NCBI RefSeq assembly: GCF_002368415.1
Contig: NZ_AP018292.1
Span: 248,001 to 312,000 of the forward strand
Direction of reading: 5' to 3'
DNA from: Calothrix sp. NIES-4105
GTDB taxonomy: Bacteria; Cyanobacteriota; Cyanobacteriia; Cyanobacteriales; Nostocaceae
Length of the DNA: 64,000 nt
Shown here: piece after piece, positions 1 to 64,000 of the stretch
Numbering within the stretch: position 1 is the stretch's first letter
Layout of the letters: the number at the start of each line of letters is the position of its first letter
Made by a program: the position numbers and the translations under genes
Notes under the pieces: generated by a model
The model's database searches: none
Seen by the model: the letters and a program-made list of their open reading frames with translations, nothing else
Told to the model about the DNA's origin: nothing

Positions 1-551
1 GGTATACTACATCTAACATCTGAGTAATAACCCCCTAGACCTATTATTTTAGCTCCTAAATCCTCTAACCTGTCCCAAGAGTCAACCATATCAGATTGAG
101 TATCGGCGCCATTTCCGAAATGTTCTTTAAACACGTTGCACTCAAATTTTGTGACGTAATGTTTCAATGCACTGTAAAACTTTTTATTATCAACTGTTTC
201 TCGCTCTTGTTGATGAAATTCATATGTATTTGTTCGGATTTTGCCTCTATTTAACTTCAAATTAGTTTTGATGTATGGCACAGAACTCTTGATTTTACGG
301 GCTTTATGACCAAGTTCTAAAATACAACCAAGCATTGTACCATTAAAGCAATACAATCCTGTATCTCTTTGGAACTGATGCTTCAACTCAGACGCGCGCC
401 AACCGCCGTTACCTGTTGAAACTTCAGCATATTGTACTGTTCGCAGTGTTATCCACTCTCTAATAATTGCCTTGAGCCGCGCGTCAGCCAAAAGATAAGA
501 CAATCCCGTATCTGCAAATGCTTCACCCGAATCGGCGCCTACATAAATCAT
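1..551 (-). CDS. Unknown protein, paralogue of the next gene; cut by the window edge
   Basis: An open frame runs from ATG at 551 to the window edge without a stop, so the 3' end is missing. The start has a strong ribosome site (GGAGGTG) 8 bases upstream. The product begins MIYVGADSGEAFADTGLSYL and aligns along its length with the neighbour at 753-1388 (shared LKxxFQRDTGLYCFNGTMLG, SALKHYxTxFxCxVFKxxFG and SWxRLEDLG motifs). The middle is more variable than the ends. I do not recognise the family. The tandem pair indicates a local duplication. GGCGCC sites occur inside the frame. Confidence 0.7.
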   Translation of the reverse strand, partial: MIYVGADSGEAFADTGLSYLLADARLKAIIREWITLRTVQYAEVSTGNGGWRASELKHQFQRDTGLYCFNGTMLGCILELGHKARKIKSSVPYIKTNLKLNRGKIRTNTYEFHQQERETVDNKKFYSALKHYVTKFECNVFKEHFGNGADTQSDMVDSWDRLEDLGAKIIGLGGYYSDVRCSI

Positions 552-752
552 AATTATCACCTCCACCGTAAATAATTTTGTAATTCTACTATTTCTGCTG
601 TTGGATATTGACAAAACAAGTTAAGTTTTATCCTTTGTGCTTCAAGCTAATGGCGCCAATACCTTGAAAGCCACTTGAAACCGAAGCGGCGCCTGCTATT
701 CATTGGGGACAACTATTGGTTGTCGATAATAACGGCGCCTCTCCGAATTAAA

Positions 753-1388
753 TTATCTACTAACACGAGTTTTCAAGTTGTGAAGCGTGGCAGGCATCCA
801 AGGTTTAATAAAGTTCGGTATTGTTGAAAGATATTTTTTAGGCACATCACAGGTGACATTTGAGCTAAAACTTCCTCTACCTGTAAATTTGACACCCAAA
901 TCTTCTAATCTATTCCAAGAGTCAATCATGTCAGATTCGGTGTCGGCGCCGTCCCCGAAATACTTTTTGAAAACATCGCATTGAAATTGTGTAGTGTAGT
1001 GCTTTAACGCGCTGTAAAGCTTTTTATCATCTACTGTTTCTATTTCTATTTCTTCTATTTCTTCGTCGTAGCTATCGCTCTGTTCCGTACTAGATTTTAA
1101 CTTTAGGTTTGTTTGTACCTCCCAACTCGTCTTATCAACTCTATGACCAACTTCTAAAACACAACCAAGCATTGTACCGTTAAAGCAATACAAACCTGTA
1201 TCCCTTTGGAACATGTGCTTTAAATCACAGACGCGCAATCCCTCTTCATCAATTAAAACTACAGGTACAGGTTTTGTGCGTAAAGATATCCATTCTTTAA
1301 TAATTGCTTTTAAGCGCACGTCTGCTAACAAATAAGATAATCCAGTACTCGTAAACGCTTCACTCGAATCTCCGCCTGTGTAAATCAT
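753..1388 (-). CDS. Unknown protein (211 aa), tandem paralogue
   Basis: The frame can be extended to a TTG at 1400, but the ATG at 1388 aligns with the start of the upstream paralogue and has GGGAG just upstream, so I prefer it. The protein is soluble-looking, with no signal peptide or membrane segment. Residues about 100-125 form an acidic low-complexity linker (EEIEEIEIETVDD) that is absent from the paralogue. The conserved core FQRDTGLYCFNGTMLGC suggests a shared enzymatic or binding fold, but no catalytic signature is evident. Function unknown. Confidence 0.65.
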   Translation of the reverse strand: MIYTGGDSSEAFTSTGLSYLLADVRLKAIIKEWISLRTKPVPVVLIDEEGLRVCDLKHMFQRDTGLYCFNGTMLGCVLEVGHRVDKTSWEVQTNLKLKSSTEQSDSYDEEIEEIEIETVDDKKLYSALKHYTTQFQCDVFKKYFGDGADTESDMIDSWNRLEDLGVKFTGRGSFSSNVTCDVPKKYLSTIPNFIKPWMPATLHNLKTRVSR

Positions 1389-1591
1389 AATTACTCCCAA
1401 GAAAAGTGTAGTAACCTTGACTAATTCCTTTTAAAGTACTGAAGAACTATCAATACAAATAGTAGTTCAAGCACCTTAATAAAGATATTATAATGAAAAT
1501 TACAATACAAGTGTAATTATTTTAGTCAATACAGTTGTCACTACTGCACTATGTTGCTAGTTTGAAATTAGGTATTACTTGTGGTGATATA

Positions 1592-1864
1592 ATGGCAGCT
1601 AAAAAAGAGCGGGTATTTATTCAGGTCGCAATAGACCCAGCCAAAAAGGGTAGATTTACAAGCAAAGTTGAGGAGCAGGGAAAATCAATAACTGATGTAA
1701 TAATCAGTTGGATTGATGACTACCTCGACGAAAGCGAGAAAGTAGATGTTTTTGATCTAAAGCATCGTCTCGATAGCTTGGAAACTGTAGCTTTATCTCG
1801 CATCGAAGCCCTGGAGCGTGTGTTGCAAGACAATGCTGATTTGGTGGGGGAATCGCACGCCTGA
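1592..1864 (+). CDS. Ribbon-helix-helix DNA-binding protein, with -1 frame extension
   Basis: The product from ATG 1592 (90 aa) has a basic beta strand (RVFIQVAIDP) followed by two helices (KKGRFTSKVEEQG, SITDVIISWIDDYL) and then a heptad-like segment (LKHRLDSLETVALSRIEALERVL). This is the layout of CopG/Arc-type repressors with a coiled-coil tail. An upstream in-frame start at 1535 lacks a ribosome site. Likely role: autorepressor, partition or copy-control protein of the plasmid. The zero frame stops at 1862-1864, but the -1 frame stays open to 1953 and encodes a peptide homologous to one behind the second RHH gene (47592-47834); see the separate entry. Confidence 0.65.
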   Translation: MAAKKERVFIQVAIDPAKKGRFTSKVEEQGKSITDVIISWIDDYLDESEKVDVFDLKHRLDSLETVALSRIEALERVLQDNADLVGESHA

Positions 1865-1953
1865 GAAACGAAAACCTGGTTCTCAGGCAAACATATGAGC
1901 AGATTCTAGAACTGCTGCATAAGAAACAACCCGCCAGTGACGAGGCGGGTTAA
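1840..1953 (+). other. Conserved -1 frame extension of the RHH gene
   Basis: After the G5 run at 1846-1850 (zero frame GTG GGG GAA) the -1 frame is open from 1840 to a TAA at 1951-1953. It reads LRNENLVLRQ, then TYEQILELLHKKQPASDEAG. The matching region after the RHH gene near 47.6 kb reads LRIENEVLRQ and ends in DDKAG. There is no ATG, GTG or TTG in this frame after the upstream stop, so it could only be translated by frameshifting or after a sequencing error. The heptad spacing suits continuation of the coiled coil. Confidence 0.5.
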
Positions 1954-1960
1954 CTTTTTT
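1928..1960 (+). terminator. Rho-independent terminator
   Basis: An 8-bp perfect stem (AACCCGCC/GGCGGGTT, 8-base loop) is followed by AAC and a run of six T. It closes the RHH transcription unit. The stem also encodes the last residues of the -1 frame extension. Confidence 0.8.
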
Positions 1961-1968
1961 AAGGGTAC

Positions 1969-2007
1969 TTGACTTGTAATGACTAAATTGTGCTATATTC
2001 ATTACAA
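1969..2007 (+). promoter_or_regulatory. Possible promoter overlapped by an 8-bp inverted repeat
   Basis: TTGACT (1969-1974) and TATATT (1994-1999) are 19 bases apart, which is long for a sigma70 promoter. TTGTAATG (1974-1981) and CATTACAA (2000-2007) form a perfect inverted repeat across it. TTGTAATG also occurs near the second RHH gene (about 47.45 kb), so it may be an RHH operator. No convincing gene follows. Confidence 0.35.
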
Positions 2008-2497
2008 ATCATAGTCAGTTTAGCAAAAAAATTATTCCTTGAGAGTTTAATACTCAAAATTGTTGCTTGTATCATGTCGAATGTATTGACTCATTGGTCT
2101 GGTAGAAGCGGTGAGCGAGCCAGTGGTGCAGACCAGCGTCCCGTTGGACTCAATCGGACGTTGGGTGCCTCTCTAAATAAATGACTTTGACAAAAAGCAA
2201 CTAGCAGTTAGTACTCTAACTGTGAGCCTATTTGTCATGCTTGTTTTCACGCTTTAACTGACTTCAATTAGTTAATACTAATCGCAATTTTTCCATCACC
2301 TTTTGAATTGGCGCGTTCTTCAAAGCTGTGAACTGGCTTTATGTCCTTGCGGTTTAAAGAAAGGCGCCAACTTTTATATCACTTGTACAACTTCATTCAA
2401 CAATACACAGGAGCGTCGGAATGAGAGACTTAAAAGAATTCAAGCATGTTAACAAAGTCAATGAACGCTCGTTTTTTTAAGTTCAACCACTTAAAAA
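2008..2497. other. Gene-free stretch
   Basis: The only open frame (1990-2184) is short and has neither a ribosome site nor recognisable protein features. No tRNA or other RNA fold was recognised. One GGCGCC lies near 2365. Confidence 0.4.
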
Positions 2498-2571
2498 CAG
2501 AAATCCCCAGTTGCTACAACAACTAGGGAGTCTGGGTAGCAGCTTTGCTGATAACAAAGCACAAAACTACC
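2498..2571 (+). repeat. Structured repeat, copy A
   Basis: About 75 bp closely match 4705-4779: CAGAAATCCCCAGTTGCT, then TGGGTAGCAGCTTTGCTGA, AACAAAGC and CTACC. The segment folds into a hairpin through AGCTTTG/CAAAGC. Copy A lies next to IscB cassette 1, copy B upstream of the replication gene. Confidence 0.6.
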
Positions 2572-2585
2572 AGTTGCGTTAAGGC

Positions 2586-2846
2586 GTGACGGGAAAACGG
2601 TGTAATTAGGATTAATTCTAATAATTCTGGGTCATGCCCAGACTCAACGTAGAACTGTTTCTTCTGCGTTAGGGGTAAAACCCTTTTAGTCCGCTTACAG
2701 GTCATGACTCAATGAAATTAGCCAGTTTCAAGCGTCAGTCAAGGATGAAAACGATTTTTCCCACTGTCGTTGAACCGAAAACTACCAACAAGCCTGTAAG
2801 CAGTGTTGAGGCAAACGTTACCTAGTAATAGAGACTGGTCACAACC
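2586..2846 (+). ncRNA. IscB-associated omegaRNA, copy 1
   Basis: The non-coding stretch between the element's left end (GTGACGGGAAAAC) and the iscB start is conserved almost base for base in all three cassettes. Shared blocks include AATTCTAATAATTC, GGGGTAAAACCCTTTTAGTC, CGCTTACAGGTCA and GATTTTTCCCACT. It contains short stems such as GGGGTAAAACCC. This is where IscB guide RNAs are encoded in IS200/IS605-related elements. By that model the guide is the roughly 16 bases just outside the element (2570-2585, CCAGTTGCGTTAAGGC). Confidence 0.8.
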
Positions 2847-4169
2847 ATGACTACCAATTTAATTTTTGTACTTGATAGTGATAAAAAACCATTAACAATG
2901 TGTACTCCCGGACTAGCAAGAAAACTCTTGGATAGTCAAAAAGCAGCAATGTTTAAATGGTATCCTGCAACAATTATTCTCAAAAAATCGGTTGTGGAAT
3001 TACCATTACCTTATTTGGAATTACGTATTGACCCTGGTTCGAGATTTACTGGCATTGCTCTTGTAGAAATTGAAACAGAAACAATTGTTTGGGCAATGGA
3101 ATTAGAACATCGAGGATTATCCATTTCTGAAACTTTAACTTCAAGGTCAAATATTCGGAAAGGGCGACGAAGCCGAAATACCAGATACAGGAAAGAGCGA
3201 CCAAACCATAAAAAATCTTCTGGTTGGTTGCCACCAAGTCTTCAACACCGAGTTGATACAACTATGACATGGGTAAGACGTATTATTAAACTGGCGCCAA
3301 TAAAAAGTATTGCATTTGAACGTGTCAAATTTGACATGCAGAAAATAGAAAACCCCTCTATTGAAGGTATTGAATATCAACAAGGTGCTTTACAGGGTTA
3401 TACTTTACGAGAAGCACTACTGGACCACTGGGGTCGTAAATGTGCTTACTGTAATGCTATTGATGTACCTCTAGAAATAGAACATATTCAACCAAAATCA
3501 AAGGGTGGTTCAGATAGATTTAATAATCTAACACTATCTTGCCATCAATGTAATCAAAATAAAAGTAATCAAACAATAGATGAGTTTTTGAAGGATGACC
3601 CGGCAAGATTAAACAATATCAAAAAGCATCAGAAACAAAGTCTTCGCGACGCTGCGGCTGTTAATTCAACGCGGAATAAATTATTTGATTCATTGAAAAC
3701 TTTTAACATACCTATATATAGTGGTTCAGGTGCTGAAACCAAGATGATGCGTATTAAATCAAATTTGCCCAAAGCCCATTTTATTGACGCAGGATGTGTA
3801 AATGCATCATATAAGGTAACATTGAAGACTATTCAGCCATTACGGGTAAAATGCAATGGACATGGGAATCGCCAATTTATGACGATGGATAAACATGGTT
3901 TTCCACGCAAAGATTATGCACCAAAATGTGTAAGGAAGGACTGGAAAGCTGGTGACATAATCAAAGTCAAGAAAAAAGGTGGTAATTTTGTATTGGGGCG
4001 TGTAAAGAAAGCGGCAAAAACATTGGCATTTATTCCATTCGGGGGTAAAGAAACAAGCTTTAGTCCCAAAAATACTAAACCTATCCATCGGTCTGATGGG
4101 TATCGATATTCTTTCACTACTATTGACACCGAAGGGCGTAAACGTAAACGCAGTTTTCCCGCAGGGTAG
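2847..4169 (+). CDS. iscB: IscB RNA-guided nuclease (440 aa, intact)
   Basis: IscB is the ancestor-type relative of Cas9: an RNA-guided DNA nuclease using the omegaRNA encoded just upstream. Visible parts are the N-terminal PLMP domain (1-50, KPLTMCTPGLARKLL), RuvC-I with D62 (RIDPGSRFTGIAL), an arginine-rich bridge helix (about 100-120), RuvC-II with E158 (SIAFERVKFD), an HNH domain with zinc cysteines C199/C202 and C232/C235 around H213 (EIEHIQPKSKGGSDRFNN), and RuvC-III with H311 and D314 (HFIDAGCVN). All catalytic residues are present. The C-terminus runs into the element's right-end repeats (RKRKRSFPAG). It is very similar to the copies at 24076 and 59334. Confidence 0.93.
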   Translation: MTTNLIFVLDSDKKPLTMCTPGLARKLLDSQKAAMFKWYPATIILKKSVVELPLPYLELRIDPGSRFTGIALVEIETETIVWAMELEHRGLSISETLTSRSNIRKGRRSRNTRYRKERPNHKKSSGWLPPSLQHRVDTTMTWVRRIIKLAPIKSIAFERVKFDMQKIENPSIEGIEYQQGALQGYTLREALLDHWGRKCAYCNAIDVPLEIEHIQPKSKGGSDRFNNLTLSCHQCNQNKSNQTIDEFLKDDPARLNNIKKHQKQSLRDAAAVNSTRNKLFDSLKTFNIPIYSGSGAETKMMRIKSNLPKAHFIDAGCVNASYKVTLKTIQPLRVKCNGHGNRQFMTMDKHGFPRKDYAPKCVRKDWKAGDIIKVKKKGGNFVLGRVKKAAKTLAFIPFGGKETSFSPKNTKPIHRSDGYRYSFTTIDTEGRKRKRSFPAG

Positions 4170-4309
4170 TTTTCCCGTAGGGTAGTTTGTCCGTTATCCG
4201 AAGGATATCCCGAAGGGTAGGACGAGTTACTCCAAAAAATCGCTACCTAATCATACGGGAGCGAAAAAAGCAGGTGGGCACCTCCCCATGTGTAAATGTA
4301 ATGAAATAC

Positions 4310-4600
4310 CTATATATCTATTTTAGATAAAAGAATTTCAACCTTTTCAAAGCGTGCTTCAAATGAATTTATCTTTTGATTTGCATTTTCAAGTTCAGAG
4401 CGCAAAAACTCGATTTCTTGCTCCAGCGAATCTATTTTCTGTTCAACCGACTCTTTCGGTAAATTTAAAAATTGTGCAATTGCTTCTCTAATCACCTGGG
4501 TGCGAGCTTTTCGCTCTTTGTCTGCATACGCATCTAAAGCGGACAGCATATCTTCGTAAAGCCGGATAGAAATTCCTTTATCTTTTGCTTCTTTTGACAT
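4310..4600 (-). CDS. CopG-type ribbon-helix-helix protein with coiled coil (96 aa)
   Basis: The N-terminal half matches an RHH fold: strand GISIRLYED, helix MLSALDAYADKERK, helix ARTQVIREAIAQFL. The C-terminal half is a clear coiled coil (heptads from EQKIDSLEQEIEFLRSELENAN to the end). It diverges from the replication gene at 4915 and ends next to the IscB cassette. It lacks the conserved -1 frame extension seen in the other two RHH genes. Expected role is repression of its own or the rep promoter, which is an inference from position. Confidence 0.75.
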   Translation of the reverse strand: MSKEAKDKGISIRLYEDMLSALDAYADKERKARTQVIREAIAQFLNLPKESVEQKIDSLEQEIEFLRSELENANQKINSFEARFEKVEILLSKIDI

Positions 4601-4704
4601 ATTATATGGAAGTGAGATATTGCTGTAATATTATTGGGTTACAAATATAGAGGTATACATCAATAGCATTACAGCGTATTTACAACAAATTTCTGCCCTA
4701 AAAG

Positions 4705-4779
4705 CAGAAATCCCCAGTTGCTGACAACAACCAGGGTTCCTGGGTAGCAGCTTTGCTGACAACAAAGCGAACAGCTACC
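4705..4779 (+). ncRNA. Structured leader upstream of the replication gene (repeat copy B)
   Basis: This sequence, repeated at 2498-2571, can fold as CCAGG-GTT-CCTGG followed by GGTAGC/GCTACC enclosing CTTTG/CAAAG. A further stem, TTTCTGC/GCAGAAA, lies directly upstream (4691-4710). The position 140-210 bases before the rep start suggests a leader or counter-transcript copy-control element. This is inference from structure and place only. Confidence 0.4.
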
Positions 4780-4914
4780 AACCGTCAGGTGGTTTAACCC
4801 GCCTAACTTCATCAATTTAAATACGATTACTATGAATTCTACCGTAGTACACTCCCAAAATACAAGAAGTACAACTGTTAGCCACTTAACACAACAAGAA
4901 GGAGGCGCCGCATA

Positions 4915-7896
4915 ATGCTAGCCGTCTCCCTCGAAAATCCGATTAATCAGGCTTTTTCAGTTAATTCTTACATCAGCGAAGCTCACTTTCAGGAGTGGGT
5001 AGAAAGTGGCGTTGACCCAGAAATAATCAAGCTTAATGTAAAGTCCCTTGTAGGGGATGAGGTTTACCAATATTTGATCCCCGACCCCGGCGCCGTGACA
5101 AAGCGCGTCCACCCAGACGCTCAGTGGAGAAGTATCCGCGCGCGTTATGGTCACTTGGAAAATGGTGGTTGGTGGGTTGATGGCGCCGACCCACTAAATG
5201 GTTATACCCTAAACCAGTGGGGAAGTTTCAAACCGGATACTCCACGCAACAAACATAACGGGTTCGCTGCCGTTGAGAATAAGTTCATTAAATATGAACA
5301 TCCGTTCGGTGTGACGATGCGCGCGATTTTCCTCAACGTCCCCTTACATATTTGGGAGAAAATTAGTGAACGTTATGAGATACCACTACCACTACGGGCT
5401 AATTTTATATCTATATATTCGGATTCAGTGGACGAGTATGTTCCGTCCATTAGTTTTTGGGAATGGGTTTACAAAAATAATATCCCCGTCACGATTGTAG
5501 AGGGAGCTAAAAAAGCAGGCGCCCTTTTAACTGCGGGATACGTTGCTATCGCGTTACCTGGAATATTCGCAGGTTATAGAAAATCTAGAATTCTAGAGAA
5601 CGGAGCAATTAGTGGACGCGCGCTCATACCTGATTTACAACACTTTTCCACACCTAGGCGGGAAATAAATATTTGTTTCGACTACGAAGACCGACCTGCT
5701 CAGATCAAAAGTATGGAGGCGGCCATTAACGGGCTATACTTCCTACTTTTGGAGAAAGGCTGCGATACTCGGATTACTTGCCTGCCTGGTAAAGAGAAAG
5801 GAGTGGACGATTTTATAGTGGCTCATGGAGTTGGCGCCTATGAAAAAATCCACGCTGCACTAACTTATGACCAGTGGGTAGCCTGGGGTTTGTCCAGACT
5901 TACAGGTGTTTCTGTATGCATCAACCAAGAATTTTTGGGCGCCATGCAGCTTCCAGTTGGAGAGAAGTTAGTTGCTATCAAATCTCCAAAGGGCACAGGA
6001 AAAACAGAATTGTTAATAAGCATAGTAGCTCTACGAATCAGCTTGGGACTTCCAACTATACTCATCACCCATAGAATCCAGTTGGGACAATCAATATGTG
6101 GACGTATTGGACTGGATTACGTTACAGAGATGGGCGATGGTGCCAGAACTTATTTTGGTTTTGGGCTATGTGTTGATAGCCTGCACCCAGAAAGTCAGGC
6201 ACAATTTAACGCGGAAAATTGGAAGGATGCCCTTGTGATAGTGGACGAGTGTGAACAAGTGTTCTGGCACACTTTAACCGCGTCCACTGAAATCAAGAAA
6301 CATCGTACAGAAGTAATCGACCAATTAGGCACCCTCTTTAAGAACGCGTTGACTTCAAAAGATGGTGGTGTGATTTTGCTGGACGCTGATTTAAGCAACT
6401 TGTCCATTGATTTTGTTTTGGGGCTTGCTGAGATTGACATAAAACCTTGGGTGGTACTTAACGAATGGAAACCAGTTAATGGGCGCTCTTGTTTTTCCTA
6501 TGAGAAGTCAACTCAAATGTTGGCTGTTTTAGAGGACGAAATCCACTCTGGTAAAAAAGTATTCGTTATTACTCAATCCCAGAAGGCGAAGTCCAAGTTC
6601 GGCACGATTAATTTAGAGGCAAGATGGCGCCAGTTATTCCCCAATTTAAGAATCTTGCGTATTGACTCGGATTCTGTACGTGAACCTGGTCATCCTGCAT
6701 TAGGATGCATATCAAAACTCAACCAAATCCTTACACAGTACGACATCGTGATATGTTCGCCCACAATTGAAACAGGCGTAAGTATCGATATTAAAGGACA
6801 TTTTTCAAGTGTTTGGGCATTCTTTCAAGGAGTTAGTCCTGTAAATTCTGCTTGCCAAGCAGTTGCAAGATTGCGTGAACTTGTTCCACTACACATCTAC
6901 GCTGCGTCACGTGGTCTAAGTTTTGCTGGTAATCAATCCACCAGCTATAAAGCTTTAATTTCCGGTCAGAACAAGGTTTTCAAATCAACTCTCAGCTTGA
7001 TTGGTTTTGATGGAAATAACTACACCATCAACGGCACAGCTTTAACAATCTGGGGAAAAATGGGCGCCCGTGTTAATGCTGGCATGAAAGACTACAACAC
7101 TTCAATATTGGCTGCTCTTTCTTCAGAAGGGCATACAGTAATTGAGGCGCCAGAAGAAAATCTCCCTTCACAGTCTACTGAGAAGCAAATTGCTAGTGAA
7201 CTCAAAGCTCGGAAGGAGAACAATTACATTGATTACTGTAACGAAGTAGCTTCCCAAGATATCAGTGAAATGACCATTTCTGAGTATGAAGCGCTACTCA
7301 TAAAGAAGGCTAAGACTCAACAAGAACGTTACATAGAAAAGAAATATGAGTTGTCACAACGTTATTCAGTGGACGTTAATGCTGATTTGGTCGCTGCTGA
7401 TGATGATGGGTTTTATCCTGCAATAAGATTGCATTACTATCTAACGGTCGGGCGCCCATATCTACTGGAACGTGACAAGAAAGTTATAGAGAAAATGCTC
7501 TCTGAGGCTTCAAATCGGTTGTTCATACCCGATTTTAATCGCAGTACATGGTCTGCTAGTGTTGCAACGTTAGAAGTCTTAGGTATTGGAGCAATACTTG
7601 CTCAAAGTGACCGCACGTTCCGTGGAAATGACGAAGATATGCAAGTTCTGTTGTCCAAAGCGATACAGTACCGCAACCAGATTAAGGATTTATTAGGGGT
7701 TCAAATATCTAAAAACGCTACGGCTATACAGGTTTTGAGGCAAATTCTCAAAAAACTTGGCTTAAAACTTCTAGTCGGTGGACGTGACGGCGCCGGACAT
7801 AGACAAAGATTTTACACAATTAAAAACCCTAATGATGGGAGAGAGGAAATATTCTCCAAGTGGCTAGCCAAGCACGAGGCAAGCAACACTAATTAG
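4915..7896 (+). CDS. Plasmid replication protein, CyRepA1 family (993 aa)
   Basis: The large size, a DUF3854/TOPRIM-like segment (about 180-310: VTIVEGAKKAGALLTAGYVA, ALPG, INICFDYEDRP) and a helicase-like ATPase segment identify the cyanobacterial CyRepA1 replication family. ATPase motifs are Walker A at about 356-366 (SPKGTGKTELL), Walker B at about 440 (ALVIVDECEQ), a motif near 612 (CSPTIETGVSID) and an arginine-finger-like QAVARLRE near 649. The start at 4915 has a strong AAGGAGG site. The likely task is origin recognition and unwinding for plasmid replication. About eleven GGCGCC sites lie in the gene, so it has long shared the window's sequence habit. Confidence 0.88.
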   Translation: MLAVSLENPINQAFSVNSYISEAHFQEWVESGVDPEIIKLNVKSLVGDEVYQYLIPDPGAVTKRVHPDAQWRSIRARYGHLENGGWWVDGADPLNGYTLNQWGSFKPDTPRNKHNGFAAVENKFIKYEHPFGVTMRAIFLNVPLHIWEKISERYEIPLPLRANFISIYSDSVDEYVPSISFWEWVYKNNIPVTIVEGAKKAGALLTAGYVAIALPGIFAGYRKSRILENGAISGRALIPDLQHFSTPRREINICFDYEDRPAQIKSMEAAINGLYFLLLEKGCDTRITCLPGKEKGVDDFIVAHGVGAYEKIHAALTYDQWVAWGLSRLTGVSVCINQEFLGAMQLPVGEKLVAIKSPKGTGKTELLISIVALRISLGLPTILITHRIQLGQSICGRIGLDYVTEMGDGARTYFGFGLCVDSLHPESQAQFNAENWKDALVIVDECEQVFWHTLTASTEIKKHRTEVIDQLGTLFKNALTSKDGGVILLDADLSNLSIDFVLGLAEIDIKPWVVLNEWKPVNGRSCFSYEKSTQMLAVLEDEIHSGKKVFVITQSQKAKSKFGTINLEARWRQLFPNLRILRIDSDSVREPGHPALGCISKLNQILTQYDIVICSPTIETGVSIDIKGHFSSVWAFFQGVSPVNSACQAVARLRELVPLHIYAASRGLSFAGNQSTSYKALISGQNKVFKSTLSLIGFDGNNYTINGTALTIWGKMGARVNAGMKDYNTSILAALSSEGHTVIEAPEENLPSQSTEKQIASELKARKENNYIDYCNEVASQDISEMTISEYEALLIKKAKTQQERYIEKKYELSQRYSVDVNADLVAADDDGFYPAIRLHYYLTVGRPYLLERDKKVIEKMLSEASNRLFIPDFNRSTWSASVATLEVLGIGAILAQSDRTFRGNDEDMQVLLSKAIQYRNQIKDLLGVQISKNATAIQVLRQILKKLGLKLLVGGRDGAGHRQRFYTIKNPNDGREEIFSKWLAKHEASNTN

Positions 7897-8026
7897 TCTA
7901 TCTAAATCGATATACGTAGAATCACTTAGCACCACATTTAAATAACCTTACGCACGGTTGATTGGGCGCCTCATTAATTTCAAGTTTCAATCACATACCA
8001 ATACATTTTTACTGAAGGGGAAAAAT

Positions 8027-9160
8027 ATGAGCATCACTACCGAAACCAATATTTTCTATATCAATCCAGAAAGTTTGGTTGTACATCCCAAACTCATCCA
8101 AATCTATGGACAACACGAAACTAGACATGATTTAGAGCAAGACATCGCCAATCGAGGGGTTATTTTAACTCCCTTGGTTGTTTCATCACAAAGCAATGTG
8201 TTACTCTCTGGGAAATGTCGCCGTGCGATTGCAATCAAGTTAGGTTGGGACAGTGTACCAATCCAGTACGTTGATTGTGCATCCTCCGAAGAGGAAGAAG
8301 CTTGGGTGTTATCACTCAACCTCAACCGCGATGGTAAGACCAACTACCAGAAGATGGTCGAGGCGCAACACTGGGAGAGTCACCTTAAACCTTTGGCTAA
8401 GAAAAATAAAGCCGCGATTGCTGACTATGCAAGAAAATTTCTATTGTCGTCAAATTTGACGGAAATAGAACTAACCGATTTAGATATTCAGAAAATAGAC
8501 GTTCGGAACACTGTTGCTTCTAAAATGAAGTTAAGCAGCGGGTCTTACTCACACTCAAAACAGGTCTACAAGGAGATTCTGGCATTGCAAGAGGAAAATA
8601 AACTCATTGCAGCGACCGCACTAGAAAAAGAACTAAATCGTAGTATCGATGCTGCTTATAAATTTGTACTCAATCCCAACTACAATCAAGCTATCTCCAT
8701 CCTAGAATCGGGAGATGTTGGTACTGTAGGAGAAGTAATAGCTTGGGTTAACAGTGGAGAGCGTAATCCTTTCCGTAAATACAAAGTGTGGGATGTGTAC
8801 ATGTTTACCGAAGAATCGCGCCCCAAGGATTGTAGCCTGTATGGTCGCATAATCGACATAACCAACGAGTTCGTAGTGTTTGGTTTTAGAAATATGACTA
8901 CATGGCGCCTAAAAGTCGTCCACCTAAGACCCAAAAATATACATGCAGAACTTGTTCCTGACTCAGAAACACAAATGCACCAAAAAATATTTTCATTGAT
9001 GGAGCAATATTCTAATATTGAACCTATTGCAAGTGGACTTGAAAGTTTGCTTAAACTCCCAAGTTTAACTTTTCAGGAGATTGCTTATCTACAAAATGTA
9101 GAATTTTATTATGAGCAAAGTTTAGAAGAAGTTGAAAGCAGCATTACGAAAGAGACTTAA
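8027..9160 (+). CDS. ParB-like partition/nuclease-domain protein (377 aa)
   Basis: The start at 8027 is preceded by GAAGGGG. Upstream in-frame codons (from 7958) have no such site. The N-terminal 100 residues form a ParB/Srx-type domain (INPESLVVHPKLIQ, then VLLSGKCRRAIAIKLGWDSV). The middle is helical. The C-terminal 130 residues (from about NPFRKYKVWDVYMF) form a separate domain that also exists alone in the gene at 9333. It follows the rep gene by 130 bp, as expected of a replication/partition block. No ParA is present in the window. Confidence 0.75.
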   Translation: MSITTETNIFYINPESLVVHPKLIQIYGQHETRHDLEQDIANRGVILTPLVVSSQSNVLLSGKCRRAIAIKLGWDSVPIQYVDCASSEEEEAWVLSLNLNRDGKTNYQKMVEAQHWESHLKPLAKKNKAAIADYARKFLLSSNLTEIELTDLDIQKIDVRNTVASKMKLSSGSYSHSKQVYKEILALQEENKLIAATALEKELNRSIDAAYKFVLNPNYNQAISILESGDVGTVGEVIAWVNSGERNPFRKYKVWDVYMFTEESRPKDCSLYGRIIDITNEFVVFGFRNMTTWRLKVVHLRPKNIHAELVPDSETQMHQKIFSLMEQYSNIEPIASGLESLLKLPSLTFQEIAYLQNVEFYYEQSLEEVESSITKET

Positions 9161-9332
9161 CAAATCCTGAGTATGGTAATGGCGCCTGTAACCTGAAACT
9201 TTCCAGACAATGCAGTACATAAGTCTTGATGATTACTGGCGCCTAATATAGGTGTAAGCCACCCAAAGCGAATAAATGCAATAAATATTACAATCAAGCT
9301 AAAACCGATTCGGAAAACTAGGAGTATTATTC

Positions 9333-9767
9333 ATGGGAGAAATTATTGATTTGTCCAATAGTAGTAAGCGCAATCCTTTTAGCAAATATAAACTTTGGGA
9401 TGTTTACAGCTTTAGCAAAAAGGCTATACCGTCCGATTGTGGTTCAATCGGTCGTGTAATAGAAATCACATATGATTACGTAGTATTTGGATTTAGAAAT
9501 ATTACAACAAGGCGCCTGGTCGTTGTTAATTTGCACCCAAGAGACATACACGCAAAATTAATTTCTGACTACTATGCACAAATTCGCTCTAGAATTTTTG
9601 CATTAATGAATAAATATTCCGATGTTTACCCACTTATGGTTACATTTGAACATGCACTCAAGTTTCCTGATTTAACCATAGAAGAAGTTGCTTTTGTTGA
9701 TAGTGTTGAATTACACTTTGATGATAACCTGCGTGAAACTAAACGCTCGCACTTTAAAGTACTTTAA
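9333..9767 (+). CDS. Free-standing copy of the ParB C-terminal domain (144 aa)
   Basis: GGAG at 9322 precedes the ATG. The whole protein aligns with the last 140 residues of the preceding ParB-like protein: RNPFSKYKLWDVYSF, GRVIEITYDYVVFGFRN, TTRRLVVVNLHPRDIHAKL, then FALMNKYSD and LTIEEVAFV. It has no ParB nuclease domain. It may modulate or compete with the full protein, or bind the same partner. Function is not known. A strong stem (TGCTCCCGG/CCGGGAGCA, 9782-9811) just after the stop may end transcription. Confidence 0.7.
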   Translation: MGEIIDLSNSSKRNPFSKYKLWDVYSFSKKAIPSDCGSIGRVIEITYDYVVFGFRNITTRRLVVVNLHPRDIHAKLISDYYAQIRSRIFALMNKYSDVYPLMVTFEHALKFPDLTIEEVAFVDSVELHFDDNLRETKRSHFKVL

Positions 9768-9781
9768 TAAATGTTGAACGA

Positions 9782-9953
9782 TGCTCCCGGCGCCACTCAC
9801 TACCGGGAGCAGCGCTCCAAAGTTAAGTGCGGAAAATTAAGGGTATAAATCGCCTATTTTCGGGTAATTATAGGCACCAAAACAAGAGCTTATTGAGAAT
9901 CAGCCATTTTTATTGATAATAAAACCCTAATTTAACTTTGGAGCATTGCTCCC
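9782..9953. repeat. MITE-like inverted repeat
   Basis: GGGAGC-agc-GCTCCAAAGTTAA at 9805-9826 is mirrored by TTAACTTTGGAGC-att-GCTCCC at 9932-9953, around an AT-rich centre with no gene. This has the form of a short non-autonomous element. Confidence 0.6.
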
Positions 9954-9955
9954 CT

Positions 9956-10407
9956 TACTACCCTATGGGAAAACTGCGTTTACGTTCAAATTTGCTTTGC
10001 ACATGAATGAATTTGAGTGTTAACGCAGTTTGCCCGAAGGGTGAAACGAGTGGCGCCTGTGATTCAAGTACTTGAGTATTTATGGTATTGGCGCCTGTAT
10101 TGATATATTTATTAGGTAGAAGCAATGCACGCCTTGTTAGATGTTATTAATAATATAGCAATCCTATATGAGTTGTAAAAAATTATATCCACTTTAGACG
10201 CTTCGGAACCGAAGCGTCTCTACAATCTCGATTTAGCGCAAGCGCTCACTGCGTGAACACGAATGATTTAGAATTGCTATATCTAACATATTATTAGCTA
10301 AAAAATTAATATAGATTAAATTATTTAAAATTATAACTCCAGATAAATATGATAAAAAAACTACCTTTAATTATACAATTATTTTAGGTGCTTTACTGTA
10401 AAATAAA
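9956..10407. repeat. Repeat-filled intergenic region
   Basis: AAACTGCGTTTAC near 9971 pairs with GTTAACGCAGTTT near 10020. At 10128-10295 a nested element has outer arms TAATATAGCAAT/ATTGCTATATCTA and a central perfect stem GACGCTTCGG-AA-CCGAAGCGTC (10198-10219). Between them lies a short octamer array next to two GGCGCC sites (10050-10097). No gene is visible. Confidence 0.55.
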
Positions 10408-10744
10408 ATGATTTACATAATACGTGAACGTGCAACTAATGAACAGTTGAAGGAAATGTTAAAAATTTGGGGAGTGTATATTAAAATAGTTGTTGATAAA
10501 GAAAAGTGAAATACTTGCAGGCGGTAGCGAGAAACACTATCAATGTGAAGAAGTGTTATTAGGAGATGGAAGTAGACAACGTGACTTATGGGGCGCCGAT
10601 TGGAATCCTTACACACAGACAATTTACTTTGAATCAATAATTAATATACGTCCCAGTCAAAATAATCGTACAATGATAATACAATCTCCAGAAATCAAGG
10701 AACGAGTAACCCTAATTACAACTAGACTACTTGGAGGAATATAA
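10408..10744 (+). pseudogene. DUF5674-family protein, frameshifted
   Basis: Reading from ATG 10408 gives MIYIIRERATNEQLKEMLK to VVDKEK, then a stop. One base later the other frame continues EILAGGSEKHYQCEEVLLGD, with GSRQRDLWGADWNP and INIRPSQNNRTM, to 10744. Joined by removing one T near 10508, the two parts form a full protein of about 111 aa that I recognise as DUF5674 (conserved ILAGG, CEEVLL, DLWGADW, NIRP). The function of the family is unknown. The TTG at 10490 is an unlikely start. The downstream gene overlaps the stop. Confidence 0.65.
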
Positions 10745-11094
10745 TGCCAGACTGGAATTCAATTGAGAAATCATTTTTACGCATCAGTCGCGAAAAGCAA
10801 CTGGGCGAGCTTGCGTCCGGATTATCGCGCTTTAGAGGGTGGTTACTTTTGGGTAGTGCAAATCGTGAGGTAGCTTCAGTTATCCTTGACGAGAGTATAC
10901 TTTATGTTTCGTTATTACAGAAAGAAAGTTGTGTTACAGAATTTAATGAACTTCAAAAAGAACTACTTTCTTGGCGCCAAAATTGGTTAACCATTACGGA
11001 ACAAGAAGCATCGTTAACGAAAATTACAGAAATTAGTGCAAATTGGAGCGAAAAAATATTAGAAATGTCTGGCTTGCTCGAACTTGTAAAATAA
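10744..11094 (+). CDS. Unknown protein (116 aa), same operon
   Basis: The start codon overlaps the end of the DUF5674 frame (TAATG) and has GGAGG eight bases upstream, so the two are translationally coupled. The product is acidic and helical, with many tryptophans (WNSIEK, RGWLLLG, SWRQNWLT, NWSEKIL). There is no signal peptide or membrane segment. I do not recognise the family. Its intact frame contrasts with its broken neighbours. Confidence 0.65.
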   Translation: MPDWNSIEKSFLRISREKQLGELASGLSRFRGWLLLGSANREVASVILDESILYVSLLQKESCVTEFNELQKELLSWRQNWLTITEQEASLTKITEISANWSEKILEMSGLLELVK

Positions 11095-11136
11095 AACAGT
11101 TAATTAAAGATGCCAATATTAAGGAGTTAGTTATTT

Positions 11137-11581
11137 ATGACTTCTGAACAAGAAAATATTATGAGCCAGGAAGAAACAATTGAGTTATTATGCAGGTAAA
11201 GGTTCTGGTAAAAGAGGCGCCCAACTTGAAGACTTGATCTAACGTTCCACACATTTGTGCCGGACTCGATTCGGGCAGCGCGTTACCCAAACTTTTACTG
11301 AATCCTGGTGCATTGTGCAGGAAGTTCATGAGTTTAGCTGCACCGTTACTACTTGGAATGGTACATATACATTAAAAATTGACCATCTAAAATCATTCAA
11401 CTACTTGGATTACCAATGTGAGGAAATACAATCTCTCCACAATCGCATCACTAAAATTATGAAAAATCTAGATTTAGAGGAGGCCGCTTGGAGTGCATTA
11501 AAGCAGTTGGGAGAGATTCGGCGCCCGTATTTAACTGAACTCGAAGAAACATTTCGCGCCGGCAATGGAGAAAAAATATAA
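11137..11581 (+). pseudogene. Broken gene with a domain like the ParB C-terminal domain
   Basis: An ATG at 11137 with AAGGAG upstream opens MTSEQENIMSQEETIELL and soon stops. The next frame continues YAGKGSGKRGAQLEDLI, meets an in-frame TAA at 11240, and then stays open to 11581. The last part (SWCIVQEVHEFSCTVTTWNG, TYTLKIDHLKSFN, then IQSLHNRITKIM) resembles the pattern GRIIDITNEFVVFGFRN / LKVVHL / HQKIFSLM of the ParB-like C-terminal domain, suggesting a third, diverged member. The TTG at 11255 could be a start for a shorter protein of 108 aa. Confidence 0.45.
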
Positions 11582-11620
11582 CTCACCATTGGAGGTTTAA
11601 TAGTACGGTGCCTATAATCT

Positions 11621-11652
11621 AAGTACTTAGATACTTAGATATCTGAATATTT
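11621..11652. repeat. Octamer array (4 units)
   Basis: Four consecutive 8-bp units fit RARTAYYT (first units AAGTACTT, AGATACTT). GGCGCC follows at 11660. Confidence 0.8.
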
Positions 11653-11749
11653 AAGAATTGGCGCCTGTGAACTACGCATATAGCAAGTGTGCGGGTGAAA
11701 TAAAATATAAAAAGTCAATTGTTAAGGCGCCGATATTAATTAGTCATTG

Positions 11750-12251
11750 TTAAGCGTTTTCATCGAGTTCATCGACGACAAGATTATTATTATCAATATC
11801 AAGAAAATTTTTAATCAAAGTCCAATTGCTCAGATATTGTTGAGGATTTACCATGTTTCGTACAAATACTTTACCCCAACTACTTCGAGCATCTTGAGCC
11901 GCGCGCACAACTTCTACAGGAAAAACATAAAGCTATGGAACACAAAGGCGCCCACTATCTAACTCGGTTATTTTTTTACAATGTCGATATCTGTATCCTC
12001 GGTTTAGAGCTACCAATACTACAAAATCACAATCAAAATTACGAATAAGAAAGGCGCCATCGAAGTCCGTAGCCCAACGGCTCTTAACTTGAATACGGCA
12101 AGATAGATTTTTTTCTGGGTTCGTTGCAACGCTCGTCATAACCAGGGAAATTAGTATAAGCTTTGAATGATTGAATTCCCTCTATCATTAAATGACCTAG
12201 TACTAGAAACTCGGTGCCTGATGATTCAATTGATGTATTCAGCTTACTCAT
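11750..12251 (-). pseudogene. PD-(D/E)XK nuclease-like protein, frameshift plus amber stop
   Basis: The reconstructed product is about 167 aa. It starts at ATG 12251 (MSKLNTSIESSGTEFLVLGH, LMIEGIQSFKAYTNFPGYD), shifts frame by one extra base near 12130, and continues VATNPEKNLSCRIQVKSRWA and FLIRNFDCDFVVLVALNRGY. It then meets an in-frame TAG at about 11938 and ends LYVFPVEVVRAAQDARSSWG to ENA with a TAA at 11750. The layout (early glutamate, Q-V-K core, C-terminal helix) fits the PD-(D/E)XK-like family common in cyanobacteria. Two independent lesions indicate a dead gene. Confidence 0.65.
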
Positions 12252-12404
12252 AAATTTAATTCGCGCACGCTTGCTATACCATCGTTGTCTCTATCTAATC
12301 GACTTGCCCAAGGGTTAGCTTTCACATCAATATTACTAATCCCCCGCGCGCTCAAATCCTTACAATTACCAGATTGCTCTGGAACAACATTACTACTCTG
12401 AACA

Positions 12405-12571
12405 GGCGCCACTCACTTCGTTCAAGTTCAAAATTCAAAATGCAAAATTCAAAATAACAAGAGGGTATTGAAAAATACTATAACTATGTGTAATTTTGAG
12501 GGTATTGAATCACTTCTTCAATTTTTAATTTTGAACTTTAAATTTTGAATTTGAGTGAAACGAGTGGCGCC
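12405..12571. repeat. Inverted repeat ending in GGCGCC
   Basis: GGCGCCACTCACTTCGTTC at 12405 is mirrored by GAGTGAAACGAGTGGCGCC ending at 12571. Inside are AAATTCAAAAT-type repeats and their complement. It appears to have run into the end of the lipoprotein pseudogene, whose last residues (LKFKI) come from the repeat. Confidence 0.6.
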
Positions 12572-13151
12572 ACTAATTTCCCCGGAGTACTTCTAGCCTG
12601 AGCGCAATTTGAAGCCCGAAACTCAGCAACCAAATTATTCGCTTGTGCTTGATTCTCCTTAATACTTTGTCTTACAGCTTGGTAAAACTGAGGTTCGGTA
12701 AGCTTCTCGGTCGCTTTCTGGTTAGTTTGAGCAACAGCAACAGCAACAACTTTAGTTTTATATTCTTCATTAACAGCACCACAACCTATAGATGAACGAA
12801 TGTTCGCTGCGAATTTCTGGGCAGAGGGAATTTGTTTGGTTACACTCGGCGCCGTTGTCTTCTGAGGTAGTGATTGTGCGGTTGGGTATACTACCTTTGT
12901 TGTATCTCTCTGTCTTCGCAACTGTTCAATAAGCGATTCTCTTTATTGTGTAGGAACAGATGTAGTTTGTTGTGTAGGAATGGGCGCCAATGCTTCAGCT
13001 TCTGGAACAGGCGCCCTTACTCTTCTTGGACTTGTGATGTAGTCGTGGTAGCGGTTGTAGTTTGTGTATCCGTGGGAGTTTGACTTATATCTTGGTTCGT
13101 TTGTGAGCATCCAACTATAGCAAGTAGCCCTAGGATTAAAATCTTTTTCAT
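12538..13151 (-). pseudogene. Lipoprotein remnant
   Basis: ATG at 13151 begins MKKILILGLLAIVGCSQTNQ, a lipoprotein signal with lipobox AIVGC, then a Thr-rich linker that ends at a stop. The next frame continues RVRAPVPEAEALAPIPTQQT, meets TAA near 12940, then continues RESLIEQLRRQRDTTKVVYP to IGCGAVNEEYKTKVVAVAVA and on to the repeat at 12571. At least one frameshift and one nonsense change are needed to explain it. The family is not recognised; the C-terminal part has two cysteines that could form a disulfide. Confidence 0.5.
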
Positions 13152-13386
13152 ATCAAATTTTATACGTATATTTACTTATAGCAGCATAGTAGCTTGATAT
13201 GTGGTAGATAGTTGGTGATTTGATCAACGGCGCCTATATTTGTAAATCACATGGTTGTATTGGCGTTTGTTCCCTATTTCCAGAAAAAGTAAAGTTTTGT
13301 AAAGCCAACATCTGATTTGCATAAAACGATTTATCCCAGAAGGAAATAAGAGCATAAACAAAACTCTTAACTTGTAGGATTTAACA

Positions 13387-13827
13387 ATGAATGATAATAA
13401 CGAACACTATAAAACTTTGTCAGACTGTTTAGAAAATGGGCAATGGGAGACTGCAAATCAAATTAGTCGGAGCTTAATGCAACCAGCAGACTTACCAATA
13501 TTGGATGAACTTTGGACAAAATTCAGTCATGGGCGGTTTGGCTTGAGCGTTCAAAGCAAAATTTGGCGCTCGATTGATTGCTTGATTGCTGCCCCTCCTG
13601 ACTACAACTATGCCGCGTGCTGGGAGTCGGGAGATAGCGATGTTCAGTTTGAAAGAGTTGAGAACTTTGCTCAACAGGTGGGTTGGCTTAATAGTAATGG
13701 ATTGTGGTACATGAATTTAGACTTTAGTCTTAACGCGCCATATGGGCATTTACCTCTAGTTGAGGGAAACTATAAAGTTGATTTGATTCTTCATTTCTCT
13801 TACATCATCACTACTATAAATTCGTAG
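13387..13827 (+). CDS. GUN4-domain protein (146 aa)
   Basis: GUN4 domains bind tetrapyrroles. The chromosomal protein activates Mg-chelatase, and many cyanobacterial paralogues act elsewhere. Residues about 25-130 carry family marks: LPILDELWTKFSHGRFGLSV, QSKIW, an aromatic VGWL and the signature LNAPYGHLP. The segment after GHLP is shorter and more hydrophobic than usual, so the end may be altered. There is no signal peptide. It is surrounded by repeats and decayed genes, with no chlorophyll genes nearby. Confidence 0.75.
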   Translation: MNDNNEHYKTLSDCLENGQWETANQISRSLMQPADLPILDELWTKFSHGRFGLSVQSKIWRSIDCLIAAPPDYNYAACWESGDSDVQFERVENFAQQVGWLNSNGLWYMNLDFSLNAPYGHLPLVEGNYKVDLILHFSYIITTINS

Positions 13828-14114
13828 TCACTACATATAAGCTTATACGTTTAACTAGTTTGTAACAGCGCCTGTAGTCAAGTATTTGAATATTCATTTC
13901 CCTTAAGTATTTATGATAGTTTGGCGCCAGTTCATGTCTTATTGGAGCGGCGCCTGGTAACATACATATTATTAAATAACTATATGTGAGTATAAGGCTT
14001 AAATAGGCACCTATATTTTCCCCCCTAACCCACGCCACTTCGCAAGGGCTGGGGGAAAAGAGGCACGCGAGTGGCTCCCCTTAATAAATAAGGCTTTATG
14101 TACTAGTTGTTGCT
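13828..14114. repeat. Interspersed repeats, no gene
   Basis: 13942-14015 (GGCGCCTGGTAACATA, then AACTATATGTGAGTATAAGG) matches 18155-18228, where the first site reads GGCACC. Short octamer units flank it. No gene is seen. Confidence 0.5.
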
Positions 14115-14541
14115 GGCGCCACAAATCTATTAGGGTGCGTCCCTTGGTCATTTATAAAGATATGAGCGCACCCTAACAACCCCCAAACAACACAGTACGA
14201 AGATTATTAAGTATTTATGTTTGTATAATTTCCGATGCCACAAATCTATTAGGGTGCGTTTGATGTCATTTATGGCGTTCTGGAGCGCACCCTAACAACA
14301 CCCAAACAGCACAGTACTAGGGTTATTAAGTACTTATGTTCACTCCAATTTACGGTGCCATGAATTTCTTAGGGTGCTGAAGGAGGCATTTACAGGTAGC
14401 GATAAAGCACCCTAACAACCGCAAACAGCACAGTACCAAGATTATTAAGTACAGATGTTCGTAGAATTTTAGGTGCCATTAATCAATTAGGGTGCATCCA
14501 AGGGCATTTATAAACACGTCAACGCACCCTAATACAACTCG
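14115..14541. repeat. Tandem array of about 107-bp hairpin units (4 copies)
   Basis: Each unit holds GGTGCCAT/GGCGCCA, an inverted repeat TTAGGGTGCG...CGCACCCTAA with a loop of about 25-30 bases, then AACAGCACAGTAC and ATTATTAAGTA. Units start near 14115, 14235, 14354 and 14472. Hairpin arms co-vary between units (for example TTAGGGTGCT pairs with AGCACCCTAA), so the structure seems maintained. Related, more decayed units follow the next gene at 16045-16275. Confidence 0.75.
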
Positions 14542-14772
14542 ATTTATTTGTTCAATCCCTTGATATAGTAACTGTTAATTGGAATAGGGATTAAAGATTT
14601 ATAAGGAAGATATATAAACAACATCAGTTATACAGTTAAGATTTATTTACGATACCTGCCTGCGGAATTGAAACGTGCGCGCGTCATGATAAATTGTGTA
14701 ACGATATTGACTTTCATTAATATCAAACTTTCCAAACTACCTTGTTAATAAAGTTGATTTTAATACAAATAT
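14542..14772 (+). other. Leader region of the beta-propeller gene
   Basis: 231 bp without a gene. An AT-rich upstream region would hold the promoter, but no clear box pair could be assigned. Confidence 0.3.
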
Positions 14773-16050
14773 ATGCTTAACAATCGTCAGCATTTATCTT
14801 CTGTATGCTTTATAGTTCTTACTCTTGGTCTTGCACTTCAAAGTGAAATAAAACCAGGATTTGCTGCATCACTCTCCGGGTATTCCGTCGTTGCTGACGG
14901 TCTAAATAATGTGCGGGGTCTAAGCTTTGCTCCTGATGGTAGTCTTTACATCACAGAGGCAGGTGTAGGAGGTGATTTAGGATGCGTTTCCGGACATATT
15001 TCAAACCTTCCTGTATGTGGTGGTACAAGTGGTTCTATAACTAGAGTTAAGGACGGCAATGTTGAACGTATACTAACTGGATTGCCATCTATAGCATTAA
15101 GACCTAGTGGTTCAGAAGGTCAAGGACCGCAAGATATACAGTTCGATGCTTCGGGAAATGCTTATCTTCTAATTGGGTATGGTGGTAATGCAAAAATATC
15201 CTATTTCGGTGCAAATTCCCCTACTTGGGGGCAACTTTATAAAGCTGACTTGAAAACAGGTTCACTCTCAAGTATTGCTGATTTGGCTAAGTATGAACTT
15301 GTTAATAATCCTGATAAAGAGGATACGATTAACTCCAATGGTGAAATACCCAGTAACCCTTTCGGTTTTACAATTAGCGGTAATACTGCTTATATTGTCG
15401 ATGCGGCTGGAAATGATTTATTAAGCGTGGGTTTAGATGGAAGTAATTTGAAGACAGTTGCTATATTTCCTAAGCAAAAGGTAACTTCACCCGTTTTTCC
15501 GGCGCCACCAGGGCAGTTACAATCAAACTCGGCGCCAACTTCTATCGAAATTCAATCAGTACCTACAGGTGTCGTAAAAGGTTCTGATGGTGCTTTATAT
15601 GTAAGTGAATTAACTGGTTTTCCTTTCCCGTCCGGGTCTGCACGTCTTTTTCGAGTTGAAACTGATGGTAAAGTTACAGTATATGCTGATGGTTTTACAC
15701 AACTGACTGATTTAGATTTCGATAGTAGTGGTAATTTGTATGCTTTACAATATGCCAACGAACCGTTTTGGGCTGGCAAATTAGATGCATCTGTTATTAA
15801 AATAGCACCTGACGGTACTCGTACAACCCTCATCAGTGGTAATGGATTGGAATCTGCTACTGCTTTAACAATTGGACCTGATGGTGCTATATATGTTGCT
15901 AATAAAGGCGACAGGGCAGGAATTGGGCAAGTACTGAGAATTGAGCCTGCTTCAAAAGTTCCTGACTCAAGTAACGTAATTGGTGTACTGGCTATTGGTG
16001 CTTTTGGAGTAAGTACTTTCGTTCGCCATGTGAATAGGCACCGTAATTAA
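14773..16050 (+). CDS. Exported ScyD/ScyE-family beta-propeller protein (425 aa)
   Basis: A signal peptide (about 1-31, hydrophobic core VCFIVLTLGLALQ, ending FAAS) leads into repeated NHL-like blades: LSFAPDGSLYITEAG, IQFDASGNAYLLIGYGG, VKGSDGALYVSELTG, LDFDSSGNLYALQYA, LTIGPDGAIYVANKG. This is the ScyD/ScyE family, named from the scytonemin cluster; most members have no proven role. The C-terminus (VPDSSNVIGVLAIGAFG, then VNRHRN) is a PEP-CTERM-like sorting tail. No other scytonemin genes are here. The gene sits inside an array of hairpin repeats. Confidence 0.8.
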   Translation: MLNNRQHLSSVCFIVLTLGLALQSEIKPGFAASLSGYSVVADGLNNVRGLSFAPDGSLYITEAGVGGDLGCVSGHISNLPVCGGTSGSITRVKDGNVERILTGLPSIALRPSGSEGQGPQDIQFDASGNAYLLIGYGGNAKISYFGANSPTWGQLYKADLKTGSLSSIADLAKYELVNNPDKEDTINSNGEIPSNPFGFTISGNTAYIVDAAGNDLLSVGLDGSNLKTVAIFPKQKVTSPVFPAPPGQLQSNSAPTSIEIQSVPTGVVKGSDGALYVSELTGFPFPSGSARLFRVETDGKVTVYADGFTQLTDLDFDSSGNLYALQYANEPFWAGKLDASVIKIAPDGTRTTLISGNGLESATALTIGPDGAIYVANKGDRAGIGQVLRIEPASKVPDSSNVIGVLAIGAFGVSTFVRHVNRHRN

Positions 16051-16275
16051 GGATGCGTTCAAGGATATTTTTACCCCGCATTCCGCGCTCTAATAAACCA
16101 ATGGAGACACAGTATCGCAATTTATAGTAATTATGTTCGCTTAGATTTCAGGTGCCACAAATTAATTAGGGTGTGGTGACTAGGTATTTATAGGCATACT
16201 CATAGCACTCTAATAAGCCCTTCCGGGTAAAGTACTATAAGTTTTAAGCACTTATGTTCGGATAATTCCAGGCGC
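16045..16275. repeat. Further hairpin-array units downstream
   Basis: Two degenerate copies of the unit at 14115-14541. The better one (16149-16275) has GGTGCCACAAATTAATTAGG and CAGGCGCC at the end. This suggests that the beta-propeller gene was inserted into, or flanked by duplication of, the array. Confidence 0.55.
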
Positions 16276-16597
16276 CCGCTTGAGGTAATTTGCGCGCAAA
16301 GCTTATTATAGGAGTGTTGAATGGTACGACATCGAGGCAGAAAAAGTTAGAAATGCATTACCAGAGGAAACACTTGGCAAGATTGAAAAAGTACTCGATG
16401 TTGATGAGCGATGTTAATTTCGATGCTTGAGAATGATTTTTATGCTTATAAGGTAGGCGCCTCGACAATGCCATTATTAGGGTGACTTTTATAGTTCAAA
16501 GTTTGGCGCCCACCACTCGACTCCGTAACACAAGTAACGCCGCCTTCTCAAACAAAAATTTACATGACTCTGTTACGGTGCTTGGTGCAAATGCAGT
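16276..16597. other. Gene-free stretch
   Basis: Contains GGCGCC sites and possible fragments of coding sequence around 16320-16420, but no frame long enough to call. Confidence 0.3.
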
Positions 16598-17144
16598 ATG
16601 ATTTATGTAAAAAACAAATTAGTTTGGCAAAAGTCAGAACAACGGGTGAAAAAAATGCCGTCTAGCATTGCTCCACTAGGAATAAGCATTATTGAGAAGA
16701 GAGCGTTGGAGTACATAATTAAAACAGGTTCTGATGTCGCACGTACCAGAGCTAAGATTCTCCTTGAGCTAGCAATAGGAAAAAGATGCAGCAAAAATTA
16801 AAAAAGAGATGGGGGTAAGCGGGTCAGTAGTAAACAGATGGAGTTGGGGGTGGTTAGAAAATGAAATAGCGCCGCAAAATTGGGAAGATGCAATTACGAA
16901 AGTCGAAGAAATTATTGGTGTTGGAATGGGAAGACCTAAAAAGGTTAAATCAGTTGAGGAAATTTCTCAAATTATTGAATTAAGTGAAGGTCATAAAAAC
17001 CAAAAGCCTTGTAAATCAAAGCATCAGCACAACAAACAAGTAGCTTTTGCAGCAGCAGCAAGCGGTTTGCCTTCCTTGTCACCAAGAACAATTGGGCGCC
17101 TTTTGGAAAGAAATGAAAATAAAGGACATGAAGCAATAAAATAG
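16598..17144 (+). pseudogene. Helix-turn-helix protein (IS630-type N-terminal part), frameshifted
   Basis: Frame one reads MIYVKNKLVW to VARTRAKILLELAIGK and stops at 16801. Removing one A in the A5 run near 16782 continues directly as DAAKIKKEMGVSGSVVNRWS. This gives a normal transposase-like HTH, followed by a linker and a second HTH (LSPRTIGRLLERNEN) to 17144. No catalytic DDE domain follows, so it is either a stand-alone HTH relic or the front of an IS630-family transposase. GGCGCC occurs in the second half and directly after the stop. Confidence 0.6.
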
Positions 17145-17283
17145 GCGCCAATTACTAACATGATTATCATTACAACGTTCACATTCCATACATTATATTC
17201 AAAGAAAAGACGTAATATTTTAAGTGTTTACTATTTTGGTGCCATAAATTAAGATATTGTTTTATCTTTATACGGTTAAAATC

Positions 17284-18075
17284 ATGAATCCAGAAACACA
17301 ACTGTTACACTATGAAGCTTTGTACAATCAAAGTCTTGCGCTACATAAATCAGGTTTATTAGAAGAAGCTATTGCATTTTACGATAAAACTATAGAAATT
17401 GAACCTGATATTTATATAGCTTGGTATGGTAGAGGTAGTGCGCTATATAGTTTAGGAAGATTAGAAGAAGCTCTTACATCTTATAGCAAAGCTGTAGAAA
17501 ATGAACCGGATTATTATATAGGTTGGCATAGTCTAGGTATTGTATTGAAATGTTTATTCATATTAGAAGAAGCTGTTACTTGTTTTAACAAAGCTGTAGA
17601 AATAAAGAGTGATTATTATAAAGCTTGGCAACTTTGAGGTGATGTATTAAAGGATTTAGGGAGATTAGGAGAGGCTGTTACATCCTATGATAAAGTTTTA
17701 GAGATTAAACCATTATTAAACGAAGTATGGTACAGTAGAGGTCTTGTTTTGAGAAGTATGGAAAGATTAGAGGAAGCTATTTCGTCCTTTGACAAAGCTG
17801 TAGAAATAAAGAGTGATTTATCAGAATGCTGGTACGACAGAGGTTATGTCCTATATGAACTAGAAAGGTTTGAAGATGCTATTACATCCATTGATAAAGC
17901 TATAAACCTTAAGCCTGATTTTCATGAAGCTTGGTATGTGCGAGGTCTAGCACTACATATGTTAGAGAGATTTGAACAAGCAATTACATCCTATGATGTA
18001 GCTTTGGAAATTAAACATAATGTAGAAGTTCTCCAAGAAGTTCGATACTTAGCGCTACAAAATTTAAAAAAATAA
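17284..18075 (+). pseudogene. TPR-repeat protein with an in-frame TGA
   Basis: From ATG 17284 (MNPETQLLHYEALYNQSLAL) the protein is a string of about seven tetratricopeptide repeats (pattern LEEAIxxYDKxxEIxPDxxxAWYxRGxxLxxLGR). A single TGA at 17635-17637 interrupts the frame where family sequence has R or another residue (AWQL*GDVLKDLGRLGEAV), and the frame then stays open to 18075. It could be a nonsense-mutated gene, or one rescued by readthrough. No GGCGCC lies in the gene. TPR proteins are protein-binding scaffolds; the partner is unknown. Confidence 0.7.
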
Positions 18076-18409
18076 AATAGATTGCTTTATAGAAAAGAAT
18101 TATTGGAACAAAAACAGGATTCGCTTATAAAACTCGTAACCATTACCAGTTTTACGTAGAGCGGCACCTGATAGCATATACATTGTCACATAACTATATA
18201 TAAGTATAAGGGTGAGATGGGCGCCTGTAATTTGCAAATATTTAGATATTTAAATGTCTGACTGTTTACGACTAGAGACACTGAATTGTATAGTGCTTTT
18301 AGTTAGGCGCCTATAGTTCTATACATTCTGTAACTATATATTAATGATTGGTGCCATATAAGTAATGCTACGATTAATGCTGGTTATTTTATACAGCTAA
18401 TTAAATATT
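18076..18409. repeat. Repeat region before the PEP-CTERM gene
   Basis: Contains the partner of the 13942-14015 repeat (18155-18228), octamer-like units (18237-18265) and GGCGCC at 18305. No gene. Confidence 0.5.
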
Positions 18410-18781
18410 ATGAGTCTTAAACGGATGATTAATTTGAATTGCGTCTTTAAGATTTGGTTAACAGCTTTTCTTGCCACCAGTGGAGCGTGGGTAGTTCTTG
18501 AAAGTGGCGCCAAAGCTCAAAGTGCAGGGACGATAACAATTAATAGCGGCAACATTGGTATTACTCAAAATGGAACTGTTGCCACTGATTCAATTACTAC
18601 TAATCGTAGTGATATTTCTGGTAATCCAACCAATTCAGTTTCTAACGGTGGTAACATCAGCATTACTGCTACTGCTGGTACCCTTACCTTAGTAAAAATC
18701 CCCGAACCAAGTTTTGTAGGGGGTATATTAGCAGTTGCTGGCGCCGCAGCAGTTTCAAGACTCAAGCATAAACGAAAATAA
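18410..18781 (+). CDS. Small PEP-CTERM exported protein (123 aa)
   Basis: The signal peptide spans about residues 1-36 (FKIWLTAFLATSGAWVVLES, cleavage near AKAQSA). The mature part is Gly/Asn/Thr-rich (GTITINSGNIGITQNGTVAT), resembling short beta-helix or exoprotein stretches. The tail is a textbook PEP-CTERM: PEPS, a hydrophobic helix (VGGILAVAGAAAVS), then basic RLKHKRK. Such tails are processed by exosortase, which is not encoded here. A fragment of the same 3' end lies at 21003-21048. Confidence 0.75.
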   Translation: MSLKRMINLNCVFKIWLTAFLATSGAWVVLESGAKAQSAGTITINSGNIGITQNGTVATDSITTNRSDISGNPTNSVSNGGNISITATAGTLTLVKIPEPSFVGGILAVAGAAAVSRLKHKRK

Positions 18782-19052
18782 TTGCAGGAGGCGCCTGTAA
18801 TTCAAGTACCGCGCATGTTTAAGTATCTAGGTATCTGTGAGTGTGGGCAAAACCAAACCATAGACATAAAAGTTAATTGTAAAGATAGAAGACCACAACG
18901 GACACGAGCAATAAATCGAGGTAGCTCTGCTATACATAGAGCAGGTGTTACTGATAACCAATTATTCCAAATTGCAAACGAAGTTTGTTCTGGAAGCAGT
19001 CGTTAGATTTCCGGCGCCATCTTACATATTATTGACTGGCGCCATACCACTA
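18782..19052. other. Repeat and duplicated sequence, no clear gene
   Basis: GGCGCCTGTAATTCAAGTAC at 18790 opens a segment repeated at 21057. The rest has a short open frame with no recognisable features. Confidence 0.4.
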
Positions 19053-19328
19053 CTATCTAGCTTCGCAGGAAATACCATCTCTATCCGCATCAAAGGAGCG
19101 TTTTGCGCTACGTGGAGTAAAACCAACGTGCGTTCTTAAATTCTTGAAACCTGCGCCCTTGCTGCTGCACAAGTTGAAAACCTAGACAAAGTTGCTTCGT
19201 TCCTGGCAATTGGTCAGGTATTAGCGTGCGTCCGAACCTTGAACTAATACAGCGAATGCAATTGCCATTGCTGCTTTGATTCCAATGTCAGTAACGTTAT
19301 GTAATTGAGAATGTTGAGATTTGAACAT
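19053..19328 (-). pseudogene. Degenerate copy of the Excalibur-domain protein
   Basis: From ATG 19328 the frame reads MFKSQHSQLHNVTDIGIKAA with a signal-like MAIAFAVLVQGS, then stops. Later frames encode VGFTPRSAKRSFDADRDGIS at 19053. It aligns along its whole length with the intact gene at 21988. The frame breaks about one third of the way in. Confidence 0.7.
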
Positions 19329-19368
19329 GGTAGATAACGGGTAATGCATAAGTACCTTGATAAAAGTA

Positions 19369-20283
19369 TTAATCAATATTAATTTGATAATCGTAGTCAG
19401 CAGCAGCAGCAAACATGCGCGCGATAACGATCACATAATCGGCAGCATATTCATTGAAATCAACTTTTCGCGCATGTGATGAGTAGGCAAGTCGTGCCAT
19501 GTTGTAATTAATCAGGTCATGGGGCAAATGCAGTTCGCCTTTTAATTCATCAGTACTAATATGGTATTCATCCGCAGCATGGTAATGTACATCGAACCAA
19601 GCGCGCAGAATCCCACTTGACAACAGTTGATTACCTTTCTCCGAATCAATTACAATCTCACTTGCAGCAATTGCCGCAAATTCGGTACTCAGCATTCCCA
19701 AAAGCGCATTACACATGTCTGATTCAGTATGAATAATCCGATTTAATTTAATAATTGGTTCGCTAGTTTCAACTACATTCAATAGTTCTGCACCATTCAT
19801 TGTTAATCGATACGAAGACGGTTGCAAAATACCAAAATTCACCATCATCTCTCTCCAATATTCAAGATGACTACGTTCCTCAATAGCATAGTCCTTTACA
19901 ATACCATTAACCCCATGCTCAAGTGATGCGGCAATACGCTCGCGCTGCGTTGTCGTATAATTAAATAAAAACAATAGATCTCGACTTGATTTATTATCCG
20001 TATTATAAAATTGTGTGAGAAATTTCTTTACATTCCTGATGATTGTACGCGGAAAAGTTCGCACTATGCTCCAGTAAATCAAGGAAAACATTATAAAAGA
20101 TTTGTAATCACCATCACTCATCCCTTTTATTACTTTGGTACCAGCAACTATGTCTTTGAATTTATTGTACAATTCAAGCAATTCTCTTGGAAATTCTGTA
20201 ATTAAACCCAATTCTTCAATTAAAAGTTTTCCTTGACGGAATTCTAACAAAGTAATAGGCGGTTTATTCGATACTGTTTGCAT
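19369..20283 (-). CDS. Unknown helical protein (304 aa)
   Basis: The intact frame is read from ATG 20283. The sequence is almost all helical, without a signal peptide. Two segments have spaced acidic and histidine residues (DYAIEERSHLEYWREMMVNF and WFDVHYHAADEYHISTDEL), which is a pattern seen in heme-oxygenase-like diiron proteins. This is only a suggestion, since I cannot align it reliably. The C-terminus (FNEYAADYVIVIARMFAAAA) is another helix. The gene has several GCGCGC-type runs but no GGCGCC. It stands alone between two copies of the Excalibur segment. Confidence 0.6.
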   Translation of the reverse strand: MQTVSNKPPITLLEFRQGKLLIEELGLITEFPRELLELYNKFKDIVAGTKVIKGMSDGDYKSFIMFSLIYWSIVRTFPRTIIRNVKKFLTQFYNTDNKSSRDLLFLFNYTTTQRERIAASLEHGVNGIVKDYAIEERSHLEYWREMMVNFGILQPSSYRLTMNGAELLNVVETSEPIIKLNRIIHTESDMCNALLGMLSTEFAAIAASEIVIDSEKGNQLLSSGILRAWFDVHYHAADEYHISTDELKGELHLPHDLINYNMARLAYSSHARKVDFNEYAADYVIVIARMFAAAADYDYQINID

Positions 20284-21252
20284 TTGTTAATCCTGATAAA
20301 CATTAATACTAAAATACTCACACTTTTATTTAAATAGCAATATTCTCTTATTAAAAATTTATTAATAAAAGGGAATAGGGAATGGGGAACAGGGAAAAGC
20401 TCTCTGCTTTCATACTTCTATCTTAAAACTAATTGTTCTTTCAGTAATAATACTACTTTATGAACAATACTTTTAAGTATAGTAGAATAAATTTTGTAAC
20501 AACGATTATTGCGAATAGATAAACTTTGTAAAGCAAAGTTATTAAAGTTATACTTAAATTGAAGTACTGTTTTTAATAATATTGCTACTTAAGAGCGTAT
20601 TAGCTTTCACACTATTCCGTCACATTATATACATGGGTACTAGTATGATATTAGCTTGATATGTAATTGCTAGTTTGTGATTTTGATCAACGGTGCCTAT
20701 TTTCGTAAATCACATATTTGTATCCACTTTTATAAATCTAACAGAATGTAGAAAAATATTTGAATAATTTCCGTAACTCCCGAAACCTTGTATGTAGTCA
20801 TCGGTGTAAGCAACTACATTAAACAATTACAATTATGCCTACTACATTTGCGACTCTTCAAGTTGGTTCTACAGGCACCCATAATTAAGTACTTAGATAT
20901 TTAAGTACTTAAGTATTTATGAATGTTGGGCGCCTGCTCATGTATTATTGGAACGGCGCCTATAAAAGGAACAATAATATGGAAGTAAGGCATATTAGCT
21001 GTAAAAGAGCGCCGCAGTAGTTTCAAGACTCAAGCACAAACGAAAATAATAGATGGGGCGCCTGTAATTCAAGTACCGCGCATGTTTAAGTATCTGGGTA
21101 TCTGTGAGTGTTGGGCGCCAATTATAAAATTAAAGACGAGTAAGCCATCCAGATAAAGTCAAATCAACCATAGAATCAAGAGAGTTAGAAATGCTACAAT
21201 TGCTCCCATCCTGATTTGGTTATGAAATAATTGACGCAATTTTTATACATCT
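20284..21252. other. Long gene-free region with repeats and relics
   Basis: 20640-20720 matches 13180-13260 (GATCAACGGTGCCTAT here, GATCAACGGCGCCTAT there). 20835-20888 encodes a short MPTTFATLQVGSTGTHN, possibly the start of a truncated peptidoglycan-binding-type gene. 20887-20918 is a perfect four-unit octamer array. 21003-21048 is the 3' end of a PEP-CTERM gene like 18410-18781. 21057-21115 repeats 18790-18850. Confidence 0.55.
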
Positions 21253-21936
21253 ATGAGTAATTTTTGTTTAGGTTCTGCTAGTAAATATTTTCTCTACTGT
21301 AGTCTTGCAATTTCAAGCATAGGGGTAGGTATAGCTCCTTCACTTGCTCAAGTAGAAGTACCATTTAACGCGGTTTACGATTTATCGCTATTAGCTACAC
21401 CTATTACAACTGAAGTTGTTTCTGAACCTGTTCTCAAAGTGACTGCTACAGGTACGAGTGTAGATGCTCCCTACGGTTTGACTAATATCGCGCGCTCAAG
21501 TTATAGTCGATTTGACTTTACGACTCGTATCAGAACAGAGATACCAGATGCAGCACAATTTGGTTTAAACGGCTTACCTATTCTCACTGATAGTTTTTTT
21601 GGAAGTGGTGATAATAAATTGTTTGGAACAAGTAAATTGGCTGTGGTGCCTGACCTGCAAGAGCTAACAGCATTAGGTGAGGGGACTTTTACTATCACTG
21701 GAGGTACTGGTCAATTTGCGTCGGCTTTTGGTACGCTTCAGATTTTAAATACATATACACTAAATTCAGACCCAACACGAACTGTAGCAGTCCGTTCTTC
21801 TATAAGTGGTTCTATTCAAACCTCCCAGAAAGTTTCGGAACCGAATTATTGTATTGGTGTTGCATTTTTATTTTGTGGCGCCAGTTTATTTCTAAAACAA
21901 CGGCGCAAATCAATACTCTTACAATGTAAAGCCTGA
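21253..21936 (+). CDS. Exported PEP-CTERM-like protein (227 aa)
   Basis: The signal peptide (about 1-32, YFLYCSLAISSIGVGIAPSL, cleavage near LAQ) is followed by a beta-rich mature part containing a barrel-like motif (GEGTFTITGGTGQFASAFGT) known from secreted cyanobacterial proteins of unknown function. The C-terminus (VSEPNYCIGVAFLFCGASLF, then LKQRRKS) is a PEP-CTERM-type tail. It was probably inserted between the two halves of a duplicated segment. Two GGCGCC sites lie near its end. Confidence 0.7.
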   Translation: MSNFCLGSASKYFLYCSLAISSIGVGIAPSLAQVEVPFNAVYDLSLLATPITTEVVSEPVLKVTATGTSVDAPYGLTNIARSSYSRFDFTTRIRTEIPDAAQFGLNGLPILTDSFFGSGDNKLFGTSKLAVVPDLQELTALGEGTFTITGGTGQFASAFGTLQILNTYTLNSDPTRTVAVRSSISGSIQTSQKVSEPNYCIGVAFLFCGASLFLKQRRKSILLQCKA

Positions 21937-21987
21937 ATAATTGGCGCCATACTATATCGTTACCAACTGGCGCCATACATACTACTA

Positions 21988-22308
21988 TTATCTAGCTTCG
22001 CAGGAAATACCATCTCTATCCGCGTCGAACGAACGTTTAGCACTACGTGGAGTAAAACCAACGCGCGTTCTTAAACTCTTAAAACCTGCTTTATTAGCTG
22101 CTGCACAAGTTGAAAATCTAGATAAAGTTGCTTCGTTTCGAGCAATCTGAGAAGTGCTGGCTAAGACCGAACCTTGAATTGATACAGCGAATGCGATCGC
22201 CATTACTGCTTTAATCGCGATGTCAGTAACGTTGTGTTGTTGAGAATGTTGGGATTTTAACATGGTAGATAACGAGTAATGTATAAGTACAAATACGGAG
22301 TACTTCAC
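21988..22308 (-). CDS. Secreted Excalibur-domain protein
   Basis: The C-terminus GFTPRSAKRSFDADRDGISC matches the Excalibur calcium-binding motif (DxDxDGxxCE). The N-terminal third has a signal peptide (IKAVMAIAFAVSIQGSVLA). The frame opens with GTG at 22308; the internal ATG at 22263 matches the start of the degenerate paralogue at 19328 and may be the true start (about 91 aa). The middle contains a cysteine (STCAAANKAG) that may pair with the terminal one. Likely an extracellular small protein. Confidence 0.75.
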   Translation of the reverse strand: MKYSVFVLIHYSLSTMLKSQHSQQHNVTDIAIKAVMAIAFAVSIQGSVLASTSQIARNEATLSRFSTCAAANKAGFKSLRTRVGFTPRSAKRSFDADRDGISCEAR

Positions 22309-22596
22309 CTAAGATGCTAAATCCGGACGAAGATGATAGATTTTTTAGAAGCGGTTATTTCTGCCTTGTTCATATATAACTATCTACCATGTCTGATAGG
22401 CGCCTTAACCTTAATACATAAATACTGAAGTACCTAAGTATTGCTAAGATTGGCGCCTATAAAATGTTTAGGCGTAAAAACAAGCGTTAGCAAGATGTTT
22501 TACTAATAACTATCTGTTGTATCTCATCATTTATGAAGTTTACTTTTAAAATTTTCACGACGTAATTCACTACTTAAAGTCTTTTCTTCAGGGTCA
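22309..22596. other. Short intergenic region with octamer units
   Basis: Octamer-like units at 22424-22450 lie between two GGCGCC sites. No gene is seen. Confidence 0.35.
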
Positions 22597-22863
22597 TTAA
22601 CGTGCGCCACAACATATAATCTTACAATCAAATTTTCCATCATCCTCAGCTTTTACTTCCGCAAGTAAAGCTAAGTAAGGTTCGTCTGCATTTTCAGAAT
22701 CTTTGTTTTCCGGTGCCCCGAAAGTCAAGGTAAAGATATTTTCACCAGCTAATGGTTCATGTATAACTTTTATAAGTGGTTCATCATCACTTGTAAGCAG
22801 TGCATGTAAAGCATGAATTGCAATTGTTTTCAGCGTTTTAATATTATCGTTCACTTGAAACAC
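22597..22863 (-). CDS. Unknown small protein (88 aa)
   Basis: An open frame from ATG 22863 with no close rival. Acidic, with a helical first half (TLKTIAIHALHALLTSDDEP) and a strand-rich second half ending in CKIICCGAR. No family is recognised. A weak promoter-like AT-rich region lies upstream. Confidence 0.45.
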   Translation of the reverse strand: MFQVNDNIKTLKTIAIHALHALLTSDDEPLIKVIHEPLAGENIFTLTFGAPENKDSENADEPYLALLAEVKAEDDGKFDCKIICCGAR

Positions 22864-23088
22864 TCAGTATAAGTAGATTAATTATATTAGGGGAGGTTAA
22901 AAGCGCATGGTTCTTTTAGACTACGGGGACAACTATCCGGCATTTTTGTAAGGCGCCACTAAAAGTGCTAAGGATGAAGTTACACAGACGGATGGTAATT
23001 ACAAGTACTTCCAATGCAAAAATTAGCACCCGCACGGTAGCTTGCATAGTTTAACCAGTGGAATATAAAACGTCAAGAGATAGGCGCC

Positions 23089-23580
23089 CTATTTATTATC
23101 CGTAGGACAAACAGCCCACGCGCTTGAAGAAGATGGTGTAATAGTTGGCGCCGCTGTCACAAGTTCAACATCACCGTTACTAGTTCTTACAAATCCTTGT
23201 GCTTCAATAATTGGAGGGTTGATTTCTGGTGGAGAGACATGAGCCGATACAGGGGAAGTTTCCCTGTTAATTGAGACGAGCGCGCGATAATTACTTGTAC
23301 CTGGTATCATATCCAAAGGACTAGGAGAAAGACTACCGCGTCCGGTAACAATAAATTCAGGTAAGGGCTTATCGTTAGGATACTTGGGGCAAATTTGAAA
23401 TAAAAACTTTGTGGGGTCAATTCGTGAAAAATCTGGTGAAAAATTTGACGAAGGGGCATTTTCTGAATATCTACTGACATTTTCTGGGCGCATCATTTGA
23501 GCATTAGCTTCTGTGGATGCCAGTACTGTGAAAGTGGTAAAAGTAAGCAGTAACTTCTCAAACGTAGTTCTAATAGGCAT
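23089..23580 (-). CDS. Exported protein like the C-terminal domain of TPS exoproteins (163 aa)
   Basis: I chose ATG 23580 because AGGTG precedes it. It begins a clean signal peptide (MPIRTTFEKLLLTFTTFTVL, cleavage after EANA). The mature part resembles the end of cyanobacterial filamentous-hemagglutinin-type proteins: a cysteine then FIVTGRGSLSPSP, later IIEAQGFVRTSNGDVELVTA, then PTITP and a final cysteine. Here the domain stands alone without the beta-helix. A second, disrupted copy lies next door on both sides of IscB cassette 2. Confidence 0.65.
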   Translation of the reverse strand: MPIRTTFEKLLLTFTTFTVLASTEANAQMMRPENVSRYSENAPSSNFSPDFSRIDPTKFLFQICPKYPNDKPLPEFIVTGRGSLSPSPLDMIPGTSNYRALVSINRETSPVSAHVSPPEINPPIIEAQGFVRTSNGDVELVTAAPTITPSSSSAWAVCPTDNK

Positions 23581-23736
23581 TATTACACCTGATTTATAAA
23601 TAAGGCTTTTATACAACTATTTCTCGTAACTATAAATTTATGCAATTTAATAAAAATTAATAATTTATTTATGCAAAAATAATTTAAATATAAACTAGAG
23701 ATTATTGTTAGAATAAACATTAGAGATATGACCGAG

Positions 23737-23814
23737 CTTTAGGGAAGTTTTATTATCAATTGTCACTAGTGTACGATAATTACTAGTACCTGGCATCATC
23801 TCAAGAGGGCTGAC
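23737..23814 (-). pseudogene. Fragment of a TPS-like C-terminal gene, cut by IscB cassette 2
   Basis: On the minus strand it reads SPLEMMPGTSNYRTLVTIDN, matching SPLDMIPGTSNYRALVSINR of the neighbouring gene. The other side of the insertion (25422-25470) reads DKPL then IITGRGSLSP. The cassette thus split a paralogue of 23089-23580. Confidence 0.7.
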
Positions 23815-24075
23815 GTAACGGGAAAACAGAATAATTAGGAGCAATTCTAATAATTCCGGGTTATGTCCAGACTTAGCGTAGAACTGTTCTTTCTACGTTA
23901 GGGGTAAAACCCTTTTAGTCCGCTTACAGGTCATGACTTAATGAGGTTAGCCAGTCTCAAGCGTCGGTCAAGGATGAAAGCGATTTTTCCCACTATCGTT
24001 GAACCGAAGACTATAAACAAGCCTGTAAGCTGTGTCGAGGCAAACGTTACCCAGTAATGGAGACTAGTCACAACC
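23815..24075 (+). ncRNA. IscB-associated omegaRNA, copy 2
   Basis: Same conserved blocks as copy 1, with few substitutions. The predicted guide lies at 23799-23814 (TCTCAAGAGGGCTGAC), inside the disrupted TPS-like gene. Confidence 0.8.
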
Positions 24076-25410
24076 ATGACTACCAATTTAATTTTCGTAC
24101 TTGATAGTGATAAAAAACCATTAACAATGTGTACTGCTGGATTAGCAAGAAAACTTTTAGATAGTCAAAAAGCAGCACTATTTAAATGGTTTCCAGCAAC
24201 AATCATTCTCAAAAAATCAGTAGCGGAATTACCATTGCCTTATTTAGAATTACGTATCGACCCTGGTTCAAAATTTACTGGCATTGCTCTTGTGGAAATT
24301 GCCACAGAAACAATTGTTTGGGCAATGGAATTGGAACATCGTGGACTATCAATTTCTGAAAATTTAACAGCAAGGTCAAACGTTCGACGCGCACGACGAA
24401 ATAGAAATACTAGATATCGAAAAGAGCGATCAAACCGCAAAAAACAACCTGGTTGGCTACCTCCAAGTCTTCAACACCGAGTGGATACAACTATGACTTG
24501 GATAAGACGTATTATTAAACTGGCACCAATAAAAAGTATTGCAGTTGAACGTGTCAAATTTGACATGCAAAAGATAGAAAACCCCGAAATAGAAGGCATT
24601 GAATATCAACAAGGCACTTTACACGGGTACACCTTAAGGGAAGCGCTGTTAGAACATTGGGGTAGAAAATGTGCTTACTGTGATGCTGTTAATGTGCCTC
24701 TAGAGATTGAACATATTCGACCAAAATCTAAGGGTGGGTCAGACAGATTCAATAATTTAACACTGTCTTGCCGCCAATGTAATCAAAATAAAAACAATCA
24801 ATCAATAGAGGAATTCTTGAAAAATGACCCAATTCGATTAGACCATATCAAAAAATACCAGAAAGAAAGTCTTCGAGATGCTGCTTGTGTCAATTCAACG
24901 CGAAATAAATTATTTGAGTCATTGACACATTTTGATATTCCTGTGCATACTGGTTCAGGCGCCCATACTAAAATGATGCGTATAAAATCAAATTTGCCCA
25001 AAACTCATTTTATTGATGCAGGATGTGTAAATGCTTCAAGGGAAGTAACATTAAAAACTCTTCAGCCACTACGAGTAAAATGTAATGGGCATGGGAATCG
25101 TCAATTTATGACAATGGATAAACATGGTTTCCCTCGTAAAGATTACGCACCAAAACACGTTAGGAAAGATTGGAAAGCTGGTGATATCATCAAAGTCAAG
25201 AAAAAAGACGGTACATCAGTATTAGGACGTGTAAAGAAAGCGGCGAAAACACTGGCATTTATTTCATTTGAAGGTAAAGAAACAAGCTTTAGTCCCAAAA
25301 ATACCAAACCTATTCATCGGTCTTGTGGGTATCGGTATTCTTTCACTACTATTGACTCTGTTAACGAAGTTTGTCCGAAGGACGAATTACTCAAAAAAAC
25401 TGCTACCTAA
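24076..25410 (+). CDS. iscB: IscB RNA-guided nuclease (444 aa, intact)
   Basis: Same domain order as the copy at 2847: PLMP domain, RuvC-I (RIDPGSKFTGIAL), bridge helix, RuvC-II (SIAVERVKFD), HNH with CAYC, EIEHIRPKSKGG and CRQC, and RuvC-III (HFIDAGCVNA). All expected catalytic residues are present. The C-terminus (VNEVCPKDELLKKTAT) differs from copy 1 because the right-end repeats are shorter. The site that is GGCGCC in copies 1 and 3 (LAPIKS codons) is GGCACC here. Confidence 0.93.
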   Translation: MTTNLIFVLDSDKKPLTMCTAGLARKLLDSQKAALFKWFPATIILKKSVAELPLPYLELRIDPGSKFTGIALVEIATETIVWAMELEHRGLSISENLTARSNVRRARRNRNTRYRKERSNRKKQPGWLPPSLQHRVDTTMTWIRRIIKLAPIKSIAVERVKFDMQKIENPEIEGIEYQQGTLHGYTLREALLEHWGRKCAYCDAVNVPLEIEHIRPKSKGGSDRFNNLTLSCRQCNQNKNNQSIEEFLKNDPIRLDHIKKYQKESLRDAACVNSTRNKLFESLTHFDIPVHTGSGAHTKMMRIKSNLPKTHFIDAGCVNASREVTLKTLQPLRVKCNGHGNRQFMTMDKHGFPRKDYAPKHVRKDWKAGDIIKVKKKDGTSVLGRVKKAAKTLAFISFEGKETSFSPKNTKPIHRSCGYRYSFTTIDSVNEVCPKDELLKKTAT

Positions 25411-25421
25411 TAATATGGGAG

Positions 25422-25470
25422 AAAGACTACCGCGTCCGGTAATAATAAATTAAAGTAAGGGCTTATCGTC
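25422..25470 (-). pseudogene. Second fragment of the split TPS-like gene
   Basis: Minus strand reads IITGRGSLSP preceded by DKPL with a short lesion between them; it continues the fragment at 23737-23814. Confidence 0.6.
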
Positions 25471-25625
25471 TAGATGATTGTTAAAATAAATACTACTGAT
25501 AACTAATAATAAGCATTATTTCTTAGTTAATCACTCTAAAATTTCTGTAGCTTTTGTATTGATAATTATACTGGTACATAATTTGTATTACTTTCCGGCG
25601 CCCTTATTACCAATACACAGGCGCC

Positions 25626-25817
25626 CTATCCTAGCTGCTCTAACCATTTCCTACCTGTAGCTTCTGCCGCGCGGGCGGAGTAATAAGTTTTCTTCTCACC
25701 ATATACGGCGCCTTCCTTGCTTAATATCCTAAACTGCCAAGAATGCGCGCGGGTGTAAAACACCATCAACATATAGCCATTGATAATTGTAACTGTCTCT
25801 ATTACCGTTTTATCCAT
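25626..25817 (-). CDS. Unknown small protein (63 aa)
   Basis: The compact frame from ATG 25817 looks like a folded alpha/beta mini-protein: TVIETVTIINGYMLMVFYTR, then WQFRILSKEGAVYGEKKTYY and a helix ARAAEATGRKWLEQLG. It contains an internal GGCGCC. The pattern (strand, strand, K-S/E-G, helix with regular alanines) is seen in small plasmid-encoded proteins of unknown role. No family is assigned. Confidence 0.5.
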   Translation of the reverse strand: MDKTVIETVTIINGYMLMVFYTRAHSWQFRILSKEGAVYGEKKTYYSARAAEATGRKWLEQLG

Positions 25818-26060
25818 GAAGGATATTTTAAAGCAAGTAACTAATATATTTCACTTTGACTCAAACTATTATTTGTAGTTCTAACTACTAATCGCTTACC
25901 TGCTTTATCGGCTTGTAACCAAGCCGAAGACAATTGTACAAGTATAAAACTTTGCTAGCAACGATTAGATTATACTTATAAAAACAAGATAATAAAATAA
26001 AGGCAGGCACCTGTACTAAATATCTAGATGTTTAAATATCTAAGTACTTGGATACTCGCG

Positions 26061-26397
26061 TTAATCGGAGTCAGGTATTAAATCATCGATAAATTCATCA
26101 GATAGGTTTGCCTCTTTTTCTCTAACAGCGATTTGATACCATTCATAAATATGAAGTATCCAACCGCGATTTATGCGCTCCTCCGGTGCCAGTTATTTTA
26201 TTATTCTTAACTTTGAACACGATAACATCTTCTTTTCTCTGCCTTCTTCCGCTTACTTCATCTCTAAAGCTATATTCAAAATTAATACTTCCATCTTCCT
26301 GTTTATCAAACCAAGTCTTTCTAAAATCCAGTTGATATAATTTATCATCGGGCTTAACTTCTGATGGTTTTAAATCAGGAATATATATCCAAGGCAT
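26061..26397 (-). pseudogene. Unknown protein (about 110 aa), frameshifted
   Basis: ATG 26397 begins MPWIYIPDLKPSEVKPDDKL and stays open to 26143. Its last 12 residues look unnatural. From about 26190 a different frame reads APEERINRGWILHIYEWYQI, AVREKEANLSDEFIDDLIPD and ends at 26061. That acidic tail looks like the real C-terminus. A one-base shift in the GGCACCGGAGGAGCG region would join both parts. Family unknown. Confidence 0.5.
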
Positions 26398-26866
26398 AAT
26401 TGTAATTATCTGTATCTAATATTATTATTGCATCTGCGCGCTAATTACGGCGCCTAGTATTTTAATAGTACATTAGCTTTGTCTATCTACGTCTATTATT
26501 AATTGGGTACGGCGCCAATCAATGCACTTGGTGTCAGCCTCGGAAATGCCTCAAAGTGTACCAATACAGGCGCCGAACAATTACTTTACTACCATATGTA
26601 ATGCAAACAGGTGGTAATTACTGAGGACTGAAGCGAAGTAACTAGCACCCGATAACGCACAACTGGCGCTTTTTTTACAAATTGATATACCAAATGTCAA
26701 GATACAGGCGCCTGTATGGGTACCGCTAGTACTAAAAACTCAATCAACGTAATTTTTTTATTTAATTTGCTTTCTTTTAAAGATTTTTGTTACAAACTCT
26801 GATATATTTGAGTAGTCTATAATAATTTTGGTAAGTCAATTAAAATTGATACATAGGAGATATAAA
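26398..26866. other. Gene-free stretch with five GGCGCC-type sites
   Basis: AT-rich sequence with GGCGCC near 26449, 26512, 26569 and 26706. The start region of the SMR gene (TTGACAA-like sequence not clear) lies at the end. No gene is seen. Confidence 0.35.
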
Positions 26867-27193
26867 TTGTCAAGTTGGATATATCTTTTATTAGGTATTG
26901 TCTTTGAAGTGACAGGCACAACATTTATGAAATACTCAGCAGGGTTTAGTAAATTTCTGCCTAGTGTATTTATATTTGTGTTTTATATTTTGAGTATAAG
27001 TTCGGTTAATATCGCATTGAAAAAGATAGATGTTAGTATAGCTTATGCTATTTGGTCAGGTGTCGGCACTTCTTTAATAGCATTAATTGGAATATTATGT
27101 TTTAAAGAAACATTTTCTATCAGCAAATTTTTATCTATAGTATTAATTATTATCGGTATTGTCACTTTAAATTTAAGCGGTACTACCCGTTAA
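26867..27193 (+). CDS. Small multidrug resistance (SMR) transporter (108 aa)
   Basis: SMR proteins are proton-coupled exporters of cationic compounds in the inner membrane. Four hydrophobic helices are evident. With the TTG start at 26867 (GGAG seven bases upstream) the key glutamate falls at E14 (GIVFEVTGTTFMK) and the tryptophan at W63 (AYAIWSGVG), exactly as in EmrE, which supports this start over the upstream TTG at 26828. No partner SMR gene is adjacent. The gene lacks GGCGCC, like the methyltransferase beside it, so both may be recent arrivals. Confidence 0.88.
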   Translation: MSSWIYLLLGIVFEVTGTTFMKYSAGFSKFLPSVFIFVFYILSISSVNIALKKIDVSIAYAIWSGVGTSLIALIGILCFKETFSISKFLSIVLIIIGIVTLNLSGTTR

Positions 27194-27401
27194 TTAGAAA
27201 ACTATAGGAATTATTTTAATGAATAATTCAAAAGTAGTTAAAAAATATGAGTGATGATTTGCTGGCGCCGACTTACTTAATCTTATCCTCATTTACGCCC
27301 AATATTGTATTTAATGCTTTTGAATCTTTATATATAAATGAGAGAAGTAGACTTCAACTATCTCTCTCACTATGAAGATGAATGATTGTTTTGTCAAAGA
27401 T

Positions 27402-28226
27402 TTACTTAGAAATAATCATTGTTGCAGCATTTGAAGCAACTAATTTACGTCCATCCTGTTCGTTCATATTAGATACCAACACATCTAAAATTTCTGACCG
27501 TTGCTTATCTGAAAGTATGCTTGAATCCGCTTGACAGAAGAAATCCATTAACGCTTTGCCCGCTGAGGAATTTTTTTCAAAACAAAGGCTAATGTCTAGA
27601 GATTCTGGGTAATTTACTAATTTATATGATAAACCCAGTTCATCAATAATTGCCTGCATTTTCTCCATTTGTAGCATTTCTGCAAAGCCTTGTCCTGTGA
27701 GAGCGGCATATTTGAATATAGTCTCAAATATAACTGCATCCGCAGTACAAAGAGTGATAATGATAAAACCATTATCTTTCAACATCTCCATTCCCTGAAG
27801 AATGATTTGCTTCTCATGGTCAGGCATGTGATATAGACAATGAGTGTAGTGAATAATATCAAACTTTTCCGGAGTTTGAAAATCTTCAATTGTCTGTGGA
27901 TGAATTTCTAAATCAACATTTTTAAATTCTGGAATCCTTATTTTTTGCTCGTAACGCTGACGATGTAGAGGATTCGGTTCAACAGCCACATAACGGAGCT
28001 TTAATTCTTCGGGTAAATGTTGCTTCAAAGCATGTATTACTTGCACATCAAAATCACCTGGACCAGCCCCTACGCTTAACACAGCTACCTGTGGAGCTTG
28101 TGGCTTCAGGTTTTGCTTCATTAAATTAAGAGCCATTTCACGATTGACTTGCCACTTTTCAAGGAAAACTTGGTATCCTGCGTCATAAGCTTCATAAATT
28201 TTGTCGAGTTCAACAGTATTAGCCAC
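27402..28226 (-). CDS. Class I SAM-dependent methyltransferase (274 aa)
   Basis: The Rossmann SAM-binding motif I is clear (VAVLSVGAGPGDFDVQV), followed by an acidic post-motif (YVAVEPNPLHRQRY), motif II (FDIIHYTHCLYHMPD) and motif III (LKDNGFIIITLC). The length and C-terminal helices resemble small-molecule methyltransferases of the histamine N-methyltransferase type; the substrate cannot be told. An AGGAGAAAG ribosome site precedes ATG 28226. It converges with the SMR gene. One can imagine a methylate-and-export pair, but nothing proves it. Confidence 0.8.
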   Translation of the reverse strand: MANTVELDKIYEAYDAGYQVFLEKWQVNREMALNLMKQNLKPQAPQVAVLSVGAGPGDFDVQVIHALKQHLPEELKLRYVAVEPNPLHRQRYEQKIRIPEFKNVDLEIHPQTIEDFQTPEKFDIIHYTHCLYHMPDHEKQIILQGMEMLKDNGFIIITLCTADAVIFETIFKYAALTGQGFAEMLQMEKMQAIIDELGLSYKLVNYPESLDISLCFEKNSSAGKALMDFFCQADSSILSDKQRSEILDVLVSNMNEQDGRKLVASNAATMIISK

Positions 28227-28586
28227 AACCTTTCTCCTAAGTATTATGAATTATTAGCCAAAGTTTATGAGACATTCATTCATGTTAAAATAATTTGAGC
28301 ATCATTCAAATTATTTCGATATAATTAATTACCTACCATATTCTGAAAATCACTGTCAACTACAAAGTGAAATGAAACAATTAGTACCCAGCTATCGGAA
28401 AAAATATACTATAAAGACTGATATATAAAGTGTTAATAGATAATTATTCAATTTGGTTCAACCATTCCCTTCCGGTAATTTAGTAGCGCACGCTCACCGA
28501 AGGCGCCTATAACTCAATATATATACTTATATCATTTACTTGCTGCTAAAATGCTTAAATATATATGGCGCCATTAATTACAGAAC
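28227..28586. other. Divergent intergenic region
   Basis: 360 bp without a gene, between two divergent genes; promoters for both are expected here. GGCGCC lies at 28502 and 28567. Confidence 0.4.
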
Positions 28587-29435
28587 ATGTCAAGACCGAA
28601 GGGATGGTATAAACAGCTTACGATTCGCCCAGTGCTTCCAGTGGACGGATATCAGTCCTATGAAAAAATATGTGGACACGTAGCGGATATATATTTTCCA
28701 ATAATTGATGAAGATAAAATTAGGCGCCTGGTTAAAGAGAATGCGACGGACTCAAGGTACATTAGTGCCTACACTTTATTTCAGGTAGGTAAATCTAAAT
28801 GCCCTGCGTACTGGGTAAATGAGGATTTATTAACAGCGTTGATGAAATCTAAAATGTCTGTTGAGATTGAAAATCTTAACTGGGCTATGAGAACTGGGAT
28901 TTTTATGCTACCTAAAGGCGCCATATTATCCCCAGAAAATCATAGCATTGAAGCTATATATTGGCATTGTGATATAGAGAATGATTTATTATATTGGACT
29001 GCTGTAGATAAAGTTTCATCTTTCTGTCGTAGATTCCGCATTACCAACAATGCTAATAAATTTACTTATAGTGATGTTGAAGATATGGATTCGGAAACAG
29101 TAGTAGAATTTAATACTTATCTACAATCTATATTTCTACGACTACTATTAATAATGGAAGCGCGCCCAGAATATATAGACACGCAAAGCGCGCGCGTTGT
29201 AGTTAACAAAGGATTTTCTAAGAAAAATGATAAAGACTATTATGAACCATTATGGATTGGTAAAAGCTATCGTTTAAAGCGGGAAGGTAAAGAAGTTACA
29301 GGTAGTGGAACAGGAGGAAGTAAAAGCCCCCATTGGCGCCAGGGCTTTTTACGCAACCAAGCTTATGGAGAAGGGTACAAAGAGCGTAAATTAGTATGGA
29401 TTGAACCAGTGTTTGTGGTTGGTGGTGGGGAATAG
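28587..29435 (+). CDS. Protein with AcrVA2-like C-terminal module (282 aa)
   Basis: The N-terminal 200 residues are not recognised (WYKQLTIRPVLPVDGYQSYE to LRLLLIMEARPEYID). The C-terminus is striking: SPHWRQGFLRNQAYGEG, then RKLVWIEPVFVVGG. The same pattern (PHxRRGHxxxxxxGxG, xxxxVxWxPxxV) ends the type V anti-CRISPR AcrVA2 and its many homologues on plasmids and phages. AcrVA2 lowers Cas12a production by acting on its nascent message. Whether this protein does so is unknown. The long spread of homologues also allows a general plasmid function. Confidence 0.6.
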   Translation: MSRPKGWYKQLTIRPVLPVDGYQSYEKICGHVADIYFPIIDEDKIRRLVKENATDSRYISAYTLFQVGKSKCPAYWVNEDLLTALMKSKMSVEIENLNWAMRTGIFMLPKGAILSPENHSIEAIYWHCDIENDLLYWTAVDKVSSFCRRFRITNNANKFTYSDVEDMDSETVVEFNTYLQSIFLRLLLIMEARPEYIDTQSARVVVNKGFSKKNDKDYYEPLWIGKSYRLKREGKEVTGSGTGGSKSPHWRQGFLRNQAYGEGYKERKLVWIEPVFVVGGGE

Positions 29436-30622
29436 TAGGCGCCTCAATACAGTTTCGATTCAACAGTATGATAGCCTTGAATCTAATTATTTAAATATTT
29501 AAGCACTTAAATAATTCAATGTCTGATATCATACTTAAATCGAGCGTCTGGTATACCTGGTACAACTCTTAAAAAAACGTTGGCGCCTGTTACTCGACTA
29601 AATATATTAGTGATTACGTCGGGTGATACTAAAAAACGCACGGTTGTATTAATCGGGATACTAAATTCAGTAAAACTATGGAATATGTTTGTAGCTGACT
29701 GTTGACCTCCAGTAATGTTGATTATGGTTTCAAGAGATTAACAATACTTCCGTATGTTTAATCTAAGACTATTTGCACGCTTACAACATTTGGTACAAGT
29801 GAAAACGTAAATGCGTAGACAATTATCTTTTTCTAATACATAGAGGGACACCCTTTCTATAACCTTAGTCTTAAGATGCCCAAATAATTGATTATTATTC
29901 TTCAAAAGTAAATTTTTGGCTTGGAGTTTGCAATACTTTAGACTCGCTCACGGTCAAACTCATTAGTTAATAGTACAATTGGAGGCACCTAACTAGTAAT
30001 TCAAATGCACTGGCATATAAGATAGGATTTTTGTTAAAACGATAGGCACCTGTTATTTGAGCCGACACCTCTATTTATTTAGCGGTAAGATCTCCCGTTT
30101 TAACGGTAAATCAACTATTCCAGCAACAAGTGGCGTCAATATTTGATTGTTTGGTTTTAAAATAGCTAGCGCGTGGTTTCAAATGTACTATTCAAATATG
30201 CGCTTAGGTTTATGATTGGCGCCTGTAATGTAAAAATCTTATAAATTTATAATGCTGATGAACATGTCAACTATCTCAATGCTTAAATATCATTGATAAA
30301 TTTTATCTTTAACCAAGATTTGGCTGAATGCAAATTATCTTGTCTTTATAAAAAAATCATGATATGAGAACATTTTTGTCAGGATTATTACAAATAAAAG
30401 CTTGACTAATCTTAAAAATTATTTAAAAATGTTTGACATTGATATAAGTGTAAACAAAGTACAAAAAAATTGAAAAATGTTGTGTGTAATCTATATTTTA
30501 ATTGGCGAAGAAGTTTTCTAACTAATTTGAATATGTAGAAATAGGCATTTAATGATTTTGATTGAATTTACGCTTATGGACACAATAGCTTAGTAGTTTT
30601 GGCACTTAGAGCGGGAATTGAT
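29436..30622. other. Large repeat-rich intergenic region
   Basis: Apart from the TPS relic (29516-29739) no gene is visible. Octamer-like units (29488-29515) and GGCGCC/GGCACC sites (29438, 29581, 29983, 30042, 30219) occur up to about 30.24 kb. After that the motif disappears for 3.4 kb. Confidence 0.45.
29516..29739 (-). pseudogene. Relic of a two-partner-secretion (TPS) exoprotein N-terminus
   Basis: The minus-strand frame reads INITGGQQSATNIFHSFTEF, then SIPINTTVRFLVSPDVITNI and FSRVTGA, ending in a stop at 29516. The motif NLFHSFxxFxIPxxxxxxFxxxxxxxNIFxRVTG is the hemagglutination-activity/TPS domain. Upstream the frame is broken. It belongs to the same protein class as the TPS-like C-terminal genes near 23 kb. 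Confidence 0.65.
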
Positions 30623-31361
30623 ATGAATATAAAAACATCCATTGCTTTGGTAACAGGAGCTAATCGTGGTATTGGTAAGGCTATCGTTGAAGCTTTATGT
30701 TGCCAAGGAGTTAAGCGTATTTACGCAACCGCACGCGATATAAACTCCCTAAAAAATTTAGTTTCGCTTGACCCGCAAAAAATTATTCCAATAGAGCTTG
30801 ATGTCACAAAGCTAGAACAAGTTTTGTCCGTTGCAGAACTAGCGCAGAATGTAAATGTGCTAATAAATAATGCTGGAGTACTAGCAAGAGATGGATTTTT
30901 TTCTGCTTCGAGTGTAGAGAATGCGCGCTGGGAGATGGAAACTAACTTTTACGGAACACTCCATATGATACGCGCGTTTGCTCCTATTTTAGGAAACAAT
31001 GGTGGAGGTGCCATTATTAACTTAGTTTCGCTCGTATCGCATGTTAATGTACCGATGTTTGGTACATATAGCGCTTCAAAAGCTGCTGCTTTATCACTAA
31101 CGATTGGCAGCAAGGGCAGAATTAGCAGCCCAAGGAACTTTAGTTATAGGAGTTTTTCCTGGTCCAGTTGAAACAGATATGATAGAAGGTGTTAACTTAG
31201 ACAAAGTGCCTCCTAAACAGATTGCTCTCGCTACATTACAAGCATTAGAGTAAGGTGCAGAAGAAGTGTATCCAGATAAAATGTCTGTTGATGTACTTAC
31301 CCCTCTTCAAGACAGTTTTAAAACACTTGAAAAACAATTTGCTGCATACGTAAAATCATAG
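30623..31361 (+). pseudogene. SDR-family oxidoreductase, frameshift plus stop
   Basis: ATG 30623 begins MNIKTSIALVTGANRGIGKA, the NAD(P)-binding TGxxxGIG of short-chain dehydrogenases. NNAG (LINNAGVLARDG) and the catalytic S and YxxxK (NLVSLVSHVN, FGTYSASKAA) are all present. The frame then shifts near 31110. The proper frame continues RAELAAQGTLVIGVFPGPVE, TDM, meets TAA at about 31250, and runs to TAG at 31361. Two lesions suggest a non-functional gene, although the catalytic half is complete. It lies just upstream of the carotenoid genes. Confidence 0.75.
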
Positions 31362-31396
31362 TAAAACCTGGTTATAACCATAAATTTAGCAAGCAG

Positions 31397-33349
31397 ATGA
31401 ATAATTTATTTGATTCCTCGTCGTCCCAAATCTCTCGGCGAGTTGCTTTGAAATTACTGAGTATTGGAGCTATTGGTACAACGCTAGGTTATTCTCGATT
31501 GAACAAACCTCAACCAATTGCGTTTCAGCAAGATATTTTAAATTTGCCGACTCATTTAAGTAATAAAAAGACGGTTGTTGTTGTAGGTGGTGGTTTAGCT
31601 GGATTAGCTTGTGCTTATGAGTTAAGTAAGCGAGGTTTTGCAGTAACGTTGCTAGAGCGCTCTCCAAACCTTGGTGGTAAAATAGCTAGTTGGAAAGTGC
31701 AGGTGGGTTCGGAGGAGTTTATGATGGAACATGGCTTCCACGGCTTTTTCCCCCAATATTATAATCTGAGAAGCTTGATTGACGAAATTAATATTAGTAA
31801 TAATTTTCGTTCTTTAGAACGCTACTCTGTGGTTTTTCGTAACAATGAGTACAACCCAGAAGTATTTCATCCGAATAATTCAGCTTTTCCTTGGAATATA
31901 GTTGATTTAGCAATAACCTCTTCAAATCGGTGGCGATGGGGAATTAATCTAACAAAATATAAACATTTACAAGTTTTTTATGCAATTACTAGTTTTCAAA
32001 TCCCTAGAACTTATCAAGATTTCGACAATCTAACGGTAGCTGAGTGGGTAAAAAAGGATTTTCCTCAAGGATTGTATGACCTTTATTTTCTTCCCTTTGC
32101 TAAATCTAGCCTGAATGCGCCAGATAAATTTAGTGTTGCAGAACTATTACATTTTTTTCACTTCTACTTCTTTGGAAATCCAGAAGGGTTAGCATTTGAT
32201 GGAACTAGGCAAGATATGGGAACGAGCTTAGTCCAGCCAATTACTCAAATGATTGAACGCAACGGTGGCAAAATTGTGAAAGAAGCAACAGTAAGCAATA
32301 TCAACTTTAAACAAGGAAATATTGCATCTTTAAGCTACCAGCAGGGGCAAACTCAAACGGCGGTGCCATTTTGGGTAAAGCATAACTCAGCAATTGATTC
32401 AGAAGATTTGGAATATTATGGTGCTGGCGATGCAATGTTTGCTGTATCACCTAATAGTGAATATGCTATCTCTATGAGTTGTACTCACCAAGGATGTACT
32501 GTTGAAAGACAAGAAAATGGAGCGTTCCATTGTCCTTGTCATGGAGCTATGTATGATGAACTTGGGCGAGTCATGAGTGGACCAATCAAACGCGATCTAC
32601 CTCGCTTCTTAGTCACAGAACGTAAGGAAGAAAATATTCAATTGGTGGCAGATATATCAACTTTATCAGTAACAGAGCAGACAGTCGAAGCCGATTATTA
32701 CGTTTTGGCTACTGATGTTCCGGGTGTTAAAAATCTTTTCGGGCTAATGACTGGTGAAGTAAATCAAGAGTTGAAAAATCAGGTTGATAAACTAACCGTT
32801 TCCGATCCATTTGCAGTTGCTCGGTTTTGGTTTGACCGCGATTTTGAATGGGAACATAGTAATTTCGCTTCTCTTTCTGGCTATAAACTGACCGATAGTA
32901 TTACCCTTTATCATCGCATTCAAGAACAATTTATTGAGTGGTCAAAGCGAACAGGCGGTAGTGTTATAGAACTACATGCATATTGTTACAAAGAGAAAGA
33001 ATTTCCTACTCAGAAGTCGTTATTGACTACCTTTGAGCAGGAATTGTATGAAATAGTGCCACAATTGCAAGAAGCTTCGATGCTACACCGAGAATTGGTT
33101 AATCAAAAAAACTTTTCTGGTTATCCACCTAATAGTTTCACTCATAGACCAGAAACAAGCACACCAGTTTCTAATCTGCTGTTTGCTGGTGACTGGGTAC
33201 GTATGCCTTTCCCCTGCGGTTTAATGGAGCGAGCAGTTAGCAGTGGAATACTTGCAGCAAACACTATTCTTTATCAAGAAAAGCTACAAAGGCGAACCCT
33301 TTTATCTGTTAATCCAGAGGGAATTTTCAATATTACGCCAATAGTTTGA
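31397..33349 (+). CDS. CruE/CrtU-like carotenoid desaturase/methyltransferase with Rieske domain (650 aa)
   Basis: An N-terminal FAD-binding motif ([20 protein letters not shown], about 60-79) and a phytoene-desaturase-like fold ([32 protein letters not shown] near the end) surround an inserted Rieske domain at about 360-395 (CTHQGC and [12 protein letters not shown], the CxH and CxxH cluster ligands). This combination fits the beta-carotene desaturase/methyltransferases CruE (synechoxanthin) and CrtU (isorenieratene), which make aromatic end rings. The N-terminus has a twin-arginine-like stretch ([15 protein letters not shown]). There are no GGCGCC sites in the gene. No other pathway genes are present apart from the next one. 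Confidence 0.75.
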
Positions 33350-33478
33350 AGCTGTTTTGCTAAAAGCTCAATTGCTTTACTAATACATTGCAATTTCAAC
33401 TAACGAAGAGTTATTCCTAGCTTCAATAATGTTTGATTTGATAAAGAGTAACCTCGATTACTGATAGTTTGTGTATCT

Positions 33479-34912
33479 ATGACTACAACAGAACAACTTG
33501 TTAAAAAATCATGGGCAGAGGCAATCAAGGAAACAGCAGTTGAATTTGGTTTGACTTCATTGCCGATTATTTCTGGAGCTATCCCATCAAAACTAAGAGG
33601 TTCTTTTTACTGTAATGGTTCGGCACGTTTAGAACGAGGTGGAGAAACAGTCAAGCATTGGTTTGATGGAGATGGAGCAGTTTTAAGAATTCATTTGAAT
33701 TCAGCAGGCGCCACTGGTATCTACCGCTATGTAAAAACTGCCGAGTACCTTGAGGAAGAACAATCTGGGAAATTGTCGTTTATGGGCTATGGTACTATGC
33801 CCTCTGGTTCAATCTGGAGACGTTTTTTTAAACCAATTAAAAATGTTGCCAATACTTCAGTTTTGGCATTACCAGACAAACTGCTGGCTCTTTGGGAAGG
33901 TGGGCATCCTTATGCCTTAGATTTGGAAACCCTTAACACAATCGGTCTTGATAATTTAGAATGGTTAACTAATAATCTTTCTTATTCGGCTCATCCAAAG
34001 CAAGACCCTTTAACCAAAGAAATTTATAACTTTGGATTGAGCTACGGTAAAAAAACTTTCTTAAACGTTTACCGATGCGATTTCAAAGGTAAAATAATAG
34101 CAAAAACAGCAATTCCTTTAGAAGGTGCGCCTCTAGTTCATGATTTTGTTGTGGCTGGTCAGTACTTAGTGTTTTTAATTCCTCCAATACGGCTGCAAAT
34201 TTTTCCGTTATTGATGAGGTTAAAAAGCCTTAGTGACAATTTATCTTGGCAACCAAAACGAGGAACGCAAATTTTGGTGGTAGACCGTGAAAACCTTAAT
34301 TTACTAAGTCGTGGAGTTACTGAGCCTTGGTATCAATGGCATTTTGGAAATGGTTATGTGGATTTGGATGGCTCTGTATTGTTTGATTTCGTTCAGTACT
34401 CAGATTTTAAAATTAACCAATACTTAAAAGAAGCAGCGACAGGTTATACTAAAACTCCTGCGAAAGGAACACTTCACCAAATTCGCCTTAACCCTAAAAC
34501 AAGTAAAGTTAAAGAAATTGCTTGTGTTTTTGACCGATGCTGTGATTTTCCATCTGTAAATCCGAATAAAATTGGACAACCTTGGCGCCATACTTATCTA
34601 TCAGTATTATCAAAAGAAGAAGATATTGGTCAAGAAATAATAGGCGGCACGTTTGCCTGCGTTGATTACAAAACAAATACATATAAGTTAGCCTCTTTGG
34701 GTGAAGGCAATTATGGCACTGGGCCAATTTATGCTCCAGACCCAAATAATGCAGACCAAGGTTGGATTTTAACAGTTGTTTACAATAGTAATAGCAACCA
34801 AAGCGAGTTTTGGATATTTGATGCACAGGACTTGAGTGCAGGAGCAATTTGCCGTCTTGCTTTACCGAAAGTAATACCAATTGCATTTCACAGTACTTGG
34901 AATGCAGCCTAG
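33479..34912 (+). CDS. Carotenoid cleavage oxygenase (477 aa)
   Basis: Carotenoid oxygenases use a non-heme iron held by four histidines to cleave carotenoids or apocarotenoids, for example to retinal. The four conserved His contexts are visible: SYSAHPKQD (near 171), PLVHDFVVAG (near 220), WYQWHFGNGY (near 288) and the terminal FHSTW (near 471). The N-terminal FYCNGSARLERGG and HWFDGDGAVLRI are also family marks. It follows the CruE-like gene by 129 bp on the same strand and probably works on related carotenoids. GGCGCC occurs twice, unlike in the two genes before it. Confidence 0.88.
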   Translation: MTTTEQLVKKSWAEAIKETAVEFGLTSLPIISGAIPSKLRGSFYCNGSARLERGGETVKHWFDGDGAVLRIHLNSAGATGIYRYVKTAEYLEEEQSGKLSFMGYGTMPSGSIWRRFFKPIKNVANTSVLALPDKLLALWEGGHPYALDLETLNTIGLDNLEWLTNNLSYSAHPKQDPLTKEIYNFGLSYGKKTFLNVYRCDFKGKIIAKTAIPLEGAPLVHDFVVAGQYLVFLIPPIRLQIFPLLMRLKSLSDNLSWQPKRGTQILVVDRENLNLLSRGVTEPWYQWHFGNGYVDLDGSVLFDFVQYSDFKINQYLKEAATGYTKTPAKGTLHQIRLNPKTSKVKEIACVFDRCCDFPSVNPNKIGQPWRHTYLSVLSKEEDIGQEIIGGTFACVDYKTNTYKLASLGEGNYGTGPIYAPDPNNADQGWILTVVYNSNSNQSEFWIFDAQDLSAGAICRLALPKVIPIAFHSTWNAA

Positions 34913-35049
34913 CTTTAGGGATTTGTTATATCCGTCTTCACACATCCTCACCAAAACAGGCGCCTATTCTCGCTCGCTAAGTACTTAAATGCTCAAGTAT
35001 CTAAACATTTAAATATGAACAGGCGCCCACCAACCAAAACATACATCAC

Positions 35050-36048
35050 TCAAAGCGTTTGCAATCTTTCTAACGCCACCGCGCGCACAAGTCGGTTAGC
35101 ATCAGTTGTAAGTCTAGTAAGTACGTGAGCAGGGGTACTAGGGTTTTGAGCAACAGCGTATCTTTCTATCCAACATATAGAGTTCGCATGTTTTGCTAAA
35201 AACTCTGGTGGAGCTATAGGATGAAGAAGTAAGATAAAACGTGGAGATGTTGGTTCATCAGTACTGACAAATTCCGCAAGAACGGTGCCTGCTTTTTTAA
35301 GGTCTTTCTGGATAAGTGCTTTCATAGCGTGCGCGCGGATGTTTGAATAACCTTTTTTCCGCTTTCTGGATAAGGTTAAAAGTGTTTCCACGGTTGTATT
35401 TTCATGTTTAGTTACAGCAATTAAAACATCGTGGTTGGGATGAAAAGCTAACTTATGTAAAGTTTCGGCTGATGCATTTGGGTTATTCGCAACCGCTAAA
35501 CGCCAAATTTCTTCATCCCATCCAAGAGTTATCTCACTCGTATAATTTACATGTTGTGCTGCAATATACGCCTCTTCTAACCTTGTTGGGTTACTTGCTA
35601 TCTGTGACAAAGCATGAAAAGGCGCCAAGGGATGGTTAGCAATAATATTCAATATTTTAGAATTATCTCTTGAAGCTGCCATTACCAAGTAATATAAAGG
35701 CACATCATCTAGTAATAATATACTTTCTATTACCTCAAAGGGTAATTCTTGGAATAAACGCGGGTTTTCGAGTAACAGCAATGGAAATACTGGGTTATTT
35801 ATCAATTCAGATGGAAAGTCGGCGCCGAGTGTAATTAAAACTTCAACAGGCGTATTAGGGTTAGCTGTAACATTTCTTTGTATTTCTGGGTCATGCTCAT
35901 AACCACTTAACGCATCTAAAACATCAGGTGGCGCACTGGGATTCTTAACTACGACGCGCACAAGCTCGATACTCTTCAGAGCCAAGTCTCGCAAAATATC
36001 AGGATGAGTATTTATATCCGCTGCTTGCTCAATTAATGAATTTGACAT
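35050..36048 (-). CDS. Leucine-rich-repeat-variant (LRV) protein (332 aa)
   Basis: The protein is a chain of short helical repeats of about 24 residues with pattern VxxNPxxPxxVLxxLAxxxxxxVRxxVAxN (for example VVKNPSAPPDVLDALSGYEH, VTANPNTPVEVLITLG, AVAQNPSTPAHVLTRLTTDA). LRV proteins are alpha solenoids that bind other macromolecules. The N-terminal iron-sulfur cysteines of the founding member are not visible. No signal peptide. Upstream and downstream regions contain octamer units and GGCGCC. The partner is unknown. Confidence 0.75.
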   Translation of the reverse strand: MSNSLIEQAADINTHPDILRDLALKSIELVRVVVKNPSAPPDVLDALSGYEHDPEIQRNVTANPNTPVEVLITLGADFPSELINNPVFPLLLLENPRLFQELPFEVIESILLLDDVPLYYLVMAASRDNSKILNIIANHPLAPFHALSQIASNPTRLEEAYIAAQHVNYTSEITLGWDEEIWRLAVANNPNASAETLHKLAFHPNHDVLIAVTKHENTTVETLLTLSRKRKKGYSNIRAHAMKALIQKDLKKAGTVLAEFVSTDEPTSPRFILLLHPIAPPEFLAKHANSICWIERYAVAQNPSTPAHVLTRLTTDANRLVRAVALERLQTL

Positions 36049-36186
36049 CGTAATTTAAAGATAGGCGCCTCTTGTATATTAATATTTTATATTTATGTGT
36101 ACTACGCTTTTAGGCGCCTGTTCTTGAATGACACCGCACTCATAAAAAGAAGCTAGAGTTATAAGCTGAACATATATAAAATTTTT

Positions 36187-36720
36187 ATGATCGTATTGCT
36201 TAACGGTTCGTTCGGAGTTGGCAAAACAACTACAGCAAAAATCCTATGTACTAACCTACCAGGCAGTGCAATATATAATCCCGAATAGGTAGGGTCAGTT
36301 TTAATGCGCGCTCCAAAATGGATTAAATTAAAAAGAACAGGAGAAAACGACTTTCAACATATAGAACTGTGGAGAAAATCTACAATTACGGGCATCCGTT
36401 TATACCGTTAGACTACTCCCGGTGCAGTTATAGTTCCAATGACATTTACTCACCGCGACTATTTTAATGAAGTTGTTGCGGGAATTAAAAGCTTTGAAAA
36501 GGAACTTAGGATATTTTGTTTAAAAGCTAGTCTCGACACCATAAAAATACGCCTCACACAACGAGGAACTCAAATTGATGGTGCAGGGTCTGAGTGGATA
36601 CGAAAGCGAATTGTAGAATGTTCAGATGCTTATATAGATAATTATTTTGGCGAACCAATTGATACAGAATATTGCTCTGCTCAAGATGTTGCTGCCAATA
36701 TTGTGTCTAGATTACATTAA
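36187..36720 (+). pseudogene. P-loop kinase-like (TmrB-type) gene with two amber stops
   Basis: ATG 36187 begins MIVLLNGSFGVGKTTTAKIL, a Walker A P-loop. The frame is interrupted by TAG at 36286 (YNPE*VGSVLMRAP) and TAG near 36410 (LYR*TTPGAVIVPMT), then stays open to 36720 (TFTHRDYFNEVVAGIK to NIVSRLH). Apart from these two codons the whole 178-codon frame is coherent and resembles the tunicamycin-resistance TmrB/AAA kinase family. Both lesions are amber codons. The 3' part alone (from 36439) is unlikely to be functional. Confidence 0.7.
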
Positions 36721-36808
36721 CAAGTTTATACCTCTTGAGTATAGCGAGTGGCGCCGAAACACTCACGGTCAGAATCATGAGTAATAAAAAGCAACTCAAT
36801 AAAAAATT

Positions 36809-36848
36809 AAGTATTTAGATACTTAAATATCTAAATACTTGGATATTT
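36809..36848. repeat. Octamer array (5 units)
   Basis: Five consecutive 8-bp units, all fitting RARTAYYT-like consensus (first AAGTATTT, last GGATATTT). Confidence 0.8.
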
Positions 36849-36888
36849 AAAGCTATACATAGTTGAGCGCGCGGGCGCCATTGTATGA

Positions 36889-37233
36889 CTAATTAGCAGG
36901 TGCGTTACCGTTACCACCTTGCCTTAATAAGTATTCCCAGATACGCCGTATTTCTGCTTGAAACACTTCGCGGTCATTGTTGACTACTTCCCGGTCACGC
37001 TCTGCATTTTGACTACCAAGCTGCAAAGCTCGTTGGTGGTCGCACGCTATATCAGCAAGTTGAGTAACTGTTCGCTCCAAGCGGGCGCCTGTTTGACTAT
37101 TAGCACGAGTTTCGCGACGTACACTGTCCTGAATTGTACGTATTAAATCTATTTCATTACCCAACTGTTCCAAGCGCGCGTCCACATCATCTAAGCGCGC
37201 GGTAATGTTTTGAGGTTGGTCTGCGTTACTCAT
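36889..37233 (-). CDS. Coiled-coil protein (114 aa), unknown
   Basis: The whole central part is predicted coiled coil (ITARLDDVDARLEQLGNEID, later GARLERTVTQLADIA), ending in a helical segment (FQAEIRRIWEYLLRQGGN). The protein is Gln/Arg/Asn-rich and soluble. Similar short coiled-coil proteins are common in cyanobacterial genomes without known function. It precedes the XRE gene on the same strand, separated by 33 bp, so both may be cotranscribed. Confidence 0.65.
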   Translation of the reverse strand: MSNADQPQNITARLDDVDARLEQLGNEIDLIRTIQDSVRRETRANSQTGARLERTVTQLADIACDHQRALQLGSQNAERDREVVNNDREVFQAEIRRIWEYLLRQGGNGNAPAN

Positions 37234-37266
37234 ATGTATTATATAGTACTTAAAGTTTTTATCTTG

Positions 37267-37527
37267 TTATGCTTCGTTTGTTGTTTCGGTATCAAATCTC
37301 ACTTCTAAGTCAACGCCCAAAGCTTTTTCAATTCCCCTCAATGTCGCAATCGGTAACTCTTGAATTTTTTCGTTTTCTATTCTGTTCCAATGAGGCACGC
37401 TTATACCCGCTGTAGCCGCCAATTCAGTAAGAGATTTATTTGATAGTACTCGGTAATGTTTTATACGTTTACCTAACCCAGGAAACTCTTTGCTGAAGGT
37501 GACTCGCATCCACGCTATTCCATACAA
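37267..37527 (-). CDS. XRE-family helix-turn-helix regulator (86 aa)
   Basis: The TTG start at 37527 has a strong GGGAGG four bases upstream, better than the internal ATG at 37509. Residues about 18-75 form a Cro/CI-type HTH: GKRIKHYRVLSNKSLTELAA, TAGISVPHWNRIENEK, then LRGIEKALGVDLEVRF. It diverges from the gene at 37660 and is a likely regulator of that intergenic region. Confidence 0.8.
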   Translation of the reverse strand: MYGIAWMRVTFSKEFPGLGKRIKHYRVLSNKSLTELAATAGISVPHWNRIENEKIQELPIATLRGIEKALGVDLEVRFDTETTNEA

Positions 37528-37625
37528 AATACCTCCCTAGTATCTCCCCTCCCATTGATATCGTCACAACTTGTTAAGTGTTGCATTTAAAGTATTACTT
37601 GTGATGTAATATAAAGAAAATAAGA

Positions 37626-37659
37626 GAAGCGGTTTTGTTTTTCAGGCTTAAACCGCTTC
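37626..37659 (+). promoter_or_regulatory. Perfect 10-bp hairpin directly before a start codon
   Basis: GAAGCGGTTT (37626-37635) pairs with AAACCGCTTC (37650-37659) and the ATG follows immediately. In the mRNA the stem would cover the ribosome-binding region. Alternatively it is an operator for the divergent XRE protein. Confidence 0.55.
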
Positions 37660-39201
37660 ATGTCCAAGAATATTTTTAGGACTGTTTACATTATGCATAA
37701 ATCTACTCCTTTTGGCCAACCTACTCAGTTTGAAGTTAAGAGTGCCTCTGCTACTGAGTTTAAAGCAGGCGCCAATTTCAATCCTCCGCTCAAGCTAACC
37801 TACAACTTCAACTACAGCGAGTTCAATAGTCGTGACCTCCAGAAACTAGCCAAAGCCACTCTTGGTAACTTTATGGGCTTCATGCGAGCAACGTTTGATG
37901 GCTTGCTTACGAATGGTAAAGCTTTACAAAACTTCTACTTGCAATGTCTAGCTACATGCCCGGATGGTAAGAAAGTTTTTTCTGAATGGCTAGCTACAGA
38001 TTTCGGCGCCTCGCGTTATGTAGCAGAGTCCGCGATGAAATTATCGGCATGGTTTGAAAAGTTACCTGTGAGATTACAGTGCTTGCTTCGTGAACGGGTT
38101 CAACATTGGAAGATTTCTGCACTTATTTTATTAACGCGCGTAACAGAGGATGTATTAGAAGAAATAATTACCACTGGTAAGAAAACAGCCGCACAAGTGA
38201 AAAAGTTCATTGCGAAAAAAGCTAAAAAAGCAACTTCTGACAAAGTATCAAATAGTAGTAAGTTAATTTCTCAATTGCCAGTAGTGGATTCTGAGTCCCA
38301 GATAGAACTGGCGCCTGTTGAATTACCAGAGGTTAGTTCTACACAAGAATTGGCGCCTGTTACACAAGAATTAGGTCTGGGAGTACGAATCATAGTTCAA
38401 AACGAGTCAACTGGCTGGAACGGCGCCTGTGGGGTTATCACGGATATTGGCAACAACGATGATTTTTGGGTTTTATTAGACCATGCCATAGCTCAGGGAA
38501 GACCTGCCAAAAGTTTACTCAAGTCTCACCAGCTGCGTTTGGAAAGACCAAATTCTGCTCGAATCCTTACCACTGCTGACATTGAACTTTTCAAGGCAGA
38601 AGCTATCAAACAGTACAAAATAGAGAACGCAGAAACAGAGCAAGCCAGATTTGCAGAAATCAAAGGCGCCGCTGAAAAAAAAGCGAAACAAGCAAACGCA
38701 TCATTCCAGAAACACGCGCAGAATATGACCGAGAAAGTAGCCAAGCTTGTTGAGCAGCTAGAAGCGTCTGAGAAAGAAATCGCGCGCTTACAATCTTTAA
38801 ATGTGGAGAACCAACGGCTACAACAACGAGTCACAGAATTAGAAAACGCTCTTGTCGGCGCCAGCAAAGATAGTTGGGGTAACACTTTCAACGCTCAAGC
38901 TGCAAAAGTTCTTAACTCTAACATTGAAAAAACAGTACCTCAACTAATATCCAAAATTGAACGATTAGAGAAAGATTTACAAGAGAAAGACGCTGTTATT
39001 GTTCAACTTCAGCAAAATTGGGCGCCTGATAGTGATGCTGTTATTGCGTCTTTTGGGGAAGTTGGAGAAAGTTTAGGTTGGAATGGTTGGCGCCGTTCTG
39101 GATACCGTGATAGCAACGGTACACTGCATAAAGGCATGAGTGCGATTAATGCATTTGTTTCGGATTTGACGCGCGAGTTCCAACAAGAAGCAGTATTTTA
39201 A
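37660..39201 (+). CDS. Plasmid-type DNA-associated coiled-coil protein (513 aa)
   Basis: The N-terminal 190 residues are helical (FNSRDLQKLAKATLGNFMGF, LQCLLRERVQHWKISALILL). A linker is followed by a small beta domain (GLGVRIIVQNESTGWNGACG). A long coiled coil (about 320-460: NAETEQARFAEIKGAAEKKA, LVEQLEASEKEIARLQSLNV, IERLEKDLQEKDAVIVQL) leads to a C-terminal piece (SLGWNGWRRSGYRDSNGTLH). The general build recalls plasmid proteins of the KfrA type, but no family can be named. It has many internal GGCGCC sites, so it is a long-term resident. Confidence 0.6.
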   Translation: MSKNIFRTVYIMHKSTPFGQPTQFEVKSASATEFKAGANFNPPLKLTYNFNYSEFNSRDLQKLAKATLGNFMGFMRATFDGLLTNGKALQNFYLQCLATCPDGKKVFSEWLATDFGASRYVAESAMKLSAWFEKLPVRLQCLLRERVQHWKISALILLTRVTEDVLEEIITTGKKTAAQVKKFIAKKAKKATSDKVSNSSKLISQLPVVDSESQIELAPVELPEVSSTQELAPVTQELGLGVRIIVQNESTGWNGACGVITDIGNNDDFWVLLDHAIAQGRPAKSLLKSHQLRLERPNSARILTTADIELFKAEAIKQYKIENAETEQARFAEIKGAAEKKAKQANASFQKHAQNMTEKVAKLVEQLEASEKEIARLQSLNVENQRLQQRVTELENALVGASKDSWGNTFNAQAAKVLNSNIEKTVPQLISKIERLEKDLQEKDAVIVQLQQNWAPDSDAVIASFGEVGESLGWNGWRRSGYRDSNGTLHKGMSAINAFVSDLTREFQQEAVF

Positions 39202-39356
39202 ATTCACAAATTAATTCAATAATACTAGCCGTATCGTTTTAATAAAAACGATTGGTTGATGCTGGTGTTGGAGGCGCCGTTCGGTGATGAGGAAATATTT
39301 CCTTTTTACTCAATCAGTATTCCCGCGACTTATACATAACAAAATTCAAAGCAGGA

Positions 39357-39572
39357 ATGAAATTCCTACGGGAACAATATCCTAAGCCTGACCGTAGCAA
39401 ACAAACAATAATTACAAAAGAAGAATGGGAACAAATAGTACTTGAACAGAAAAAGTATATACAGGAGTGTATGCAGAATCACTCAAAATTTGGAATGTTT
39501 GAATCGCTCTTCAATATTAGTCTTTATCGTAGCAGAATCATGAATTGGTTTAATAATTACTGCATAAACTAA
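39357..39572 (+). CDS. Unknown small protein (71 aa)
   Basis: ATG 39357 has AGGA a few bases upstream. The product is basic and helical (TKEEWEQIVLEQKKYIQECM) and ends in an aromatic segment (RIMNWFNNYCIN). Family not recognised; may be a truncated gene. Confidence 0.4.
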   Translation: MKFLREQYPKPDRSKQTIITKEEWEQIVLEQKKYIQECMQNHSKFGMFESLFNISLYRSRIMNWFNNYCIN

Positions 39573-40071
39573 CGTTTAGACACACTCTTCATGTTCATCC
39601 TATCACCCGTGATTATTCAGGAGCGGGTTTTCATACCTTCAATAATATTATCTTGATAGGGCAAGAGTTATAAGTAGTTTTTGCAACACTTGGTAACAGC
39701 TTGGCTATATCTATATAAGCCAAAACAAAGGGCGCCCGTGGTCTAAACAAAGCGCCTCTTATAACCAAAATATAGGTTTTGATTGAGTGATTCAACAAGG
39801 GCTACACCAAAAGGTATAGAAAAACGTATTAATCACATTTAACTGGTTGCCATCTAGGGTTGCTTCAACGAGGCTACACCAATAGGTATAGAAAAACTGC
39901 TTTCATTTTAAAAGTATATAGTATAAGGTTTACTTTCACAAGCAGTTATAAAAATCATTAAAAGAGAAATATAACAGATAGTAAAAGAATTTTTTATCAT
40001 TTTTTTGAGTATTACGAATGTTTTTATTTAGTAATACAGGCGCCTTCTCTACAACAGGTGCCATTCAATCA
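39573..40071. other. Gene-free region holding a CRISPR-like repeat pair
   Basis: Apart from the repeat pair at 39791-39897 no feature is seen; GGCGCC sites at about 39730 and 40039. Confidence 0.4.
39791..39897 (+). repeat. Two-copy CRISPR-like direct repeat
   Basis: Two imperfect 34-35 bp repeats (TTCAACRAG..GCTACACCAA then AGGTATAGAAAAAC) start 73 bases apart with a unique spacer of about 38 bases. Each has a weak internal dyad (CTACACC/GGTATAG). Period and AC-ending resemble CRISPR repeats, but two copies are not enough and there are no cas genes. Confidence 0.3.
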
Positions 40072-40569
40072 TTAATTCTTCCGCGCGTTACGACGAAAAT
40101 CCCACGGCCTTATAGGATTTTCTTGATTCCAAAAACCTAACCGCTTACGCTTTGCTTCTGCCTCTGCTTTAATGTACTGGTCTTGAGTGGCGCCGCAAGC
40201 ACTCAAGTATTGACGGTAAACCACTGCTTGTCCCTCTTTTACCATTTGAAGATTAATTGACTTATTACTAACAAACACTTCAGCGACCAGGCGTTTATAA
40301 CGGTCGCGTTCAATTTGTCTTACTTGTACACTGGCGCCACGTGGTAATAATTGTTTCAATCGATTCGTTGATGCGGCGCCGTATTGCCCCTGTTTCCTTT
40401 CGGGTGCGTCCATGCAAGCCATGCGTATTGTTTCTGTTTTGCCATTCAGCACTATTCTGATAGTGTCTCCGTCACCAACACTAACTACTTGGGCTGGTAC
40501 ATTTTGAGCGGAAACGGCGCCGCTGCTCGCTACAATAAGGCTTAGGGCAATTGGGAATAACTTGTTCAT
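40072..40569 (-). CDS. Secreted staphylococcal-nuclease-like thermonuclease (165 aa)
   Basis: SNase proteins cut DNA and RNA with calcium. The signal peptide (1-21, LFPIALSLIVASSGAVSAQ) is followed by the SNase core: VVSVGDGDTIRIVLNG, IRMACMDAPERKQG, and RDRYKRLVAEVF. The catalytic Arg-Glu-Arg triad is in place (R of IRMA, E of DAPE, R of KRLVAEV). The tail LGFWNQENPIRPWDFRRN is typical of cyanobacterial members. It has a related gene at 54789 and a fragment at 44741, so this nuclease type has spread on the plasmid. Confidence 0.9.
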   Translation of the reverse strand: MNKLFPIALSLIVASSGAVSAQNVPAQVVSVGDGDTIRIVLNGKTETIRMACMDAPERKQGQYGAASTNRLKQLLPRGASVQVRQIERDRYKRLVAEVFVSNKSINLQMVKEGQAVVYRQYLSACGATQDQYIKAEAEAKRKRLGFWNQENPIRPWDFRRNARKN

Positions 40570-40882
40570 TGGTAGATATTAAACTTTGATACCTTATTAT
40601 TCCCTGTGGGAAGCTTTGAATATCGGCGGCTGTTTATAGAACACATGTATATAGGAAAGGCGCCTATCCTCTACACGTTCGTACTTAAATATCTGAGTAC
40701 CTAGATACTTAAATATTCAAATAGGCGCCTTTAGCTAATTGGCGTATATTTATAACGAGCGTCGCATTTGATATTACATAAGTCAGCGCCAGTTAAATGT
40801 AGTTGGCACGGAGCAAGATATGTTCTTAATATTGCTCCTCCTCGGTTTAAATCCAGTTTCTTTCCGAACAAATTTAATACCA
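40570..40882. repeat. Intergenic region with octamer array
   Basis: Five 8-bp units at 40679-40718 (AAATATCT, GAGTACCT and others) lie between GGCGCC at 40661 and 40724. No gene. Confidence 0.7.
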
Positions 40883-41260
40883 ATGTTGTCTTTACCTCAA
40901 GACCTTAAAGATGCAATTAGGTCTGATGGATTAAAAGGCGCCCATGCTTTGGCTTTATCTACACTTACAGCAAAAGCTTTGAAAGTAGAAGAAAAAATTG
41001 CTTTTACTGAACGTGCGCGCGTTACAAGTGAAGTATTGAAGAAAAATCTAACAGTGCCAGAGACGCGCGAGCGAATCCGCGAAATCAAAGCAAAGTACCT
41101 TCAGGAAGAAAAAACTGAGTCAAAGGAAGTTAAGGTTGTAATGTAAAAAATTAATACTATTACAAAGGAAGTCATAGAAGGCGCCAGTCGTGAACAACTT
41201 GCTGAAGTCAAGGAATTGTTGCAACAAAAGTTAACTGTTATTTCTGAAGCTTTAACTTAA
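40883..41260 (+). pseudogene. ParB central/C-terminal fragment with internal stop
   Basis: From ATG 40883 the protein reads LPQDLKDAIRSDGLKGAHAL then NLTVPETRERIREIKAKYL, the HTH/linker region of ParB-type partition proteins (LPxxLxxAIRxxxLxxGHAxAL, then LSVRxTRxxV). A TAA at 41144 interrupts, and the same frame then continues ASREQLAEVKELLQQKLTV to a TAA at 41260. The N-terminal nuclease/CTPase domain is missing. It is a relic of a second partition gene, distinct from 8027-9160. Confidence 0.6.
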
Positions 41261-41393
41261 AAACTGTCTGCACTTTTAATACTCAATTCTCAAACATCAA
41301 CAAGTAGCATAGCAATATACCCTACTTGTAGGTAGGTTAATCCATTGGACAGGCGCCTGTGTAAATGTCCGTTATTAAAACCTGTTCCTCCGA

Positions 41394-41738
41394 TCAACGC
41401 ACATAAACTCTTTGATTTCCATAACGGTTATAACGTCTTATAGGTGTTACACGATAAAGCCTTACAGGACGATAGACAGGTGTTACGCGATAAAGTCTTA
41501 CAGGACGATAAACAGGTGTTACGCGATAAAGTCTTACACGCCTCACACGATTACGTCGCGGGGCAATTATAATAAGACGCTTCACTTGCGTTCGCCGATA
41601 ATATCGCTGTGCAAGTATTATTTCTCGTTGTATAGGTCTATCAAAACTATCATTGTTTAAGTGAATTTCTGACGCTTGCGTTGGTATAGAAGCTAAAGTT
41701 AATGGGAGAGCTAACAGCGCACATATTATTTTTTTCAT
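41394..41738 (-). CDS. Secreted Arg/Tyr-rich repeat protein (114 aa)
   Basis: A signal peptide (1-22, MKKIICALLALPLTLASIPT) precedes a strongly basic mature protein with three tandem 12-residue repeats VRLYRVTPVYRP encoded by 36-bp DNA repeats (about 41433-41540). It has many arginines and tyrosines and almost no acidic residues after position 40. Such a composition suggests binding to polyanions (cell-wall or sheath polysaccharide, nucleic acid), but that is inference. No family recognised. Confidence 0.6.
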   Translation of the reverse strand: MKKIICALLALPLTLASIPTQASEIHLNNDSFDRPIQREIILAQRYYRRTQVKRLIIIAPRRNRVRRVRLYRVTPVYRPVRLYRVTPVYRPVRLYRVTPIRRYNRYGNQRVYVR

Positions 41739-42071
41739 AAGAAAAATTCCAGATTTTAGTTACCTATTTTGAAGACTCGATCACACGTTCGCATTTACCA
41801 AATTGATTAAAAACCGAGTTATTGCAGCAAGTGCAAACTTTGAATTTTTAGAAAAATCAAAATTATATACAAGTCGTGGCAATATCGGTGAAAGCCTTAG
41901 ATAAATGACTTTTCGTCTTCAAGTAACTCGACCAGAATATTGAGAAGTCAATATCAAAACAGCTTCTATTATTCAATAGGGGTTAGTGAATCAGATTATG
42001 CACTTAACGAAATGATTTATCACAAGATTTAAGAAATAGGGGTCAAAAACTGCCAAAATGGATATTGGATA
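41739..42071. other. Gene-free stretch
   Basis: AT-rich; no convincing frame, repeat or RNA signal was seen before the bacteriocin-like leader. Confidence 0.35.
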
Positions 42072-42258
42072 ATGATTACAACAGTTTGAAGAATTAAGCG
42101 ACGCTGATTTAATGACTGTTGTAGGTGGTAAACAAACAGTTATCCCAGGAGTAGTAGGTGGTTTACTAGATGGTCTAAGCCTTTTTGGTGATAATGAGAA
42201 CGAGTCTTTAGTGAATATTACAGTACCGACACTCGGCCAGTTCCTGCCTAGAAACTAA
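42072..42258 (+). pseudogene. Double-glycine bacteriocin-like peptide, start region frameshifted
   Basis: The frame reads QQFEELSDADLMTVVGG, a leader of the double-glycine type cut by peptidase-containing ABC exporters. After GG follows a mature peptide KQTVIPGVVGGLLDGLSLFG to TVPTLGQFLPRN, ending at TAA 42258. The obvious ATG (42072) is one base out of frame with the leader, so the gene needs a one-base correction or another start. No exporter or modification gene is nearby. Confidence 0.5.
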
Positions 42259-42635
42259 AAGAACCTAGGGTAAGTTTTATAGCCTCCCCAGGTTTTTAAT
42301 TTATAGTTTGTGGTTGAATAACTTTATTGGCGCCGTTCGCTCAAATAACCACAATTATATTCGGCGCCTTATATAGATTGCCAAGATTAGATTATAAATA
42401 CTGTCACGCTCCCGGATTGCATGGCGCAGTTTTTAAATATGTTTTCGGAGCGCGGACAACTATAATAAGCATTGGCACTAGCTTTGTTGTCCGTGCGTCC
42501 ATATCGCTGCTCTACTCTCATTAATTTACGATGCCAGTGTTAGCAGGCTGTGATTGTTTTTATGCAGGTGCCGTACATAATCAGTAAGCGCCTTTGCTTA
42601 ACTCGTGTACAATAAATATTCTTGTGAAGAAGCTT
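42259..42635. repeat. First half of a duplicated segment
   Basis: 42400-42600 matches 45975-46140. The pair differs among other places at AGGTGCCGTACATAAT (here) versus AGGCGCCGTACATAAT. No gene. Confidence 0.55.
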
Positions 42636-42944
42636 TTACCAGCTATCCATTGATGGCGGAGTACAAATATCCATTGGTGGTGGAGTACAAACATCCATTA
42701 GTGGCGGACAATAAGTTTCCACTGGCGCCGGAGTATAGGTTTCTAGTGGTGCCGGACTATAAGTATCCGTTGACGATGAAGTACAGGTATCTACAGGCGC
42801 CGAACTATAAGTATCGATTGGTGGTTGAACAAAACTATCGATAGTGGAAGAAGTATAAATATTAACTTGTGATGACTGACATGCTCTAGCAGATGTATTA
42901 GCGACGCGGATACGGGCGATAATGGTACTTAACCAACGAAACAT
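42636..42944 (-). CDS. Pro/Thr/Ser-rich repeat protein, short copy (102 aa)
   Basis: From ATG 42944: MFRWLSTIIARIRVANTSAR, then imperfect repeats of the form xDTYSxAPVDT / ETYTPAPVETYCPP. The minus frame is preferred over the opposing one (42605-42844) because the paralogue at 46269 keeps the same frame. In the long copy the protein starts 33 residues earlier; here that extension is interrupted by a TGA where the other has TGG. Exported or surface role is possible, but no signal peptide is clear. Confidence 0.5.
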   Translation of the reverse strand: MFRWLSTIIARIRVANTSARACQSSQVNIYTSSTIDSFVQPPIDTYSSAPVDTCTSSSTDTYSPAPLETYTPAPVETYCPPLMDVCTPPPMDICTPPSMDSW

Positions 42945-43159
42945 AGGCCAAAACTTTCAATAACTATTAATATCTACTACTTCCAACTCAAAGCCAAAAA
43001 TTATGCATTTGTAGAGGTTATCTTTTTTTTCAGGCGCCAATGTTCAAAATCAAGGTTTACGCTGTTGCGACTTTATAATACAAAAGTACTATAAAGACGT
43101 GCGATTTCAAACAGCTTTCACGCTTGGCGCCAATATTAAAACGCTTGTAGCTAATTGTT

Positions 43160-43549
43160 TTACTCGGAGTCCAAAACGCTTTTTTTACTGCGAATACTTT
43201 CTAGACAAGATGGATGCATCCATTTACTGCCTTTATTAACTCTGTAACTATTAGTTCTTTTGCCGTCTGCTTTTTCCTTACTGAGAATTCCTGCCTCACA
43301 CAAAACTTGTAAAACTTTTAGTACCATTCTTTGGCTCATTCCACATGCAGTTGCCATTTTAGCTTGCGACTCGTAGCAGCCAGATTCTTTACTTTCTCTA
43401 CGAGCGACATGAGCTAGCACTCTAAATTCATACAGGTTTAACCCATAATCATCTAACTCACCGCGTACAAAAATTGCTGGCTTGTCGTCTGGAGGCGCCT
43501 TCCATTTTGTCTTAGAACTCGGATTGAGAGAACGTACATTTTTGGGCAT
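43160..43549 (-). CDS. Winged-helix DNA-binding protein (129 aa)
   Basis: Residues about 35-105 form a winged helix: YGLNLYEFRVLAHVARRESK, ESQAKMATACGMSQRMVLKV, LQVLCEAGILSKEK, ending in a wing (TNSYRVNKG). This layout is typical of replication-initiator-like or MarR-like plasmid regulators. The N-terminus is basic and disordered. The gene diverges from the RNase H gene, with a 28-bp palindrome between them. Confidence 0.7.
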   Translation of the reverse strand: MPKNVRSLNPSSKTKWKAPPDDKPAIFVRGELDDYGLNLYEFRVLAHVARRESKESGCYESQAKMATACGMSQRMVLKVLQVLCEAGILSKEKADGKRTNSYRVNKGSKWMHPSCLESIRSKKSVLDSE

Positions 43550-43696
43550 TAATCAAACCTTTGTAAAGAATTATTACGATTTTAGGGATACCCCTTACTT
43601 GGCGAAGCGTAGTGTAGCTGGATGCACTGTGATGTACTTAAGCTTAGATGTACTTATAAATAAGCTATGTTCGCCAGTGCTTATATTACTATGTCT

Positions 43697-43724
43697 TATG
43701 GTGCATAGTTAACTACGCATCATA
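43697..43724. promoter_or_regulatory. 28-bp imperfect palindrome, operator candidate
   Basis: TATGGTGCATAGTTAACTAC continues to GCATCATA; 24 of 28 positions are symmetric around GTTAAC. It lies between the winged-helix and RNase H genes. ATGCATAGT recurs at about 43749. Confidence 0.55.
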
Positions 43725-43819
43725 AAGCATACAAACCTATGTTTACCCATGCATAGTAGATTTTCTGAAAGCCTTGTCAGAAGTAAGGTATAGTGTTTTC
43801 AAACTTCGCTAATTGATTT

Positions 43820-44599
43820 ATGGAAACACTCACCGATTGGACAAGCATTTATTTTGACGGCGCCGCAGAACCAACAAACCCCGGGACTGCCGCAGGCGCC
43901 GCAATTCTAGATTTACCCAATGGCGAATCAATCACTGTAACTGTTGACATCGGTGTACAGACTAATAATGCCGCTGAATATTCAGGCGCCATAGCTGGTT
44001 TAGAAAAAGCCTTAGAGCTAGGGTGCAGACGAATCAAACTGTTTGGTGATAGCCAGCTTGTAATTTACCAACTTATAGGTAAGTACCGTTGTCACAGCGA
44101 CAATCTAAAACCGTTCTGTTCGCGTGGGCAGGAATTATTGAAGGAATTCGATGAGTATGAAGCTGAGTGGATACCGCGCGCGCAAAATAGCCGTGCTGAT
44201 GCAGCAGCCGGGGAAGTACTACGAGCCAAGTTACCACCGTCTCTAGCTGTAGAAGTTCCTTGTAATTTACCCGTAATGAAACCAAGGATTGGATTACAGA
44301 AGAGAATTGAAGACCTCCAGTTAAAAGGAAAAAAAGCTAGTTTCAAAGAATGGCTTAGTTTAAAGTCTGGTAGAGATGAGTTTTCCTTGCTTAAAGGAGT
44401 TGCTTTAGAACAAAGGGTTCCAGATGTAGTTAAGGACGCAATTATAGAAGCGCTACGACCAACAGAAAAAGAAGACGAGAAATTTATAGCGACTGTTTAC
44501 CGATGGTATCTTCGCGGTTTGCCTGCGAATTTGACACTTCATAAATGTAGAATCGATGCTGAATTTACAGCCAACATGCGTTTAAATTCAGAAAAGTAG
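43820..44599 (+). CDS. Ribonuclease HI-like protein with C-terminal extension (259 aa)
   Basis: RNase H cuts RNA in RNA-DNA hybrids. The four acidic residues are placed as in the family: D13 (IYFDGAAEP), E53 (NNAAEYSGA), D77 (KLFGDSQLVI) and D127 (NSRADAAAG). The domain takes up residues 1-135. The remaining 120 residues (LQKRIEDLQLKGKKASFKEW, then a helical part) are extra compared with a plain RNase HI and are not recognised. GGCGCC sites are dense at the 5' end. It may help plasmid replication, e.g. by processing hybrids. Confidence 0.85.
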   Translation: METLTDWTSIYFDGAAEPTNPGTAAGAAILDLPNGESITVTVDIGVQTNNAAEYSGAIAGLEKALELGCRRIKLFGDSQLVIYQLIGKYRCHSDNLKPFCSRGQELLKEFDEYEAEWIPRAQNSRADAAAGEVLRAKLPPSLAVEVPCNLPVMKPRIGLQKRIEDLQLKGKKASFKEWLSLKSGRDEFSLLKGVALEQRVPDVVKDAIIEALRPTEKEDEKFIATVYRWYLRGLPANLTLHKCRIDAEFTANMRLNSEK

Positions 44600-45009
44600 C
44601 GCTTATATAAGGCGCCTCCCATGTGCGTTAGGTAACAACACAAATATCATTCTTTGATTCACGCTTCATAATTCTTTAATTGAATTGGCGCTCAAAATTC
44701 AAGTGCCTGTTTACTTTATTCTCAACTTTTCTTGAGATTTTTAGAAATCCCACGGTTTGATTAAATCGTTACATGACCATACACCAGTACCTTCGGGTTT
44801 ATGGTTTGGGTAAAAAGGGCGCCAGTATTTTAAGTTGGTTGAAGTATTTACAGGTTCAAATCTAAAAGATGAACTATTAATAGCGATGTCTGTTTAGTTA
44901 CATAACAGGCGCTCCCATTGCTCGAAGCGAGGGTTAATAATTATCAAGGTATTTAATGTCGTAATTTTTAAGTTATAACTGTTATACAAGTTCTAGATTC
45001 AATCATGGG
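44600..45009. pseudogene. Relics of two plasmid genes
   Basis: 44741-44785 (minus) reads GVWSCNDLIKPWDF and a stop, the end of a SNase gene like 54789. Next to it 44790-44870 (plus) matches the last codons of the wHTH gene at 49492 (PSGLWF, then the codons for SILSWWDYLQVQV, frame broken). The same two ends thus meet here as if by recombination between plasmid segments. Confidence 0.55.
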
Positions 45010-45933
45010 GTGATACCAATACCTAAAGATATTCTTTACTGTGTGGCAGAAACACCAACGGGAGAATTAATAAAGGCGAGTGATGCTCATAAAGGAGGTT
45101 CATATGCTTGTCCTGCGTGCAAACAGTCTTTTGTTCTACGTAGAGGTAAAAGGAAGCGTCCACACTTTGCTCACAAAGCTCTTAGCCCGAATTGTACACC
45201 TGAGACGGCACTACATCATAGCTTCAAAACTTTGATGCATGAAAAAATTCAAAAACATATCGAGCAATCTCTGCCCTTAAAAATCCAATGGGATTGTTCT
45301 AACTGCGGGGAAATACATACAGGTAACTTGTTGAAAAAGGCTGTTAAGGTTCAATTGGAAGCGAATTTAGAGATTTGCCGACCAGATATTGCTTTACTAG
45401 ATAAAGATGGTTCCACAATTGCTGTAATTGAGGTAGTTGTAACTCATGCTCCCGAAGAAACAACATTAGAATATTATCAACAGAACCGAATTGCTATTGT
45501 AATTTATTCTCTTGATTCTGATGAAGATATAAAGCGTTTAGATGACGAAGTTTTAAAGCCTGACAATGTGAGTTTATGCACTAACCCCAAATGCTTAAAA
45601 TGTGGCAACAAGATGACAAAAAAATACTTAGAAATTATTGATGCCAGTTGCTGGAAATGTCATGCACCAATGAAAGTTGCTGCTTTATCTTCACGTTTAT
45701 GGTACTTAGGAATAAGCGACTTCTCGGACTCTGATATTCAACTTGCTAATCAAAAAGGTTGTTTTCTAAAGTCTCAATACAGTAATGTCGAAAAAGAAAG
45801 ATATATAGCTAATACTTGCCGTAAGTGTAACAGATTTATTGGAAACCATTACCTTTTTAGAGATTACGTATCTTTTATCGAACTTGAGCGAGAAGAGTTA
45901 GATGCAGGGTACTACTGTCATCATTGTCAATAA
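45010..45933 (+). CDS. CoiA-like competence nuclease family protein (307 aa)
   Basis: The GTG start at 45010 opens a protein with an N-terminal zinc-finger-like part (YACPACKQSFVLRRGKRKRP, then HFAHK) and a nuclease-like core (LEICRPDIALLDKDGSTIAV, IEVVVTH) with the D...ExV spacing of PD-(D/E)XK enzymes. This is the CoiA layout, known from natural transformation. The C-terminal half has further CxxC pairs (CLKCGNK, CWKCHAP, CRKCNRF, CHHC), probably more zinc sites. No GGCGCC lies in the gene, in contrast to its neighbours, so it may be recently acquired. Confidence 0.75.
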   Translation: MIPIPKDILYCVAETPTGELIKASDAHKGGSYACPACKQSFVLRRGKRKRPHFAHKALSPNCTPETALHHSFKTLMHEKIQKHIEQSLPLKIQWDCSNCGEIHTGNLLKKAVKVQLEANLEICRPDIALLDKDGSTIAVIEVVVTHAPEETTLEYYQQNRIAIVIYSLDSDEDIKRLDDEVLKPDNVSLCTNPKCLKCGNKMTKKYLEIIDASCWKCHAPMKVAALSSRLWYLGISDFSDSDIQLANQKGCFLKSQYSNVEKERYIANTCRKCNRFIGNHYLFRDYVSFIELEREELDAGYYCHHCQ

Positions 45934-46268
45934 AAAACTCCTTAATTTTAAACACTCACGCTTTTCGCGGCACAAATTTTTAAATATGTACTTGAAGCGT
46001 AAACAACTATAAGCATCGGCACGATCGCTTTGTTGTCCGCACGCCTAAATCGCTACTCACTCCCATTAATTTACCATGCCAGCGTTGGCAGACTGTAATG
46101 TTTTTATATAGGCGCCGTACATAATTAGTAGGTGCCTTTCCTAGAGTTGAGAGCAAATATGCGCGAATTTTAAATATCTAAATACTTAAATATCTAAACT
46201 TTTGCTGTAGGTAACACAGATGCCTTTGATTTACTGGTATAAAACAAGCACTCTCGCCGAAGTTGCTG
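45934..46268. repeat. Second half of the duplicated segment, with octamer array
   Basis: 45975-46140 matches 42400-42600. 46172-46195 has three perfect octamer units. No gene. Confidence 0.55.
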
Positions 46269-46721
46269 TTACCAACTATCCATTGATGGCGGAGTACAAA
46301 TTTCTACAGGCGCCGGACAATAAGTTTCTGTTGGTGGTGGACAATAAGTTTCCACTGGCGCTGGAGTGTAGCTATCTGTTGGCGCCGGACAATAAGTTTC
46401 CACTGGCGCCGGAGTGTGGCTATCCATTAATGGCGGACAATAAGTTTCCGCTGGCGTTGGAGTGTAGCTATCTGCTGGCGCCGAACTATAAGTATCGATT
46501 GGTGGTTGAACAAAACTATCGAGAGTGGAAGAAGTATAAATATTAACTGGTGATGAGTGACGCACTCTAGCAGATGTATTAGTGACGCGGAAACGGGCGA
46601 GTAAAGTACTTAACCAACGAAACATAAGCCAAAACTTCCAATAACTATTAATATCTACTACTTCCAACTCAAAGCCAAAAATTATGCATTTGTAGAGGTT
46701 ATCTTTTTGTTCAGGCGCCAA
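46269..46721 (-). CDS. Pro/Thr-rich repeat protein, long copy (150 aa)
   Basis: MAPEQKDNLYKCIIFGFELE is followed by SYWKFWLMFRWLSTLLARFR (possible membrane or amphipathic segment), then repeats of about 9-11 residues: DSYTPAPVETYCPP, PTETYCPAPVEICTPP. At DNA level the repeats are nearly identical and contain GGCGCC. It is the intact relative of 42636-42944. A role at the cell surface is possible. Function unknown. Confidence 0.5.
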   Translation of the reverse strand: MAPEQKDNLYKCIIFGFELEVVDINSYWKFWLMFRWLSTLLARFRVTNTSARVRHSSPVNIYTSSTLDSFVQPPIDTYSSAPADSYTPTPAETYCPPLMDSHTPAPVETYCPAPTDSYTPAPVETYCPPPTETYCPAPVEICTPPSMDSW

Positions 46722-46847
46722 TGTTCAAAATTTAGCTACGATTATAGGCACGGGCACCGCAGCGTATTGCCAAGGTTATTGTTCACTCACGTAATAAGCA
46801 GAACTGGCGCCACCTGGTTGGGAATATGCAGAACGGGCGCCTGTCTT

Positions 46848-46879
46848 AAATATCTAGATACTTAAGTACTTAAATATTT
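46848..46879. repeat. Octamer array (4 units)
   Basis: Four perfect 8-bp units (AAATATCT, AGATACTT, then two more) placed between GGCGCCTG at 46836 and GGCGCCTG at 46888. Confidence 0.8.
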
Positions 46880-46904
46880 ATTGCGGAGGCGCCTGCACTA
46901 TAAG

Positions 46905-47258
46905 TTAGAACGCATCTTCCATATCGTTTAATTCATCTTTTCTATTAAGGATACGGTTCATGCTGTGAATATGACGCGCGTACCAGATATCAGATTGAAT
47001 GTAGTTACCGTTGATAAAATAAAAAGCGGAAAGCAAATTAGTGGCACCGTAGTTTGCTCCAGCAATACGCATCGTTTCTTTGAGGCATTCATCGCTGGCG
47101 CCTTCTTTGCGTAATTCTCTTATTGCTTCAAAATCTTCCTTGCGCGCATTACAAAATCGATGAGCGTTATTAATAAGGCAATTAATATCGCCCCACTTTG
47201 AAACTAGTTCAAGCGCGCGTTTAATTGCTTCGAGTCGGCAGTGTTCAAAGTTACTCAT
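46905..47258 (-). CDS. Unknown helical protein (117 aa)
   Basis: The ATG at 47258 (MSNFEHCRLEAIKRALELVS) is preferred over the far upstream ATG at 47453 because the extra 65 residues look non-coding. The product is helical: CNARKEDFEAIRELRKEGAS, then ATNLLSAFYFINGN and WYARHIHSMNRIL. No signal peptide or domain is known. It carries GGCGCC and GCGCGC sites like long-term residents. Confidence 0.55.
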   Translation of the reverse strand: MSNFEHCRLEAIKRALELVSKWGDINCLINNAHRFCNARKEDFEAIRELRKEGASDECLKETMRIAGANYGATNLLSAFYFINGNYIQSDIWYARHIHSMNRILNRKDELNDMEDAF

Positions 47259-47487
47259 GGTATTTTCCACTACAAAATATTTGAGTGTTTCAAAAACGAC
47301 CGTAAAACACGCATGTGCCTTAACAAGCGAAAACTGCGGCACTTGTCTTAAAAAGTTCCACAAGGCGTGGAACTTCTGTGTGCTTGGATTGTGAATTGCC
47401 GAGAGCAGCCCTTTGTCAAAAACTATAGCAAATGTACTAATATTGTAATGCAATGTTTATAAATGAAAACATTGTACCTCATAAAAT

Positions 47488-47591
47488 TTAACCCGCCTTA
47501 TCGTCGTTCAACGAGGGCGGGTCTTCTTTGACAATTTGCAAGATGCGGTCGCGCTGTTGCCTGAGAACTTCATTCTCAATTCTCAGGCTTT
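47488..47591 (-). other. Conserved -1 frame extension of the second RHH gene
   Basis: The RHH frame ends ATG GTA AAA AAA TAA. The A7 run forms a perfect slippery heptamer A AAA AAA directly at the stop. A -1 slip continues IKSLRIENEVLRQQRDRILQ and IVKEDPPSLNDDKAG to TAA at 47488-47490. This tail is homologous to the one after the first RHH gene. Confidence 0.6.
47490..47522 (-). terminator. Terminator-like hairpin of the RHH gene
   Basis: On the minus strand ACCCGCCCTCGTTG pairs with the later AAGGCGGGTT; an AAATTTT tract follows. Same arrangement as the first RHH unit (1928-1960). Confidence 0.6.
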
Positions 47592-47834
47592 TTATTTTTT
47601 TACCATTTCTAGCTGTGCCTGCTGCAACTGCGCTATCAACTGCTCGTGTTCTTCAAGTTTATGAAGTATAGCCTCCATTGATGACACGTCCTTGCCTTTA
47701 TGCCGCTTGGCGTAATCCACAATAATCTCGTTTAGAAGCTGGGAAAATCTTTTATTCTGAGATGCAGCTATGTCTTCTAACATCGCCTTGACCTCACTAC
47801 TAGTACGAAATGCAATTTGTGCGTCTAATGCCAT
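47592..47834 (-). CDS. CopG-type ribbon-helix-helix protein (80 aa plus frameshift tail)
   Basis: Strand LDAQIAFRTSS, helix VKAMLEDIAASQNK and helix FSQLLNEIIVDYAKRH make an RHH fold, followed by coiled coil (MEAILHKLEEHEQLIAQLQQ). In the zero frame it ends at EMVKK. With a -1 slip on the A7 run the protein would gain 35 residues that extend the coiled coil. Likely a dimeric repressor, perhaps for partition. It is divergent from the gene at 48028, whose promoter lies beside possible operator repeats (CAATGCATT). Confidence 0.75.
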   Translation of the reverse strand: MALDAQIAFRTSSEVKAMLEDIAASQNKRFSQLLNEIIVDYAKRHKGKDVSSMEAILHKLEEHEQLIAQLQQAQLEMVKK

Positions 47835-47921
47835 CGCTTACTCCAGTTTTGTAAAACAAATACTTCGTAACCAAAGTATAGCAGCACTTCTAAGATTAAG
47901 TTGTGCAATGCATTACGTTGT

Positions 47922-47950
47922 TTGACAAAGAAATGCAATTATTTTACAAT
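47922..47950 (+). promoter_or_regulatory. Consensus-like sigma70 promoter
   Basis: TTGACA (47922-47927) and TACAAT (47945-47950) with a 17-base spacer, reading toward the gene at 48028. CAATGCATT just upstream (47906-47914) may bind the divergent RHH protein. Confidence 0.7.
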
Positions 47951-48027
47951 AATAGCAAAACGAAAGGCGCCTCTAGCCTGGAAAACTTCGGCGCCTCTCT
48001 AACAAACAAATTACATAGGTTTTTATT

Positions 48028-48288
48028 ATGACTCAAATCCTAGTTGAGCATCAAGTCGTCGTACCTGAAATTCAGGTTTTAGACGACTACGAGATTGATG
48101 GTGTAGAGGATAGAGACTTCGGCGCCTTATACCGTCTGTGGAAGGGTTGGAATCTACTGGGCACTTTTTACCGAGACTTAGAGGGTAAGTGGATAGCCCA
48201 ACCTTCACTCTCTACCAGTGAGCAGCGCTTTGATACAGCAGAAGAAGCACAGCAAGAAATTATTTCAAAAAGTGGACTGCTGATCTAA
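48028..48288 (+). CDS. Unknown small acidic protein (86 aa)
   Basis: Placed 70 bp after a strong promoter. The sequence is acidic, with a compact core (FGALYRLWKGWNLLGTFYRD, LEGKWIAQPS) and a terminal helix (TAEEAQQEIISKSG). It resembles small plasmid proteins with a beta hairpin plus helix, but no family is named. Codon usage and the internal GGCGCC match older residents. The opposite-strand frame (48026-48208) is a shadow. Confidence 0.6.
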   Translation: MTQILVEHQVVVPEIQVLDDYEIDGVEDRDFGALYRLWKGWNLLGTFYRDLEGKWIAQPSLSTSEQRFDTAEEAQQEIISKSGLLI

Positions 48289-48358
48289 ACGTTTAACCCA
48301 ACTAGTAGACGCCTGCTAGTTGGGTCTAATCTTGTAAACCTTTCAACATCAATTGCAT

Positions 48359-49168
48359 ATGAACAGTGATGGACATGAATTAGAACTATCAAGCGCACGT
48401 TCTGAGTCAAGTTTCTATACTCGGTGCCAAGATGGTGTAAGTGGAATGAATGTAACAGCTTTATCTCAATTCTGTGGTGTTGACCAACCTGTAATGACGG
48501 AATTATTAAACAAGTTACGTGATTCTAGCACTCTAGGGAATAATCTTCCCGCTAGCTTGAAACCCTTTGCTGGCATAGAACAAAGGATAATAGGTAATCA
48601 AGGCGAAAAAAGTTTGTACGTAAAAGACGAACTTTGCCACGCAATTCTTGAATATTACGCACTAGACGCGCGGAAGTATAAAGGTAAACAAATTGCAAGA
48701 GATAATTATCGGATGGTAGCCAAGGCAGGGTTAAGGGTTTTTATTTGGTCACAAACTGGTTATATGCCCCCTAGTGCAGGCGCCTTAACTCAACAACAGT
48801 TGGATTTAATTGAGTTAATACCCAAATTGCAAGAAACCATCAATCAACTTCAAACCCAGATTCAAAACTTACTCCCACCGACTAAAAACAACACAATGCC
48901 ACCCGGTTGGGACATCGAAGTTTGGAACAGTCAACCTCCACAGGACAAACGACATTTTAGATTCCTGTATCGGCGCCGTCGTTTCCGCCCCTCTGACCAA
49001 GGCACAACTGAGCCAGTGGTGGAGAAAATTATTACCTCCGAAGAAATCAAAGCGCGCGCTAACCAAGAAATTCATAAGGCAATCGGGTCTGTTACCGAGG
49101 AAGAAAAAGAACGGTTAGAGGCAGCTAAAAAGAAAGCACTTTTAGAATTTGAAGATTTTGAGCCATAA
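48359..49168 (+). CDS. Antirepressor-like / DNA-binding protein (269 aa)
   Basis: The ATG at 48359 is used; a TTG six bases earlier is possible. The N-terminal 120 residues (MNVTALSQFCGVDQPVMTEL, SLYVKDELCHAILEYYALDA, ARDNYRMVAKAGLRVFIW) look like the helical DNA-binding or antirepressor proteins seen in cyanobacterial mobile elements. A coiled-coil piece follows (LDLIELIPKLQETINQLQTQ), then a basic region (FRFLYRRRRFRP) and an acidic helical tail (EEEKERLEAAKKKALLEFED). The exact role is unknown. Confidence 0.6.
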   Translation: MNSDGHELELSSARSESSFYTRCQDGVSGMNVTALSQFCGVDQPVMTELLNKLRDSSTLGNNLPASLKPFAGIEQRIIGNQGEKSLYVKDELCHAILEYYALDARKYKGKQIARDNYRMVAKAGLRVFIWSQTGYMPPSAGALTQQQLDLIELIPKLQETINQLQTQIQNLLPPTKNNTMPPGWDIEVWNSQPPQDKRHFRFLYRRRRFRPSDQGTTEPVVEKIITSEEIKARANQEIHKAIGSVTEEEKERLEAAKKKALLEFEDFEP

Positions 49169-49201
49169 AAACAGGCGCCACTAACAATTCGCAGTTCGCA
49201 A

Positions 49202-49433
49202 TTTCCTTCGGATAACTTCGTTAACGCAATTCGCAATTCGCAATTGTAGGAAGAACATAAAACGCAAGATGCTGCTTGATGGGAATTTAACCCCCAAAAT
49301 ACTCATCAACAACCCCTTTTAATCATTCACTTAAGTAGGTCGGCGCCTTTAACAATTCAAAGTTCAGAATTTACGCATTGTTGAAAATACCTCTTTAATT
49401 GTGAACTGCGTTAACGAAGTTATCCGAAGGAAA
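49202..49433. repeat. Inverted repeat with perfect 26-bp arms
   Basis: TTTCCTTCGGATAACTTCGT... at 49202-49227 is the exact reverse complement of 49408-49433. Outside each arm are (A)ATTCGCAATTCGCAATT-type direct repeats. The element of about 260 bp lies between two genes and ends just before the ribosome site of the next one. Confidence 0.75.
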
Positions 49434-49491
49434 TTGCGAATTGCGAATTGAAGTGAGGTTTAACCAATCATTTTTACAGGGAACTAAGGAT

Positions 49492-50502
49492 ATGACTAGA
49501 CTTTTACTACCAGGCAGACATTTACTTTACTCCACCGAGCTAGCAGCCGTAATCGGACGCAACGAAGCCATCTGTTTACAGCAAATCCATTACTGGATGG
49601 GCGTACAAGGAGGCAAAGCTGTTGATGGTGTTAAATGGTTTTGGAAAACTTACGAGCAGTGGTCCATCGAGCTAAATCTGTCTGTTAGTACTGTTAGAAG
49701 GGTTATAGCCAATCTTAAAAACCTTAACCTAATACGAGTTGATAGATTATCTGCCACAACCTACTATCAAGCTAATTGGTACACCTTGAATCATGAAGCC
49801 CTAGAAGCTCTTATCAAAAATGAACACATCGAAGCGCCCACGGTGAACACATCGAGATGTTCAGAAAAAGCAGATGATAACAAAGAGTCCTCTTCCAAAG
49901 AAGTTACTCTACAACAACACCCTGCTGCTGAACTTCAAAAACTAGTTCAAGAAGAAGAAAATAACCAAGAAGTCAAGGAACCCCTAGATTCTTACAAGGT
50001 AACTGAATCTAATCAAGATGCGGCTAACGAACAAAATCTTCATGAAGGTAATAATTCCGGCGCCCCCGGACACGACAAAACGACAGACGACATAGAAAAA
50101 ATGACAACCGAAGAATTAAGAAATGTAACAATTGAATTACGGGAAATGCCGTGTACACCAGCCTTTAAGATAAATCCTCAAGTTCTGGCGACTATTAAAA
50201 AACATCCTCATAACGTACCAGGCGCCATTGCTTATCTAAAAGAAGCACTACGCAGTTGGACGAGAGTAGATTGTCCAGAAGCTGTATTTAGTAAAGCCTG
50301 CAAGGAAGGATTAAAACCTGCTAATTGGGGTAAACCAGTGGTTGAACATCCTCAACCAAGTGATGAGCAGATGGCTGAACTGAAGCGGTCGTTATCAAAG
50401 CGGGAAATTAGAGACTTATCAAAGGCGCCTTCGGGTTTATGGTTCGTGGATACTGGCACCAGTATTTTGAGTTGGTGGGACTATTTACAAGTTCAGGTTT
50501 AA
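49492..50502 (+). CDS. Winged-helix replication-type protein (336 aa)
   Basis: ATG 49492 has AAGGA upstream. The N-terminal domain is a winged helix: LLYSTELAAVIGRNEAICLQ, KTYEQWSIELNLSVSTVRRV, IANLKNLNLIRVDR, typical of plasmid replication or primosome (DnaD-like) proteins. The middle is acidic and disordered. The C-terminal part (ITIELREMPCTPAFKINPQV-like, then PHNVPGAIAYLKEALRSW) is helical and ends GLWFVDTGTSILSWWDYLQV. A copy of the last codons exists at 44790-44870. It may be a second replication or conjugation-related factor of the plasmid. Confidence 0.65.
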   Translation: MTRLLLPGRHLLYSTELAAVIGRNEAICLQQIHYWMGVQGGKAVDGVKWFWKTYEQWSIELNLSVSTVRRVIANLKNLNLIRVDRLSATTYYQANWYTLNHEALEALIKNEHIEAPTVNTSRCSEKADDNKESSSKEVTLQQHPAAELQKLVQEEENNQEVKEPLDSYKVTESNQDAANEQNLHEGNNSGAPGHDKTTDDIEKMTTEELRNVTIELREMPCTPAFKINPQVLATIKKHPHNVPGAIAYLKEALRSWTRVDCPEAVFSKACKEGLKPANWGKPVVEHPQPSDEQMAELKRSLSKREIRDLSKAPSGLWFVDTGTSILSWWDYLQVQV

Positions 50503-51017
50503 AGGCTGATGGTACGGGTTTAAATATGGACGGCATGGGCACCATTTTCACCGTGCCATTTTTAACTTTAAATAATGGTTTGCGGCTAGAATACTTACTG
50601 CGTCGTCGTTTCCTTGAATTATAATATCTACAGGTTTGCGCTCTTCTTACAAGTGAATTGCATTCACGCACAGGCCATGCTAACCAAGTGTTCATATCAT
50701 TCAACAATGGGGCGCCACTCAAACAACGTAATTACAGGAGTTTTTAATATTTTTATACCAAAATAGTTCACTCGTACAACTACATATTAAAATTGTAATT
50801 TTTGGCACCTGTAAGAGAACTCAAACTATTAATTCGAGGCGCCATACTCTAATATACGCGCGGACATGAACGAGAAAGGGGAGCTTCTTTGCCTTCCGGG
50901 TTTACTAGTTTGTTTTCGATTGCCCAAAAGCCGTATAGAAGCCAACACAGAGCTTTTTATTGCTCAATTTCTACAAATTTGTAAGAATAAACCTATTGCT
51001 AGGGCTGAGTGATTCTA
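50503..51017. other. Gene-free stretch
   Basis: A small hairpin GGCACC...GGTGCC-like sequence near 50540, GGCGCC at 50712 and 50839. Open frames on both strands are short and unlike known proteins. Confidence 0.35.
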
Positions 51018-52982
51018 ATGCTGATAGGTTTAACACTGCGCGACCGCTATAAAATCATCTCACTTTTAGGACAAGGTCATTTTGGTGAAACCTATCTTGC
51101 TGAGGATTTGGGTGTTCCTATCAATCCCAAGCCTAAGCGTGTTGTCAAACGTCTAAAAACCCAAAATTTCATCGATGCACAATTAGATTGGGTAAAAAAT
51201 GCCTTTGAGCAGGAAGCAGCAACACTTTATAAGTTGAGCCAATTGCACCCGCAAATACCCAATTTATTAGAATATTTTCAAGTAAAGGAAGAATTTTATC
51301 TAGTTCAAGATTTTATTGATGGGGTAGATTTAACGAAAATCATCATCCCAGGAACAAAGCTAGCTGAACTTGAAGTTATCCAGCTTTTATGTGAGATTTT
51401 AGAAGTGTTGGTAGTTGTCCACCAACAGAATATTATTCACCGTGACATCAGCCCTAAAAACATCATGCGCCGTCAGGCTGATAATAAAATTGTGTTAATT
51501 GACTTTGGTACAGTTAAACAAATAATGCTCAAAACGAGCGTACAAACTAGTCTGACAATAGGAGTGGGAACACCTGGTTTTATGCCATTAGAGCAATTTA
51601 ACGGAAAACCTAAATTAGCAAGCGATATCTACGCTGTGGGGATGGTGGGAATACAAGCACTGACGGGAATACAACCCCATTTATTAGATGATGATGAAGA
51701 TGGAGAAGTGATTTGGCGCCCTAGGGTAAGTATTACTAATGATTTTGCCCAGGTGCTAGAGAAAATGGTAAGTCGTCGCGTTAGTCAGCGTTATCAAAAT
51801 GCCACAGAAGCTTTAGAAGCAATGCAGTTGTTAAATCAACAACTAAACAAACCTATTGCCCCCACAATTATTTTACCACCATCACCCTTAGCAAACAATA
51901 CTCAACCTTATAATAGTACACTATTAAATAAGACGAAAAGCGCTGAAATTTACAACAATGAAGGTATTAAAAAATTTAAGGCTGGAAATTATGTTCGCGC
52001 AATTGAAGATTACAACCAAGCTATTATAATTAATCCGAACTATGCAGTTGCTTATTTTAACCAAGGAAATGCTTACATTTTATTAGGAGATTATCAAGCT
52101 GCAATTCAAGATTTAAATCAAGCTATTAAAATTAATCCTAATGATACAAAATTTTATAATAGTCGAGGATTTGCTTACAATCGCTTAGGAAATTATCAAG
52201 CTGCAATTCAAGATTTAAACCAAGCTATTAAAATTAATCCTAACTACGCAGAGGCTTATGCTAACCGAGGATTTGCTTACAATAGCTTAGGAGATTGTCA
52301 AGTCGGAATTCAAGATTATAACCAAGTTATTAAAATTAATTCTAACCTTGAACATATTGAATATATTTATCTTAATCGAGGATTAGCTTACATTAAGTTA
52401 GGAGATTATCAATCTGCAATTCAAGATTACACTCAAGCTCTTAAAATTAATCATAACTTCGCAGATGCTTATACTAACCGAGGAGATGTTTACAGTAATT
52501 TAGGAGATTATCAAGCTGCAATTCAAGATTACACTCAAGCTCTTAAAATTAATCCTAACTATGTAGGTGCTTATAATAGCCGAGGAATAGCTCACTATAA
52601 TTTAGGAGATTATCAAACTGCAATTCAAGATTATAACCAAGCTCTTAAAATTAATCCTAACTATTCAAATGTTTATAACAACCGAGGATTAGCTCATTGT
52701 AATTTAGGAGGTTATCAAGCGGCAATTAAAGATTATAACCAAGCTCTTAAAATTAATCCTAACTATTCAGATGCTTATAACAACCGAGGAGTGGCTCACT
52801 ATTATTCAGGAGATTATCAAGTCGCAATGGAAGATTTCAGTCAAGCAGCAAATTTATATAAACAACAAGGGAAAGAAAGCGAGTACCAAGATTTGCTAAA
52901 CCGCATTAAAAAACTTAAACTTACATCCCGCACCCCAGGCGCCACACTAGGTTCTTACTTATCTAAATTTTTGCCTTGGTAA
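51018..52982 (+). CDS. Hanks-type Ser/Thr protein kinase with TPR repeats (654 aa)
   Basis: The kinase domain covers about 1-270: glycine loop (LLGQGHFGETYLAED), catalytic lysine (RVVKRLKT), catalytic loop (IIHRDISPKNIMRR, near 140-150), DFG (VLIDFGTVKQ, near 161) and an activation segment with GTPGFMPLEQF. All key residues are present. After a Pro-rich linker come about nine 34-residue TPRs (GDYQAAIQDYNQALKINPNY-like) to 640. The repeats are nearly identical in DNA, which shows recent expansion. Kinase-TPR fusions are common in filamentous cyanobacteria; targets unknown. A GTG nine bases upstream is an alternative start. Confidence 0.9.
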   Translation: MLIGLTLRDRYKIISLLGQGHFGETYLAEDLGVPINPKPKRVVKRLKTQNFIDAQLDWVKNAFEQEAATLYKLSQLHPQIPNLLEYFQVKEEFYLVQDFIDGVDLTKIIIPGTKLAELEVIQLLCEILEVLVVVHQQNIIHRDISPKNIMRRQADNKIVLIDFGTVKQIMLKTSVQTSLTIGVGTPGFMPLEQFNGKPKLASDIYAVGMVGIQALTGIQPHLLDDDEDGEVIWRPRVSITNDFAQVLEKMVSRRVSQRYQNATEALEAMQLLNQQLNKPIAPTIILPPSPLANNTQPYNSTLLNKTKSAEIYNNEGIKKFKAGNYVRAIEDYNQAIIINPNYAVAYFNQGNAYILLGDYQAAIQDLNQAIKINPNDTKFYNSRGFAYNRLGNYQAAIQDLNQAIKINPNYAEAYANRGFAYNSLGDCQVGIQDYNQVIKINSNLEHIEYIYLNRGLAYIKLGDYQSAIQDYTQALKINHNFADAYTNRGDVYSNLGDYQAAIQDYTQALKINPNYVGAYNSRGIAHYNLGDYQTAIQDYNQALKINPNYSNVYNNRGLAHCNLGGYQAAIKDYNQALKINPNYSDAYNNRGVAHYYSGDYQVAMEDFSQAANLYKQQGKESEYQDLLNRIKKLKLTSRTPGATLGSYLSKFLPW

Positions 52983-53358
52983 ATTAAATAATACTCTAAG
53001 TCTTTGTAATAGGGCAACATTTATTTTAGGGTATTTCAATCCGTACCAAAAAGATAAATTGTTAATTGTGAAAAAGGCTGGTTAAACTACCAGCCCTTCA
53101 TTTTAACTCCTTTGTGATTTTCGCTCATTCCCAAGGCGCCACGCTCGTTTACATCACCCCATACACCAAGGCGCCTATCTCTAGCTTCCTTCTCAACCCT
53201 TGTTAATACAGATGCATGTTTGACAACGAGATACGTACTGAGGAAATACTCTAGCAAAACCCTTCATTACTAAAAGACCATTAGCAAGTTCCTCATTATC
53301 GGCACCATTTTTTGCTATAACAGCAAGGAACCCTCATTTTAAATTTGGCACAAGTCAC
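52983..53358 (+). terminator. Intergenic region with terminator
   Basis: GGCTGGT-TAAACT-ACCAGCC at 53076-53095 followed by TTCATTTT is a plausible terminator for the kinase gene. The remaining sequence has GGCGCC at about 53137 and 53171 but no gene. Confidence 0.55.
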
Positions 53359-53691
53359 ATGACCATACGTTATTTCAAAGAGTCCATCAAGATTAAAAAT
53401 CATTGTACTGGTAGGTTCAAAGAACTACTAGAAAAATGTTTTATCTACATAAAAAATGAACCAGAACACCCTGAGTGGGGACTTCTGGGGGCAATATTTT
53501 ATCCCGACTCAATCGAATATGAACTTCATACTTATGAAGCAGCCCTTAAAAAATTAAACAAGGAATTAGACATTTGGCTCTCGTTTGTAAGAGCAAGAGA
53601 TGTTCTTGAAGGTAGAAGGCGCCGTGCTTTAACAAAAAATAATCTTGAAGACAAAATTATTTATCTTGAGCTTCAAAGAATCATATCTTAA
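53359..53691 (+). CDS. Unknown protein (110 aa)
   Basis: A single open frame from ATG 53359. Basic and mostly helical: TGRFKELLEKCFIYIKNEPE, YELHTYEAALKKLNKELDIW, ARDVLEGRRRRAL. No signal peptide. Not recognised. GGCGCC occurs in the 3' part (RRRR codons). Confidence 0.5.
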   Translation: MTIRYFKESIKIKNHCTGRFKELLEKCFIYIKNEPEHPEWGLLGAIFYPDSIEYELHTYEAALKKLNKELDIWLSFVRARDVLEGRRRRALTKNNLEDKIIYLELQRIIS

Positions 53692-53876
53692 AATCAGATC
53701 AGTGGATTAAAAAGCCGAAAGCGTTATCAGTAATATATTTTAGCCCTGTATACTTGTAGCATACGCTTAACTATTATTACGCGATACTTATACTTATGTG
53801 TATTAGCGCCTGCACTATCATAACAAGCCGCAGTGAAGAATGCAGGTGCTTCATGTCGAGGTAAATTTTAACTCTT

Positions 53877-54611
53877 CTACTCACTAAAAAAATCTTCAAC
53901 TGGTGGTGTAAATAAACTTGTTAAACAATCATTAATATGAGTTAAACCTTGCTTTGGATTAACAGTACTGAGCGCTGAGAGCCATTTTTCATTAACGACA
54001 AATGCATTTACAACAGTAAAAGGCAACCAGTCTCTATCATTGTTTTGTCTTTTCAAAGAAATGTAACCTAAACTAGGTCTTCCTTCTATACCTATTGGCA
54101 CCGCATTTCCTAAAATAGCCACTTTAACAGAATTATTTCTTTGTCCAATCCGTGCAGACTCAGCGTCACAAATCTTAGTTTTTAGCCAATCAGGTAAAGT
54201 GCCAAGCCATAAAGGCTTAACCTCACAATAAATAGGTTCATTGTGTATCCATATTTGAAAATCTGGGCGCCATCCTAGAAAATGGTCAAGAGCATCAGAA
54301 GGTTCATACTCCCATCCTTCCATAACTTGTTCAAAAAAAGCCGCCCATGTAGCTTCTAACTTTGAACGAAAATACTGACCTTTAAATTTAGTCGGTCTTG
54401 CTGGGAAATTTTCGTAATCAATCGGAGTTTTTTTCTGTTTTTTGATAGCTAAATAAGTATCATAATCGACACCATAACATCGTTCTATTTCAAATTTATT
54501 ACGTTCAAAAGCGGCTTGTTGCTTCAAGTACTGCCATTCTAAGTACGTTACTTCTTCGTAATCATATGTCATATTGCATTTTTCACCTACGATAGCGTAT
54601 GTCAGCTTCAC
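53877..54611 (-). CDS. PD-(D/E)XK nuclease-like protein (244 aa)
   Basis: The core reads FRSKLEATWAAFFEQVMEGW (glutamate helix), then FLGWRPDFQIWI (catalytic D) and IYCEVKPLWLG (ExK). This spacing (E, D, ExK) defines the PD-(D/E)XK fold, as in small phage or plasmid endonucleases that protect or process DNA. The N-terminal 70 residues are helical and possibly DNA-binding. No signal peptide. The C-terminus (LTHINDCLTSLFTPPVEDFF) is not recognised. Its substrate is unknown. Confidence 0.7.
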   Translation of the reverse strand: MKLTYAIVGEKCNMTYDYEEVTYLEWQYLKQQAAFERNKFEIERCYGVDYDTYLAIKKQKKTPIDYENFPARPTKFKGQYFRSKLEATWAAFFEQVMEGWEYEPSDALDHFLGWRPDFQIWIHNEPIYCEVKPLWLGTLPDWLKTKICDAESARIGQRNNSVKVAILGNAVPIGIEGRPSLGYISLKRQNNDRDWLPFTVVNAFVVNEKWLSALSTVNPKQGLTHINDCLTSLFTPPVEDFFSE

Positions 54612-54759
54612 AAAACACGATACACCAAAAAGCTAAGTCTTTTAATTTATCGTAAGTATATACATACCATATATCCTTTTCTTCTAGTTAATCTAGACAA
54701 GATTATTTTAAAAGGCGCCCTGGTGCATTTATCCATCGTACCAATAATAGATATAGAAA

Positions 54760-54781
54760 AGACTGGTAAAATACCAGCCCC
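54760..54781 (-). terminator. Rho-independent terminator of the nuclease gene
   Basis: On the minus strand GCTGGTATTTTACCAGTC is followed by TTTTCT. It lies just past the stop of the gene at 54789. Confidence 0.65.
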
Positions 54782-54788
54782 TTCTCTC

Positions 54789-55340
54789 TTATCTACTTTT
54801 TGATTTGCGGAAATCCCACGGTTTGACTAAATCATTACGCGACCATACGCCATTGCGTTGACTCTTGGCTATCTCCTCAGCTTTTTCTAAGGCACCACGA
54901 TTAGAACATTTCCCCAAGTATTGTCTATATATATAAGCATTCCCACTCGATACTTGTTCTTCGTTGAGAAACCTTTCTTTATCCCCCTTAGAGGTAAACA
55001 CTTCAGCCACAGTACGCCCGTATTTATCTGTTTCAATTGGGTAGCCTATAACTTTGTTATCTGCTTCAGAAACTAACCTTTCTAGATTAGCCTTAGATTC
55101 GGTGCCTTGGGGTTGAGCCGTCTCTGGTGCGTCAATACAGCCAAGTCTAATTTTTTTAATCTCCCCTGATTCTGTTTTAACTTTAAGACTATCTCCATCG
55201 CTGACACTAACTACAGTCCAGAGATTAGGATTGTTGGGGATAGGCGCCGATTGACCATTCACCGAATTTTTGGAGAAAGATAGATATAAGAGGGCGCCAA
55301 TAATCAGCAGTGGACTAAATTCTAGTACCTTTTTTAACAC
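54789..55340 (-). CDS. SNase-like thermonuclease, membrane-anchored or secreted (183 aa)
   Basis: The N-terminal hydrophobic stretch (FSPLLIIGALLYLSFS) is a signal anchor. The SNase core follows: VVSVSDGDSLKVKTESGE, IRLGCIDAPETAQPQG, DKYGRTVAEVF, with the catalytic Arg-Glu-Arg residues. It ends NGVWSRNDLVKPWDFRKS. The start overlaps the upstream gene's 3' end by 26 bases, so they are probably cotranscribed. It is distinct from the SNase at 40072 (different signal, moderate similarity). A fragment of a near-identical 3' end lies at 44741. Confidence 0.88.
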   Translation of the reverse strand: MLKKVLEFSPLLIIGALLYLSFSKNSVNGQSAPIPNNPNLWTVVSVSDGDSLKVKTESGEIKKIRLGCIDAPETAQPQGTESKANLERLVSEADNKVIGYPIETDKYGRTVAEVFTSKGDKERFLNEEQVSSGNAYIYRQYLGKCSNRGALEKAEEIAKSQRNGVWSRNDLVKPWDFRKSKSR

Positions 55341-55914
55341 GATATATTCCTATAACCACTAAACTCAGTATTCCCAAAACAGCGCTTCCCTCTGGTACTC
55401 TCCTCAATTTATTAATCTTTACGATTGATGTGAAGGATTTATCGCGCGTATCCAGCAGTATCAGCATCACGTTGCTACTTTGTACCCGAAACTCAGTAGT
55501 CTGTACCTTCGGCGCCACTCTCCAACCACCACCAACATTTTGAGTAGCGATGCGACTCGTCCCAAGTGCAGTAAGACTCGTACCATCAAATAGATAGAAA
55601 ATATCTTCTCCTCTAGTTTCTTGGGTGGCTAAAGTCCAATCGAAAACATAAGAGTTTCCTATTGTTAAATTTGTAAATTTTACAGCGCTTCCTTCCGTAC
55701 CAATTGACAATTTTAGATTTAGGTCTTTACTTAGTAAATTAACGTCCCGCGCGTTCAGGGTGGACAATTCAAGGTTTTCGTTGGCGCCAGCATTACCGTA
55801 CCTTATTGAACTAGAAAATGACACTAAGGTGCTAGCAAATACAGGATTAATCAGGGTACTCAAGGAAGTAATTGCGGTGATTGTGAAGAACAATGATGTT
55901 TTGAAAAAGTTCAT
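55315..55914 (-). CDS. Exported protein with PEP-CTERM-like tail (199 aa)
   Basis: A signal peptide (1-27, LFFTITAITSLSTLINPVFA) precedes a beta-rich mature region (LELSTLNARDVNLLSKDLNL, NSYVFDWTLATQETRGEDI). The C-terminus has VPEGSAVLGILSLVVIGIYR then VKKGTRI, i.e. the short motif, membrane helix and basic end of PEP-CTERM proteins. It is expected at the cell surface. It heads a two-gene unit with the SNase downstream. Confidence 0.75.
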   Translation of the reverse strand: MNFFKTSLFFTITAITSLSTLINPVFASTLVSFSSSIRYGNAGANENLELSTLNARDVNLLSKDLNLKLSIGTEGSAVKFTNLTIGNSYVFDWTLATQETRGEDIFYLFDGTSLTALGTSRIATQNVGGGWRVAPKVQTTEFRVQSSNVMLILLDTRDKSFTSIVKINKLRRVPEGSAVLGILSLVVIGIYRVKKGTRI

Positions 55915-55995
55915 ATCAGTAAAGTTGTCAGATGACTATTAATGGTTACTTTTATAAGCTATAGAAAGTTCAATCAAGAAATTAATTGGTGTGAT

Positions 55996-56649
55996 ATGAA
56001 ATTTCAAAAAAGTTTTAAAACAGGTCTAATTTGCTCTTTAGGAATTGTTAGCACTATCGCTTCAAGTTTGGCGCCTGCTGCTGCGATACCTTACCAAGGA
56101 GACACTGTATATAAATCAACAGACAGAGGAATTCCTGTAGTTGTGTTTAGCGCTTCACCTGGTTCTCGGATACGGGTAAATTTAGGAAATTCTGCTTCTA
56201 CAACCGCGCGTGTAGCAGGCGCGTGTGGAGAACTACGCATCTCGGTGCCCGCTTCTGGTTCATTTGCAGGTCTGAAAGTAGATGGAACTGCTGTTGATGC
56301 AAGCACTCTGCCCACACAAACATTACCTTCTTGTGTAAACGGCGCCTTTGCTGAGTCCAGGACAGCTAACTTTAAAACACCCGCTGGACAAGTTGTGATA
56401 GTTGGGAAGACGGCGAATACTGCTGTATCTATTGAACTGCCACAACCAACCGTAGCGAATGTAAGTGTAAATGCATGTGGTTTCGGAGTGCTGAGACAAA
56501 GGACTGGACAAACATTACCAGCGACATTCAGTACAGATTCGACTTCTTACACAATGACAGCGTTGAAAAATGCTTCGGCGCCACCTCTTTGTAGAACAGC
56601 AGGAGGACAAGCTGCTGCTTACATTCCCTCTAGTTGGACTACTCCCTAA
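55996..56649 (+). CDS. Secreted CG-module protein A (217 aa)
   Basis: ATG 55996 is preferred to the upstream ATG (55942), since a good signal peptide starts there (MKFQKSFKTGLICSLGIVST, cleavage after PAAA). The mature protein begins IPYQGDTVYKSTDRGIPVVV and contains two modules, each with a central x-CG-x (VAGACGELRISV and VNACGFGVLRQR) and a later single cysteine. The same layout is seen in the next two genes. Disulfide-stabilised beta domains at the cell surface are likely. Function unknown. Confidence 0.7.
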   Translation: MKFQKSFKTGLICSLGIVSTIASSLAPAAAIPYQGDTVYKSTDRGIPVVVFSASPGSRIRVNLGNSASTTARVAGACGELRISVPASGSFAGLKVDGTAVDASTLPTQTLPSCVNGAFAESRTANFKTPAGQVVIVGKTANTAVSIELPQPTVANVSVNACGFGVLRQRTGQTLPATFSTDSTSYTMTALKNASAPPLCRTAGGQAAAYIPSSWTTP

Positions 56650-56727
56650 TTCTTCTGGTTTAAGGTTTGTACTCGTTTCGGCGACCAGCTTATCTTATAA
56701 ATTGGTCGCTATTTTTCATGTAATCTT

Positions 56728-57933
56728 ATGAAACAAAAAATTTTATTATCTTTAACACTTTTAATATCGGCACCTTTATTATTGGCGCCAGCATCCGCGC
56801 AAACTGCCCATCGTACAGAACGTGAATTTTTCATTAGAGGACTAACACCAAATAAACCTTATCAAATAGATTTAGGTGGCTCTCCACTTATCCGCGCGGC
56901 AAATTCTAATAAGTGTGGAGTATTACAATTCCGTCCAGGTGCCAATTTTAAGAACGGTGACAAAGTAGAGATTAGAGATGAAAAATCGAATGCTACATAT
57001 GGATTTACATACAGCAGCAGTATACCTTCGGGTGAGGCGCCTAAATGTGAGGGACAGGTAATAACAGAAAGGAAGGTTTGGGTAACACCTAATAACTTTG
57101 TGGCTATTTCAGGACTGGCGCCAAGCTCGCCTCAAACGATTAGATTATTATCAAGTAACAGAACTCGCAATGTAAGGGCTAACACCTGCGGGTTTATCTC
57201 CATTAATTTGGATAACAGCAATTTACCAACAGCAATATTAACAGGGGGGAAAGCATTTCCTACTAATGTTCAAGTATCGCGCGGTGTTGCTTGCCGTCGC
57301 GGACAACTTTATGTAGCCTATCCTCCACCTGTTGAAACAGCGGGGATAGATGTAAATACATGGCAATCTCAACAGGCGCCTATTAATTTCTCCCCTGGTG
57401 TAAGTCTTCTAAGTATGGGAGTTGTTACTACTGATGGCGGTACAGGGTCTGGTACTGGTTCTGGCACAGGGTCTGGTACAGGAGGAGGAACAGCGGTAGT
57501 AGTTGAACCACCTCCACCTCCGCCGCCCCCACAATGTCCTGAAGCATACAGCGGTACTTATCCTAACTGCGTGGCGCCTCCTCCACCACCACCTCCACCA
57601 CCACCACCCCCACCACCACAATGTCCCGTAGGATACAGCGGTACTTATCCTAACTGCGTGGCGCCTCCTCCTCCACAACCAACTATGTGCAAGGTTGGTT
57701 CACAGTTGGTAGTTTTCTCGCTTGAGAAAAACACTACATATGATGTTGATGTAGACGATGAAATATTTGATAGCTTTGCGACTTCCGACAGTACGGGGAA
57801 AGCTACATTTCCTAATTTTAGATGGACTGCTACATATGAGGGAAGCCCTGCTAACTTCGTTATTTATAAACGCTCCGACCCAGATAGAACAATAATCTCA
57901 GCCAATGTTTCAATTGTCCAACCTTGTCCGTAA
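56728..57933 (+). CDS. Secreted CG-module protein B with polyproline linkers (401 aa)
   Basis: A signal peptide (1-25) precedes two CG modules (NKCGVLQFRPGANF, ANTCGFISINLDNS) and a Gly/Ser/Thr linker (GTGSGTGSGTGSGTGG). Two copies of a short cysteine motif (CPxxYSGTYPNCVAPPPP) are separated by long proline runs. A last cysteine-containing beta domain ends IVQPCP. The proline and Gly-Thr repeats suggest spanning of the cell wall or sheath. The gene overlaps the next by 29 bases and probably forms an operon with A and C. Confidence 0.7.
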   Translation: MKQKILLSLTLLISAPLLLAPASAQTAHRTEREFFIRGLTPNKPYQIDLGGSPLIRAANSNKCGVLQFRPGANFKNGDKVEIRDEKSNATYGFTYSSSIPSGEAPKCEGQVITERKVWVTPNNFVAISGLAPSSPQTIRLLSSNRTRNVRANTCGFISINLDNSNLPTAILTGGKAFPTNVQVSRGVACRRGQLYVAYPPPVETAGIDVNTWQSQQAPINFSPGVSLLSMGVVTTDGGTGSGTGSGTGSGTGGGTAVVVEPPPPPPPPQCPEAYSGTYPNCVAPPPPPPPPPPPPPPQCPVGYSGTYPNCVAPPPPQPTMCKVGSQLVVFSLEKNTTYDVDVDDEIFDSFATSDSTGKATFPNFRWTATYEGSPANFVIYKRSDPDRTIISANVSIVQPCP

Positions 57934-58558
57934 ATCATTACTAGCGTTTATTTTAGTCTCTGGATTAATAAATAATTCAGAGGCTTTTGCTGTTCCTTAT
58001 CAAGGCAACAATGTGTATAAAAGCTTTGATAATCAAGGGCACCAAATAATTATACTATCCGGCAATAGTAATACTCAGTGGCTTATAAGATATTTAAGTC
58101 AGGATAAACCAACTACCTTTTATGTAAGCGCTTGTGGTCTAATTAGAATTAATAACCGGAATAATAGAATACGGCGCCTGTCGATTAATAACACTGAAAT
58201 TAATATTTCTACACTACCTGTACAAGCTGTTCCTAAATGTGATAGAGAAATCAGTCCTTTCGCTGTTAATAATACTTCTAGCTTTGTTACACACGATGGG
58301 GTAATTTATATAGCTAATGCTGGTTCTTCGTTTATGCCCGTTCAAGGAGAAGTACAGCATTTAATAGAAAGAAGGATAACCCCAAACTTATGCGGGTTTG
58401 CTGTATTTAGGGCGCCGTTCAATAGAAAAGATTTTCCTAAATCTTTTGAGTGGAATGGAAATACTTATCAAGTAGATAGTTTATTAACCGCACCGCAGGC
58501 GCCGAGATGTATTAGACGTAATAGTTCTATAACTACTCAAATTCCACATGATTATTAA
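57905..58558 (+). CDS. Secreted CG-module protein C (217 aa)
   Basis: Starts within the end of the previous gene. Signal peptide about 1-29 (SLLAFILVSGLINNSEAFA). The mature part starts VPYQGNNVYKSFDNQGHQII, homologous to protein A, with CG modules (VSACGLIRINNRNN, PNLCGFAVFRAPFN) and paired late cysteines (VPKCDRE, PRCIRR). Two broken 3' copies of this gene lie at 60757-60962 and 63783-63946. It marks a plasmid family that is being duplicated and lost. Confidence 0.7.
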   Translation: MFQLSNLVRKSLLAFILVSGLINNSEAFAVPYQGNNVYKSFDNQGHQIIILSGNSNTQWLIRYLSQDKPTTFYVSACGLIRINNRNNRIRRLSINNTEINISTLPVQAVPKCDREISPFAVNNTSSFVTHDGVIYIANAGSSFMPVQGEVQHLIERRITPNLCGFAVFRAPFNRKDFPKSFEWNGNTYQVDSLLTAPQAPRCIRRNSSITTQIPHDY

Positions 58559-58620
58559 TTTAAGTCTTGAAATGATGATTTTATTTAAAATAAAGCACAT
58601 TCAATTTAATTAGGAGAAAG

Positions 58621-58851
58621 CTAAGAATTAGTTCGGCGCCATTCCAACAAATCCTCTACTTTACACTCCAGCACTTCGCATAATTTCTCAAGCGTATCAA
58701 ATGAAGCGCTTCTAATTAGGTTATACTCCCACCGCTGCATCGTATTTAACGATACTCCAACTGCGCGCGCTAACCCCTCTTGACTAAATCCGCGCGCTTC
58801 TCTAATTTCCTTTAACTTTACATATATACCCACAATCGGCATCTGCTCCAA
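58621..58851 (-). CDS. XRE-family regulator (76 aa)
   Basis: A compact Cro/CI HTH: VKLKEIREARGFSQEGLARA, VGVSLNTMQRWEYNLIRSAS, then FDTLEKLCEVLECKVEDLLE. It is almost only the DNA-binding domain. Upstream lies an inverted repeat ATATAGTA...TACTATAT that may be its operator. Could be an antitoxin-like or autoregulatory protein; no toxin gene is seen beside it. Confidence 0.85.
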   Translation of the reverse strand: MEQMPIVGIYVKLKEIREARGFSQEGLARAVGVSLNTMQRWEYNLIRSASFDTLEKLCEVLECKVEDLLEWRRTNS

Positions 58852-58882
58852 TCAACTCTATCATTTCATAATACCCCACCTT

Positions 58883-58914
58883 ATATAGTATTATATTTTA
58901 GATTTGTACTATAT
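58883..58914 (-). promoter_or_regulatory. Inverted repeat, operator candidate
   Basis: ATATAGTA (58883-58890) and TACTATAT (58907-58914), 16 bases apart, directly upstream of the XRE gene. Confidence 0.5.
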
Positions 58915-59010
58915 CCATCAGTAAATCTAATTATCTCATTAGCTAATACCCCTTAAAATGATGTAATATAAAACTATGCAAGGAATTCAAAAACTCTTAG
59001 GTGATTAGAT

Positions 59011-59074
59011 ATGGCAAGAAAGACAACACCAAGTTTTGTAACAGAATTTCCTCTTCATTTATGCCAGTTGGGGC
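59011..59074 (+). pseudogene. Truncated N-terminus of a TnpB-like protein
   Basis: ATG 59011 encodes MARKTTPSFVTEFPL, the typical beginning of cyanobacterial TnpB/IS1341-type proteins (MARKxxPSFVxExPL). It is cut off after about 20 codons by IscB cassette 3. Part of the same sequence, in another frame, also reads SSFMPV like the secreted protein C, so this junction is composite. Confidence 0.4.
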
Positions 59075-59333
59075 GTAACGGGAAAACGGGATAATTAGGA
59101 TTAATTCTAATAATTCCGGGTTATGTCCAGACTCAACGTAGAACTGTTCATTTTACGTTAGGGGTAAAACCCTTTTAGTCCGCTTACAGGTCAGGACTCA
59201 ATGAGGTTAGCCAGCCTCAAGCGTCGGTCAAGGATGAAAACGATTTTTCCCACTGTCGTTGAACCGAAGACTACTGACAAGCCTGTGAGCTGTGTCGAGG
59301 CACACTTTACCCATATGGAGACTAGTCACAACC
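59075..59333 (+). ncRNA. IscB-associated omegaRNA, copy 3
   Basis: Conserved with copies 1 and 2. The predicted guide is 59059-59074 (TTATGCCAGTTGGGGC). Confidence 0.78.
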
Positions 59334-60637
59334 ATGACTACCAATTTAATTTTCGTACTTGATAGTGATAAAAAACCATTAACAATGTGTACTGCTGGAC
59401 TCGCAAGGAAACTCTTGGATAGTCAAAAAGCAGCACTATTTAAATGGTATCCTGCAACAATTATTCTGAAAAAATCGGTCGCGGAATTACCATTACCTTA
59501 TTTGGAATTACGCATCGATCCTGGTTCCAAATTTACTGGCATTGCTCTTGTAGAAATTGAAACAGAAACAATTGTTTGGGCAATGGAATTAGAACATCGA
59601 GGATTATCCATTTCTGAAAGTTTAACTTCGAGGTCTAATGTTCGGAAAGGACGACGAAGCCGAAATACCAGATACAGGAAAGAGCGATTTAATCGTAAAA
59701 ACCTAAAGGTTGGCTGCCCCCTAGTCTTCAACACCGAGTAGATACGACTATGACTTGGGTAAGACGTATTATTAAACTGGCGCCGATAAAGAGTATTGCA
59801 GTCGAACGTGTTAAATTTGACATGCAGAAGCTAGAGAACCCCGAAATAGAAGGGATTGAATATCAACAAGGTACTTTACAAGGCTACACTTTACGGGAAG
59901 CACTGTTAGAGCATTGGGGTAGGAAATGTGCTTACTGTGATGCTGTTAATGTGCCTTTAGAGATTGAGCATATCCGACCAAAGTCTAAAGGTGGCTCAGA
60001 CAGGTTCAACAATTTAACTTTATCTTGCCACCAATGTAATCAAACTAAAAATAATCAATCAATTGAGGAATTTTTGAAACATGACTCTGTTCGTTTAGAG
60101 AATATAAGAAAGCATCAGAAAAAAAGCCTTCGGAATGCTGCTGCTGTCAATTCAACTAGAAATAAATTATTTGAGTCATTAACACGTTTCGATATACCTG
60201 TATATAGTGGTTCAGGCGCACAAACTAAGATGATGCGATTTAAATCAAACCTACCGAAAGCTCATTTTATTGATGCAGGATGTGTAAATGCGTTACAGAA
60301 AGTAACTTTAAAAACTCTCCAGCCACTACGAGTAAAATGCAGTGGGCATGGAAATCGTCAATTTGTGACCACGGATAAACATGGTTTCCCACGTAAGGGT
60401 TATGCCCCAAAACATGTAAGGAAGGACTGGAAAGCAGGTGACATAATCAAAGTTCAGAGAAAAGATGGTAGCTTTGTATTAGGACGTGTAAAGAAAGCGG
60501 CAAAAGCATTAGCATTTATTACATTTGGAGGTAAAGAAACAAGCTTTAGTCCCAAAAATACGAAACCTATTCATCGTTCTGATGGATACCGATATTCTTT
60601 TACTACTATTGACCCCGTAAACGTAAACGTAAACTAA
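59334..60637 (+). pseudogene. iscB: IscB nuclease, one-base frameshift
   Basis: ATG 59334 begins MTTNLIFVLDSDKKPLTMCT as in the other copies. At the A5 run near 59698 one A is missing compared with the family (copy 2 has AAAAAAC); the frame stops at 59741 and the rest continues in the next frame (MTWVRRIIKLAPIKSIAVER to NVNVN). RuvC-I, bridge helix, HNH (CAYC, EIEHIRPKSK, CHQC) and RuvC-III (HFIDAGCVNA) are all present if the base is restored. It is either a recent loss, a homopolymer sequencing error, or a shift tolerated by slippage. Confidence 0.85.
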
Positions 60638-60756
60638 GTTTTTCCGAAGGGTAGTTTGTCCGTTATCCGTAAACGCTTATGTTTTCCCGCAGGGTAGGAT
60701 ATCGGCTTATGATAGGACGAATTACTCCAAAAAATCGCCACCTAATGATACGGGAG

Positions 60757-60962
60757 AAATTCAGCATTTAATAAAAAGACGTATAACTCCTAACATGTGT
60801 GGATTTGGTATATTTAGGGCGCCTTTTAATAGAACTACCTTCCCTATAAGCTTTGAATGGAATGGTAATAATTATCAAGTATCTGGGCTGGTAATGGCGC
60901 CGGAGCCATCAAGATGTATTAGAGATAGAAGTACAGGAACGTTTATAACTATTGTTCAGTAA
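60757..60962 (+). pseudogene. 3' fragment of a CG-module protein C paralogue
   Basis: The frame EIQHLIKRRITPNMCGFGIF to VMAPEPSRCIRDRSTG matches the C-terminal half of 57905-58558 and ends at TAA 60962. Its 5' part was lost or separated by the IscB cassette. Confidence 0.75.
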
Positions 60963-60976
60963 GCGTTTCAATTACC

Positions 60977-61024
60977 AAGTATCCAAGTATCTAAGTATCC
61001 AAATACTCAAGTATTGAAATATTT
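60977..61024. repeat. Octamer array (6 units)
   Basis: Six consecutive 8-bp units (AAGTATCC, AAGTATCT and variants) follow the fragment; GGCGCC at 61034. Confidence 0.8.
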
Positions 61025-61129
61025 ATAGTGTTAGGCGCCGTTTTAATTGGTTAATAGATTGGCGCCTGATTCTAAATAAACATGGAATTTAAGTATATAT
61101 AATTATTTTGGTAACTGACGAAGAATATA

Positions 61130-61444
61130 TTAGTATGAAATCACATTTTTTCCATTATTATTTAAACAAGTGGTGCTAACATTGAGAGTTCCTGTACGAC
61201 CATTTGCCATTACAAGAATCCGGTTAAAACGATTACCAAGATTAGTGACTCCTCCGCCTGTTATCTGGTAAAAACCCTTGCGTATAGTACTGACTGCTCT
61301 TCCGGCATTATTGTAACCTATACACCGATTAGATTTTACGTAAACCAAAGGTATTCTGGCTTGAGCGGGTTTAGTTGAGAAAGATATTGTAGTAGCAGCA
61401 AAGATACTAAAAATGGCAGTAGTGGAGATTAATTTTTTTAACAT
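61130..61444 (-). CDS. Small secreted protein (104 aa)
   Basis: A signal peptide (1-29: LISTTAIFSIFAATTISFST, cleavage after AQA) precedes a basic, Gly/Asn-rich mature part with two cysteines (NRCIGYNN, TTCLNNNG). The motif GFYQITGGGVTNLGNRFNRI suggests a beta structure. Not recognised. Probably extracellular. Confidence 0.65.
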   Translation of the reverse strand: MLKKLISTTAIFSIFAATTISFSTKPAQARIPLVYVKSNRCIGYNNAGRAVSTIRKGFYQITGGGVTNLGNRFNRILVMANGRTGTLNVSTTCLNNNGKNVISY

Positions 61445-61729
61445 CAGGTTTACTCCAAGTTTGATAAAGGTTTTGACTTCCTATTTACTCAATAGGGACG
61501 CGCAAGAATAATTTATGCATCTTGAGACACGGCGCCACAATATAGATACTCAAGTACTTAAATATCTGCTTTTGTTTCCAACTTTAGTACGACAAACAAT
61601 CAACATAAAGTACAGGCGCCAATTCCAGCGTTCTTTACGATGTGCTGAACTTACCAAAACTCCTACTATAAACTCATTGAAAGCGAACACAGCTTCTCAA
61701 ACGTAACTAATATATTGAAGGATAAAGTC
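61445..61729. other. Intergenic region with GGCGCC and an octamer trace
   Basis: 61549-61572 contains three octamer-like units after GGCGCC (61531). The short frame at 61515 has no supporting features. Confidence 0.35.
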
Positions 61730-61973
61730 ATGAATAACGAAATTAATGCAATTGAACTATTCTTAGATGAACTTGATACCGTAGCTGGTGGTTTGGCTAT
61801 TACCGAAACGTGATGTTGGTGGGTTTGCTTCTGATGCGTCGAATAGCTACTCACTAAAGCAACTCCAAGTAGGTCACCAAACCTTCGCAGGTCCCAATGG
61901 TAGCGGTACAGCTTCTGTAACCAACCTCACAAATATTTTTAGCACTGCTGGCCAAGCTATCGCTGTTAAATAA
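61730..61973 (+). pseudogene. Double-glycine bacteriocin-like peptide, frameshifted
   Basis: ATG 61730 with GAAGGA upstream encodes MNNEINAIELFLDELDTVAG with a following G: a leader of the double-glycine type. The frame then stops at 61812. Removing one T there continues DVGGFASDASNSYSLKQLQV, GHQTFAGPNGSGTASVTNLT and ends AIAVK at 61973. This matches the cyanobacterial CTB-type bacteriocin-like peptides in layout. The leader motif differs from that at 42072 (LSDADLMTVVGG), so these are two unrelated precursors. Confidence 0.6.
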
Positions 61974-62516
61974 TATAATCCCTTCAATCTCTCGTATCTT
62001 TTTAGCATCAACTAGAAATGGGTGTCCTTAATTGGGCGCCTTTTTAATTGGCGCCTATGTTTCGTTTTATTACACGGGCTGTTTGAGGCACCAGTGCTTT
62101 ATGACTTTAAAAGTGTTTTTATATCTGGATTGTTGAGGAATGTAAAACAGGCACCGAGCATAGTCAATACACGCTTACTACTGGTCAGCATAACGATGGT
62201 ACATACCAACAACTGCGGTGGTATCCATCTGTTGTTGACTTGTTAGTGTAAGTTTCTGGGCGCCGTTGTATATTGAGCGGCGCCAAACTATAGGTATTTG
62301 GATATTCAAATATTTGAGTATTTAAATATTTATTTGGGCTGATTGGCGCCGTTTAGTACATAAATGAAGACTGTATGAGTACTTAAATATTTGAGTATCT
62401 TTATATTGAATTAAGCTTGCAGGCGGGCAATTGCTTCTGTGGTTGTTTTGACATTGAGAAAAATAATACGTGCTACGTTCAAACATTGCTGGTGTAATCT
62501 TACAGGCATCTTGGTT
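61974..62516. other. Repeat-rich region without genes
   Basis: 62292-62331 has five octamer units and 62380-62403 three more, beside GGCGCC at 62034, 62050, 62260, 62279 and 62345. No gene frame is convincing. Confidence 0.6.
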
Positions 62517-63575
62517 TTATAAAGAATTCTGTTCCTCTTTTTCCTTTTTATTGGATTCATCAACTAAATCTTGGACTATAACAAAACAAGTTTTATATTC
62601 ACCACCTTGCTCTAAAGACCATGTAGCAGTCCAAGGGTAAGCAAGATTTCCACTACGTGTTGTAAACTTCACTGCAATGTCATATTTACCAGGTTCAAGT
62701 GTATATCGTTCTATCGGTCCTTTGCCAGGACAAATTTCTGGACCCTTGCTGATATACTCTATGCAATCAGTACAGATTTCTATCTCCCCAAATTTAGGAG
62801 TTGTTCCACTAAATGTAATTTCCATTTTAGCTGGAGATGTATTTTGAATATCAACAACGGTAGAACCATCTACCGTAGTGCCAGTTCGTAGTAGTGGCTT
62901 GGTTTTACGGGCGCCTCTACCTTTAATATCGGCAACAGTTGTCCGTGCTAAAGAGCGCTGTATATCCAATTTTAAGGGGTGGTCTGGAAATGAATGAAGA
63001 AATTGATTATAAATCGATATTGCTTGCTCATACCTTTTATTTGCTTCATATATCTTTCCACATGTTGGATATAACAATGGCAAATTGCTGTTTTGCTTGG
63101 GAAGTAGATTACTGGAGTTTAAAATTCCTATCCGATTACAAACATTCTCCGTGGCAAGAGACTCGACTTTTGCCTTTTGAAACAATTCACTTAATTTTTC
63201 TCGTGTCGGTGCCAATAAAGCACTATCATTATAAACTGCGACTTTGGAATAGCTTAGTAATGCTGACTCATACTTTCCTTCTTTCTGCAATTTAACTCCA
63301 TCCTCAAAAAACCTACATTCGGCTTTTTTCTCTTCTGCTCGTGAAGCATAATTACCACTATCAGTTAACCGGAAAGCACTGATAATCTGATTAAACTGCT
63401 CAACGGCAGCATTGCAGTTAGCCATTTTGTAAGATTCTATACCACTTTCATATAAATGCTTATCTAAAGAATGTCTAACTATGCTGGGAATCACCGTTAC
63501 AGCCAAAGCTATAATTATACCAATCAGTAAATCAGATGGAATCTTTGGCTGAGGATTTCTACGAGCGCTAGTCAT
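62517..63575 (-). CDS. Membrane-anchored TPR-like protein (352 aa)
   Basis: ATG 63575 (MTSARRNPQPKIPSDLLIGI) is preferred to TTG 63590. One membrane helix (about 15-36, LLIGIIIALAVTVIPSIV) is followed by periplasmic or extracytoplasmic TPR-like repeats (CNAAVEQFNQIISAFRLTD, LQKEGKYESALLSYSKV, KRYEQAISIYNQFLHSFPDH). A C-terminal beta domain has cysteines (ICTDCIEYISKGPEICPGKG) and ends in a charged tail. It probably anchors a protein-protein interaction scaffold in the membrane. No partner gene is adjacent. Confidence 0.7.
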   Translation of the reverse strand: MTSARRNPQPKIPSDLLIGIIIALAVTVIPSIVRHSLDKHLYESGIESYKMANCNAAVEQFNQIISAFRLTDSGNYASRAEEKKAECRFFEDGVKLQKEGKYESALLSYSKVAVYNDSALLAPTREKLSELFQKAKVESLATENVCNRIGILNSSNLLPKQNSNLPLLYPTCGKIYEANKRYEQAISIYNQFLHSFPDHPLKLDIQRSLARTTVADIKGRGARKTKPLLRTGTTVDGSTVVDIQNTSPAKMEITFSGTTPKFGEIEICTDCIEYISKGPEICPGKGPIERYTLEPGKYDIAVKFTTRSGNLAYPWTATWSLEQGGEYKTCFVIVQDLVDESNKKEKEEQNSL

Positions 63576-63782
63576 AATGAACCACCCCAATTAACAACAT
63601 CTTCAATTCACAGTTCTTATATTTCGGCGCCCAAAGTACTTATGCAAATTTCATACAGAAAATACTTTTCATCTATCAAATGGAAGATTAGCAGCGATGT
63701 TATAAAAAATTATTTAGCATTTTTACACTCAGTAATTATTGAGTATTAAAAGATTCAACTATTTTTAGATTTCCCGCACGAA

Positions 63783-63946
63783 GAGGGCGCCGCTTCATAA
63801 AAAAGATTTTCCTACAAGCTTTAATTGGAATGGTAATAATTATCAAGTATCTGGGGAGCGTAGTGGTTCATGTACCACCAAAATGCATTAGAGACAAAGG
63901 TACAGGAACGTTTAGAACTGTTGTCCCGCCTAGCTTTAATCCGTAA
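63783..63946 (+). pseudogene. 3' fragment of a CG-module protein C paralogue
   Basis: The frame RAPLHKKDFPTSFNWNGNNY then continues after a frameshift as PKCIRDKGTGTFRTVVPPSF and stops at 63946. It is the second decayed copy of the 57905 gene's end. Confidence 0.65.
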
Positions 63947-64000
63947 GTACGTAAATTACCAAGTATTTAGGTATCTTGATATCTGTTGTGTCAGGCGCCT

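Follow-up and report, generated by a model that had tools for sequence, protein, structure and literature searches.

The window analysed here, 64,000 nt of the forward strand of the filamentous cyanobacterium Calothrix sp. NIES-4105 (contig NZ_AP018292.1, positions 248,001 to 312,000), carries three IscB cassettes whose open reading frames, as the first-pass annotation had stated, include no TnpA gene. The locus raises the question of how such elements enter and persist at their sites and what their RNA guides would direct the nuclease to cut. We read them as transposase-less IscB–omegaRNA insertion elements in which the guide is flanking DNA and the nuclease would cut a guide-matching site followed by GRGR, and we give this reading a probability of about 0.8.

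The three cassettes reported earlier, two of them with an intact nuclease, are all present; copies 1 and 2 are intact and copy 3 is frameshifted. Alignment of the copies, which the first-pass annotation had called for as a means of fixing the ends, was combined with the comparison of uninterrupted sites and places the elements at 2583–4256 (copy 1, with ends derived through other family members and their empty sites), 23812–25416 (copy 2) and 59072–60751 (copy 3), all on the + strand. The earlier boundaries had identified the right elements, with left starts that were 3 nt too late and right ends that took in five target bases, GGGAG. The left boundary is ambiguous by 1–2 nt because a G or GG belongs to both the element and the target. 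Beyond the window, the minus strand of the same 366-kb contig holds a fourth copy (C3, approximately 353460–355104, with the first base at 355104), which has lost its right end, giving four IscB elements on this contig. A search of the whole genome with the leader returned the four element copies and five chance-level matches of 17–24 nt.

The iscB genes of copy 1 (2847–4169, +; 440 aa) and copy 2 (24076–25410, +; 444 aa) are intact, and after the stop codon of the latter only the last 6 nt of the element remain. Both products match the Pfam RRXRR (PF14239) and HNH families and the NCBIfam guided_IscB model (NF040563) with 398 and 408 bits, respectively (cut-off 175). In copy 3, a 1-nt deletion near 59696 breaks the gene into a 5' part (59334–59741, +) and a 3' part (59750–60637, +; an ORF with a Pfam match), which jointly match RRXRR and HNH. 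The earlier description of the RuvC and HNH residues of copies 1 and 2 as complete is borne out by alignment with TbaIscB and OgeuIscB: all of the motifs, which we take to be RuvC-I (LRIDPGS), RuvC-II (ERVKFD), HNH (EHI.PKSKGGS...NLTLSC..CN) and RuvC-III (HFIDAG), are there. The RRXRR, RuvC and HNH layout, with a structured RNA directly upstream, is common to the window elements and the IscB/OMEGA systems of OgeuIscB and TbaIscB; the differences are an omegaRNA that the Rfam HEARO model misses and the TAM candidate GRGR. The intact iscB genes bear the signature of purifying selection, with dN/dS values of 0.11–0.17 in all six pairs among four genes.

The leaders of 262–264 nt upstream of the genes (copy 1, 2583–2846; copy 2, 23812–24075; copy 3, 59072–59333; all +) are predicted omegaRNA scaffolds, as judged from alignment A1 and RNAalifold and, for copies 1 and 2, from pair counts. 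Their description as nearly the same RNA of about 260 bases is accurate, the leaders of copies 2 and 3 each being 89% identical to that of copy 1. The covariation check that had been proposed was run on an alignment of seven related sequences, in which 77 pairs were found with 95.5% of cells paired. The scaffold covaries: 11 of the 77 pairs are changed on both sides, compared with 3.4 in shuffled alignments, a value reached by none of 500 shuffles, and when the partners are shifted by 1–3 columns only 0–3 both-side changes result. One of the five pair-count measures, that of further pair types, does not rise above the shuffles (92 of 500 reach its value), and with only seven related omegaRNA sequences the shuffle counts are not to be read as probabilities. 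Helix 1 begins at base 1 of the element, and the odd second base of copy 2, an A, stands opposite a U.

The direct Rfam test with the HEARO model gave no match to these leaders, and the leader RNA was therefore judged by covariation and by its HEARO-bearing relatives. No match was found in the window at the gathering cut-off, in the region of copy 1 or in the four copies in L001, L002, L003 and L009 at E ≤ 1, or in the copy 2 leader even at E ≤ 10. The search of the whole genome gave five HEARO matches, two of them above the cut-off, and the leaders of the window family were not among them. HEARO was found beside 15 of 20 related loci, and the 3' end of the copy 2 leader (CGAGGCAAACGTTACCCAGTAATGGAG) resembles that of the HEARO RNA of L005 (CGAAGCTAACATTACCCAGAAATGGAG). 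The window RNAs share with HEARO (RF02033) their place directly upstream of an IscB gene, a similar 3' end and a first stem that starts from base 1, but differ in going undetected by the Rfam model; this family shows that the model misses some omegaRNAs. A match to NsiR1 in the flank of copy 1 was rejected, as it scored 19.8 bits where the cut-off is 39.

Uninterrupted sites were found for four insertions: two relatives in other genomes (L086 and L087) and, as paralogues within the window, copies 2 and 3. The empty site of L086 is present in four sister genomes at 93–95% identity and in its own chromosome at 84%, and that of L087 in PCC 7716 at 86% and in its own chromosome at 80%. The paralogue of the copy 2 site (23253–23386, +; repeat D11) reads TCATATCCAAAGGACT followed by AGGAG; that of the copy 3 site (58325–58474, +) reads CGTTTATGCCCGTTCA followed by AGGAG, with just ~20 nt aligning to the left of the joint. 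Insertion took place without target duplication in all four cases. The empty site of copy 1 is only half confirmed because its right flank beyond GGG does not continue the leader sequence found on the left. The flanks at all six intact right ends begin with GRGR (GGGAG three times, GAGGA, GGGAA and GGGAC; the fourth copy and L088, which have no right end, are left out of this count), for which the chance per site at this base composition is 0.0092. In the window these are the GGGAG sequences at 4257–4261, 25417–25421 and 60752–60756 (all +). In known IscBs the guide comes from the 5' flank and the TAM lies on the 3' side, and GRGR is likely to be the TAM of these elements. Most IscB TAMs have come from assays of libraries. 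In the present case, empty sites that occur naturally, both within the window and in sister strains, yield a TAM prediction, fix the element ends to within 1–2 nt and supply targets for use as they stand, one of them a perfect match at 16/16.

Since the first stem starts at base 1 of the element, the guide would be the flanking DNA. With the 16-nt length of known IscBs, the predicted guides are 2567–2582 (copy 1, directly 5' of the first base of the element), 23796–23811 (copy 2) and 59056–59071 (copy 3), all on the + strand, the latter two placed by the element ends and site comparison. The equation of guides with flank DNA proposed earlier agrees with the start of helix 1 and with the empty-site matches, while the positions given for them were 3 nt off. 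Transcription, guide length, cleavage and repair are modelled here on established IscB and TnpB systems. The element, a structured RNA scaffold plus iscB, would enter immediately 5' of a purine run of the form GRGR; the transcript, starting in the left flank, would carry the last ~16 flank bases as a guide; IscB and omegaRNA would cut the site wherever it is uninterrupted or has been restored (guide, then GRGR); and repair from an element-bearing copy would retain or spread the element. The best uninterrupted sites found for copies 2 and 3 are the window paralogues at 12/16 each, and cutting of these is doubtful because of the four mismatches in each, some of them beside the TAM. The guides of L086 and L087 are matched poorly by the counterparts of their sites in their own chromosomes.

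The setting of copy 1 is that of a plasmid, the 366-kb contig being so identified because it carries the plasmid replication gene cyrepA1 (4915–7896, +; NF042913, 426 bits, cut-off 200). An extra copy of the cyrepA1 leader lies at the left edge of copy 1 (2492–2572, +), and a second is found directly upstream of the gene (4699–4780, +), its sequence having diverged over the stretch with which the guide of copy 1 would pair. The leader is present in four of the seven members of the genus; in the rest of the order it was found only as matches of 19–33 nt (E 0.001–0.008) in seven of 387 other genomes. The 121-nt leader region has no match in PLSDB. Searches for near relatives found none in a plasmid collection (five records with at most 21% query coverage) or in a viral collection, and a further search gave 46 plasmid records, all less than 60% identical.

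In a plasmid of Dulcicalothrix desertica, the leader of a cyrepA1 with 89% identity matches the guide of copy 1 at all 16 positions (G195:C45:33699). The match is followed by GGGGC and lies 120 nt before the start codon. Copy 1 may thus attack related plasmids, as this leader match is perfect and its own leader has diverged (best site six mismatches, with no purine TAM); in its own genome, sites with at most two mismatches and GG comprise only the flank of the element itself and one two-mismatch site at an unrelated place. That copy 1 acts between plasmids as a weapon or gene drive guided by its RNA, destroying or converting those of the same replication type that enter the cell and sparing its own plasmid, whose second leader has diverged, is nevertheless improbable: the perfect natural target is a single one, the leaders of G196 and PCC 7716 match at 11/16, the leader is as narrowly distributed as described above, copies 2 and 3 show no such aim, and a guide against relatives is a by-product of any insertion into conserved sequence. 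Should cyrepA1 leaders indeed be cut by copy 1, plasmid incompatibility would involve an IscB element. For TnpB elements, experiments have been reported to show gene drive in plasmids (PMC11870625); the likeness is that plasmids with the element would gain from a guide that records where it inserted, and the difference is that TnpB acts there and IscB here, where drive is only our inference.

That report also lends some weight to a spread like that of homing endonucleases, in which IscB cuts the uninterrupted allele and homologous recombination then copies the element into it, with the result that orthologous rather than new sites are invaded. The best sister-species sites of the L087 (15/16) and L086 (13/16) guides have a purine run at the TAM position, as does that of copy 1, which is what such spread would use. 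Against this, none of the sister sites found has been filled, and no two of the seven members share a site; new sites must therefore have been reached in another way, and we regard homing as a tentative and rather unlikely account of the family. Decay is evident in several members (copy 3 and L087 are frameshifted, L088 is truncated and the fourth copy lacks its right end), and the synonymous divergence between intact copies, 0.49–1.27, would suit old inactive remnants. Four intact genes at the dN/dS values given above and a covarying RNA would not be kept by decay alone, however, and there is little chance that the elements are simply dead.

For transposase-less insertion elements guided by their flanks, movement is probably due to a Y1 transposase acting in trans. 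No TnpA hit was obtained in 53 fetched loci (mostly IscB loci, partly overlapping) with 11 putative TnpA queries from the same genome. The genome has 23 Y1 matches, of which the sole one on C3 carries six stops. A matching TnpA element would be expected to begin with GTATNATTAGGTA and to finish with CCCGTYACGYC (reverse orientation). No TnpA element with matching ends was found as a candidate, the Y1 element ends being unlike those of IscB in five of five pairs of similar copies, compared by eye (10 of 18 loci fetched from the 23). Single-strand folds differ among the five copies folded, and no end hairpin that they all share was recognised. The elements resemble the IS200/IS605 family in lacking target duplication and in the short fixed sequence beside one end, but differ in having no Y1 transposase gene and, as far as the five folded copies go, in showing no shared end hairpin.

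For each of the four elements on C3, a paralogue of one of its flanks is found no more than 3 kb away, compared with 95 of 1000 random points (the chance of four of four is ~8 × 10⁻⁵); this pattern was noticed post hoc, and when hits overlapping elements are dropped from the control, two of four elements score, compared with 9.6% of random points. For L086 and L087, the 150-nt flanks have no such repeat nearby in their own genomes. We take the flank repeats to mean that the elements inserted into DNA that is duplicated and dispensable, and we propose no mechanism for them.

The order-wide protein search covered 195 genomes of a larger group, at least 73 of which have IscB at E ≤ 1e-100, and 30 loci were taken. 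As far as found here, the lineage, related to HEARO elements, is confined to one Calothrix/Dulcicalothrix genus, and matches outside the genus are 44–53% identical among the matches listed. It is a narrowly distributed new lineage within the known IscB elements, with its seven members spread over three genomes in differing flanks. D. desertica additionally carries a 220-bp deletion derivative that retains both element ends.

The host replicon, contig C3 (365,907 bases in a genome of 12.04 Mb), carries cyrepA1 at window positions 4915–7896 and was therefore taken to be a plasmid. The window, which spans C3 bases 248001–312000, contains three direct repeats of 1.61–1.68 kb, copies 1 (2583–4256), 2 (23812–25416) and 3 (59072–60751), each consisting of a leader of 262–264 nt followed by an IscB gene. 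The first-pass annotation had described them as three IscB–omegaRNA cassettes, an observation that stands, although its element ends and guides needed correction. The IscB proteins of copies 1 and 2 (440 and 444 aa) both contain RRXRR and HNH domains and exceed the cut-off of the NCBIfam model guided_IscB by a wide margin; the iscB gene of copy 3 is broken by a 1-nt deletion. A fourth copy lies on the minus strand at approximately C3:353460–355104 and lacks its right end. The genome's next-best IscBs, four in number, are 45–51% identical. Among four intact iscB genes (six pairs), dN/dS is 0.11–0.17 with dS of 0.49–1.27; judged from such sequence comparisons, the intact IscB copies are old and have retained their function. 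Extra repeated units like TTTTCCCGTAGGGTAG were noted by eye between iscB and the right end in copies 1 (4130–4225), 3 (60630–60700) and 4 (∼C3:353500–353560), and were not seen by eye in the related elements L086 and L087.

Scanning genome contigs revealed three close relatives, of which Calothrix sp. PCC 7716 has two (L086 and L088) and Dulcicalothrix desertica PCC 7102 has one (L087). Within the genus, five of seven genomes contain IscB at E ≤ 1e-80, and three of the seven contain the family of the window. Across the order, 73 of 195 genomes contain IscB at E ≤ 1e-100 and, among the matches listed outside the genus, identity reaches 53% at most. No description of this family was found in the open-access literature on HEARO/IscB in cyanobacteria or on IscB in Nostoc. 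The elements form a narrow lineage of IscB insertion elements, which has its own TAM candidate, and their kind is already known.

The element sequence shared among copies runs from GRCGTRAYGGGAAAAC to CTAATNATAY, and the ends could be fixed because uninterrupted sites exist for comparison. The L086 site is uninterrupted in D. desertica, three further sister genomes (G196, G197 and G199) and the chromosome of the window plasmid's host; for L087, uninterrupted sites are present in PCC 7716 and, again, in that host chromosome. Paralogous uninterrupted sites for copies 2 and 3 lie within the window at 23253–23386 and 58325–58474, the left side of the latter aligning over only ∼20 nt. Alignments of filled with uninterrupted sites revealed no target duplication; the boundary is ambiguous by 1–2 nt, as G or GG is common to element and target. 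The right flanks after intact ends read GGGAG (three times), GAGGA and GGGAA, together with GGGAC beside a D. desertica deletion derivative of 220 bp (L162:3438–3657) that retains both element ends. The same positions in uninterrupted sites read AGGAG (copies 2 and 3), GGGGA (L086), GGAAA (L087) and GGGGC (copy 1). The per-site chance of this GRGR run, the TAM candidate, is 0.0092 at the given base composition, a figure that serves only as a guide since the ends were partly placed by conservation. A diverged duplicate of one flank lies within 3 kb at all four plasmid elements (C3 pairs 250492/252699, 271253/271742, 306346/308753 and 353226/355124), compared with 95 of 1000 random points. A repeat family surrounds copy 3 (58409, 60816 and 63784); other parts of the plasmid, as well as sister genomes, contain additional members.

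The consensus fold from seven leaders contains 77 pairs, 11 of which are altered on both sides; shuffles gave a mean of 3.4 and reached 11 in none of 500, and sliding the partner columns gave 0–3. Further pair types did not exceed the shuffles (92 of 500 reached the observed value). Stem 1 begins at element base 1, and position 2 is A in copy 2 only, where its partner is U. This favours a scaffold that begins at base 1, with the guide (the last 16 or so flank nt) ending immediately 5' of it. The 3' end of the omegaRNA closely resembles HEARO RNA, yet the HEARO model misses this family while detecting 15 of 20 related loci; its genome-wide search gave five matches, two above the cut-off and none at the four copies. 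In light of the literature, neither the Rfam miss nor the absence of TnpA is surprising.

The copy 1 guide matches D. desertica contig C45 at 16/16 positions, followed by GGGGC, and the cyrepA1 leaders of G196 and PCC 7716 at 11/16. The L087 guide matches PCC 7716 at 15/16, followed by GGAAAC. The L086 guide matches at 13/16 both in D. desertica (mismatches TAM-distal only, then GGGGAA) and in G196 (where one of the mismatches lies 5 nt away from the TAM); for G197 and G199 an ungapped count would be unfair, as there is a 1-nt gap close to the site. The L086 and L087 guides match the counterpart sites in the chromosome of the window plasmid's host poorly. The guides of copies 2 and 3 each agree with their in-window paralogues at 12/16 positions, and mismatches occur close to the TAM. 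With up to two mismatches allowed and GG required, the genome of copy 1 contains a single further site for its guide, at an unrelated place on another contig (C1); dropping GG adds one two-mismatch site on C3 (296293, then ACGTT).

The left flank of copy 1 is a copy of the cyrepA1 leader, the conserved stretch upstream of cyrepA1. In D. desertica (L133) this leader lies directly upstream of a cyrepA1 89% identical to that of the window, and the guide-match site ends 120 nt upstream of the start codon; G196 has the same arrangement (cyrepA1 87% identical), and the cyrepA1 of PCC 7716 is more distant. A second leader on the window plasmid (4699–4780) is diverged at the guide site; this conserved, foldable stretch of ∼82–95 nt is common to sister genomes. 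Past GGG, the right flank of copy 1 does not continue the leader, and the leader copy is therefore truncated or rearranged; from 47 nt further on, the flank resembles a region ∼1.7 kb upstream of PCC 7716 cyrepA1. The leader is possibly a copy-control RNA; one report describes an antisense RNA locus upstream of Synechocystis cyrepA1 that bears on plasmid copy number (PMC9978351). Copy 1 may conceivably act in plasmid competition; another report describes gene drive by TnpB elements in plasmids (PMC11870625). A different, HEARO-type IscB (L133:4360–5913) lies ∼2 kb upstream of D. desertica cyrepA1 in the opposite orientation.

Elsewhere in the window, 31397–34912 encodes a protein with HpnE/desaturase-like and Rieske-like parts, adjoined by a gene resembling carotenoid cleavage dioxygenase (all matches below curated cut-offs). 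Seven repeat copies, spaced mostly by 102 nt, occupy 51874–52896 within a 657-aa reading frame.
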